Part shown: piece by piece, positions 1 to 36,679 of the stretch
Layout: every line of letters starts with the position of its first letter
How positions within the stretch are numbered: position 1 is the stretch's first letter
IMG/VR virus record: IMGVR_UViG_3300027797_000004
Coordinates: 1 to 36,679 of that record
Reading direction: 5' to 3' (one strand)
Length of the DNA stretch: 36,679 nt
Source: a virus
Notes under the pieces: generated by a model
Told to the model about the DNA's origin: nothing
The model's database searches: none
What the model saw: the letters and a program-made list of their open reading frames with translations, nothing else
Translations under genes and position numbers: made by a program

Positions 1-127
1 TAGCACCCCCGCTTGCAACCCTTGGCGTCCACAAGGCACGATTGGGGTTACCGCCGACACCCGTGCTTGGATTGATTGTAGGCGTCAAAGAGGGATTCCA
101 ACCGCTGGCACTTGGGAAGCCGGCTAA
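1..127. repeat. Terminal direct repeat, left copy (assembly overlap of a circular genome)
   Basis: These 127 bases are identical to 36553-36679. A reading frame entering here from the right end continues without a stop, and its two parts sum to an exact multiple of three, so the repeat marks closure of a circular or circularly permuted molecule. A 127-base overlap equals a k-mer size commonly used by short-read assemblers, so I read it as an assembly artefact, not a biological terminal repeat. Confidence 0.93.
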
Positions 128-556
128 AACCTTCATCTCACCAGAACCTGTTACTAAATTTTGAACGAGAAAATTGGGGTGGTGTTCAATCGGCTCAGAC
201 CCTGTTGCACCAGTCATAACCATTTGGGTATTCGTCTTTGTTCCTCCATTTACACTCGGATCAATACCGCAGAAGTCAGCCGTAACCGTCAAAACATTGT
301 TTTTGTCGGTCGTCATGTTGGCCCTCCAAAGACCCATATTTGCATAAGCAGATTCAACGCCAGAGATAAACGTGGAAAGTTTGTCGCCCTTTTTAAACGT
401 GGTCGGAAACGATCCGCGCATTGAATAATCCCATTTAAATTTGCATTGGGCCTGTAACAGACCAAAGCCATCTGCCTCCACCTGCCAACCCGGTTGGGGT
501 ATAGGAGTAAGGAGATTATTTCCGTAAGGAACTAGTGTAGTAGAGGCGGGTGACAT
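1..556 (-). CDS. Tail-tip/adsorption protein, N-terminal part of a gene split by the contig ends
   Basis: The frame opens at ATG 556, two bases after the tape-measure stop (TAA 561-559), and runs off the left end. It resumes at the right end (continuing from the equivalent of base 127 at 36679) and stops at 36137. The reconstructed protein is about 323 aa (972 nt in the circular genome). It begins MSPASTTLVPYGNNLL and is rich in T, N, G and aromatic residues, with no membrane segment. Lying directly after the tape measure, it sits where distal-tail or baseplate proteins usually map. I do not recognise the family, and the role is inferred from position only. Confidence 0.85.
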   Translation of the reverse strand, partial: MSPASTTLVPYGNNLLTPIPQPGWQVEADGFGLLQAQCKFKWDYSMRGSFPTTFKKGDKLSTFISGVESAYANMGLWRANMTTDKNNVLTVTADFCGIDPSVNGGTKTNTQMVMTGATGSEPIEHHPNFLVQNLVTGSGEMKVLAGFPSASGWNPSLTPTINPSTGVGGNPNRALWTPRVASGGA

Positions 557-558
557 AA

Positions 559-1737
559 TTATCTTGATAGATCGTCCAACGGACGTGGGGCAGGGACTAA
601 GCCTGGGCGAGTGTTTAACGCTGTCTCTTCGGTGGCCGTAGCAATCCGTTCAATGGGCGAGAAGGCCACCGCCCCGAAGACGTCGCCACCGCCCATTTGC
701 TGGAGCTGGGACGCCGCGCCGGCTTCGGATAGTCCAAAGGGAGTTAGGATTTTACCATTACCCTTTTGCTGCTTTTCAATTTCCTTTTTAGCAGCCTCTT
801 TCTTGTCGTCGTCAATTTCTTCAAGGACAAACTTAGCCCTTTCTTCGGCGGTCATGTACTTAGGTGCGTTCTCTAGTTTACGGGAGACCTCGTCTTCAAG
901 GGATTCAAAGGGATTCCATGTACCAAGGGTGAAAAAATTGGCTGCTTGAAACTGGATTTCTTCAATCATTTGTACAACGCTTCCAAGCAGATTGATAAAG
1001 AAATTCTTGATTGTTCGTCCGATATTATCCAAATCCTGACCAAACCTTCCTAGGGATGCAGTTGCATCGGAATTCGCTTCAAGGTAAGTTTGGGATGCGT
1101 CTTCAATGGCTTTTGACCCAGCCTTAATAATTGGTAGCAAGTCCTTGAACGAGTCGCCAAACAATTTAGTTCCGTAGTATAGCAGAGTGGCTTCATCGGT
1201 TCCGGCAGCGTAAGAGTCAGCCAACGACTTCATTGCTTTGGTGGCGTCAAAACTCCCGTCGGCAATCTCATCCATACCGACGCCCATCTTTGCGAGAAGG
1301 TTCGTCACCTCTCCGCCCTTGATCCGAGCTTCACCCATGCGGCGCGTGAACTCAACGACCGACCCAGACATAGTTTGAAGGCTGACGCCAAAAGCCTGTC
1401 CAATAGCCTCAAGTTGCCGAATTTGGTCAATCCCCAGGCCGGTCTTTAAGGATGTAATACGCAGTTGCTGGGCGTAATCGGCTAGTTCCTTAACCTTAGC
1501 CATTACAGACGCAATCATGCCTCCAAACGCATCAAGGAAACCACCAATCAAACCACCGATAGGACCGGCGATAAGACTGCCAATACCCTGCGCGGTTCCG
1601 AGCTGGTTGGCAGCACCTTGGAAAGGGTTTTCAGCACCGCCCTTGCCGCCCATACCACCAATCGACCTACCTGCCTGAGAAAGACCTTTCTCAAGTTCCT
1701 TTTGATCTAGTCCAATGGTTACTGATAAATCGGCCAT
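559..1737 (-). CDS. Tail tape measure protein (short)
   Basis: 392 aa. It starts with MADLSVTIGLDQKELEKGL, a typical tape-measure opening of an amphipathic repeat-like segment, then a Gly-rich linker (about 24-50) and a hydrophobic Gly/Ala/Ile stretch (about 52-78). Helical sequence follows, including GLGIDQIRQLEAIGQAFG, the pattern seen in tape-measure families. The charged C-terminal part (about 280-330) is K/E-rich. Tape measures set tail length and are delivered with the DNA; at the usual rough 1.5 angstrom per residue this one implies a tail of about 60 nm, short for a siphovirus. It follows a chaperone-position gene and precedes tail-tip genes, the canonical order. Confidence 0.8.
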   Translation of the reverse strand: MADLSVTIGLDQKELEKGLSQAGRSIGGMGGKGGAENPFQGAANQLGTAQGIGSLIAGPIGGLIGGFLDAFGGMIASVMAKVKELADYAQQLRITSLKTGLGIDQIRQLEAIGQAFGVSLQTMSGSVVEFTRRMGEARIKGGEVTNLLAKMGVGMDEIADGSFDATKAMKSLADSYAAGTDEATLLYYGTKLFGDSFKDLLPIIKAGSKAIEDASQTYLEANSDATASLGRFGQDLDNIGRTIKNFFINLLGSVVQMIEEIQFQAANFFTLGTWNPFESLEDEVSRKLENAPKYMTAEERAKFVLEEIDDDKKEAAKKEIEKQQKGNGKILTPFGLSEAGAASQLQQMGGGDVFGAVAFSPIERIATATEETALNTRPGLVPAPRPLDDLSR

Positions 1738-1742
1738 GTACG

Positions 1743-2339
1743 TCAGTTATGGTTGTTGGCTTTCTTGTAAGCCTCAATTCGTTCATCAAACTTCTCAAGT
1801 TCTTTTTCCTCTTCTGTGGATATCACGTCGAGCTTGGCACCGTTGTAAATAGCGTTGGCAACAGACATCCAGACTGCTTCGCCCTCCGGCATCGTCCAGG
1901 CTTCCTCTAAGCCGACGCCGTTCCGGCATAGGCTAGAAACGCAGGACAGCGGGAACGGGATGGATTCAAACCTCTTGTTTTCCTTTTTATTATCATCCTT
2001 TTCCCAGAACTTGGGGTAAGAAAGGGACACTTGGATGCACCCAAGGATGGTTCCAATGCAGCGCGAGTAGTACTTTTTGCTCATTGCCATGCGGGCAATG
2101 TACAGTTTTTCGATGATGGAGATAGGACGTGACATCTCCTCCTTGTCATAGGTTGATAGAATCCGCGCAGCCATAACGACCTGCACCGGGTCGAACTTGG
2201 ACTTACTCGGATCGAGGAACGGAGACCCGATGGCTTCCAAGGCCACCCTATGCCGCAAACAGAAAGCACGAAGAGTCCTGCCACACACCTTGTTCTGGTG
2301 GGACAGGACTGTCGTTGCCTTCAGGTAGCGAGCATCCAT
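1743..2339 (-). CDS. Putative tail assembly chaperone
   Basis: 198 aa, mostly helical and Lys/Glu-rich toward the C-terminus. It has no recognised motif. It lies between the presumed tail tube gene (14 nt upstream) and the tape measure (5 nt downstream), the slot of the tail assembly chaperone (lambda gpG/GT position). I did not see a clear slippery sequence leading to an extended second product. The assignment rests on synteny and could be wrong. Confidence 0.5.
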   Translation of the reverse strand: MDARYLKATTVLSHQNKVCGRTLRAFCLRHRVALEAIGSPFLDPSKSKFDPVQVVMAARILSTYDKEEMSRPISIIEKLYIARMAMSKKYYSRCIGTILGCIQVSLSYPKFWEKDDNKKENKRFESIPFPLSCVSSLCRNGVGLEEAWTMPEGEAVWMSVANAIYNGAKLDVISTEEEKELEKFDERIEAYKKANNHN

Positions 2340-2353
2340 CGGATGCCGCCCTG

Positions 2354-2683
2354 TTAGGCGATTTGCGAGTACTTAACGGCCTTGATGGCGCACTTACGGA
2401 AATCCTTGTTCGTACCCTTGTCTTCAAGAGACTTGATAATCCAATTGATACCAAGATAAACAAACCGGGTTCCGATTTCTGGGGTCGTGCCATCCTTGAG
2501 GACGCCTTCGATACTCAGTTCTTGGAACATATCGTCCAGGCGATCCGTGATAACCCTGCCGACCTCATCTGGGACTTCAACGTCGAGCTTGAACGTCTGG
2601 GACAGGGAGTCAGACTGAAGGGTCATGTAGGTGACCGTACCATAAAGACCGTAAAAATGTGCTACGCCGTAATCAATTGCCAT
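2354..2683 (-). CDS. Putative tail tube protein (small)
   Basis: 109 aa, starting MAIDYGVAHFYGLYGTVTY, followed by alternating hydrophobic/polar segments consistent with beta strands and a C-terminal charged stretch. It follows the tail-terminator-like gene and precedes the chaperone-position gene, the usual position of the major tail (tube) protein, although it is short for that role. The start ATG 2683 is preceded by a copy of the GGCTAAA element (2691-2710) and no Shine-Dalgarno. Confidence 0.5.
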   Translation of the reverse strand: MAIDYGVAHFYGLYGTVTYMTLQSDSLSQTFKLDVEVPDEVGRVITDRLDDMFQELSIEGVLKDGTTPEIGTRFVYLGINWIIKSLEDKGTNKDFRKCAIKAVKYSQIA

Positions 2684-2690
2684 AGTCGTA

Positions 2691-2710
2691 TGAGTTTAGC
2701 CAAGTGTCAA
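2691..2710 (-). promoter_or_regulatory. GGCTAAA element, copy upstream of the tail tube-like gene
   Basis: On the minus strand this reads TTGACACTTGGCTAAACTCA and ends 7 nt before ATG 2683. The stop codon TGA of the upstream gene (2709-2707) is embedded in TTGACA. It matches the consensus TTKACA-N3-GGCTAAA-N2-CA shared with 5973-5992, 4453-4472, 8923-8942 and 34688-34707. TTGACA resembles a -35 box, but there is no conserved -10 at 16-18 nt, so its role (late promoter or mRNA leader signal) is inferred. Confidence 0.65.
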
Positions 2711-3150
2711 GGAGCGGTCGGCATGACCCCCCAAACGGTATATTCGATGACGTTACCATACCGGCGTTGGCTCATGCCTTCCTCGTCGTTAGCAATCCAA
2801 AGATCGTAAAGCTGGCCATCGGTAAGCGGATTCCAAAGGGCTTGGAGAGATGGCACATCGCGCATAGCACCGATGACCTCAACGACCCTTGCCCGATGGG
2901 CTTCAAGGGTCTCGTCGTCGGCGGACGAGTAGATGTACAGTTTAAGGGTAGCCGTGTAATTGCCAAGGGTTTCTGAACCAAGGTCAGGGACGGCTTGGCT
3001 GGACTCGGCATGAGCAATGATAATTGGGATGACCCGAATCTCGTCGGTCACGCCCTTATTGACGGTGACGCCTGGGAACAGCGGTGCAAGGTAAGCAGCC
3101 ACCTTGTTCTCAAGGACGGTGCGGAAACTGAAGAAGGTAGGGGGGGGCAT
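2707..3150 (-). CDS. Tail terminator / tail completion protein (gpU-like position)
   Basis: 147 aa. The N-terminal helix (FRTVLENKVAAYLAPLFPGV) and the beta-rich body with VIPIIIAH and YTATLKLYIYSS follow the pattern of small tail terminator proteins, which cap the tail tube and join it to the connector. It overlaps the upstream gene by one base (TAATG at 3150) and ends inside the GGCTAAA element that precedes the tail tube-like gene. The family call comes from pattern and order. Confidence 0.55.
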   Translation of the reverse strand: MPPPTFFSFRTVLENKVAAYLAPLFPGVTVNKGVTDEIRVIPIIIAHAESSQAVPDLGSETLGNYTATLKLYIYSSADDETLEAHRARVVEVIGAMRDVPSLQALWNPLTDGQLYDLWIANDEEGMSQRRYGNVIEYTVWGVMPTAP

Positions 3151-4115
3151 TAGGGTGTATTGGTAAGGGATAGGTCGAAACCGCCTTGGAGCCGGCGGAT
3201 GACATCGACAAGTTTGCCGTGGTTGCGCGGGGCTTGCAAATGCTTGAGCATGGCCACTCTCATCGCAAAGGCACGGTGGTTCATAGCCATCCGCATGAAG
3301 TGGTAGCCTTGGCTGTAGTTGCGGCCTATGGTGGAGCCTAGTTTAACGATTGGATCGGGGCCGGTAAGTCGAGGAGAATAGACCATTGTGCCTGACCCCT
3401 GATTGGCAATCCAGGCGGAAGTGGGCATCTTGCCGAGTTGCTGGCCAGCATAGTACCAGCCAGACTTCAGTTTTCCTACGCGCTGTTGGACTTGCTTAAT
3501 GTATCGTTCAACGGGACTCCAATTATCAACATACACTTTCTCGCTTTTAGAAGTTTCATAAACCCTGTAGGACGGTTTGCCGCGCCGCTGTTCGTGGATG
3601 GACTTGATGGAGCCTTGAGTCGTACCCATGATAAAACGGGTGCGGGGTGAACCCTGCCGAGCTTCAATCCTCTTAAAGTAGTCAAACTCGCCTTGGCCAA
3701 TGATGCCCCGTTCGGCAACCATCTTAAAAATGTATTCGGGCTGGTGGGGAGCTGGCAGTTTGAGTTTGGCATTCATCCATGCATTCAGAATCCCAATGTT
3801 GCCGGCAGCGGCCACCCCTGCGGCGGGGGCTTGAGCGATGGGGGCGAAAATCTTGCGGACATCCCGGCTGACAGCGGCTCGTCCTTTGTTGCGAGCTTTG
3901 CTTCCAAAGCCTCCCTCGCCACCCTTGCTAATTGTCGGAACTGATCCAGAAAACGGAGGGGTAAAGTCGCACATATCCTTGGCGAACAGCCGCGCTTGCT
4001 GCTTTACGACTTCCGTAATGCTTTTACGCATGACCATCATGTACAAAGCAATATGCTTGGCGAACTCAGTATAGTCCACCTTGACGCCCTTTCGGACTGT
4101 GACCACTAAGGCCAT
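3150..4115 (-). CDS. Tail completion / minor tail protein (gp10/gpZ-like position)
   Basis: 321 aa, basic. The N-terminal helical region includes MRKSITEVVKQQARLFAKDM, similar in style to HK97-gp10/lambda-gpZ type proteins, whose opening helices start with a Val/Lys-rich strand. A low-complexity G/A segment lies at about 75-110. It is longer than usual gp10-type proteins (about 130-190 aa), so it may carry an extra C-terminal domain. It overlaps both neighbours by one base (TAATG at 4115 and at 3150), indicating translational coupling. Confidence 0.5.
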   Translation of the reverse strand: MALVVTVRKGVKVDYTEFAKHIALYMMVMRKSITEVVKQQARLFAKDMCDFTPPFSGSVPTISKGGEGGFGSKARNKGRAAVSRDVRKIFAPIAQAPAAGVAAAGNIGILNAWMNAKLKLPAPHQPEYIFKMVAERGIIGQGEFDYFKRIEARQGSPRTRFIMGTTQGSIKSIHEQRRGKPSYRVYETSKSEKVYVDNWSPVERYIKQVQQRVGKLKSGWYYAGQQLGKMPTSAWIANQGSGTMVYSPRLTGPDPIVKLGSTIGRNYSQGYHFMRMAMNHRAFAMRVAMLKHLQAPRNHGKLVDVIRRLQGGFDLSLTNTP

Positions 4116-4453
4116 TACTGAACCTTGGTCTGGACTTTGACGATGACCCAGGCGGAAGGAAGACGGTCGGTAACCGTCATAATACGAAACTCCTGACCCC
4201 CATAGACCACCACATTCCCAAAGGCAATCAGCCCCGGATTAGCGACAGCGTCTGTCCGCAGGAACTTTATGTCGAACGACGTCTGATTCATAAAGCCCCC
4301 GGTTTCCATGTCCTGCATGATGGCCGGCTGTGACATTAGGGCGTTTAAGGCTACTGGCGTCCCCGCTGGGACGTTTTTAACCGTCACAGCCTTAGGTATC
4401 TCGGAAAGGATTTCCGAGGCGTCTAAAGCCCATTCGTCCGTGATTCCCGACAT
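4115..4453 (-). CDS. Head-tail connector / head completion protein
   Basis: 112 aa. It has an acidic helical N-terminus and a beta-rich C-terminal half (LIAFGNVVVYGGQEFRIMTV), resembling small head-closure proteins of the lambda gpFII type by size, order and predicted strand content. It is the first gene after the capsid terminator and is preceded immediately by a GGCTAAA element whose last A is the A of the ATG. No Shine-Dalgarno is visible. Confidence 0.5.
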   Translation of the reverse strand: MSGITDEWALDASEILSEIPKAVTVKNVPAGTPVALNALMSQPAIMQDMETGGFMNQTSFDIKFLRTDAVANPGLIAFGNVVVYGGQEFRIMTVTDRLPSAWVIVKVQTKVQ

Positions 4454-4472
4454 GGGTTTAGCCCATTGTCAA
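4453..4472 (-). promoter_or_regulatory. GGCTAAA element, copy at the head-completion gene start
   Basis: The minus strand reads TTGACAATGGGCTAAACCCA and runs into ATG 4453, so a transcript starting downstream of it would be leaderless or nearly so. In this copy ATGGG/CCCAT can also pair around CTAAA. It lies right after the capsid-gene terminator, which fits a promoter restarting transcription. The function is inferred from recurrence at five sites. Confidence 0.65.
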
Positions 4473-4481
4473 AATAAGAAA

Positions 4482-4550
4482 CCCTCCCCCCGTGGCGCGG
4501 GGAGAGGGCTTCGCATTGTCGCTTTGGGGGATTTTAAACTCCCCCGAAAG
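4482..4550 (-). terminator. Tandem hairpins with U-rich tail after the capsid gene
   Basis: Read on the minus strand, the capsid stop is followed by a first hairpin (4522-4550; GGGGGA/TCCCCC arms around an A/T loop, extended by CTTT/AAAG with one bulge). A second hairpin follows (4482-4508) with 11-bp arms, one mismatch and a 5-base loop, then TTTCTTATTTT. The second is a good intrinsic terminator. It would separate capsid transcription from the tail genes and raise the relative dose of capsid mRNA. Confidence 0.75.
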
Positions 4551-4563
4551 TTACCTCGGTTGA

Positions 4564-5478
4564 TTACGAGGTGAAGGCGATACGCTGGAGGGCGTTCGGA
4601 TTACCGACAGCCGAACCGACGAGCCAGAGGGCAGACATATTGTGCTTGCCGGCTTGCCAGTTGTACCAGTAGCGGAGAGCGAAGGCGAACTTGCTGTCCG
4701 GGTCTTGGACGACGATCTGCTCCCCACCGCCGGTGGTCGGGGTGGCAGGAACACGGGTCACGATGACGAGACCTTCCTTGCAGGAGGCCACGCCGTTGAG
4801 TCCTTCGGTGAAGGGAGAGCCGGAGGTCGGGAAGCCGTTGTATTCGGAAACCGAGAAACCGTGCAGTTCCTTGCTGATGGCGTTCTTCTGGATCACATCG
4901 CTGTTACCGTAGGAGAACGTCTGTGCGACGGACGGGTCTTGGACGAGTTGGCCAAGGGCATCGGGCGAAAGCAGGAGCTTACGGTTGATGTGAGGCAGGT
5001 TCGCCTTGGTCATGTTCTTGGCGGCGTTGGCGACGGCGATGCGGTTGAAACCGCTGGTCGCGCCGGAGTAGGCAGCGGTGGCGAAGTTCGCCGTGGTCAC
5101 CTTGGAAAGGACGTCGTCGAAGAGGGACTTCTGAACGGCGTTGGCAATCGGGGCGAAGAACAAGCGGCGGAGGCGTTCCAGGCTAAGGGTGGACGCTTCG
5201 TAGTCGGTGAAGGCGACATCGACATACTTCAGATCGGCAATCGTCACAGGGACGTCGGTCGAGGTAGCGTCGGCAGGGACGAAACCGTTGGCCGGGTTGA
5301 AGGTCGTGGCGGTGAAGGCGTCAGCATAACGGGTATGAACCGTGGTGCCGCGCTCGGCGACGTAGTTACCGAAATCGGTGACGGCAATTTCCGTCAGGGG
5401 AACGAGTTCAGGGACGAGGGTGCGAAGGGACTCTTCAGCGACGAGCTGGAGGGTCAATCCGCCAATGTTGTTAGACAT
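4564..5478 (-). CDS. Major capsid protein
   Basis: 304 aa. Gene order (protease, coiled-coil scaffold, this gene, terminator, connector), length and sequence style (TLVPELVPLTEIAVTDFGNY N-terminus, a long central helix region with LSLERLRRLFFAPIANAVQK, C-terminal DPDSKFAFALRYWYNWQAGK) support the HK97-fold coat protein of phages with an S49 protease. The coding sequence uses G/C-ending codons more strictly than its neighbours, as expected of a highly expressed gene. The start ATG 5478 is preceded by a degenerate GGCTAAA element and no Shine-Dalgarno. Confidence 0.82.
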   Translation of the reverse strand: MSNNIGGLTLQLVAEESLRTLVPELVPLTEIAVTDFGNYVAERGTTVHTRYADAFTATTFNPANGFVPADATSTDVPVTIADLKYVDVAFTDYEASTLSLERLRRLFFAPIANAVQKSLFDDVLSKVTTANFATAAYSGATSGFNRIAVANAAKNMTKANLPHINRKLLLSPDALGQLVQDPSVAQTFSYGNSDVIQKNAISKELHGFSVSEYNGFPTSGSPFTEGLNGVASCKEGLVIVTRVPATPTTGGGEQIVVQDPDSKFAFALRYWYNWQAGKHNMSALWLVGSAVGNPNALQRIAFTS

Positions 5479-5487
5479 AGTTGGTAT

Positions 5488-5507
5488 TTAGTTTAGGGGA
5501 GAGTGAA
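5488..5507 (-). promoter_or_regulatory. Degenerate GGCTAAA element before the capsid gene
   Basis: The minus strand reads TTCACTCTCCCCTAAACTAA, matching the shared consensus at TT-AC and CTAAA with identical spacing but lacking the GG. It ends 9 nt before ATG 5478. It is weaker than the five clear copies and is listed because it sits at the expected place. Confidence 0.35.
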
Positions 5508-5508
5508 A

Positions 5509-5970
5509 TCAGCGAAGACCAGCGGCGCGAAGGATGGCCGGACGGTTCTTGCTGTAGAAATCGTGAGCAGCCTTGGGGTCGGTCTGCTTGAGAGCCACCC
5601 ACTCCTCGGAGATCTCGGCGTCGCTCTTTAAAGTAGCGGCGACCTCGGAGGGGGTGACTTCAATGGGGGTGACACCGACTGAGGCAGCGATGTTAGCGGC
5701 CTTCTTGCCAGCGGTCTCTTGCGAGGCGGAAATTTCCTTTGCCTGGGCTTCAGCCTTGGCGCGGATATCTTCAGCGGCGGCGAGCTTTTCAGAAAGTTCA
5801 GTAACCTTGGCGGTGAACTCAGCGATTTGCACGTCTTTAGCAGACATTGCAACGGTCATTTCCTCGACCTTGGCGGACAAGGAGGCGACTTCACCGGCCT
5901 TGGCTTCAACCTCTGCGGTCTTACCAGTAAAGGCTTCTTTTAGGGAATTGAGGCGTTCTTCGAGCGTCAT
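5509..5970 (-). CDS. Head scaffolding-like coiled-coil protein
   Basis: 153 aa from ATG 5970. A TTG 15 nt upstream (5985) would add five residues but lies within the regulatory element, so ATG is preferred. Residues about 10-90 are a long Glu/Lys/Ala coiled coil with heptad-like spacing; the C-terminus has the helix EEWVALKQTDPKAAHDFYSK. Placed between protease and capsid, it fits an internal scaffold removed by the S49 protease during maturation. A decoration role is possible but less likely given the coiled coil. Confidence 0.62.
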   Translation of the reverse strand: MTLEERLNSLKEAFTGKTAEVEAKAGEVASLSAKVEEMTVAMSAKDVQIAEFTAKVTELSEKLAAAEDIRAKAEAQAKEISASQETAGKKAANIAASVGVTPIEVTPSEVAATLKSDAEISEEWVALKQTDPKAAHDFYSKNRPAILRAAGLR

Positions 5971-5972
5971 CT

Positions 5973-5992
5973 TGAATTTAGCCAAGTGTCAA
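5973..5992 (-). promoter_or_regulatory. GGCTAAA element, copy before the scaffold gene
   Basis: The minus strand reads TTGACACTTGGCTAAATTCA and ends 2 nt before ATG 5970. It is identical to the copy at 2691-2710 through TTGACACTTGGCTAAA. The protease stop TGA (5991-5989) lies inside TTGACA. Confidence 0.65.
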
Positions 5993-7059
5993 GCCTTGGG
6001 CTTGCAGTCAGTATCCACGGGGGGGCATTCTTGATCGGGCATTTCGTTGTCGTCCTCGTCCTCGTCAGAATCAGTTCCGTCGGATTTCTTTTTCTTTTTC
6101 TTCTTTTTACCGTCAGAAACAGGCTCGACGCCATCATCTTTCTTTTCGCCCTGTTCCGGCGACACGTCAGCAATTTGGGCGTGGTTTGCAGGGCCACCGC
6201 TCGGAACCTGCTTCTCAGCACGTTCGTAAATGGCGTATTCTTCAGGGTCGATGGCCATGAGCAGGTCGTCAAAAGTGTTCATCAGACCAGAGACAAGGCT
6301 CTTTTCAGCCCCCTTCTTGCCAGACCAGCATTGCCCCTGCATATCGGCCTGGTCGGCATAAGTACGAACTGCCTGAATATCAGAAATGAACCAGTTGTGC
6401 ATTTCGTCGACGTCATCTTGGAAAAGTTTACGCTGCTCGGTGGTCATCGACGTACCCGTGTATCCTGCGCCCTTCGCCCATCCTGCCTTGATTAGGTCGA
6501 CGGTGATGCCTTCTTCGGCATAGGCCGCTTTCATGTCGTAGATAGGAATATAGACTCCGACAGAACCAACAACGGACGATGGGCTGACATAAACCTCATC
6601 ACATTGGCTCATCATCCACATACCAGCGGAGCAGGACTGCTTGCACGTCCAGCCGACCGTACGCTTCTTACAAGCACGGATGCGAGCAGCCATCTCTGGG
6701 ACGCCCGTCACGGTGCCACCAGGCGTATCAAAGTCGAAGATAATGGTCTCGACGCCCGTGTCACGCTCGGCGTCTTCCAGCATCTCCTGAATATCTTCGA
6801 CGTCCGTGGCACCCATCATTTTTTCCAGCTCGGTGAGACCAGAGCCAATCACGCCCTTGACGGGGATAATGGCAAGGTCGCCCGACTTGATCATAATCGG
6901 CTTCGGACCAAAGAGCATCTCCATCATGTCTTCAATTTCGTCTCCGGCCTTTAAGTCGGTGGGGGACAAACTGGCAACCTTTTCAAGATAAGCTTTAGCC
7001 TTCGCCGGCTCAATGAGCATCGGCGCGAATGTCTTAAATGCGTTAGAAAGGGAATACAT
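5989..7059 (-). CDS. Prohead protease, peptidase S49 (SppA/lambda gpC-like)
   Basis: 356 aa. The S49 fold is clear: FDFDTPGGTVTGV (about 108-120), the nucleophile region QSCSAGMWMMSQCDEV with likely catalytic Ser144, then SSVVGSVGVYIPIYDMKAAY and IKAGWAKG, where Lys196 is the likely general base of the Ser/Lys dyad. These enzymes clip scaffold and capsid proteins inside the prohead. The C-terminus (about 300-356) is an unusual highly charged tail with a run of eight lysines followed by an acidic D/E stretch, probably disordered and possibly involved in packing with scaffold. The start ATG 7059 is 3 nt after the portal stop. Confidence 0.88.
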   Translation of the reverse strand: MYSLSNAFKTFAPMLIEPAKAKAYLEKVASLSPTDLKAGDEIEDMMEMLFGPKPIMIKSGDLAIIPVKGVIGSGLTELEKMMGATDVEDIQEMLEDAERDTGVETIIFDFDTPGGTVTGVPEMAARIRACKKRTVGWTCKQSCSAGMWMMSQCDEVYVSPSSVVGSVGVYIPIYDMKAAYAEEGITVDLIKAGWAKGAGYTGTSMTTEQRKLFQDDVDEMHNWFISDIQAVRTYADQADMQGQCWSGKKGAEKSLVSGLMNTFDDLLMAIDPEEYAIYERAEKQVPSGGPANHAQIADVSPEQGEKKDDGVEPVSDGKKKKKKKKSDGTDSDEDEDDNEMPDQECPPVDTDCKPKA

Positions 7060-7062
7060 CGT

Positions 7063-8655
7063 TTATTTGTTAGAGGTTTCTTCGTCGTCCGGGTCTACAT
7101 CGTCATCGACTATCTTGGCACCATCGTCCATTTTATCTGGATCGCTGTTAGATACCGAGGCGTTGATGTCAGAAGGTGCCACATTCTGGGGCTTGTAGAG
7201 CATCGACAGCGGAACATCGAACTCCTTGGCAAGGTCGAGCAGATACCGTTTTTCGGCGGCGTTCTCGCGCATCTTTTCTTTTGGATCAAGACCCTCTTCC
7301 AGATAATTTTCTGTGAGAGTCTTTAGGCCAGACTCAATGTCTTGGCGATTCTGTTGAGCGTCACGTCCGGCATCGACGGTCACGCGCCTTGGGGTGGTCC
7401 AAGAAACATTTGTCCAATACTCGCTGGGAGGAAGATATCCTTCCTTAATTGCACAACCAATAACATATCCCCAGACGGGGGTAAGGAAACGCTGCACCAT
7501 GACCGCTTGACGGTGCGTGAACTTGCGATCTGCCTTAGCGACCACGAAGCGCATAACAGCTCCGCCGGCCTTGGTGGGATTGGCTGTAAATTCGTACGGA
7601 AGCATCCCCGCCAGCGAGTCGCGCTCAAGATGTTCGATAAATCCGTCGAAGGTTTTGTTCGGACGATTGGACTCAAAGGACTCCAGTTTTTCGCCTGGTG
7701 CCAACGCCAGCACCTTGCCACCGAGGAAGGTTGAAGCCTCGCTCGGATCGGTCATACCGTCGCCGTAATCCTGCGGACGCATACCGAATGCTTCAAAGTC
7801 AGATTGCGTCCCATCGAAATTGGGATTCTCACGGGTAATCGTGCGCGTGATGTCAGACGTGGTCTTGACGGCCAATTTCTCTAACGAAAGAATCTCCAGC
7901 ATATCCACCAAGTTATTGATGGAGTGCTGGAGGGGGCTATACGCCCGCGCTCCAGAGGCAAGTTCGGGTTCGTACAAGTGAAGCACGGCGTTTGCCGGCA
8001 CTAGTCGGCTAGAACCATCCGAACGAATCACGTTGTAAGAAATCGGCTGACCATAAGGACCAAAAAGGATGCCGTCTACCATTCCAGGCGGTACTTCGTT
8101 GCTAGAAGAATTTCCAACCCTGTGGGACTCGATAATCTGAAGACGTGGTTCGCCGCCTGGACCACGGGTCTTGATGATAAACACTTCTCCATCCCGATCC
8201 ATCAAACGGCAGCAAATGTGCTGTAGCTCAAAAAAAGAAAACCTGCCCGTGATATCGCAAGCACGAGAACCCCACCTTTTGAAATACGCCTCGGCGGCAT
8301 CATCCCACATTTCATCACCAGACTGTGCCTGTGCCTTGATGCCGCCGCCTACGGTATACAACGCCATGTCGGACAACACTTGCCTGATCAGACCGGCGTT
8401 GAGTTCCAGCCAGCGCATCTTGCGCGTCGTCTCCATGCGGTCGAACACCGTCATGGTCTTCTTGAAGTCCTGCGGCCAAGACGACCAAATCATCGACCGC
8501 TTGTTGCTGAACTTGGCTGACTCGAAATTAGAGAAAATACCGGGGCCGCTGCCGCCCATAGCCGATTTCTGCGGAACTACTTGACGACCAACCTTGGGGG
8601 TCTGGGGTTTCCTGACCTGCGGAGTAGCAGGTTTTGTGGTCTTTTTAGGTCGCAT
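7063..8655 (-). CDS. Portal protein, lambda gpB family
   Basis: 530 aa, the normal length for lambda-type portals. Recognisable segments include LNAGLIRQVLSDMALYTVGGG (wing/clip start), DRDGEVFIIKTRG, a IIESHRVGN-type strand, and the C-terminal MLPYEFTANPTKAGGAVMRF region followed by a helical stem. The N-terminus is basic and Pro-rich. The portal is the dodecameric DNA gate at one capsid vertex and docks the terminase. It overlaps the gpW-like gene at TGATG (8655). Confidence 0.9.
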   Translation of the reverse strand: MRPKKTTKPATPQVRKPQTPKVGRQVVPQKSAMGGSGPGIFSNFESAKFSNKRSMIWSSWPQDFKKTMTVFDRMETTRKMRWLELNAGLIRQVLSDMALYTVGGGIKAQAQSGDEMWDDAAEAYFKRWGSRACDITGRFSFFELQHICCRLMDRDGEVFIIKTRGPGGEPRLQIIESHRVGNSSSNEVPPGMVDGILFGPYGQPISYNVIRSDGSSRLVPANAVLHLYEPELASGARAYSPLQHSINNLVDMLEILSLEKLAVKTTSDITRTITRENPNFDGTQSDFEAFGMRPQDYGDGMTDPSEASTFLGGKVLALAPGEKLESFESNRPNKTFDGFIEHLERDSLAGMLPYEFTANPTKAGGAVMRFVVAKADRKFTHRQAVMVQRFLTPVWGYVIGCAIKEGYLPPSEYWTNVSWTTPRRVTVDAGRDAQQNRQDIESGLKTLTENYLEEGLDPKEKMRENAAEKRYLLDLAKEFDVPLSMLYKPQNVAPSDINASVSNSDPDKMDDGAKIVDDDVDPDDEETSNK

Positions 8656-8921
8656 CAGAGTCCCCGGAAATTGTTTAACAGATTAATGACCCGAACCCTA
8701 TCGACTTTTCCATAGGTCTGGGGGTCTTTAACCATCAGCGCGTATCGGGCCTCGACCAAGACCGTGCTGATGTCCATCGGGAACTCCTTGACCACAGACG
8801 TTCCTGAATCTGCGTATTCCATCATGGTCTTACCTTGCTTCAATAATTCCTTAGCCTTGGCAACAATCTCAAGGATGTCGCAAATATCAAATATCAAAAA
8901 GATACCTTGAGGTCGTGCCAT
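8655..8921 (-). CDS. gpW-like head-tail joining protein
   Basis: 88 aa, lying between large terminase and portal exactly where lambda W lies. The core (GKTMMEYADSGTSVVKEFPM followed by DISTVLVEARYAL) mirrors the lambda gpW layout of helix, beta hairpin and second helix, where gpW also has a GKR..-DG-..VEFT segment. gpW stabilises packaged DNA and forms the tail-docking ring. The start ATG 8921 follows a GGCTAAA element with no Shine-Dalgarno. Confidence 0.62.
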   Translation of the reverse strand: MARPQGIFLIFDICDILEIVAKAKELLKQGKTMMEYADSGTSVVKEFPMDISTVLVEARYALMVKDPQTYGKVDRVRVINLLNNFRGL

Positions 8922-8922
8922 T

Positions 8923-8942
8923 TGCTTTTAGCCCTGTGTAAA
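8923..8942 (-). promoter_or_regulatory. GGCTAAA element, copy before the gpW-like gene
   Basis: The minus strand reads TTTACACAGGGCTAAAAGCA and ends one base before ATG 8921. It has one change in the TTGACA part. GCCCT/AGGGC arms can pair around TTTACAC in this copy. It belongs to the set described at 2691-2710. Confidence 0.58.
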
Positions 8943-8945
8943 AGG

Positions 8946-9013
8946 GCCGGCTGACCCCACCCCATGAACAATCCACAAGAGCCACCCGTGGTATGTGTGT
9001 CTGATCAGCCGGC
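8946..9013. repeat. Long-range inverted repeat in the terminase/gpW gap
   Basis: GCCGGCTGA (8946-8954) is perfectly complementary to TCAGCCGGC (9005-9013), with 50 bases between. Inside is a minor CCAC/GTGG hairpin. It lies in the largest gap of the structural arm. It could be an mRNA structure, a protein site or a packaging-related site; nothing in the sequence decides. Confidence 0.5.
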
Positions 9014-9022
9014 TTAAAGAAT

Positions 9023-9050
9023 AAGATACCATCAGACGACGTGCCGTCAA
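9023..9050 (-). promoter_or_regulatory. Sigma70-like promoter after the large terminase gene
   Basis: On the minus strand TTGACG (9050-9045) and TATCTT (9028-9023) are separated by 16 nt, a plausible -35/-10 pair facing the gpW-portal-protease genes. The terminase stop TGA (9049-9047) is inside TTGACG. The first 15 bases, TTGACGGCACGTCGT, recur with one change at 14261-14275 on the plus strand in the divergent control region. Confidence 0.5.
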
Positions 9051-10912
9051 GCGGTTTCTTCGGCAGATTGTTTCTCGTCGGGCTTTCGGTCTTCGGGCTT
9101 ACCGTGGCGGTTCTTACCGCGCCCGATTAACTTTGCCATCAAGGCCGGCAGCATACCCATGACCTCGGCGTCCCATAGGTGATTAGCCCTTTCGCCAATA
9201 GGGAGCCAGATGGCCTGTCCGTTGGCTTGCCTGGTGCGGTGTTCGGACTGCATTTGCTTGCGGTACTCATCGCCAGCGTCTTCCGGGTATGTGTGATGAC
9301 CAGCCCTGCGAAGGCGCGACATGGAATCTTTGAAATATAGATTTGAGAACAGGTAAAGCTTACAGGAAGCCTGGCCGACCTGAATAACCTTTGCACGAGC
9401 ATAAGGGCGATAGGCCACCTTTATCCCGTAGGGCGTTTGGATTCTCCAAGGAAACTCATTTTGTCCCGATCCCTTGGTGGCGTTCCAGGCGTACTTTGCA
9501 CACATCCGATAAACCGTGTCGGTGTTTGGACCGTCGCCGGAATCGACGAACACAAAGAAATCTGACACCTCCAGTTTCCTCTGTGCTTCTCGCAGTTGAT
9601 CTTCAGTATCGCAATAGCCCCATTGAACCATGCGTGACTTGCCGTCCAACGCCCACGCTCGGACGACCCAGTAGTAACCTTTGCGCTGCACATCGACGGC
9701 CATAAAACGCAGCCTCGCAAACTGCTTTGCCTTCTTGTATTCTTCTTTCAACGGAGGTTCTGCAAGTTTGCTATCTACCATGTATGCCTCGCTGTCCCAT
9801 TGATCGAGCATCTTGTACCCTTGGGGCATCACTTCGCCGCCACCATCATCAGGGTCGTCTGACCAAGAAAGAGCCAACCTCTTTTGTTTGAATTCACGAC
9901 GAGATACATCGTCACCGTGTTCTTCAAATGCTTGTTTAGCACGAATGGCCATCTCCGCCAATTTCCCCCAATCCAATCCCCATTGGGCACAAAGCGAGTT
10001 CCAATGAAAGCCCACGACGCCCTTGGGAGCGTTCTGGTTCATTGGCGTATATTCGCCGGTCAAGTTCAGCTCGGCGCGTACCTCAAAAGAATCTCGGTAA
10101 CGATGCTTGCACGATTTGCATTCGTAGGTGCAGCCGGCCTTGACCTTATCGAGGTTCCAACCGTTCGGCTCCCGTGCGTCTTCAGGGTAGATTAACTGCT
10201 CCCACTCCCAGGCTTGGCGCGTACCGCATTGCGTACACTTGAACGTCCACTCTCTGCGGTCTGACTGATTCCACAGGTCGGTGATGTCATCGCCCTCAAC
10301 GCCGCCTTGCGAGACGAGCAGCGACTTGCCCTGCCAGATGAAAGCCGTGCGACGTGCCAAGGCTTCGTTTAAGTGACCCTTGGGCCAGAGCCATACTTCG
10401 TCACCGCCAAGGAATCGAATGGAACGACGCTGGAGGTTCTTCTTGTTATTCGCACCCAGCACCCAGACGGTGTTACGCTCAAAGCGGGTCTTCTTCCATT
10501 GGTTGCGTTCGGAGTCCTCCATCTTGGACAGCGTAGCCGGCGTGGCTTCCCACATTGGACGTAGGCGATCCTTCTGCCAGTCCTGTGCGTTGTCGTCGAC
10601 GTCCTGCAAAAGCAAGGTTGGCCCAGGCGAACGGGCAGGGATGAACGTCGACCACAGTTCCAGCAGGGATGACTTCCCCATCTGCACCGCACCGAGTACG
10701 ACGACGGTAGTAATCTCTGGGTCGGTCAACGCCCGGAGAATGGGAGCAAGAAACGGCGTGGACTCCACTCGGAACGGCCCAGGCTGCGGCGAGCCTGGTA
10801 CTTCGCGCACGTTAGCTTCCAGCCATTGCACGATATCGCCTTCGGGGTCGGGCGTCATCATCGCTCGGATGTGAGCCTCGAAAGTATCGACTGTATGCGG
10901 GTCGATGATCAC
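9047..10912 (-). CDS. terL: Terminase large subunit, GpA family
   Basis: The ATPase-nuclease that packages DNA. I choose GTG 10912, which forms a GTGA overlap with the upstream stop and has GAGGGG upstream, giving 621 aa; an in-frame GTG at 10933 would add 7 residues without a Shine-Dalgarno. In that longer numbering: Walker A GAVQMGKS (81-88), Walker B/catalytic GGDEVW (Glu179), zinc-ribbon-like CTQC (233-236) and CKSC (272-275), and nuclease acidic residues in FMAVDV (Asp414), FVFVDSGD (Asp464) and HLWDAE (Asp588). This is the lambda gpA layout, where gpA makes staggered cos cuts. The C-terminal 25 residues are charged. Confidence 0.92.
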   Translation of the reverse strand: MIIDPHTVDTFEAHIRAMMTPDPEGDIVQWLEANVREVPGSPQPGPFRVESTPFLAPILRALTDPEITTVVVLGAVQMGKSSLLELWSTFIPARSPGPTLLLQDVDDNAQDWQKDRLRPMWEATPATLSKMEDSERNQWKKTRFERNTVWVLGANNKKNLQRRSIRFLGGDEVWLWPKGHLNEALARRTAFIWQGKSLLVSQGGVEGDDITDLWNQSDRREWTFKCTQCGTRQAWEWEQLIYPEDAREPNGWNLDKVKAGCTYECKSCKHRYRDSFEVRAELNLTGEYTPMNQNAPKGVVGFHWNSLCAQWGLDWGKLAEMAIRAKQAFEEHGDDVSRREFKQKRLALSWSDDPDDGGGEVMPQGYKMLDQWDSEAYMVDSKLAEPPLKEEYKKAKQFARLRFMAVDVQRKGYYWVVRAWALDGKSRMVQWGYCDTEDQLREAQRKLEVSDFFVFVDSGDGPNTDTVYRMCAKYAWNATKGSGQNEFPWRIQTPYGIKVAYRPYARAKVIQVGQASCKLYLFSNLYFKDSMSRLRRAGHHTYPEDAGDEYRKQMQSEHRTRQANGQAIWLPIGERANHLWDAEVMGMLPALMAKLIGRGKNRHGKPEDRKPDEKQSAEETA

Positions 10913-11778
10913 AAACCGCACATCCCCTCGCACTCGGACTTAAAGTCAAAGCCAAGCTGGTCTTTGTGCTTATCTGTGAAATCTACTTCGTCGAGAGGCT
11001 TGCATGATTTGTGAAGATAAACCTCAATGCGTAAACCACCGGGGTTTTCGTTTTGAAGGCGGCGATAGGTCTTGTCGAATTCAACGGCCTTTTGAAAATG
11101 TTCTGGGTCTTCCGTTTTAAGGCGTCGCCACTCATCATCATCATGGAATGGGCAATAATAACAAGCCGAGCGAGGAGGCTCTGGGTAACCGTTTTTTTCC
11201 ATCCATTCTTTGCAATGAGAACGAGTCATCCGCTTTTCGACTAAAGGCCAGCGATGCTGCGTCCACGGATCTCTTGGCAGTTTCATACGTTGCATCTCGT
11301 CGTAGGAGATTCCGAGCCATTGAGTGACAGTAATTTCTTTCTGACCATGCCTAATCCCGCAACGACTTCTGATTTCTTTGATAATCGGAGCTACTTTGAA
11401 ATCGGCGGTACAAGCACGTCCCAAAGCTGGCTTTACTTCACCAGAAGGTGTAAGTCCATAAACTGGGATATTTGTGCGCAGGTAAGTCATTGGGGCTTCC
11501 GAATACTTGCATTTTTCTTTTACTCTAATTTTAAGAATGCTCTCTGTAAGGCTTCCCTTGGTTACACGAATAACAGGGAATGGAAGTTGGGTCTCAAGCC
11601 AATCAAGCCATTTATATACGCTGGTCGGTTCGGCCTGGGTATCGGCAAATACAGCAAAATCTGGCATAGGGCCGACCACACCCTTGGCGGCCATAAGGGC
11701 CAAAGCCGACGACTGGACGCCAGCACCTAGATTAAGTACTGTAAATTTAGTTTGGGGTGGAGGTTCAAAGTAACTCAT
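10909..11778 (-). CDS. PP-loop ATPase, PAPS reductase/DndC-like family
   Basis: 289 aa. The PP-loop LGAGVQSS (17-24) is followed by FAVFADTQAEP and the conserved RACTADFKVAPI (121-132), the pattern of phage proteins annotated as phosphoadenosine phosphosulfate reductase family. Nine cysteines include CYYC (206-209) and a C-terminal CEGMC, suggesting metal or Fe-S binding. Family members activate a substrate by adenylation, often for sulfur transfer to nucleotides or DNA; the substrate here is unknown. It sits between the two terminase genes, overlapping both by 4 bases, so it is translated with the packaging enzymes. That is an odd place for a metabolic gene. Confidence 0.8.
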   Translation of the reverse strand: MSYFEPPPQTKFTVLNLGAGVQSSALALMAAKGVVGPMPDFAVFADTQAEPTSVYKWLDWLETQLPFPVIRVTKGSLTESILKIRVKEKCKYSEAPMTYLRTNIPVYGLTPSGEVKPALGRACTADFKVAPIIKEIRSRCGIRHGQKEITVTQWLGISYDEMQRMKLPRDPWTQHRWPLVEKRMTRSHCKEWMEKNGYPEPPRSACYYCPFHDDDEWRRLKTEDPEHFQKAVEFDKTYRRLQNENPGGLRIEVYLHKSCKPLDEVDFTDKHKDQLGFDFKSECEGMCGL

Positions 11779-12410
11779 GGCGATTCAACCTCATCTATTG
11801 AATCCTCATCGCCAGAGTCAACCTCAATTGGATCTTCCGTGTCTACTTCCTTGATCACGGCCTGCTCGGCATAGCCAGCGGCGGACGAAAGTCGTTCTAG
11901 CATCTTCTTTACCTCGTCGTCGATGGCCTTCATGGCACGACCGGGATTGTCAGGGTTGACCCTCGACGCCAGTTTAGTGCCGAGCTGAGTAACCTCCTCC
12001 CGAACCTGCGCGAACACTCTTCCGAACCTTTCGATGGCGGTCTGGGTGCGGATGTACTCACGGCTGGCAATCTGTCGGGCTTGGAGTTCCTTCTCCAGCG
12101 TGACCAGCGTCTTTACCAACTTGTCGTAGGTCGCATACGACTTGCTGGCGTCGGGCGAATTACTCCCAAGGTCGTCAAGGTACTGCTGGTAGGCCAAAGC
12201 CTTCAGTTCGCGCTGACGCTCGACGGTCTCATTGAAATCCTTATCGGGTCGGACGTTGTTGCCCATGCGACCGGCACCCCGTGCCATGTACCAGGCTTCA
12301 GCGGACTCGATTGAGTCGATGGGCATCCCCGCTTGGATGAATTTGTTGATGGCCTGCTTGGTGACACCGAAGCGTCCAGCAAGGTCGATGGGGCGAGGTC
12401 TGTCGCTCAC
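11775..12410 (-). CDS. terS: Terminase small subunit-like (Nu1-type)
   Basis: 211 aa from GTG 12410, which overlaps the upstream stop as GTGA; a frame extension to 12449 is less likely. The N-terminal winged-HTH-like segment IDLAGRFGVTKQAINKFIQAG (about 8-30) is followed by a charged linker and a long coiled coil (about 60-180), then an acidic tail. This is the DNA-recognition plus oligomerisation layout of small terminases, which bind the packaging site. The call rests on architecture and position upstream of terL, with one gene between. Confidence 0.72.
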   Translation of the reverse strand: MSDRPRPIDLAGRFGVTKQAINKFIQAGMPIDSIESAEAWYMARGAGRMGNNVRPDKDFNETVERQRELKALAYQQYLDDLGSNSPDASKSYATYDKLVKTLVTLEKELQARQIASREYIRTQTAIERFGRVFAQVREEVTQLGTKLASRVNPDNPGRAMKAIDDEVKKMLERLSSAAGYAEQAVIKEVDTEDPIEVDSGDEDSIDEVESP

Positions 12411-12967
12411 TTGAGTTTCTTCCTTCGGGCGTTGGACAGTTTCTTGCAAGCGGCGTCGGACTTCATGTACAGCGACGGTGGCAGGTTTAAGTTACGCTGG
12501 ATAGTCTTTACCCGCGCCGAGATTGCCGCACGGGTCAGCCGGTGCTGGTTGGCCAAGGCTGTCATGGTCGGCTGGTCGGGCATCCCTAGTGCCAACTTGA
12601 TGCACGTTCCGTGGAGACGTACTTCTGCATGGGTCGAAAAATCAATGACGGCAATCACCTTGCGGAGGATGTCCAGCACCTCGTCCTGTGTGAACATCTT
12701 ATTGCTCATCTCGGACGTCTCGTTGCGATCACGCAACCTCCATTGTAACGCCTGAAGATTATTGATGTCATAGCCCTTACCCCATCCGCCCACGGTTTGG
12801 TGTTCACCATCACCCTCGTCCGTAGGTTCTCCTGAAAAGTAACGATGTGCGAAAGGGACGCCGGCGTCGTCGGGCCGGGCCGGGTCGAACCCAGTCGAAA
12901 GCAACGCCTGTCGTTCCGCCTTCGATAGCAGCTTCCAGAACCTCTGATAATCTTCATAGATTGGCAT
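12407..12967 (-). CDS. HTH-containing protein of unknown role
   Basis: 186 aa from ATG 12967; an upstream extension to 13093 reads through the neighbouring gene and is unlikely. The N-terminus (YEDYQRFWKLLSKAERQALL) is helical and the middle is Gly/Asp-rich. The C-terminal part contains MTALANQHRLTRAAISARVK, a helix-turn-helix of the type that reads DNA, followed by a basic tail. It overlaps the next gene by 4 bases (GTGA) and its predecessor by 14. It could bind packaging-site DNA or regulate the late genes. Confidence 0.6.
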   Translation of the reverse strand: MPIYEDYQRFWKLLSKAERQALLSTGFDPARPDDAGVPFAHRYFSGEPTDEGDGEHQTVGGWGKGYDINNLQALQWRLRDRNETSEMSNKMFTQDEVLDILRKVIAVIDFSTHAEVRLHGTCIKLALGMPDQPTMTALANQHRLTRAAISARVKTIQRNLNLPPSLYMKSDAACKKLSNARRKKLK

Positions 12968-13181
12968 CGGTATCGGTAGAAGGACAGAACAGGTCTTCAA
13001 TCTGGCTGGCAACCGAAAGCATGACAGCCGCCTCGCAAACAAGCATCTGTACCACCTCTTCGTCTCCGCTGTGTTCCGAGATGTGCGCGGCACGAAGGAT
13101 GTTCAAGGCTCCAATCTTCCGAAGTTGCTTGGCGTCGGCTACGATGGTGTCGCAAGCCGCCCGAAGCTGTTCTTCGTTCAT
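12954..13181 (-). CDS. Small helical protein, unknown
   Basis: 75 aa from ATG 13181; a TTG at 13235 would add 18 residues of unconvincing sequence. Helical (NEEQLRAACDTIVADAKQLR) and Ala-rich with an acidic C-terminus. No family is recognised. It overlaps the HTH gene by 14 bases. Confidence 0.55.
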   Translation of the reverse strand: MNEEQLRAACDTIVADAKQLRKIGALNILRAAHISEHSGDEEVVQMLVCEAAVMLSVASQIEDLFCPSTDTDANL

Positions 13182-13240
13182 GTCGTTATTTATTACCACC
13201 CCTCCACCGTTACGCCATACTGTCCCGTCAGTCAACCCCT

Positions 13241-13612
13241 CTACCCTTGTCGTGGATATATCAAACCGTTGTCATCCCGCCCAAGCATCCCGTGACGCAT
13301 GGCCTTGCGAATCTTGTTCCATGCGTCCTTCTTGGTCAGAGGCTCGTCGTAGCACCTTCCCCACTCAGAGGCGAACAAGTCTCGAAGTTCGTGGGCACGG
13401 TAGCCCTTGTCGGCGGGGATCAGGTTGATGACCGCTTGGACAAGCTGGGCGGCTTCATCCGATTTGGCCGTCCGGGCGTCGTTCAGTTGGCCAATGTGCT
13501 GCCGCATCCTTTCCGGCGACAGACGCCACGCCCTAGCCCACGGCGATTCGGGACGCCTGGTGATCGGTGGCTGGCCTGTGCGGCGGCGGAAGGGGCGGAA
13601 GGGTTGGCTCAT
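13241..13612 (-). CDS. Small basic protein, first gene of the minus arm
   Basis: 123 aa. The Arg/Pro-rich N-terminus is followed by a helical domain (RAHELRDLFASEWGRCYDEP then LTKKDAWNKIRKAMRHGMLG), which looks like a small winged-helix nucleic-acid binder, ending DDNGLIYPRQG. It starts 18 bases from the dyad cluster at 13630-13772 and could be regulated by, or act at, those dyads. The function is inferred weakly. Confidence 0.6.
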   Translation of the reverse strand: MSQPFRPFRRRTGQPPITRRPESPWARAWRLSPERMRQHIGQLNDARTAKSDEAAQLVQAVINLIPADKGYRAHELRDLFASEWGRCYDEPLTKKDAWNKIRKAMRHGMLGRDDNGLIYPRQG

Positions 13613-13629
13613 TGGGCGGACATTATGGC

Positions 13630-13772
13630 TACGCTTCCAAGCGTAAAGCCAATAATGGTCTGACCATTATTTACTTTGTCTTATCTACCTTTAGGTAGAT
13701 ACAAAGTAAATGAATTGTCTATATGTTTTGCTACTGTGGTTGCTACTGTAGTTGCTATAACAACACATATAG
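13630..13772. promoter_or_regulatory. Divergent control region: four chained dyads and 12-bp repeats
   Basis: Four inverted repeats stand in a row. (1) TACGCTT-CC-AAGCGTA, 13630-13645. (2) AATAATGGTC-T-GACCATTATT, 13651-13671, perfect 10-bp arms. (3) 13669-13711, ATTTACTTTGT plus ATCTACCT paired with AGGTAGAT plus ACAAAGTAAAT, 19 bp with one 3-base bulge. (4) CTATATGTTTTG/CAACACATATAG, 13719-13730 and 13761-13772, 11 of 12 paired. Inside dyad 4 is a 12-base periodic repeat of TTGCTACTGT (13728, 13740, partial at 13752). It is the only divergent gap, so operators and promoters for both arms, or a replication origin, are likely here. Confidence 0.75.
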
Positions 13773-14298
13773 CCGGACATATCATTTTGAATGGTTTTTG
13801 CAGGTTTACCCCCAACTTTTTAGTGGGGTCGGCGGGGCTTCGCCCCCCCCGCTGGCGGAACCCCAAAGAGAATCCTTAGTGGGGCACTAATGATCAGTGA
13901 ATAGGTCAGGATTCAGGCAAGCTCCCCCCACCCATGCCCCACTGCCGCCCCACTTAGCGGCCATGACTTTGCCTCCCCCCTGTTAGGTGGGGGTTTCCGT
14001 TGCCGCCGGTGCCGGTGCCTATGCCGGCGGGGTTGCCGTGCCAGCTGGGTTGATGTCATGCCGCCGCCCCGCTGCCGCCCTGCTTAGTATTAAGCTGCCG
14101 CCCCGTGCATGGGGTCGCCCCGTCCGCCCAGCTTGCCGCCCAGCTTGCCACCTAAGGAAGCCGCCCAGCTGGGGCAAGGGTAGGCATAGGGTAAGCCATC
14201 CCCCCCCCCATGCCGTGCCGCCCTTCTATAAAGACGGTCAAATGATTTGATAAATAGGCGTTGACGGCACGCCGTGCTTATTTTTGTTTATGTGTCCT
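13773..14298. other. C-rich non-coding spacer
   Basis: No convincing gene. It holds a GGGGC/GCCCC hairpin near 13836-13848 and strongly C-skewed low-complexity sequence (many CCGCC units). A tandem 12-mer CCGCCCAGCTTG lies at 14124-14147 with a partial third copy at 14161. The 14-mer CGCCCCGTCCGCCC (14116-14129) recurs at 17542-17555 in the spacer on the other side of the 14.3-17.4 kb gene block. Confidence 0.55.
14261..14275 (+). promoter_or_regulatory. Shared element TTGACGGCACGCCGT before the plus arm
   Basis: The 15-mer contains ACGGC-AC-GCCGT, a short perfect dyad, and begins with a -35-like TTGACG. It lies 24 bases upstream of ATG 14299. It matches the minus-strand element at 9050-9036 at 14 of 15 positions. 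Unlike that copy, a good -10 hexamer is not obvious here (AT-rich TTATTTTTG follows). Confidence 0.45.
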
Positions 14299-14559
14299 AT
14301 GAAACCCGCCGACTTCCCTCACTCAGACGATTATTCAAAAGCGTTTAATGCCGCCCACCCCGGCTATTTTCCGACTTACTTCTCTTCTTTCGTTTGCACT
14401 TTTGTGATCACTAAAGAAACGGAAAAAGCGGTTTTGGTAGATGGAGAAAATTGGCTCCCAAAATCCGTTTGCCTGATTGAATCGGACAAAGTCATTGGAA
14501 TTAAACACGCCTTTTATGTCCGCCTTCAACGGACGGCAAGCCGCCGCCGAGCCTTTTAA
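14299..14559 (+). CDS. Small protein, unknown (first plus-arm gene)
   Basis: 86 aa from ATG 14299; an in-frame ATG at 14290 would add three residues. Aromatic-rich (HPGYFPTYFSSFVCTFVI) then VLVDGENWLPKSVCLIESD, a small beta-type fold with a basic C-terminus. No family is recognised. The leader has no Shine-Dalgarno. Confidence 0.6.
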   Translation: MKPADFPHSDDYSKAFNAAHPGYFPTYFSSFVCTFVITKETEKAVLVDGENWLPKSVCLIESDKVIGIKHAFYVRLQRTASRRRAF

Positions 14560-14596
14560 TCACTTAATTCCTTTCCACCCAAAAAAAATAAATAAC

Positions 14597-14953
14597 ATGA
14601 ACCCCGCCCACCGTATCAATATCAATCAAACCGCAACCGACGCCGTCGCCTGCCTTGCCGCTGCCGAATCATCAGGAGACGCCCGCTCGATTAAAGCGGC
14701 GGAGATATCCCTCGCCCGTTTAAAGGAATGGGAAGCTATTGCAGCTTCTAAGAAGGCATGGGCGTTTTACCGTTTCTTGGAAGCTGCCGCCGAGCTTGCC
14801 TATCAGAACGGCTCTCAAGATTTGGAAGGCGGCGGCGATTGCTGGGCCGTCATAAAAGCTGAAGGTGCCGAAGCTGCCGCCCACCTTGCCGACGAAGAGG
14901 TTTCCAAGGCTAAAGAGTACCGTGCCGCAATTGAGAAAAAATATAACCTCTAA
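14597..14953 (+). CDS. Small Ala-rich helical protein, unknown
   Basis: 118 aa, acidic, almost entirely helical. The central part WEAIAASKKAWAFYRFLEAA is followed by a Gly-rich turn and a C-terminal charged helix. It is preceded by an A-rich leader (AAAAAAATAAATAAC) with no Shine-Dalgarno. Codons ending in C, especially GCC, dominate. Confidence 0.6.
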   Translation: MNPAHRININQTATDAVACLAAAESSGDARSIKAAEISLARLKEWEAIAASKKAWAFYRFLEAAAELAYQNGSQDLEGGGDCWAVIKAEGAEAAAHLADEEVSKAKEYRAAIEKKYNL

Positions 14954-14984
14954 AAACCCAAAATTTAACCCTAAAAATAAAATC

Positions 14985-15386
14985 ATGAAAACCGCCTCCG
15001 CCCGTTCTCTCTCCAATCCTGAAACCGTCCCTCAAGGTTTTACGGTCAACCTGATTTGGGAATATATTGCCGTCGAAAATGAACCGGCTTCCGCCTGCCG
15101 TTCCCAGCTTTGGGAAACTTTTGAAATCCAGCTTGTGAGGGACGGAATCAAGATTTTGGGGCATACGCCCCCCCGCCCTTATAAGAGCGGCGAAGAGCGT
15201 TGCACCGACGGAGAGTTCCATGAAACCCAGTCCGTAGCTTGTACCCTTCTAATCTCTTCAGAGCATTCGCCCCAGCTAACCCTTGAAAAAATCCGCAATT
15301 TTGAAGCCGGTCTTTTGATTGCCGACGGAAAGCCCAGGGCAATAAACCGTTATTGGGAAAGCATGGGTTACACCGTCACGCTCTAA
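14985..15386 (+). CDS. Small protein, unknown
   Basis: 133 aa. Mixed alpha/beta with WEYIAVENEPASACRSQLWE, ending RYWESMGYTVTL. The C-terminal half (ISSEHSPQLTLEKIRNFEAG) is helical. No family is recognised. The leader is A-rich without Shine-Dalgarno, as for the rest of this block. Confidence 0.6.
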   Translation: MKTASARSLSNPETVPQGFTVNLIWEYIAVENEPASACRSQLWETFEIQLVRDGIKILGHTPPRPYKSGEERCTDGEFHETQSVACTLLISSEHSPQLTLEKIRNFEAGLLIADGKPRAINRYWESMGYTVTL

Positions 15387-15409
15387 AACCCAAAGCTTTC
15401 CAAAATCCC

Positions 15410-15493
15410 ATGCAAACCATTAAAGACGCGCTAGCCGCCGCCGCCATTGTTTTATTCCTTTGGATTATGACATCCGCCGCATTTTGCCTTTAA
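15410..15493 (+). CDS. Tiny single-span membrane peptide
   Basis: 27 aa, MQTIKDALAAAAIVLFLWIM then TSAAFCL: one hydrophobic segment from residue 8 to the end. It fits neatly between two genes and has the same ATCCC-ATG type leader as its neighbours. Very short, so coding status is uncertain. Confidence 0.35.
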   Translation: MQTIKDALAAAAIVLFLWIMTSAAFCL

Positions 15494-15503
15494 TCTCCTA
15501 CCC

Positions 15504-15902
15504 ATGAATCAAAACATTAACCGCTTCCTTGAGTCTCTTAACGCCCTTCCCCGCAAGAAAAGTAAGGTTTGCGTGATCACTTCGGCCGATTTTTTAACCC
15601 TTAAGGAAGCTAAAGCTGAGACGTGCAAAGCTGGATTGAATGACTGGGATGAAGAGTCCGTTTTTGTCCGAGTGAAGACGCTAGTTAAGCTTTACGGCTC
15701 TCTTACTAAAGGCGGGCGCGACAAGCTGGCAAATACTGGAATGGTCGGCGGCTGGTTTGTCGCCGACATTGGAGACGAAGACGACGACGCCGACGGTTGT
15801 TTTTGCTCAACCCCTTGCCATAGCTCCGACGTTCCGACGGTTGCAGAGTATTCCGAAGACTTGGAACATTGTTCAGAGCAAGGCGTCCTTTTTTTGTACT
15901 AA
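15504..15902 (+). CDS. Small acidic protein with cysteine cluster, unknown
   Basis: 132 aa. The N-terminal part (VCVITSADFLTLKEAKAETC) looks alpha/beta. The C-terminal part has an acidic DEDDDADG stretch followed by CFCSTPC, which could bind metal. No family is recognised. Confidence 0.6.
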   Translation: MNQNINRFLESLNALPRKKSKVCVITSADFLTLKEAKAETCKAGLNDWDEESVFVRVKTLVKLYGSLTKGGRDKLANTGMVGGWFVADIGDEDDDADGCFCSTPCHSSDVPTVAEYSEDLEHCSEQGVLFLY

Positions 15903-15928
15903 CCCAGTTAAAAACCCAAATCAAAAAC

Positions 15929-16279
15929 ATGAAAACTCCCCTCCCCGCTGAGATTCAATCCGCTCTTAATCAGGTCGAAAACGTCGCCGACTTACTGGCT
16001 TCGACGGCCATTGATTTTCCAGCTGCAAAATTTGGCGGCATGAACGTCGCTTCCGTAATTGATGACCTTGATGACGTTTCTTCCGCCGTAAGCTGGGCGG
16101 AGCTGGAAAACGCCCCGGCGAAGCTTAACGCCGCCGCCCGTTCCTTCCGTCAAATATTCCCCGCCGATTCCCTCGGCTGGGAAGACGCCGCCCGCCTTAA
16201 TAATATTGCCGCATTGATTGAGCAAAAAAAACGTGCCGCCGCCGTTATTTCATACCCAGCTCATCCCCCCACCGTTTAA
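15929..16279 (+). CDS. Small helical protein, unknown
   Basis: 116 aa. Ala/Asp-rich, predicted helical (ALNQVENVADLLASTAIDFP; AARLNNIAALIEQKKRAAAV). No motif. The start ATG 15929 follows AAAAACCCAAATCAAAAAC, the A/C leader typical of this block. Confidence 0.6.
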   Translation: MKTPLPAEIQSALNQVENVADLLASTAIDFPAAKFGGMNVASVIDDLDDVSSAVSWAELENAPAKLNAAARSFRQIFPADSLGWEDAARLNNIAALIEQKKRAAAVISYPAHPPTV

Positions 16280-16304
16280 TTTATCCCCCCAAAAAACAAA
16301 TCCA

Positions 16305-17117
16305 ATGATCCCGAAAGCCCCAAAAAGCCCCGTAAACATTCACCCCGCTGCATTATTGCCGTTCTATATGCCGTCATATCTTCTCAGCGTCGAAGCCGAC
16401 GCTAAGACGGATAAGGGAACGGCAAGCGGTTACCTTACAGGGATTTTATACCTTGCCCCTGGGGAGCTTGCGGGGGTGGGTAACCTTTGCCCCCATGCGT
16501 CCGCCGGTTGCCTTGCCGCTTGTCTCTTTACCGCCGGACGTGCCGGCATATTTGAGGCGGTCAACGCCGCCCGTGTTATGCGGACTAGGTTCCTGCATGA
16601 CAACCGCGCCAGATTTATTGCCGCGCTGAAAGGGGAAATTGCCGCCTTAGTCCGCAAGGCAAAGCGGCGGGGCCTAAAGCCCGTTGTCAGGTTGAACGGC
16701 ACAAGCGATTTGCCTTGGGAAAAGTTAGCCCCTGAGCTGTTTACTGATTTCCCCACCTGCCGCTTTTATGATTACAGTAAGAGCTTACGCCGTGCCCTTG
16801 CCTATGCTAAGGGCGAATTGCCTAAGGGTTACCATATTACCTTTTCGCTTGCGGAGAATAACGCCGCCGCCGCTGGGATTGCCCTTGCCGCCGGCGTCAA
16901 TGTTGCCGCCGTTGCGGACGGGGTAACGATTGGCAAGCGGTTTGCCCTTCCCGGCATGACTGAAGCCCGCCCTACGTTCTCTTGTGATCAACATGACTTG
17001 CGCTTTCTCGACCGTAAAGCGGCGGACGGGCGGGGCAGGATTGGAATCCTTAAAGCAAAAGGCAAAGCTAAGGGAGATACGTCCGGCTTTGTAATCCGTG
17101 CCGCCGCCGCCGCCTAA
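16305..17117 (+). CDS. Conserved phage/plasmid protein with CX6CX3C motif
   Basis: 270 aa. I recognise the pattern of a widespread but uncharacterised phage family (I recall it as DUF7227-like, not checked). Features: KGTASGYLTGILYLAPGEL, then LCPHASAGCLAACLFTAGRAG with C62, C69 and C73, RLNGTSDLPWEKL (129-141), FYDYSKS, ITFSLAENN, CDQHDLRFLD and GILKAKGKAKGDTSGFVI near the C-terminus. Alternating strands and helices with conserved polar loops suggest an enzyme, perhaps a TIM-barrel-like fold with a bound metal or cluster. Substrate unknown. It ends TAA-C-ATG into the next gene. Confidence 0.75.
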   Translation: MIPKAPKSPVNIHPAALLPFYMPSYLLSVEADAKTDKGTASGYLTGILYLAPGELAGVGNLCPHASAGCLAACLFTAGRAGIFEAVNAARVMRTRFLHDNRARFIAALKGEIAALVRKAKRRGLKPVVRLNGTSDLPWEKLAPELFTDFPTCRFYDYSKSLRRALAYAKGELPKGYHITFSLAENNAAAAGIALAAGVNVAAVADGVTIGKRFALPGMTEARPTFSCDQHDLRFLDRKAADGRGRIGILKAKGKAKGDTSGFVIRAAAAA

Positions 17118-17118
17118 C

Positions 17119-17379
17119 ATGGAAAACGAAAACGTCCGGCATCAGTTGGCACTTATGCAATCGGCGGCGGATTGCCTAGGGATTGAACCGCACCGGGGCG
17201 GGGTAAGTTCGCAAGGGCAGCTCTGCCTAGCTATGGGGCAAAAGTCGGCAAACCGCCTTTCCGCCTTTTGCTTTGCAAGGTGGGGCTGGTCTCCCTCCCA
17301 AATCACGTTTGACGCCGCCTTGCCGAAGCTTCGCAAGGGGGCTTGGATTGCAACGGACATCCCCGCCGCTAATTCCTAA
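17119..17379 (+). CDS. Small HTH-like protein, unknown
   Basis: 86 aa. Residues about 8-45 (ALMQSAADCLGIEP then SSQGQLCLAMGQKSANRLSA) could form a helix-turn-helix, followed by WGWSPSQITFDAALPKLRKG. It starts one base after the previous stop (TAACATG) and ends just before an intrinsic terminator, closing the block. Confidence 0.55.
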   Translation: MENENVRHQLALMQSAADCLGIEPHRGGVSSQGQLCLAMGQKSANRLSAFCFARWGWSPSQITFDAALPKLRKGAWIATDIPAANS

Positions 17380-17396
17380 CTTTTTCGTTTTACTCG

Positions 17397-17424
17397 GCCC
17401 CCAAAATGCGGGGCTTTTCTTTTT
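17397..17424 (+). terminator. Intrinsic terminator closing the 14.3-17.4 kb block
   Basis: GCCCC (17397-17401) pairs with GGGGC (17410-17414) around an 8-base loop, followed by TTTTCTTTTT. It lies 18 bases after the stop at 17379. Confidence 0.75.
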
Positions 17425-17640
17425 ATGGGACTACATCATTTGATACATCCCATTACCCCTTAATGTCGATTTTCCGCCCCGCCTTGCCCTTCCCCCTTGC
17501 CGCCCCGCCCCGCCCCGCCTTAGGCAAGCTAGGCGGCAAGCCGCCCCGTCCGCCCTTGGCATCCCCGCCAAGCTGGAAAAGGGCGGTTTACTATTTTAGG
17601 CTGTTCAGCTTAAACGCCGCCCATGAAGGGCGTTTTATGT
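17425..17640. other. C-rich non-coding spacer, second copy type
   Basis: Low-complexity C-skewed sequence with CCGCCCCGCC runs, hairpin-forming GGCAAGCTAGGCGGCAAGCC, and the 14-mer CGCCCCGTCCGCCC (17542-17555) shared with 14116-14129. No gene seen. The similarity to the spacer at 13.8-14.2 kb suggests duplication or a common origin of the two flanks. Confidence 0.5.
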
Positions 17641-17645
17641 GATCA

Positions 17646-17743
17646 CTTAACCCACGCTTAACCCACTTTGAATCTTAGGTTGCCGACCTAAGATTAGGTA
17701 ATCATTATAACCTGACTAATGATTGCATGATTCAAATTTTGAA
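17646..17743. promoter_or_regulatory. Second dyad array with direct repeat
   Basis: CTTAACCCAC is repeated directly at 17646-17655 and 17657-17666. Then come AATCTTAGGT-TGCCG-ACCTAAGATT (17671-17695, perfect 10-bp arms), AATCATTA/TAATGATT (17700-17707 and 17717-17724, perfect) and TTCAAA-T-TTTGAA (17731-17743). The sequence is AT-rich between C-rich flanks. Lying before the replication module, it is a candidate operator/promoter or origin. Confidence 0.6.
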
Positions 17744-18137
17744 AAATCAGGGGGGTCGACACCTGGGACTCATACTGCCCCCCCCCCTTTTTGCTGATTT
17801 TCAAAAAGTTCCCCCATAAAAAAAGTGTTTTGTGACCCGCGCGTCGGGATTTTTTTGGGATTTTCCTACGCATTTTTGCGGAGAATAACCGGCCATAATC
17901 TCCGCACCGTCGACACGTCGAATTGCATAGGTCGATTTATTATAGATAACTTTAGGCCAATAAATACGGGCATTAAATAGGATACATTCTGCTGACGGGG
18001 CACGGCCAACGTGCATGATCCCAAAACGAAGACCCCCTAAAATATTGCGCCCCCTTTTTATTTTCCGAAGGATTTCCCCCCCCTGGGGGATAAAAATTTG
18101 ATTGCCTTTCTTTTTTGGGGGGGCATCCCCTTGGGGT
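17744..18137. other. Spacer before the replication module
   Basis: Contains a G run (from about 17750) and a long C run (from about 17779) flanked by AAAAATCAG/CTGATTTT, able to fold into one large stem-loop. Further small G/C-rich hairpins lie near 18078-18092 and 18126-18136. No plus-strand gene seen; a weak minus-strand frame is listed separately. Confidence 0.45.
17801..18016 (-). CDS. Possible small minus-strand gene
   Basis: 71 aa from ATG 18016; the frame stays open up to 18238. The sequence is not low-complexity (FNARIYWPKVIYNKSTYAIR, then AEIMAGYSPQKCVGK) and looks moderately protein-like. It would be the only minus-strand gene inside the plus arm, facing the dyad array. No family, no Shine-Dalgarno. 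It may be a chance frame. Confidence 0.25.
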   Translation of the reverse strand: MHVGRAPSAECILFNARIYWPKVIYNKSTYAIRRVDGAEIMAGYSPQKCVGKSQKNPDARVTKHFFYGGTF

Positions 18138-18614
18138 ATGAATAATCCATCTGCTATGTTAACCCTTGCTGCGGTACTTGCCGCCATGCCGGCGGAAGCA
18201 CGTGAGAAAGCACAGGTGGTTGTGTTAACCAACGCCATCGGTGCCGTCGAAAGCGGAATGAATTATGCCGCTATTGGGGACGGCGGAAGGGCGTTAGGAG
18301 CCTGGCAGGTACACGTCGCCGCATGGGTGACGGCCAATCAATGGCGGCAGAAACAGGGTTTGCCAACAATCAGCCGAAGCCATTGGAGGGTGCCAGAAAA
18401 CCAGCGGAACATTGCCGTGGCCTATGTGACGTGGTGCAAGGAACGATTGATTGCTGATGGTATTTTAGAACCTTCGCCCGAACAAATTTACCTTGCTTAT
18501 AGCATGGGGTACTCCGGCGCGAAGAAAATTGGTCATTCCTTAATTACCGCACCGAAAGGTAAGGCGGACGCTGCGGAGCGGGTTGGCAACATTTACCGAG
18601 AACTTATCAAATGA
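18138..18614 (+). CDS. Lysozyme-like / lytic transglycosylase-fold protein
   Basis: 158 aa from ATG 18138. The segment AIGAVESGMNYAAIGDGGRA followed by LGAWQ has the SLT/goose-lysozyme signature: a catalytic Glu in ESG and the conserved AIGDGG-A-G--Q loop. The C-terminal half has LAYSMGYSGAKKIG, consistent with the same fold. An N-terminal hydrophobic stretch (AMLTLAAVLAAMPAEA) may be a signal or a first helix; it lacks the usual basic n-region. These enzymes cut the glycan strands of peptidoglycan, so this is the best endolysin candidate, although it sits with replication genes and not with the holin-like gene. It overlaps the next gene by ATGA. Confidence 0.7.
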   Translation: MNNPSAMLTLAAVLAAMPAEAREKAQVVVLTNAIGAVESGMNYAAIGDGGRALGAWQVHVAAWVTANQWRQKQGLPTISRSHWRVPENQRNIAVAYVTWCKERLIADGILEPSPEQIYLAYSMGYSGAKKIGHSLITAPKGKADAAERVGNIYRELIK

Positions 18615-18751
18615 AAAACGAAACCTATCTGGAACAGCTCCAAAATACCAACAACGAACTTGAAGAGACGGTGTCCATTCAAGCACAGCGAATTGAAAAG
18701 TTAGATTCGATCATTGAAGCCATGAGGAAACTTTTGGATAAATCCGAATGA
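18611..18751 (+). CDS. Short coiled-coil protein
   Basis: 46 aa, MKNETYLEQLQNTNNELEET through a Glu/Lys/Ile heptad pattern to KLLDKSE. It is locked between neighbours by ATGA overlaps at both ends (18611-18614 and 18748-18751), which supports real translation. A small dimerising partner protein is likely; a Gram-negative Rz-like role is unlikely because it lacks a membrane segment. Confidence 0.6.
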   Translation: MKNETYLEQLQNTNNELEETVSIQAQRIEKLDSIIEAMRKLLDKSE

Positions 18752-19188
18752 AGTCCTATCTTTGCATCGACCCCGGAGCCTCTGGCGGCTGGGTGCTTCA
18801 CGGTGATACGGGAAACTGCATCCAAGGCGGGAACGAGGAACTGGCCGACCTTTGCCCGTCAATCAACACGACCGTGGTCATCGAGAAGGTGCCGGCGTTT
18901 GTCGGCCCTATCCCGGCGTCGGCGTCGTTCAAACTGGGCTACTCCTACGGCTGGATCGTCGGCCTGTGGCAGGGGCGCGGATTCAAGGTGGTACTGGTGA
19001 CCCCGCAGGAGTGGCAAAAGACTATGGGCGTCGGTACGAAGAAGGGCGGCGGGCATACTACGACCGAGTGGAAGAACAAATTAAAGGCCGAAGCCCAGCG
19101 TCGCTTCCCAAATACGATGGAAAAAATTACGCTCAAAACAGCTGATGCTTTTTGCTTGCTCTCCCACGCGCAGCAATTCAACCTCTGA
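18748..19188 (+). CDS. RuvC-like Holliday junction resolvase (RNase H fold)
   Basis: 146 aa. LCIDPGASGGW (Asp8), TTVVIEKVPAF (Glu46) and KTADAFCLLSHA (Asp133) give the acidic metal-binding set of RuvC-type nucleases; FKLGYSYGWIVGLW and VTPQEWQKTMGV also match phage members. It likely resolves branched DNA from recombination-dependent replication before packaging. Part of an overlapping operon with RecT- and RecE-like genes downstream. Confidence 0.85.
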   Translation: MKSYLCIDPGASGGWVLHGDTGNCIQGGNEELADLCPSINTTVVIEKVPAFVGPIPASASFKLGYSYGWIVGLWQGRGFKVVLVTPQEWQKTMGVGTKKGGGHTTTEWKNKLKAEAQRRFPNTMEKITLKTADAFCLLSHAQQFNL

Positions 19189-19203
19189 TTCCTAGCCACC
19201 CCC

Positions 19204-19395
19204 ATGATTACGAAATACCACAACCGAGTCGAAGCCACCGAAGTGGCCGACATCCCTGAAGCCGACCGTATCGTCCGTGAGGAACGAGCCGCCGGCAAAC
19301 ACCGTTTCCAGCTCGTCGCCCGTGGCGAACTGAAGGCCGAACTCGACGCCGAAGCCTTGATGGATTCGCTCGTCCCTTGGAACCGCCTGGTCTAA
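19204..19395 (+). CDS. Small charged protein, unknown
   Basis: 63 aa, Glu/Arg-rich (IPEADRIVREERAAGKHRFQ), likely helical with one strand. The leader GCCACCCCC-ATG has no Shine-Dalgarno. No family is recognised. Confidence 0.55.
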   Translation: MITKYHNRVEATEVADIPEADRIVREERAAGKHRFQLVARGELKAELDAEALMDSLVPWNRLV

Positions 19396-19402
19396 GTTTC
19401 CC

Positions 19403-19612
19403 ATGATCACCAAACTAGTTAAGACCCCGCCAGCTCGCCTGCTGGCATCTATTCCAGATACCGAGTACGTTGTCCTTTCGGACGGCACCGTTGCTCGCCG
19501 GCTCAAGCCGTATGTGGTCAACACGAAGGTGTCGTACAACATGATGCTGGATGGCGTCCTCCGCCGTATCTCCAGCCGCAAACTCCTCGCCGCCGCTAAG
19601 GCCGTCGCCTGA
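19403..19612 (+). CDS. Small basic protein, unknown
   Basis: 69 aa. TEYVVLSDGTVARRLKPYVV resembles the short beta/turn seen in DNA-binding modules attached to HNH enzymes, but no nuclease domain is present. Basic C-terminus. Ends TGATG into the next gene. Confidence 0.55.
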   Translation: MITKLVKTPPARLLASIPDTEYVVLSDGTVARRLKPYVVNTKVSYNMMLDGVLRRISSRKLLAAAKAVA

Positions 19613-19812
19613 TGGAGACCGTGCTTAAAAGTTTCCTGCTGGTCACCGCCACCTGTTTTATCAGCGTGGCCACCGTCGCCTTCCTAGGCGTCCTCAAGGC
19701 TCGCCGCGCCGCCGATAAGACCGACGACGACATGGCCAAGGGGATGCTTGCCAGCCTGGTCTGCTGGATGCTAGGCGGTCTTTTCCTTTTCTTCGCTTAC
19801 CTCGTCGCCTAA
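19612..19812 (+). CDS. Small two-span membrane protein
   Basis: 66 aa. Hydrophobic segments at about 6-27 (SFLLVTATCFISVATVAFLG) and 46-66 (LASLVCWMLGGLFLFFAYLV), with a charged loop between. Holin-like in size, but located in the replication module; the role is unknown. Ends TAA-C-ATG into the RecT-like gene. Confidence 0.6.
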   Translation: METVLKSFLLVTATCFISVATVAFLGVLKARRAADKTDDDMAKGMLASLVCWMLGGLFLFFAYLVA

Positions 19813-19813
19813 C

Positions 19814-20581
19814 ATGGAATCCAACGAAATCATCCCCGTCGTGCAGCCGTCCGCACACGAATTCTCTACCGCCGGCGTCTACGACCGCATCTCTGATCCG
19901 ATGCAAGCGATTAAGACCCTCGGTCTATCCATCTTTAAGTCTGGCATCTTTGGTCTGGATAAACCCGAACAGGGCGAGATTCTTGCCATGCAATGCCTGG
20001 TCGAAAAGAAATCGCCGCTGGAATTGGCGCGTACTTACCATTTTATCCAAGGTCAACTTGCCATTCGTTCGGACGCCTTGCTTGCCAAATTCCAGCAAGC
20101 CGGAGGCACGGTTGTCTGGCAAGAGCGTTCCGATGACAAAGTAAAGGCCACCTTCCGCAAGGGAGCGTCCGCCGCCGAAATTGTGGCCGACATGAAGGAG
20201 TACGTCGGTAATGGCACCGCGCTGGGCAAAGACGGCAAACTAAAGGACAACTGGAAGAAGTGGCCTCGCCGTATGTTGACCGCCCGTGCGATCAGCGAAG
20301 GCGTCCGCCTTATTGCCCCGGAGTGCTGCTTTGGTACCTACACGGTTGAAGAACTGGAAGTTGTGCCGGCGTCGAAGCCGACCTATAGCCAGCGGGAAGT
20401 TACTTTGGACGAACTGATCAATATCGAGTACCGGCCAGCCGCCGTCGCCGTGCTGCGCGAAAGCGGACACTTGACTCCCGAACAGGGTTGGGCAGACATC
20501 TCCACAGACCTTGCCGAGACGCTGGCCAAAAAGCCGGGACCGTTCTGGGCGGCGGTCAAAGCCAAATATTTCACCCTATGA
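19814..20581 (+). CDS. RecT-like single-strand annealing protein
   Basis: 255 aa. The segments KPEQGEILAMQCLVEKKSPL, TYHFIQGQLAIRSDALLAKF and WPRRMLTARAISEGVRLIAP followed by ECCFGTYT-EEL are characteristic of the RecT/Bet-type family. It pairs complementary single strands, working with the exonuclease encoded at 21064-21852. The C-terminal part is helical and probably mediates partner contacts. It overlaps the next gene by ATGA. Confidence 0.82.
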   Translation: MESNEIIPVVQPSAHEFSTAGVYDRISDPMQAIKTLGLSIFKSGIFGLDKPEQGEILAMQCLVEKKSPLELARTYHFIQGQLAIRSDALLAKFQQAGGTVVWQERSDDKVKATFRKGASAAEIVADMKEYVGNGTALGKDGKLKDNWKKWPRRMLTARAISEGVRLIAPECCFGTYTVEELEVVPASKPTYSQREVTLDELINIEYRPAAVAVLRESGHLTPEQGWADISTDLAETLAKKPGPFWAAVKAKYFTL

Positions 20582-20841
20582 AAAAACCCAAAGCCACCAA
20601 AGCAAAGGACGACGGCATCATCGTTCACGAGTTCAAGCCCCTGCCCGACCGCACCCCGGAAGAGCAAGTCACGGCTCTTACCCAGATTCTCCACCAAGTG
20701 AGCCAGAACTGTTTCGAGGTTCGCCTGGAGATGAATGACCTGCGCGAGCAGAATAATGAGTATATGCGGGAGCTGCTTTATCTTCGCAGCATTGTTGATG
20801 ACGCCGCCAAGAAAAACTATACCAACATCTTTAAAAACTAA
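20578..20841 (+). CDS. Small coiled-coil protein, unknown
   Basis: 87 aa. Basic N-terminus, Pro-rich linker, then a helix-rich region (ALTQILHQVSQNCFEVRLEM, NDLREQNNEYMRELLYLRSI) typical of coiled coils. Between the RecT- and RecE-like genes, it may be an accessory of the recombination pair. Confidence 0.58.
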   Translation: MKKPKATKAKDDGIIVHEFKPLPDRTPEEQVTALTQILHQVSQNCFEVRLEMNDLREQNNEYMRELLYLRSIVDDAAKKNYTNIFKN

Positions 20842-20842
20842 C

Positions 20843-21067
20843 ATGGAACGTAAACTCATACTCGATCTAATCACGGGAGGCATGGCCGTTCTGGTCTTTG
20901 CTTTTCTCTGGGTAGGCATATTCATCGTCCGCAAGAACGTTAACTGGGACAGCACGGTCGAAAGCGTTGGCTACATCTTCATGTGCTTAATTATTACTTT
21001 TGCCACCGTCGCTTGCTTGGTCAACGCCTACTTTTGGTTCACCGAACATATCATCTACATCCCATGA
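20843..21067 (+). CDS. Small two-span membrane protein
   Basis: 74 aa. Spans at about 10-29 (ITGGMAVLVFAFLWVGIFIV) and 43-66 (GYIFMCLIITFATVACLVNA). It overlaps the exonuclease gene by ATGA. Function unknown; no lysis-type features beyond membrane segments. Confidence 0.58.
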   Translation: MERKLILDLITGGMAVLVFAFLWVGIFIVRKNVNWDSTVESVGYIFMCLIITFATVACLVNAYFWFTEHIIYIP

Positions 21068-21852
21068 GCAACCTCATCCCCAACGACGCCTATTCCACCC
21101 ATGCCGGTTTGAGCCAGAGCGGCGCGAAGGAGCTACTCCGCTCCCCGGCTCACTTTAAGCAGTACCTTGAGCGTGATCGTGACGAGCAGACGCCCGCACA
21201 GCGGCTTGGAAGCCTCATTCACCTTGCCGCACTCCAGCCCAAGGTCTTCGACGCTACCATTGTCGTAGCCCCGGAGTGTGACAAGCGCACGACTGCCGGC
21301 AAAGAAATTTGGGCGGCATTTCAGTCTTCGCTCAAGCCTGGTCAAGAGGCCATCAGTCAGAAAGACGGCGAGCTGGTCACTAATGTGTCCATTGCTGCTC
21401 GTGCTGGTCTTGATAAATTGATGAAGGACTTGGACGGCGAGTACATGATCACCGAAGTCCCGATGGTTGGTCGTGTGAACGGCACCGACATCAAAGGTAG
21501 GCTCGACGCCATTATTACGACAAAAGAAGGAAAGAAAATTGTTGTAGACATAAAGACGACAATGGACGCCGGCACGGAATCGTTCGGTCGAGATATTGCT
21601 AATTATAAATATTTCTTACAAGAGGCGTGGTATACGACGCTGGCTCACGCCGACGCCTTTGTGTTCTTGGCCGTCGAAAAGGATGCCCCGAATTGTTGGG
21701 CGTGTTATTCGCTCGACGAAGCGTCGCACCAAAAGGGTCTTGTGCTGATGAATTCGGCCATTGACCTGTTCAAGTCCTGCAACACCTTTAAACAGTTCCC
21801 AGGCTACCCGCAGGAAGTTCAGACCCTTTCTCTGCCCAAGTGGGTTCAGTAA
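21064..21852 (+). CDS. RecE/Cas4-like PD-(D/E)XK exonuclease
   Basis: 262 aa from ATG 21064. LGSLIHLAALQP (His53), VPMVGRV, GRLDAIITTKEGKK with Asp148, VVDIKTT with Asp162 and Lys164, and YKYFLQEAWY (Gln186) form the PD-(D/E)XK exonuclease set of the RecE-type (DUF3799/YqaJ-like) phage nucleases. It would resect double-stranded ends to give the substrate for the RecT-like protein. A 41-base A/C-rich gap with no Shine-Dalgarno follows. Confidence 0.83.
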   Translation: MSNLIPNDAYSTHAGLSQSGAKELLRSPAHFKQYLERDRDEQTPAQRLGSLIHLAALQPKVFDATIVVAPECDKRTTAGKEIWAAFQSSLKPGQEAISQKDGELVTNVSIAARAGLDKLMKDLDGEYMITEVPMVGRVNGTDIKGRLDAIITTKEGKKIVVDIKTTMDAGTESFGRDIANYKYFLQEAWYTTLAHADAFVFLAVEKDAPNCWACYSLDEASHQKGLVLMNSAIDLFKSCNTFKQFPGYPQEVQTLSLPKWVQ

Positions 21853-21893
21853 TTTCCACCCAAAACCCATAACCCACAACCCGATACCATAAC

Positions 21894-22343
21894 ATGGCAT
21901 TCAAGTTCAACCCCAACGCCGCCGAGGATCGTAAGTACGTCTCCAAGGCCGGCACCTACACCTGCACGGTGTCGGCGTTCAAGCAGGACTACCTCCCGCC
22001 CCGCGCTGACCTGTACGCCCGCATCACCTTCGTCACCAGCGAAGGCGAGAGCGTCTACGGCGATCTGTTCGCCAAGCCTGACAAGAACGGTGGCCATGAC
22101 CGCCTGGAGCAGTTCGTTGCTGCCACGGCCAACGACGAGGAAATCAAGAAGTACATCTCCGGCGGCGAGCTGGAGGTGGACGAAGCCTTCCTGACCACCG
22201 TCTGCACCCGTGCGGTCACCCGTACGCTCAAGGTCAAGGTGACCGAGCGCAAGTACACGAAAAAGGACGGTTCCGAGGGCGTGGCGTACCAGGCGTCCTT
22301 TTTCACCCGCTTGCCTGGTGGACCCGCCCAGAACCCCTTCTAA
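21894..22343 (+). CDS. Putative single-stranded DNA-binding protein (DUF669-like)
   Basis: 149 aa. An OB-fold-like series of strands (GTYTCTVSAFKQDY, YARITFVTSEGESVYGDLF, VKVTERKYTKKDG) with a final Pro/Gly/Asn tail resembles the DUF669-type SSB of phage recombination modules. Strong C-ending codon bias suggests high expression, as expected of an SSB. Followed at once by two hairpins, the second a good terminator. Confidence 0.6.
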   Translation: MAFKFNPNAAEDRKYVSKAGTYTCTVSAFKQDYLPPRADLYARITFVTSEGESVYGDLFAKPDKNGGHDRLEQFVAATANDEEIKKYISGGELEVDEAFLTTVCTRAVTRTLKVKVTERKYTKKDGSEGVAYQASFFTRLPGGPAQNPF

Positions 22344-22392
22344 GGGGGGTTCTAGGCGGTACTTTAGGGGGAACGAAAGTTCCTCCTTTTTT
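22330..22392 (+). terminator. Tandem hairpins with intrinsic terminator after the SSB-like gene
   Basis: AGAACCCC/GGGGTTCT (22330-22337, 22346-22353) folds across the stop codon. It is followed by AGGGGGAAC-GAAA-GTTCCTCCT (22366-22387), a 9-bp stem with one G-T pair and a GNRA loop, and six T. The second is a textbook intrinsic terminator, splitting the plus arm into two transcription units. Confidence 0.85.
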
Positions 22393-22420
22393 GTGCTTGT
22401 GTTATCCACGGCAATATACA
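22391..22420 (+). promoter_or_regulatory. Weak candidate promoter after the terminator
   Basis: TTGTGC (22391-22396) and TATACA (22415-22420) with an 18-base spacer lie in the gap that must restart transcription of the helicase operon. An AGGAG at 22425-22429 follows. The -35 match is poor, so this is a suggestion only. Confidence 0.3.
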
Positions 22421-22447
22421 CAACAGGAGATGCCACCCATAAAACCC

Positions 22448-22777
22448 ATGAAACTCACAAAGAAACAAGAACTCGCCCTCGCCCTCGCTGACTATAAGGA
22501 GTGCATTTCCATCGCACGGTTTAAGCCGGAATTCGCCAATGAATGGGCTTACTCCCTCTGGACGTGCAAGTGGCCGCATGACGCTGGTCAGGTCACCAAT
22601 TGCCACGGCGGCGAGCCTAACCGCTACTGGTTCGACAAGCGTATCTCCGCTTCCGAACTGCGCGGCTGCGTCCAACTCGACCCGACCTGCGAACATATCG
22701 TCCTCGTCCGTGGCGGTAAGCGTCCGCAGTACACGATCCTTGACGCCAACAAGTTCCGCACCCTTGCCGCCAAGTAA
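22448..22777 (+). CDS. Small protein, unknown
   Basis: 109 aa from ATG 22448; an in-frame ATG at 22430 is possible. Helical N-terminus (KKQELALALADYKECISIAR), then Trp/Cys/His-containing sequence (NEWAYSLWTCKWPHDAGQVT). Three further Cys/His positions could bind zinc. It joins the helicase gene by TAA-C-ATG. Confidence 0.58.
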   Translation: MKLTKKQELALALADYKECISIARFKPEFANEWAYSLWTCKWPHDAGQVTNCHGGEPNRYWFDKRISASELRGCVQLDPTCEHIVLVRGGKRPQYTILDANKFRTLAAK

Positions 22778-22778
22778 C

Positions 22779-24257
22779 ATGGAACTGAAGCTCCGAGATT
22801 ATCAGGAAGCCGCCGTCACCGCAGCCCTGTCCTTCATTGCGAAGGCCGTCAACCCGCTGGTAATCGCACCGACGGGTGCCGGTAAGACGGTAATCGCCTC
22901 CAGCATCATGCTGCGCTGGCAGACTGGTACGAACCGCAAGTGTTTCTTTGTTGCCCACCGCAAGGAACTTATCGACCAGGCGAAGGCCACGATGGATAAG
23001 TTTGGTGTCCGAGGCGAAGCCCTGAGCGTCTTTTCTGCCGACTTTGACCATATTTCCGCCGAAGATAAAGCCACCGCGCTGGTCGTCTTCGACGAAGCCC
23101 ACCATGCCGTTGCCTCTTCGTGGGCTAAGTTTAACGCCGTGTTCACCGGCCCGAAGGTTGCCGTGACCGCCACCCCTGATCGCCTCGACCGCCAGAAACT
23201 AGAAACGGTCGGATTCGTTCCTGCCTACGAGATTGCGATTCGCACCCTTATCGAGCAGGGTCATCTTGTCCGCCCTATGGCTCAAAAGATGCCCGTGGAG
23301 ATGAGCCTTATCCGCTTGCGCGGTTACGACGACGCCCTTGAGGCCGTTGCCGATAGTATCGTTACCGAACTTAACCGCTGGGATCGTAAGAAGGCTATTT
23401 GCTTCCTGCCAGAGGTCGATACTTCTATCCGCCTGGTCGCCCTACTCCGCCAGCGCGGCGTCGAGGCCGGACACGCCGACGGCAGCACGGGCAAGTTCCG
23501 TGCCGGCACGGTTGAAGCCTTTAAGAACGGCGAGCTTCGGGTGCTATGCAATGTGAACCTTTTCACCGAAGGGTTCGACGCCCCCGAAACCGATTGCGTC
23601 ATCCTGCTGCGTCCGACCCAGTCCCGTGCCCTGTGGTGCCAGATGATTGGCCGTGGTCTCCGCACGGCTCCAGGCAAGACTGATTGCCTCATCCTTGACC
23701 CCATGTGGATCAGCGGGGAGAATTCCTTCACTCCGGCGGACGCCTTCACGGTTCACCCGATGGCCAAGTCCGCAGCAATAGAAGGTGGGCATGACCCTCT
23801 GGACGCCGCCGAAGCCTGTGATCGTCATGCCGAGGAGGGTATGCTTCGCCGTATTGCCGCTGAAGAGCAGCGGTCGGCGACGAAAGAAGCCAAGGAACTG
23901 GGGCTGGTCGATTTATCCGTTGCTTGTGCCGTCTTTGGGTTCGTCCTGCCGGCTCCGACTACCGAGTCCTCTATGTTCGGCTACCAAGCCTCCGATTTAG
24001 CCCGCCACGGCGTTTACGCCCGTGGTATGACCTCTGACCAGGCTGATTGGATGATTGCCCGCCTGAAGGCACGGGAAGCCCTTAATATGGCAACCGTAAA
24101 GCAGGTGCGTAAGCTCCAGCAATTCGGGGTGCGCGGTGCCGAGCGTCTGTCCAAGGAATCGGCGTCCAAGGCCATCTCATCCGACTGGCGTATGCAAAAA
24201 CCCGCTAATCGTCAGTCACCCCTGCAAAAGATTTACGGTCGAATCTTTGACAATTAA
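22779..24257 (+). CDS. SF2 DEAD/DEAH-type helicase
   Basis: 492 aa. Motif I PTGAGKT (31-37), motif II DEAHH (105-109), motif III TATP (130-133), FTEGFDAPETD (262-272) for motif V and QMIGRGLR (288-295) for motif VI identify an intact superfamily-2 helicase with both RecA-like domains. The last 150 residues are an extra charged/helical domain. It likely unwinds or remodels DNA in recombination or origin processing. Upstream neighbours are recombination genes; downstream is a DNA methyltransferase. Confidence 0.9.
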   Translation: MELKLRDYQEAAVTAALSFIAKAVNPLVIAPTGAGKTVIASSIMLRWQTGTNRKCFFVAHRKELIDQAKATMDKFGVRGEALSVFSADFDHISAEDKATALVVFDEAHHAVASSWAKFNAVFTGPKVAVTATPDRLDRQKLETVGFVPAYEIAIRTLIEQGHLVRPMAQKMPVEMSLIRLRGYDDALEAVADSIVTELNRWDRKKAICFLPEVDTSIRLVALLRQRGVEAGHADGSTGKFRAGTVEAFKNGELRVLCNVNLFTEGFDAPETDCVILLRPTQSRALWCQMIGRGLRTAPGKTDCLILDPMWISGENSFTPADAFTVHPMAKSAAIEGGHDPLDAAEACDRHAEEGMLRRIAAEEQRSATKEAKELGLVDLSVACAVFGFVLPAPTTESSMFGYQASDLARHGVYARGMTSDQADWMIARLKAREALNMATVKQVRKLQQFGVRGAERLSKESASKAISSDWRMQKPANRQSPLQKIYGRIFDN

Positions 24258-24258
24258 G

Positions 24259-25017
24259 ATGCCTAGCATGGAAGACCTATTCCAAATACCTGCTACGACG
24301 AAGCCGGCAGACCACCTTGAGGTCTTGCCAGTATCCGTCATGGAGATTGGGCCGATGGGCAAGCACGGCGTCCGGGGTGATACGAATCATAACAAGCAAT
24401 CTAGCCGAAGCGGATACAGCCCTTTCCCATATGAAGTGGCCGAAACCTGTGCCGCCCTATTCCTGCGCGGGGCAAGCCTTACTGTAGACCCGTTTGCCGG
24501 ATGGGGGGAACGTGGCGACGCCATCAAGCGGCATGGCCGTGCCTATCAAGGGTTTGACCTTTCTTGCGAAGCTATTGCCAACGCGCTGGAAAAGTATGGG
24601 GTTAAGAATACCCTTGCTGATTCCCGCATGGTCGAAGTCCCGCAGCACGACGGGCTGCTTACCTGCCCCCCTTACTGGGGGTTGGAAAAGTATGCTGGCG
24701 ACGACGGGCTTGATCGTTGCAAAAACTGGCAAGGTTTCCTTTTGGAATATAAGGACGTGCTTTCGAGGTTTGCAGTCAAAGCGTCGAACGGTGCGACCTA
24801 TTGCATTATGACGGGTGACTGGCGCGAGGACGGCATCTATTATGACCTGACTTTCCAGACCGAACTGATCATGCACCAACTTGGCTTTGTTCCGTTCGAC
24901 AAAGTCGTCGTATCAAGGCTTGGAATCAGCAAAGTGAAAATCATGCTTCCACAGGCTAAACGCTTGGGGTATACCGTTAAAGTTCACGAAACGCTTTCAG
25001 TTTACAAAAAACTATGA
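24259..25017 (+). CDS. DNA methyltransferase (N6A/N4C type)
   Basis: 252 aa from ATG 24259, one base after the helicase stop. SAM-binding motif I is VDPFAGWG (about 76-83) and the catalytic motif IV is CPPYW (136-140), followed by GLEKYAGDDG, a pattern of phage amino-methyltransferases. The residue before PPY is Cys instead of the usual Asp/Asn/Ser (TCPPYW), as in a subset of phage enzymes. No restriction partner is encoded, so it is an orphan, probably protecting phage DNA. It overlaps the next gene by ATGA. Confidence 0.82.
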   Translation: MPSMEDLFQIPATTKPADHLEVLPVSVMEIGPMGKHGVRGDTNHNKQSSRSGYSPFPYEVAETCAALFLRGASLTVDPFAGWGERGDAIKRHGRAYQGFDLSCEAIANALEKYGVKNTLADSRMVEVPQHDGLLTCPPYWGLEKYAGDDGLDRCKNWQGFLLEYKDVLSRFAVKASNGATYCIMTGDWREDGIYYDLTFQTELIMHQLGFVPFDKVVVSRLGISKVKIMLPQAKRLGYTVKVHETLSVYKKL

Positions 25018-25604
25018 TGCCTAAGAACAATAAGCCGCTGGTCTTTATGATCACCGGGGTCGCTCGCGCGGGGAAGGACACCTTCGCCGCTTGTCTGATG
25101 GAACACTTTAACGGCAACGGCAACCGTGCCGAGGTGTTTAAGTTTGCCGACGTGCTGAAGGAACGGGCGAACGACGTGCTTCGGGCTATGGGGGTTTTCA
25201 AAGCTGGCGAGCGAGATTTCCACGCCGAAGACTTTAAGGTCAAGAATCGGGGGCTGCTGGTCGAATTGGGACGTACCCTCCGGGGGGTAGACAAAGACAT
25301 CTTCGCACGGCACTTGAACGCTCAGGTTGCCCTGTTCATGGATTACGCGCCGCTGGATGTCCGCCCTATCGCCCTTATCTCCGATTGGCGTTATTTGAAT
25401 GAGTACCTCTTTCTGGCCAAGCACCTTGAGGTGCAGATCGTGACGGTCGAGATTCAGCGTCCAGGCTTCGGGCCGGCGAACGACGAAGAGGCGGGCAGCT
25501 TGGCTGACATGATGTCGGCGATGCAAATACTCCATACCCGATTGGCGGTTGACCCTACTGGGGTTCGTGCCGTAGCGTCTGAAGTGTACCAAATATACCG
25601 ATGA
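25014..25604 (+). CDS. Deoxynucleoside monophosphate kinase-like
   Basis: 196 aa. P-loop ITGVARAGKDTFA (13-25) followed by LIDs typical of nucleotide kinases, and ISDWRYLNEY in the middle, resembling T4 gp1-type dNMP kinases. It would feed dNTP synthesis or phosphorylate an unusual nucleotide. It overlaps both neighbours by 4 bases (ATGA). Confidence 0.72.
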   Translation: MMPKNNKPLVFMITGVARAGKDTFAACLMEHFNGNGNRAEVFKFADVLKERANDVLRAMGVFKAGERDFHAEDFKVKNRGLLVELGRTLRGVDKDIFARHLNAQVALFMDYAPLDVRPIALISDWRYLNEYLFLAKHLEVQIVTVEIQRPGFGPANDEEAGSLADMMSAMQILHTRLAVDPTGVRAVASEVYQIYR

Positions 25605-25915
25605 GCAAATTTATTCCCGTTGATCCAGATAAGTGGGCTGAGATGGTCAGGGCATGGGCCGACTTGCCGCGCTGGAAAGAGATTTGCGACGAGTTGGACG
25701 CCCGTTGTAACGAACTCAAGGCCGAGAACCAAAGGCTGCGTGAATCGTCTTTTGTCACCGCCGTCCCGTCCCATCAATACGAGCGTATCATCAAAGCCGG
25801 TGATGCCTTGGCTGAAGCAGTCGGAGACCCAACTGCGGATTGGCCTCCAAGAAAAGCCGCCTGGAACGCCGCTAAAAACGGATGGAACGCCGCCAAGGAG
25901 GGCAAGCAGCCGTGA
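25601..25915 (+). CDS. Coiled-coil protein, unknown
   Basis: 104 aa. WKEICDELDARCNELKAENQ forms a short coiled coil; the C-terminus has a repeated WNAAKNG/WNAAKEG motif. It overlaps both neighbours by 4 bases (ATGA, GTGA). No family is recognised. Confidence 0.6.
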   Translation: MSKFIPVDPDKWAEMVRAWADLPRWKEICDELDARCNELKAENQRLRESSFVTAVPSHQYERIIKAGDALAEAVGDPTADWPPRKAAWNAAKNGWNAAKEGKQP

Positions 25916-26085
25916 GCAAGGTACATCTGGAAGTGACCATGATGAAACGCATCGGCGAACTGAACGCTGAGAACGCCCGCCTCAAGGCCGAGGTCGAGCG
26001 GCTCCGTTCCCAGGTCGAACGCCTAACAGACGCCATTACTTCCGGCAACGCCATCACTCCAGACGCAAGGGAGGTACAGCCATGA
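25912..26085 (+). CDS. Short coiled-coil protein
   Basis: 57 aa from GTG 25912 (GTGA overlap). MMKRIGELNAENARLKAEVE then RLRSQVERLTDAI is a near-perfect leucine-zipper heptad pattern. Probably a dimer; resembles the coiled coil of the preceding gene. Ends in ATGA overlap. Confidence 0.58.
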   Translation: MSKVHLEVTMMKRIGELNAENARLKAEVERLRSQVERLTDAITSGNAITPDAREVQP

Positions 26086-26249
26086 GCCACCCCAAACAAG
26101 TAGGGATGTCCTGCAAAAACACCCGCTTTATTAAAAAAGGACTAACTTGGTATGAAGTGCAAAAAGTAGAATCGGTTGGCAAAGCTGATCGGGAACGTTG
26201 GAAAAAACTTATGGAACAACCTTTAAACAAATGGAAAAAAATAAACTAA
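26082..26249 (+). CDS. Small basic protein, unknown
   Basis: 55 aa, Lys-rich (NTRFIKKGLTWYEVQKVESV then KADRERWKKLM). It starts by ATGA overlap and overlaps the next start by 19 bases. No family. Base use is more A/T-rich than neighbours. Confidence 0.5.
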   Translation: MSHPKQVGMSCKNTRFIKKGLTWYEVQKVESVGKADRERWKKLMEQPLNKWKKIN

Positions 26250-26416
26250 CGCGCCGAGAAACTTACGGCAAAGTTAAGGAAGCAATCATCGAGGCCCACG
26301 CCGCCGGCATGACATATTCCGAGATTGAGACTAAATCTGGTTTTAGCCGTGCCAGCCTTTACAACGCCGCAAGACACCTTGGTTTAAACTTAAAACCATC
26401 TAAACACCGCAAATGA
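26231..26416 (+). CDS. Small HTH DNA-binding protein
   Basis: 61 aa from ATG 26231. The segment AAGMTYSEIETKSGFSRASL followed by YNAARHLGL is a clear helix-turn-helix of the resolvase/Trp-repressor-like kind. A candidate transcription regulator of the phage, possibly acting at one of the dyad arrays. Ends ATGA into the next gene. Confidence 0.65.
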   Translation: MEKNKLTRRETYGKVKEAIIEAHAAGMTYSEIETKSGFSRASLYNAARHLGLNLKPSKHRK

Positions 26417-26661
26417 GAAATCCCCCTATTAACCTGACCCAGTACACCCACAAGATGCCCAGGCGGTGCCATGCACTCATCGTCATCCTTGAAGGTGGCA
26501 AGGTTGAGCATCCCGAATTCGTGGCCTATAGCCGGGACGAGTTTGCCAGCGAAATGGCTAAGTGGAAACGCAACGTGCTGCCCACCTTAAAGCGATCTGA
26601 TGTTGATTTTTGGGAACTACACAACGGCGAACATAAAGCGGTCAATCTGCTAAACCGTTAA
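26413..26661 (+). CDS. Small protein, unknown
   Basis: 82 aa. Basic N-terminus; RRCHALIVILEGGKVEHPEF forms a beta hairpin, then a helix (YSRDEFASEMAKWKRNVL). Coupled to the next gene by TAATG. No family recognised. Confidence 0.55.
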   Translation: MRNPPINLTQYTHKMPRRCHALIVILEGGKVEHPEFVAYSRDEFASEMAKWKRNVLPTLKRSDVDFWELHNGEHKAVNLLNR

Positions 26662-26873
26662 TGAGCCTCAAGGGTATAAATCGGTATGGTAAGCCTCCAG
26701 CAAGGCTCGCTGTCGTTGAGGGCATTAAGCACGGCATGACGGCAAAGGAAACCGCCTATGCCTATCAACACGGACTCCGTGCCGTGCAGGAAGCAGCCAA
26801 TCGTATGAAGGTATCATTTATCTACGCCGGCATAGGCAGACCCCCTAAACACCTGCCTAACAGTACACAATGA
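26661..26873 (+). CDS. Small HTH-like protein
   Basis: 70 aa. VEGIKHGMTAKETAYAYQHG then LRAVQEAANRM is a helix-turn-helix pattern (conserved GMTAKE-A turn). Basic and short; probably binds DNA. Starts by TAATG and ends by ATGA. Confidence 0.58.
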   Translation: MSLKGINRYGKPPARLAVVEGIKHGMTAKETAYAYQHGLRAVQEAANRMKVSFIYAGIGRPPKHLPNSTQ

Positions 26874-27592
26874 ACATCAATAAAGGTTGGAAGCGGTTCA
26901 TGGCGGTAGGTTGCTCCCACGGGATGTATGCTGATCCGAAGGCCATCGAGGGGGTGCTAAAGTTCAAGGAACGCTGGAAGCCCCATATGACCGTCCACCT
27001 TGGAGACTTCGTTGATATGACCCCGTTCATGTCATCGGCACGGGGCAAGGGCGACGCCGTCGAACCCGACATTGGCGGGGGGCTAAAGTTCCTAGACCAG
27101 CTCCGCCCTAACGTCGTTTTGGCCGGCAATCACGAAGTCCGCCTCTGGCGCGAAGCCGCCTCCAACGACGAGATTTATTCTGGCTATGCGATTCGCCTCA
27201 TCAACGACATCACCGAGCATTGCCGGAAGCGGAAAGCCCTGTTTGTTGAGTACACGGGAATCTGGCAAGCGTTCCAGTTGGCCAACTACAAGTTTACGCA
27301 CGGTACGGTATACGGCGAAAACGCCCCACGGGACATGGCCGAGATGTACGGGAACGTGATCTTTGCCCATACGCACAAGGTTGGTCGCATGACGGGACGA
27401 CGGGACGATACTCCGACGGGCATCAGCGTTGGCACCTTGACCCGCCGGGGGGCTATGGATTACGCCAATACGCGCAGGGCGACGTTCGCCTGGTCGCAGG
27501 GCATGGTCTTCGGCTACTATACTGACGAGAAACTGATACCGTGGGTACATGAGCAGCCGCACGGTCAAGATGAATGGATTTTGCCAGTATGA
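26870..27592 (+). CDS. Calcineurin-like metallophosphoesterase
   Basis: 240 aa. Metal-binding motifs in order: GCSHG (14-18), GDFVD (45-49), GNHE (86-89), THG with His144, and AHTHK (His167, His169). The first motif usually reads GDxH, but here Asp is replaced (G-C-S-H), so one metal ligand may be missing or supplied by Cys. Such phage enzymes may cleave nucleic-acid or nucleotide phosphoesters. Overlaps neighbours by ATGA. The substrate is unknown. Confidence 0.82.
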   Translation: MNINKGWKRFMAVGCSHGMYADPKAIEGVLKFKERWKPHMTVHLGDFVDMTPFMSSARGKGDAVEPDIGGGLKFLDQLRPNVVLAGNHEVRLWREAASNDEIYSGYAIRLINDITEHCRKRKALFVEYTGIWQAFQLANYKFTHGTVYGENAPRDMAEMYGNVIFAHTHKVGRMTGRRDDTPTGISVGTLTRRGAMDYANTRRATFAWSQGMVFGYYTDEKLIPWVHEQPHGQDEWILPV

Positions 27593-27816
27593 ATTCAAAA
27601 GACGTCCTTAAACAGTTATGGGCCATCAAGTCCCGATCTGCCGAGCTTGTCCCCAAGGGCTACAAATCCACGGAAGATTGGTCAAAAAAGTGGGGCATCC
27701 ACCTTTCGACTGCACGGGTTTGGTTAATGCAGATGGAGAAGGCTGGGAAGATAAAGAAAGTAAAGTTACGCTTTTTTGACGGTCGTCGGATTCAGATGAA
27801 ATACTTTTACGGTTGA
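27589..27816 (+). CDS. Small winged-HTH-like protein
   Basis: 75 aa from ATG 27589. TEDWSKKWGIHLSTARVWLM followed by QMEKAGKIKKVKLRFFDGRR gives a recognition helix plus a beta wing. A DNA-binding regulator or accessory factor is likely. Overlaps the upstream stop by ATGA. Confidence 0.6.
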   Translation: MNSKDVLKQLWAIKSRSAELVPKGYKSTEDWSKKWGIHLSTARVWLMQMEKAGKIKKVKLRFFDGRRIQMKYFYG

Positions 27817-27854
27817 CGCATAGGGGGTACGGGGGGATAACAACTCCGCCACCT

Positions 27855-28076
27855 ATGAAAACTCCCATCAAACTGGAGCCGCACTCGGCTTTCAAGAAGG
27901 CTATCGTCCGCAAGGGCAAGGACGGTCTTCTTACTTACAACTACTTCAAGCTCATTGAGGTTTGCAAGAAATTGCACGGCTGGGATGACGAGGTTGCTCA
28001 GGAGTGGGTTGACTACAATATCGTCGGCCTTGCCATCAACGGTTTTAAAATTTCCTACGCCCAGCCTAGTCGATGA
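27855..28076 (+). CDS. Small protein, unknown
   Basis: 73 aa from ATG 27855. LEPHSAFKKAIVRKGKDGLL, then a helix and DDEVAQEWVDYNIVGLAING. Overlaps the primase-helicase start by ATGA. No family recognised; possibly a partner of it. Confidence 0.55.
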   Translation: MKTPIKLEPHSAFKKAIVRKGKDGLLTYNYFKLIEVCKKLHGWDDEVAQEWVDYNIVGLAINGFKISYAQPSR

Positions 28077-30061
28077 CCACCGAGGATCGTGTTTCCGGGG
28101 CGAGAGCCTATCTCGCTAAACTGCCTGCCGCTGTCGCCGGCCAAGGCGGACATCCCGCCACCTACCGTGCCGCCAGCATATTGGCCAATGGGTTTGACCT
28201 GCCGTGGTCGGACGCTTGGAGCCTGCTTCAGGAGTTTAACCTCCGCTGCTCGCCGCCGTGGTCTGAGAAAGACCTGCGTCACAAGTTGAACGACGCCTAC
28301 GTCAAGCCTCACGAACGCCAGAAGGGTTGGCTTGCCAAGGGTACGGAGCGTAGGGTCGGGGCGAACGGTCGCTTCGTCTTTGACCCCAACCGGGTTGCGG
28401 AGCTGGCTGAAGCCCAGACGCCTTTCACGACCGCTGATGTCCTGCTGAACTGCTTTACGAACGAGGACATCATCTGCATCACGAACGAAGCTGGCCAGAC
28501 CGAGGACGGTAAGTGGTTCCCGGCGTCGAAGGGCATCTTCCTGACCCGCGCTGAGTGGATCACCAAGTTCTTTGGCCCCGGAGCCGTGGGGGCTGCTAAG
28601 TTTGCCGGCACGGAGTCGGGGGCTTGGATTCGCATCAACCCCTTTACGCCCGACGACTTCACGGGGACGGACGGTGCGGTATCCGCCTACCGCCACGTCT
28701 TGGTCGAGTTCGACAAGAAGCCCAAGGACGAGCAGGTGGCCATCTTCCAGCAATCAAACCTGCCCATCAGCCTGCTCGTTGACTCTGGCGGCAAGTCAGT
28801 CCACGCCTGGGTGCGCGTCGACGCCCAGACCAAGGAGCAATGGGAAGAGCGACGTAATACGGTGTATGACTACCTTTCCGACCATGAACCCGACCCGCAA
28901 AACAAGAACCCGTCCCGCTGGAGCCGCCTCGGCGGAGTCATGCGCGGGGAGAACGAACAGAAAATCGTCGCCTTTAAAACGGGAGCCTTGGACTGGGATG
29001 ACTTCGTTGCTTGGAGGGAAGGACAAGACTTTCCACAAGAAGTCAGCACGGAAACCTTGGAAAACTATGACACGAGAAACGATCCTAACCACGTCGTCGG
29101 ACACGGTCGGTACTTATGCCGTGGTGGCTCGCTACTCGTTACAGGTCAATCAGGAATCGGGAAGTCGTCGTTTGTCATGCAGATGGCAGCTTCTTGGGCA
29201 ATCGGTCGGGAACTCTTCGGGATACCTGTCATTCACCCTCTCAAAATCGCAGTCGTTCAAGCCGAGTGCGATATCGGAGACCTTGCCGAAGCCTATCAGG
29301 GCGTCAGTTCTGGAATGCGTCTGTCCCCGGAAGAGAAGGCGTTGTGCAAAACGAACCTAAAGTTCTTTACCGAGGCGTCGAAGACGGGCAAGGACTTTGT
29401 CGACCTGTGCAGGAAGATTATCGTAAGGCATAAACTGGACGTGCTGGTCGCCGATCCGCTGCTGTCCTATGTGGGGGGTGACCTATCCAAGCAGGAGGTC
29501 TGCTCCCACTTCCTGCGTAACCTTGTGCAGCCCGTGCTTCAGGAAACGGGGTGCATCATGGTCTTCATCCACCATGAGGGCAAACCAAAGCCGCAGGAGG
29601 TCAAGGACGGCCAGACGGTGTCCGACCAGATGTACAGCGGTATTGGGAGTTCGGAGTTGGTGAACTGGTCAAGGGCCATTATCAACATCAGGCGGGAGTC
29701 GAAGGAACTGCCCGTGTTCTCGTTCAACCTAACGAAGCGCGGGAAGCTGGCTGGGATGCGGACGCCAGACGGCAAGCCTACCCTATCAATCAAACTAAAA
29801 CACGCCGATGATCGGGTGCTATGGGAGGTCGCCCCCTTGGCCGGCGGTTTCGAGCTGCTCAAGGTCGGGCAGCAGTACCGTCACTTTGAGTCCAAGCCCC
29901 GCATCAGCCGGGGGGCTTTGCTAGAGGAATTGGTGTCCGACCACAAACTCCAGCGCGACCAGGCGGAAGCCCTTATCAAGGCTATGGTCACCAACGGCAT
30001 TATCGAACCCCGAAAGGTGGGTGCCGCTCTGTACTACCAAGGCACCAAATACGACACATGA
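28073..30061 (+). CDS. Primase-helicase fusion (AEP primase plus RepA-like helicase)
   Basis: 662 aa, three parts. Residues 1-85 resemble a primase-associated helical domain (ASILANGFDLPWSDAWSLL). Residues about 200-315 look like an archaeo-eukaryotic primase core: VEFDKK (Glu212/Asp214), GGKSVHAW (Ser242/His244) and WVRVD. Residues about 340-600 are a RecA-like helicase with Walker A GQSGIGKSS (358-366), VVQAECD, Walker B LDVLVADP (455-462) and IHHEGK (His500/501). It would load, unwind and prime phage DNA; no polymerase is encoded. Ends ATGA into the Mom-like gene. Confidence 0.82.
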   Translation: MTTEDRVSGARAYLAKLPAAVAGQGGHPATYRAASILANGFDLPWSDAWSLLQEFNLRCSPPWSEKDLRHKLNDAYVKPHERQKGWLAKGTERRVGANGRFVFDPNRVAELAEAQTPFTTADVLLNCFTNEDIICITNEAGQTEDGKWFPASKGIFLTRAEWITKFFGPGAVGAAKFAGTESGAWIRINPFTPDDFTGTDGAVSAYRHVLVEFDKKPKDEQVAIFQQSNLPISLLVDSGGKSVHAWVRVDAQTKEQWEERRNTVYDYLSDHEPDPQNKNPSRWSRLGGVMRGENEQKIVAFKTGALDWDDFVAWREGQDFPQEVSTETLENYDTRNDPNHVVGHGRYLCRGGSLLVTGQSGIGKSSFVMQMAASWAIGRELFGIPVIHPLKIAVVQAECDIGDLAEAYQGVSSGMRLSPEEKALCKTNLKFFTEASKTGKDFVDLCRKIIVRHKLDVLVADPLLSYVGGDLSKQEVCSHFLRNLVQPVLQETGCIMVFIHHEGKPKPQEVKDGQTVSDQMYSGIGSSELVNWSRAIINIRRESKELPVFSFNLTKRGKLAGMRTPDGKPTLSIKLKHADDRVLWEVAPLAGGFELLKVGQQYRHFESKPRISRGALLEELVSDHKLQRDQAEALIKAMVTNGIIEPRKVGAALYYQGTKYDT

Positions 30062-30723
30062 GCATCGTGTCTACTCTCACGGTAAGACCTATCGAATATA
30101 GGTTGGCAATGGATACCATCGTTAAAAATCATTACCTGCACAGGGAATGTTCCTGTTCAGCGTCGTTTGGCTTATTCACCAACGAGACGACCAATGATGA
30201 TTTCTTTCAGCAAGGCAGGCTTGTCGGCGTGATTGTCTTTGGCAAGCCGTCTTCCTACACTCTTTGCAACGGCATTTGCGGCAACGACGAAAGCAAGAAC
30301 GTGGTTGAGTTCAATAGGTTATGGGTTGAGGAATCGATGCCCAAGAATACTGAAAGCTTCTTTGTAGGCCATGCCCTTCGCCAATGCCCCTTTGAAATTA
30401 TCGTGTCCTTTGCGGATTCCGAGCAGGGACATATTGGGTATATCTACCAAGCTACCAATTGGATTTATACGGGCATTAGCCCGAAGATGAAGTACTTCCG
30501 ACCCAAGAATGCATCGGTTAACGCTGGTGGGACGGTCTACCGCCGCCGGGAACGCATGACGAAGCAGGACATCATTGATCAATATGGCGAAGACATGGTT
30601 GAGGAATACTTTAGCAGCATGAAGTATCGGTACATCTATTTTAACTGTTCCAAGACCCGTAAGAAGGAACTGATGAAAAAGCTGAAGTACCCAGTCCTGC
30701 CTTACCCCAAGAAAGCCGCCTAG
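30058..30723 (+). CDS. Mom-like DNA modification protein (GNAT-type)
   Basis: 221 aa. The pattern NHYLHR (24-29), FGLFTNETTND, LVGVIVFGKPS, VEFNRLWVEE, MPKNTESFF, IIVSFADSEQGHIGYIYQAT followed by NWIYTGIS is that of the family annotated in phages as Mom-like (acetyltransferase-fold). Phage Mu Mom modifies adenine in phage DNA to resist restriction. The assignment is by pattern recall; catalytic equivalence is not shown. It is the last gene of the plus arm, overlapping the primase-helicase by ATGA. Confidence 0.7.
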   Translation: MSIVSTLTVRPIEYRLAMDTIVKNHYLHRECSCSASFGLFTNETTNDDFFQQGRLVGVIVFGKPSSYTLCNGICGNDESKNVVEFNRLWVEESMPKNTESFFVGHALRQCPFEIIVSFADSEQGHIGYIYQATNWIYTGISPKMKYFRPKNASVNAGGTVYRRRERMTKQDIIDQYGEDMVEEYFSSMKYRYIYFNCSKTRKKELMKKLKYPVLPYPKKAA

Positions 30724-30724
30724 G

Positions 30725-30743
30725 AAGCCCGTGGCGGGCTTTT
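30725..30743. terminator. Bidirectional terminator at arm convergence
   Basis: AAGCCCG-TGG-CGGGCTT (30725-30741) is a perfect 7-bp hairpin with T-rich tail on the plus side (to 30743), lying between the stop of the last plus gene (30721-30723) and the end of the holin-like gene on the minus strand (30759). The opposite strand reads AAGCCCG/CGGGCTT followed by TTCC, weaker. Confidence 0.75.
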
Positions 30744-30758
30744 CGGGGTCAAGGGCGA

Positions 30759-31061
30759 CTACTTACCCTTGCGTAGCTTCAAAAGGGCGTAATCAACAAG
30801 TTCTGGGCTTGCGTAACCAGCCATTCCAGCAGCGGCAAAAGCCAAGGAATCGTTAGAAAGGTAGCCCTTAGTTGCCATCCCCACGCAAAGTGCGGTAAAT
30901 CCGGCGGTGGCGGTGCGGCGGAAGATGTAGCCGAGCGACTGCTTTTCGGTGGAGCAGAAATAGCGGATGAGCCATGAGGCCGATCCTATTAAAACGCCCA
31001 AACCTATGTCTCTAATTGAAACAGAGATTTCATCGGGGGTAGGGGGGGGGATAACACTCAT
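30759..31061 (-). CDS. Holin-like membrane protein
   Basis: 100 aa with hydrophobic segments at about 17-36 (RDIGLGVLIGSASWLIRYF), 52-66 and 71-84 (SLAFAAAGMAGYASPEL), and a basic C-terminus (LKLRKGK). This layout resembles LydA-type holins, which form membrane lesions timing lysis. It is the last gene of the minus arm and overlaps the next-upstream small membrane gene by ATGA. Confidence 0.62.
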   Translation of the reverse strand: MSVIPPPTPDEISVSIRDIGLGVLIGSASWLIRYFCSTEKQSLGYIFRRTATAGFTALCVGMATKGYLSNDSLAFAAAGMAGYASPELVDYALLKLRKGK

Positions 31062-31225
31062 TTACGGATTACGGTAGAAAGAAGGCAGACGTTGGCCACG
31101 GCGTAGCAAATCCACATGAGGGCAAGGGGGTAGTTCTTGACGTAGATGTTCGCCATGCCGGCGGAAAAGTAGGCAACAGAAGCGACGCCTGGCACGACGA
31201 TAGTTGTAAACGTCTCGACGTTCAT
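31058..31225 (-). CDS. Small two-span membrane protein in lysis cassette
   Basis: 55 aa: MNVETFTTIVVPGVASVAYF, then a short loop, then ALMWICYAVANVCLLSTVIR. Two membrane spans. Both ends overlap neighbours by 4 bases (ATGA at 31225-31222 and 31061-31058), strong support for translation. Holin partner, antiholin or pinholin-like roles are possible. Confidence 0.62.
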   Translation of the reverse strand: MNVETFTTIVVPGVASVAYFSAGMANIYVKNYPLALMWICYAVANVCLLSTVIRK

Positions 31226-31506
31226 GTGATGCGGGGTGGCTTGGCGTTAACGTCGAGCAGGACTCGCCTGTAGTTCTGCGACCAAAGGACGGCTGCGATG
31301 TCCTTGCCGGCACGATCAACTTGGGTCTCTGACATTTCTGGAAACGTAAGATGAACCTGCTCATGGCACAAAACCTCAAGTTGTCGCCTTGCTCCGAGGC
31401 GCGGATCGATTTCTATTAAACCTTCGCCAATCGTAGCCTGTCCCCACGCCTTTTCACGGCCCAGACGCCTAAAAATTACCTTACTTTTTATGCGTCGTTT
31501 AGTCAT
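31222..31506 (-). CDS. HExxH metallopeptidase-like protein
   Basis: 94 aa. QLEVLCHEQVHLTFPEMSE contains HEQVH (48-52), the zincin motif, with Glu59 a possible third ligand. Basic N-terminus (MTKRRIKSKV). It is small for a peptidase and could be SprT-like. Its place in the lysis cassette suggests a cell-wall or host-protein target, but nothing shows the substrate. Overlaps both neighbours. Confidence 0.6.
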   Translation of the reverse strand: MTKRRIKSKVIFRRLGREKAWGQATIGEGLIEIDPRLGARRQLEVLCHEQVHLTFPEMSETQVDRAGKDIAAVLWSQNYRRVLLDVNAKPPRIT

Positions 31507-32212
31507 GTAACGAACGAACAGAATCTTTTACTCTATCTGCCAGCCACCAGATGCCTAGCCCTGCGATAATGGCAACAGTCCCGATTGCCAGCCAAGTAAA
31601 GTAGGGCGAGTCGATGATGTGCGGGACCGCACCGCAGAAGGCACCAGAGATAATTAGGGGGATACCGACACGGGGACCGCCACCAAAGGCAAACGCCAGC
31701 GCACCGATAACTACCAGACCCGCGCCGGTCAGCGTCCAGATGTTTCGGCTGGCCTCGGCTTTGACGCGCTCGATGTCGGCGGTCAGTTCTTTAATCCGAG
31801 CATCCTTTAAATCTGAAACCCTTTTCGCTTCCCGGTTGTCGGCTTCGACCTTGGCCCAGTTGTTGTCAATCTGGGCGAGGAGTTTCTTGCCGAAGTCCAC
31901 GGCGGTGGCGTAGTCCTTTTGGTCGGCCTTGGCAGCACGTGCCCGTGCGAGGGCAAGCTCGCCGGCATTGGCGGCTGGCAAGAACGAGAGTGCCACGGTC
32001 GTCTCAGAGCGTACAACTTCCGGCTTGTCGGCGTTCTCCCGTGCAATGGAGACCGATGCGGCAACCTTCTGATCAGCCTGGTCCCATTGTTTACCAACTG
32101 TGTCCACGATGCCCACCGAGGTGGGGGCGTTCGGCTGCTCTGGGAGGGGCGGACGGGTTGTGACGCACCCAGCAGTCAGGGCCAGCAAGGCGATGACCAG
32201 AAGGGGGCGCAC
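31499..32212 (-). CDS. Lipoprotein with coiled coil and C-terminal membrane spans; candidate spanin
   Basis: 237 aa from GTG 32212. The N-terminal MRPLLVIALLALTAGC has a hydrophobic core ending in a lipobox-like TAGC (Cys16). Residues about 40-155 are a coiled-coil-rich, Ala/Lys/Glu periplasmic-type region. Three hydrophobic segments follow at about 157-177, 182-200 and 204-225. A lipidated N-terminus with C-terminal membrane anchor is the layout of unimolecular spanins, which fuse the two envelope membranes; those usually have only one span. It lies in the lysis cassette beside a holin-like gene. Role inferred. Confidence 0.65.
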   Translation of the reverse strand: MRPLLVIALLALTAGCVTTRPPLPEQPNAPTSVGIVDTVGKQWDQADQKVAASVSIARENADKPEVVRSETTVALSFLPAANAGELALARARAAKADQKDYATAVDFGKKLLAQIDNNWAKVEADNREAKRVSDLKDARIKELTADIERVKAEASRNIWTLTGAGLVVIGALAFAFGGGPRVGIPLIISGAFCGAVPHIIDSPYFTWLAIGTVAIIAGLGIWWLADRVKDSVRSLHD

Positions 32213-32215
32213 CGA

Positions 32216-32344
32216 TCAGCGGCCCTTGAGGGCGTCGAGGGCGGACTTGCCCTTAGCTTCAAGGGAAGCAGCCTTGGCGGCGTGTTTGCGGAAAACGAGG
32301 GCACCAGCAACGAAGCCGATGACGAGGGCGAGGAGGTGGGTCAT
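32216..32344 (-). CDS. Small single-span membrane protein
   Basis: 42 aa: MTHLLALVIGFVAGALVFRK then AAKAASLEAKGKSALDALKG. One N-terminal span and an amphipathic helix. It starts one base after the tail-fibre stop (TAA-C-ATG), the same junction type seen in the plus arm. Could be a lysis accessory. Confidence 0.58.
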   Translation of the reverse strand: MTHLLALVIGFVAGALVFRKHAAKAASLEAKGKSALDALKGR

Positions 32345-32345
32345 G

Positions 32346-34349
32346 TTAAGCGGGGCGAAGGCCGAGTCGATAGTTGGTTCCGTTAATCGTTACGAGCAGG
32401 TCGAGCGTAACTGGCCCGCCTGTATGTGCGTCGGTGGCGGTCGGGTTAAACACGAGGCCGTTAAAGGACATTCCGTTGCCATCAATCTTAATGGCCGCAG
32501 TTGCGTCCGGGGCGGTTCCGACTCCGACCTTGCCATGCTGATCTACAACGAAAGCCGTAGCGTCAGGGGTTGTGCTGTCTTCGACTTGGATGGCGTTACC
32601 TGTGCCAAGCTGCGTAACCCGCAGGGCAGCGGTGGTTGTTGCAAGTGGAGACTGAATAATCTGCGGCTGCGAAAAGGTGTTGGAGGTGGTGGTATTCGCA
32701 ACAGTTTTAAGCGTCCCAGAAACGTCCCTAAAGTTTATGTTAGTCGCAATCCAGATGTCACCCGCAACAGAGGTAGTCGGGGCTGTCCCCACGCCAAGGT
32801 TGAGCGAAGCCGAGCCAGCCGTCGGTGCTGCCATGTTGACCTTGCCGGTGAACGTAGCACCAGCCAGCGGAGCGTAAGGAGCAAGAGACGCCGACGTAAT
32901 AAACCCTTGCTGGTTAACGTAAAACGTTGAGGCAATCGTGTAAGTGGTTCCTGCGTTACGATAAACAAAGTGACCGCTGGGAAAGTCTCGTGCAAAGTCT
33001 CCGTCTTGCAGGATGTTTCCTAAAGTCGCGCTGGCTGAAAAGTTAACGCGCGCATTAGTATTTCCAGCTCCGTCGTCAGGTGCGTCCGTAATAAGCAGTC
33101 GACCCATCGGGATGTTGGGGCCTCCACTTGGTCCGAAAGCGATGTCGGAATATAGGTTTGAAATTAAACCTAAAACCGTTCCGACTTCTGTCTTTGTATT
33201 AAGCACCGTTGCGAGGTCGGTCTGATCGCCTAACGTCCCGGTGATTGAACCCCATACACCGCCACCGCCAACCGCCGACCACCCTCCGTTGAGCCGTCCG
33301 TAGGTGTAACCGTCCGAAGGAGCGTCGGTGATGTAGCCCTGCGAGGTAACAAAGGACTCGGTGGCGTATCCAATCAACGCCGAAGCGTCGATAAATGCTG
33401 AAGGGTTGCCGGCAAGAGGGTAATACAGTCCGTCGGCGGTGGGCTGGTCAAGTTTAACATCCAGCGCGCTTTGAAGATCAGCCTGGTTGGAGAGTGTCCC
33501 AACAATAGACCCCCAAGTGCCGCTACCACCTGTGTAGGCCGTGGTCTGCGTCGTTGCGTCTGGGAACGTTATGCCGGACGATGGCTGAATTGTGAATTGT
33601 CCGTAGCCCGTATGATTAAGGCTTAATGACGTAGAGTTTAAATGTGCGACGTTACTACCAGACCCCTGAATAGTAGCAGAGGCAAAAGTCACCCCGCTTA
33701 CTGAACCTAAATCCAGATTGCTTCTGGCTGTTGCCGGGTTGGTAATCCCTGTAAGGTTTCCTTCCTTAGTAAGGTAAGCCGACATCCCAGACAGCGGCTG
33801 GTACGTTGATGCAGCCGTCGAGGAAAGGAGATAAGGAGCAAGTGCGGCGGAAGTGATGAAGGACGAAGGGTTGCCAGTTAAAGGATAAAATCCAGAATTA
33901 ACAAATGACTCGGTTGCATAGCCAATAAGTGCAGAACTTGTGATATACCCTTGGCCTAAAACAAAAATTTCCGTTGCGTAACCTTGGCTCAATACAAAGT
34001 TTTCTGTTGCATACCCAGTAAGATCAAGTGCGGTAATAAACCCGTCTGGATTGGACTGCAAATAATAGGTAGCCGCCGCACTAGTAGTATCCAATTTGCT
34101 ATTTAAAACTGACTGTAAGTCAGTCTGGGTAGATAGGGTGCCGGTGATTCCTCCCCAGGCAACGCCGCTGATGTCACTAGACCAGCCTGTGTCGTAGTCG
34201 GTTGCACTTAATTTTTTGAGTACCTGACCCGTTGTGCCTCCAGCGGCTACTCCCTCTCCGGGGACGCCTTGGGGGCCAGTCGGGCCGGCAGGACCAGCAA
34301 AGAGGACTTCAAAAGCCGCTTGATCGTTAATGCTAATTGTAAAGGCCAT
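32346..34349 (-). CDS. Tail fibre protein with collagen-like motif and repeats
   Basis: 667 aa. A short collagen-like run AGPAGPTGPQGVPGEG (about 18-33) follows an N-terminal FTISINDQAAFEVLFAG, typical of phage fibre anchors. Then tandem units of the form WGxIxGTLxxQxDLxxxLxxK alternate with GYATESFV-type segments. The C-terminal half is Thr/Ser/Ala-rich and beta-structured. Trimeric fibres bind the host surface; the repeats may provide length and variation. No chaperone domain is visible at the end. Confidence 0.8.
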   Translation of the reverse strand: MAFTISINDQAAFEVLFAGPAGPTGPQGVPGEGVAAGGTTGQVLKKLSATDYDTGWSSDISGVAWGGITGTLSTQTDLQSVLNSKLDTTSAAATYYLQSNPDGFITALDLTGYATENFVLSQGYATEIFVLGQGYITSSALIGYATESFVNSGFYPLTGNPSSFITSAALAPYLLSSTAASTYQPLSGMSAYLTKEGNLTGITNPATARSNLDLGSVSGVTFASATIQGSGSNVAHLNSTSLSLNHTGYGQFTIQPSSGITFPDATTQTTAYTGGSGTWGSIVGTLSNQADLQSALDVKLDQPTADGLYYPLAGNPSAFIDASALIGYATESFVTSQGYITDAPSDGYTYGRLNGGWSAVGGGGVWGSITGTLGDQTDLATVLNTKTEVGTVLGLISNLYSDIAFGPSGGPNIPMGRLLITDAPDDGAGNTNARVNFSASATLGNILQDGDFARDFPSGHFVYRNAGTTYTIASTFYVNQQGFITSASLAPYAPLAGATFTGKVNMAAPTAGSASLNLGVGTAPTTSVAGDIWIATNINFRDVSGTLKTVANTTTSNTFSQPQIIQSPLATTTAALRVTQLGTGNAIQVEDSTTPDATAFVVDQHGKVGVGTAPDATAAIKIDGNGMSFNGLVFNPTATDAHTGGPVTLDLLVTINGTNYRLGLRPA

Positions 34350-34675
34350 CAGTAAGAGACTTTGTTGGGGGTTACGTTGGGCAATATTTCAAGCCTTACG
34401 GTAGCAGAGTAGAACACCTCGCTGGTGTTCTGATAAAATTTGATATCCCAATATGCCGTACCAATGTTCCATTCCTGCGTCTGATTAGAGGTTACCGTAA
34501 AGGTGGTAGGGCTGGTGATTACTACATCAAAATAATGAAGCTTATTGTGGGCATCGAGCAGCGCGGTGACGATGGTTACCCCGGTCAGGCTTGCCGGCCA
34601 CCCAGGCTCCGTGGCATAGGTTCCAGCACCAATAAAGGTTACTCCCCGCTTAAATTGATGATTTGTGCAGGACAT
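34349..34675 (-). CDS. Small adsorption-region protein, unknown
   Basis: 108 aa from ATG 34675. A TTG at 34717 would extend it by 14 residues, but the GGCTAAA element (34688-34707) then falls inside the gene; in four other copies this element lies before the ATG. Beta-rich (GVTFIGAGTYATEPG, VVITSPTTFTVTSNQ). Between tail-tip and fibre genes it may be a fibre-connector subunit. No family recognised. Confidence 0.58.
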   Translation of the reverse strand: MSCTNHQFKRGVTFIGAGTYATEPGWPASLTGVTIVTALLDAHNKLHYFDVVITSPTTFTVTSNQTQEWNIGTAYWDIKFYQNTSEVFYSATVRLEILPNVTPNKVSY

Positions 34676-34687
34676 ATGTTCGCCGTT

Positions 34688-34707
34688 TGAGTTTAGCCGT
34701 ATGTCAA
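34688..34707 (-). promoter_or_regulatory. GGCTAAA element, copy before the 34.3-34.7 kb gene
   Basis: The minus strand reads TTGACATACGGCTAAACTCA, an exact match to the shared core, 12 nt upstream of ATG 34675. Its presence supports that ATG over the upstream TTG. Confidence 0.65.
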
Positions 34708-34718
34708 TACTGCCCAAA

Positions 34719-35543
34719 TCAGTCGTTTGACTCTATGCTTTTTACCCAAACGGAACCCAATATATCGCCGGCAGAAAGGGTAAACGTCCAGGCGGCATTG
34801 TCTGGCTGGAAATAACTTTCTGATCCGTTATTAAGAAAGTCTCTCCGACAGTAATTCTTGTCCGTCGGCGTAAAATTTTTAGTCACTTCGTGATTTACCG
34901 ACGGTGATGCATTGTCTCCATAATAATATGCGAGCTGGAAGACGCGCCTAAAATATAAAGGATGGTTGAAAAGCAAAAACGCATAATAAGTAAATGGTGG
35001 CTGTGCGTTTGGGTCTTCAACCCATTGTCCGCCTACTTTAATTAAATTTTGCCTAACAATTATATAAGCCTCCACACCGAAAGTGGGTGGCGTCTCGTAA
35101 GTATCCCAGTTGAGTTCTTGCCGTTGTTGCAAGGCCACCCCGCACTTGTTTGCCGGGACATCTCCAAAGCCGCTGCCTGATTGATCTATTTCTACCGTGT
35201 AGCCGTCTGAATATTTAATATCAAAGAAATAATAATTATAAGCACTTTGGGCAAATTTTGTCATGCCTTGGTAATTTGTAAAACCAGCGACTGTATCATA
35301 ATCTTGAATAAGCCTAAAATACCTTGGGATGATACGATTTCTTTTATTTAAAAAATCAAAATCATATTGATTTAGCGTCCACGTTCTAATCGGTTCACCA
35401 AGAGGATCAACTCCCATCGCTTCATTAGGGGGCGGCCCCACATCAACAGTATTTGGAAATCTAGAACGCTTGTAGACTAGATTATTGTATTCGACCACGG
35501 AGTCAGGTCCATAGGCCGTAGATGCATTCCATTGGTCTGGCAT
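34719..35543 (-). CDS. Virion protein with carbohydrate-binding-like N-terminus
   Basis: 274 aa. The N-terminal WNASTAYGPDSVVEYNNLVY resembles the W-x-Y-x-x-G/P-D-x-V-x-Y-x-x-x-x-Y pattern of CBM5/12 chitin-binding-type domains. The rest is aromatic-rich (YNYYFFDIKYSDGYTVEIDQ), unlike the rest of the arm, with more A/T-rich codons. It probably binds a host surface polymer. It follows its predecessor without gap (stop TAA, then ATG). Confidence 0.58.
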   Translation of the reverse strand: MPDQWNASTAYGPDSVVEYNNLVYKRSRFPNTVDVGPPPNEAMGVDPLGEPIRTWTLNQYDFDFLNKRNRIIPRYFRLIQDYDTVAGFTNYQGMTKFAQSAYNYYFFDIKYSDGYTVEIDQSGSGFGDVPANKCGVALQQRQELNWDTYETPPTFGVEAYIIVRQNLIKVGGQWVEDPNAQPPFTYYAFLLFNHPLYFRRVFQLAYYYGDNASPSVNHEVTKNFTPTDKNYCRRDFLNNGSESYFQPDNAAWTFTLSAGDILGSVWVKSIESND

Positions 35544-36137
35544 TTATTTAATGACGTCCCACCACCAAGTAGCCTCTCCTTGACCGGCTAACAAGCGATT
35601 GACAATCAGATTACCATTAGAGAAGTATTGCAGCGCATAAGTAGTCCCAGAGCTGGTCACGCTTTTGTTCACCTTGGCTAACGGCCAATAACTTTCATCA
35701 AGTGTATCCGCCGGGGGAGTCGTAACTGCCATAAATACAATTTCTGCGGTGCGCGGGAAAAATTTATTTACCGCATAGGTCACCTTTACCATAACATATC
35801 CATCGTTATTAATTGATAGTTTAGGTGCAGGGATGCTGTCGATATATGTTGAACCAATCTTGGGGATGTATCGGTTGACGGTGCCTGGGGTTATGATTAC
35901 TTTATCGTCGTCCAAGTTGGGATCAAGAGGGCCACTAGTGGGGGAATAATAAATCTGCTGCGGTAAGTTATATGCGGTACCGTTCGTGTTAGACTGAAAC
36001 AAAACATCGTTACTAGGCATTGACCGTGTTGCATCAATTCCGGCTGCAAGTTTGTTCAGCGCGGTAGCCGAAATAGGCTCACCAGCGGCAAAAGAACCGC
36101 TAATTGACGAACCATTAAATCCTCCGATTGATCTCAT
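35544..36137 (-). CDS. Adsorption-region protein, unknown
   Basis: 197 aa. The N-terminus (SIGGFNGSSISGSFAAGEPI) is Gly/Ser-rich; the remainder is beta-rich with YVMVKVTYAVNKF and ends ATWWWDVIK. Overlaps the upstream gene at TGATG. No family; position suggests tail tip. Confidence 0.58.
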   Translation of the reverse strand: MRSIGGFNGSSISGSFAAGEPISATALNKLAAGIDATRSMPSNDVLFQSNTNGTAYNLPQQIYYSPTSGPLDPNLDDDKVIITPGTVNRYIPKIGSTYIDSIPAPKLSINNDGYVMVKVTYAVNKFFPRTAEIVFMAVTTPPADTLDESYWPLAKVNKSVTSSGTTYALQYFSNGNLIVNRLLAGQGEATWWWDVIK

Positions 36138-36679
36138 CAGGCTGGTCCGTCAAGGTTTGGATAGATATCTTTATCCCAGCCACCAATGCCGGAAAGCATA
36201 AGATCGGCGGTCAACTTATAGATACCACCATATACTTCTACCGAACAACTTGTAATTAAGAAACCCCTCCGAATTTGGTTTTGCCAGACTGATGTGTAAA
36301 TTAGATTTCCTCCGTATCCGCCGGTGGCGAGTTGTTGGTATGCAATAGGAACTTGATAAACTGCACCGCTTGTGGTCCAGCCAACATAAGATGCAAAAGC
36401 AAGGGCGTTTACCTCGTCATTTACATAGAACAAACAACGCATCGTTGTGGAGGGCTTGTAATAATTTTTGATTCCTGCCTTGATGTTAATGTTGCCTGGA
36501 TATTCTGACGGGTCTTGATTGGGCAAGAAGCCGACAAATTGCTGCCCTTGAGTAGCACCCCCGCTTGCAACCCTTGGCGTCCACAAGGCACGATTGGGGT
36601 TACCGCCGACACCCGTGCTTGGATTGATTGTAGGCGTCAAAGAGGGATTCCAACCGCTGGCACTTGGGAAGCCGGCTAA
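36137..36679 (-). CDS. Tail-tip/adsorption protein, C-terminal part of the split gene
   Basis: Continues the frame that starts at 556 across the join. Bases 36553-36679 repeat 1-127, so the unique part is 36137-36552. An internal TTG at 36640 could be mistaken for a start, giving 167 aa, but the true frame extends upstream through the repeat. The C-terminal part contains MRCLFYVNDEVNALAFASYV and ends GGWDKDIYPNLDGPA. The role is inferred from position near the tape measure. Confidence 0.85.
   Translation of the reverse strand, partial: LAGFPSASGWNPSLTPTINPSTGVGGNPNRALWTPRVASGGATQGQQFVGFLPNQDPSEYPGNINIKAGIKNYYKPSTTMRCLFYVNDEVNALAFASYVGWTTSGAVYQVPIAYQQLATGGYGGNLIYTSVWQNQIRRGFLITSCSVEVYGGIYKLTADLMLSGIGGWDKDIYPNLDGPA
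36553..36679. repeat. Terminal direct repeat, right copy
   Basis: Identical to 1-127; see that entry. Removing one copy closes the genome at 36,552 bp. Confidence 0.93.

Follow-up and report, generated by a model that had tools for sequence, protein, structure and literature searches.

What is the short sequence that recurs immediately before late genes of an uncultured phage, and does it act in transcription or in translation? To address this question we analysed the whole of IMG/VR record IMGVR_UViG_3300027797_000004 (36,679 nucleotides; hereafter the window). This virus record is complete and carries a terminal repeat of 127 nt, and the late arm thus spans the record ends. By gene-family matches in the window, the minus strand encodes terminase, portal, protease, capsid, tape measure and tail fibre, and the plus strand helicase, RecT, exonuclease and primase. 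Judged by its capsid, the nearest cultured phage is Verrucomicrobia phage P8625 (28%), and a portal-protein prophage search for the host in genome_contigs gave no match.

Some features of the layout are of separate interest. The stretch between the divergent early and late operons (13613-16200) holds many GCC-type short repeats and few conserved genes. A PAPS-reductase-like gene (10909-11778, minus strand) and a Mom-like gene (30058-30723, plus strand) are both 90% identical to those of relative G008, whose other genes are about 30-80% identical to the window's, and were not found in most other relatives; they look like a recent acquisition common to the window phage and G008. Finally, three places on the plus strand (17095-17124, 19790-19819 and 22755-22784), one of them the start of the RecT gene (19814), share CTAACATGGAA-like ends, either by coincidence or as a possible second motif tied to the starts of early genes.

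Five copies of the element in the late arm

The original prediction had placed five copies of the element on the minus strand, and these were recovered: the pattern TTKACANNNGGCTAAANNCA has five exact matches in the window, all on that strand, against a mean of 0.00 in 100 dinucleotide shuffles.

8923..8942, minus strand: element 1, TTTACACAGGGCTAAAAGCA, exact match, before the 88-aa gene 8655-8921
5973..5992, minus strand: element 2, TTGACACTTGGCTAAATTCA, exact match, before the scaffold-like gene 5509-5970
4453..4472, minus strand: element 3, TTGACAATGGGCTAAACCCA, exact match, before gene 4115-4453, the first after the capsid gene
2691..2710, minus strand: element 4, TTGACACTTGGCTAAACTCA, exact match, before the putative tail-tube gene 2354-2683
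34688..34707, minus strand: element 5, TTGACATACGGCTAAACTCA, exact match, before gene 34349-34675

The 88-aa gene behind element 1 opens the portal-protease unit, and the gene behind element 5 precedes the tail-fibre gene. Gene 2354-2683 had no family match, and its designation as a tail-tube gene is a guess from size and position. The copies are tightly packed against their neighbours: the upstream protease gene ends in a TGA that falls within the TTGACA of element 2, element 4 overlaps the stop of gene 2707-3150, and the last A of element 3 (position 20, hereafter A20) doubles as the first base of the ATG that starts gene 4115-4453. Measured from A20 to the A of the ATG, the distances are 0 (4453), 2 (8923), 3 (5973), 8 (2691) and 13 (34688); all copies therefore lie close to a start codon as predicted. 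Allowing up to 3 mismatches added just two weak matches in the window scan, neither before a late gene start.

The element is conserved before the same genes in relatives

We gathered 80 relatives by capsid protein alone, independently of the motif (851 kb in total), and found the core TTNACANNNGGCTAAA 252 times on the capsid strand, with 0 occurrences on the opposite strand and 0 of the reversed core. Every core with enough flank (250/250) immediately precedes one of these five genes, with no more than 21 nt to an ATG. This answers the concern that the pattern might be equally common in coding sequence, and it establishes the conservation before orthologous genes on which the original prediction depended. 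In viral_contigs, the plain pattern had many matches inside coding sequence with no ATG nearby, which look like chance. Among capsid relatives with enough flank, the exact core was present at element 1 in 41 of 46 (the rest carrying clear variants), and the corresponding counts were 65/73 relatives for element 2, 60/75 for element 3, 56/64 for element 4 and 24/25 for element 5; across the five site types, relatives without the exact core mostly showed visible variants. More than a hundred related sequences of uncultured phages retain the element. Given that the adjoining proteins diverge to about 30-50% identity, and that no column of the upstream flanks exceeds 0.34 bit, conserved columns ending sharply at position 1 (102 non-redundant sites), it is the element that is conserved and not the region.

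A degenerate sixth copy had also been proposed before the capsid gene (5488-5507). We rejected it: the site has 5 mismatches, was missed in the scan at up to 3 mismatches, and the core precedes the capsid gene in none of the 80 capsid relatives.

4564..5478, minus strand: major capsid gene (phrog_283, E 2.3e-22)

Positions 5479-5508 hold the capsid gene's own conserved pyrimidine-rich leader (TTTTCxCTTCAACCCTAAA...ATG in relatives), which is unrelated to the element.

Some relatives do have a sixth element, located at the late operon end (L200:1351-1420, L102, L109, L112, L127, L149, L175, L187, L276, L277 and L278) with a strong hairpin (-18 to -26 kcal/mol) a few nt beyond it; in G003 (L275) this element and its ATG have both decayed. 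The 14-codon ORF at the sixth site does not look protein-coding, given that its sense-codon differences are only nonsynonymous (3 nonsynonymous codon differences, 0 sense-codon synonymous, and 1 stop-codon change from TAG to TAA). The sixth element and its hairpin could be a small RNA unit.

Anatomy of the element

The element is 20 bases long, with the form TTGACA-N3-GGCTAAA-N2-CA in the window and TTGACA-N4-GC-N7-A family-wide. Positions 1-6 and 10-12 (TTGACA, GGC) served to find the 102 non-redundant sites, while positions 13-20, including A20, were not used for finding sites, except at loci from the pattern scan. Position 20 is nevertheless A in 102/102 of these sites, even where positions 13-19 have changed completely, and the base preceding it is nearly always a pyrimidine. 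The ATG starts at A20 in 33 of 193 unique sites and otherwise lies 2 to 21 nt downstream, never upstream. Such an ATG boundary, together with the pyrimidine-A step, is as expected of a transcription start at A20, which we infer to be the start site. The spacing from core to ATG differs between genes, from 3 to about 24 nt.

We then considered whether the element contains the parts of a conventional signal. A TTGACA-like -35 hexamer is present, and a canonical -10 was rejected: over 103 sites, the best TATAAT match at spacing 15-19 scored 2.41/6 against 2.74/6 in shuffles, in agreement with the earlier statement that no -10 stands at the right spacing. To our knowledge, a TTGACA at -19 to -14 from the putative start fits neither sigma70 nor any known bacterial promoter. 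Shine-Dalgarno motifs are depleted genome-wide (2/42 genes versus 11% of random 18-mers), and Shine-Dalgarno avoidance has been described for some Verrucomicrobia (PMC10783764). A conserved hairpin within the element was unsupported, with N2 varying as CC, GG, AA, CT or AG.

Elements and a terminator-like hairpin mark probable transcription units

Downstream of the capsid gene we found the following feature, whose T-run reaches into element 3.

4478..4512, minus strand: intrinsic-terminator-like hairpin after the capsid gene

The 45 nt upstream of the 4453 element folded with a mean z of -5.87 in every lineage tested (14/14 non-redundant relatives), and the stem sequences differ among relatives, yet remain complementary. 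The same 45-nt folding test detected no upstream terminator-like fold at the other four site types; specifically, a hairpin before the 8923 site was unsupported as a terminator (mean z -0.28). The scaffold-capsid unit is thus bracketed by an element and a terminator, with the next element (4453) directly after it, and the capsid gene inside it has none, which supports the proposal that the sites open transcription units. A capsid gene without an element fits a marker of unit starts, not a translation booster. Phage terminators leak, and an upstream terminator alone is no proof of a promoter.

Sites of one genome change together

The sites of a given genome resemble each other at positions that vary between genomes. 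At positions 17-18 the main lineage has CC, G006 has GG, G007 has AA and the L069-L077 lineage has CT; among G008/G009 and relatives all five sites have changed together to TTGACA-N4-GCTAATTCCA, and the L287/L289 sublineage has GCTAGTTCCA at three of the four sites seen. When genomes were shuffled within each site type (5000 permutations), within-genome agreement at positions 17-18 was 0.70 versus 0.36 permuted (0/5000). The N3 spacer, which is conserved by site type, had no within-genome effect (0.346 versus 0.327), meaning that genome base composition is not the cause of the agreement at positions 17-18. Joint change across one genome's sites points to a common partner, and implies that these sites share a putative trans-acting factor; this is evidence for a shared partner, not for DNA as its target. 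Host differences between lineages could contribute to the concerted change.

Candidate factors

No RNA polymerase or sigma factor was recognised above the curated threshold. Specifically, a T7-like polymerase (PF00940) was matched neither in G000 nor in any of six relatives (E 9.9e-110 for the T7 control), multisubunit polymerase beta and beta-prime domains (PF00623, PF00562) gave no match in six genomes (all 14 controls positive), and sigma region 2 gave no match either (controls positive). Two small proteins are candidates for the factor.

12407..12709, minus strand: candidate trans-acting factor, a 100-aa helix-turn-helix protein, possibly sigma-region-4-like
26413..26661, plus strand: second, weaker candidate, an 82-aa protein whose divergence tracks the element-class change

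The 100-aa protein is present in all nine full-length relatives. Its predicted model (pLDDT 85.8) gave sigma70/sigmaA region 4 as the top rows in VIA-align (67-69 residues, rmsd 4.4-5.8) with Z of 5.0-5.6, values that also arise between unrelated helix-turn-helix proteins. The sole matches to PF04545, in two relatives, fall in this gene and are below the cut-off (11.5-12.6 bits). Since sigma region 4 is the part that reads TTGACA, the resemblance makes this protein an attractive but unproven candidate for the factor acting at the element. Its recognition helix reads SARVKTIQR, SRRVKHIQR or SRRVKNIQR, or SLRVKTIQR according to element class, and these differences track the classes, but the classes also follow phylogeny and the two are confounded. 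A homologue in P8625 was not significant, and none was matched in INPHARED phage records. As a side observation, the hypothetical gene gp40 of P8625 (L198, 26589-26654) has a sub-threshold sigma-70 region 4 match (E 7e-4 in the genome).

The 82-aa protein, for which no known fold was found, is 68-70% identical in G006/G007 and 37-39% identical in G008/G009; for other universal genes, the two pairs show about the same similarity.

A probable compact late promoter and its alternatives

The original prediction had offered two readings of the element, a late promoter and a signal for initiation on the mRNA. The promoter is favoured by the element's conservation at orthologous genes, its specificity of strand and position, the missing -10, the terminator and the concerted evolution; the RNA-level signal is less favoured. 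We therefore consider that the element is probably this phage family's compact late promoter, with transcription starting at A20 and giving leaderless or near-leaderless mRNAs. Late mRNAs would begin at the element's last base, either with the AUG itself at +1 or with a leader of some 2-21 nt, and each element would open one unit of morphogenesis genes. The element would act as DNA, recognised by a phage-encoded trans-acting factor that redirects host RNA polymerase to it, with the sigma-region-4-like protein 12407-12709 as the first candidate. Given that no phage RNA polymerase was recognised, transcription by host polymerase with a phage factor is the most likely arrangement. A more specific version, in which a small phage sigma4-like protein binds TTGACA 19 bp upstream and, with GC and A20, sets the host polymerase start at A20, so that late mRNAs are leaderless and factor and sites co-evolve as lineage-specific pairs in a new promoter architecture, is tentative and in our view rather doubtful.

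A translation signal, too, would be expected to lie close to an ATG, and this proximity counts against the promoter reading. The corresponding alternative is that UUGACA-N3-GGCUAAA-N2-CA in the mRNA recruits a phage protein or a modified ribosome to selected late start codons, replacing the Shine-Dalgarno sequence. All sites are in sense orientation with 0-21 nt between their end and an ATG, Shine-Dalgarno motifs are depleted, an RNA-binding partner explains the concerted evolution equally well, and the start-associated sequence (SAS) of cluster K mycobacteriophages offers a precedent. However, the core-to-ATG spacing is too variable for a ribosome-binding signal, the capsid gene, which needs heavy translation, has no element in 80/80 relatives, and a terminator separates upstream transcription from the 4453 element; moreover, the sixth site is followed by a hairpin and shows no mark of protein constraint, and the freely varying N2 leaves no conserved hairpin inside the element. 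Considering this, we regard an mRNA-level signal as unlikely.

It is less likely still that the element serves as an operator through which a DNA-binding protein of the phage blocks or times late transcription, as with the oriented stoperators of mycobacteriophage L5. Its asymmetry, its single orientation and its position in short gaps between genes, where it overlaps stop and start codons, would suit an operator, and a conserved helix-turn-helix protein is encoded. Yet L5 stoperators include repressor-bound copies at the early promoter and genome-wide, whereas the element has no site outside the late arm, and a scan of the window allowing up to 2 mismatches found none in its early region; an operator also gives no reason for the hard ATG boundary at A20, and the gap from terminator to ATG at 4453 is too short to hold another promoter. 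A host housekeeping sigma70-type promoter, with TTGACA as a true -35 box, appears very improbable: the hexamer is the exact -35 consensus, and related cultured P8625 has TTGACA with a TATTGG or TATCTG hexamer before three late genes, but the element lacks a -10 at spacing 15-19 and the start would land inside coding sequence.

Comparison with known systems

The best analogues of the element are the cluster K SAS and the late promoters of phage AR9, neither of which defines it. The SAS is likewise an asymmetric short repeat found almost always in one orientation, a few nt from start codons, before particular gene families and sometimes holding the upstream stop codon, and its function, like that of the element, is unproven. 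It differs in being GGGATAGGAGCCC with a Shine-Dalgarno core and in occupying the non-structural half, whereas the element has an entirely different consensus and precedes structural genes; the ESAS additionally holds a sigma-A-like -35/-10 pair, while the element has neither a -10 nor a Shine-Dalgarno sequence.

T7-type promoters are self-contained (~17-20 bp) with an AT-rich stretch just before the start, have copies before scaffold and other virion genes, and T7-type phages have a terminator after the capsid gene. The self-contained layout, the AT-rich stretch before the putative start, the virion-gene copies and the post-capsid terminator recur with the element; the T7-type start base is G, as opposed to the putative A of the element, and the T7-type polymerase has no T7-like counterpart gene in seven genomes of the family. 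At T4 late promoters, the phage sigma-like gp55 and gp33 (the latter sigma4-like) redirect host polymerase. Phage-encoded sigma-like factors on host polymerase resemble the mechanism proposed for the element, but T4 needs just a TATAAATA -10 box, whereas the element's conserved parts would be TTGACA at -19 and GC at -9 to -8.

P8625 (NC_029047), a distant relative, resembles the window in having TTGACA before the gene preceding the portal gene and before tail genes, with an ATG directly at the element end, and differs in its sigma70-like spacing with a -10-like hexamer and in lacking the compact element. Its sites (L198, 5412, 10736 and 15558) read TTGACA-N17-TATTGG, TATTGG or TATCTG, respectively, -N7-ATG, and precede gp08, gp15 and gp22. 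As a sigma70-type promoter, this three-site geometry would give leaderless mRNAs. The compact element could be a derived form of a P8625-like promoter, a comparison that rests on three sites.

The AR9 late promoters (AACA-N6-T(A/G)) are compact and end on the transcription start (PMC5312081). Like the element, they are a short motif of late genes with no -35/-10, the start at the last base being predicted in our case. They are attributed to a phage multisubunit RNA polymerase (PMC5312081), of which none is recognisable in the element's phage family, and their leaders measure 26-491 nt (PMC5312081) as against a predicted 0-21 nt for the element.

Implications

Our literature search turned up no direct account of the motif or of leaderless late promoters in phages of this kind, and transcription control is almost unstudied in phages of Verrucomicrobia-like bacteria. 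A 20-bp element that varies by lineage, lacks a classical -10 and comes with no phage polymerase that we could recognise makes a directly testable system, in an organism that hardly uses Shine-Dalgarno sequences. It poses the questions of whether a small phage protein redirects host polymerase and whether a compact element sets the start at AUG. The element also provides a simple signature with which to find and orient late operons in a large uncultured phage family.
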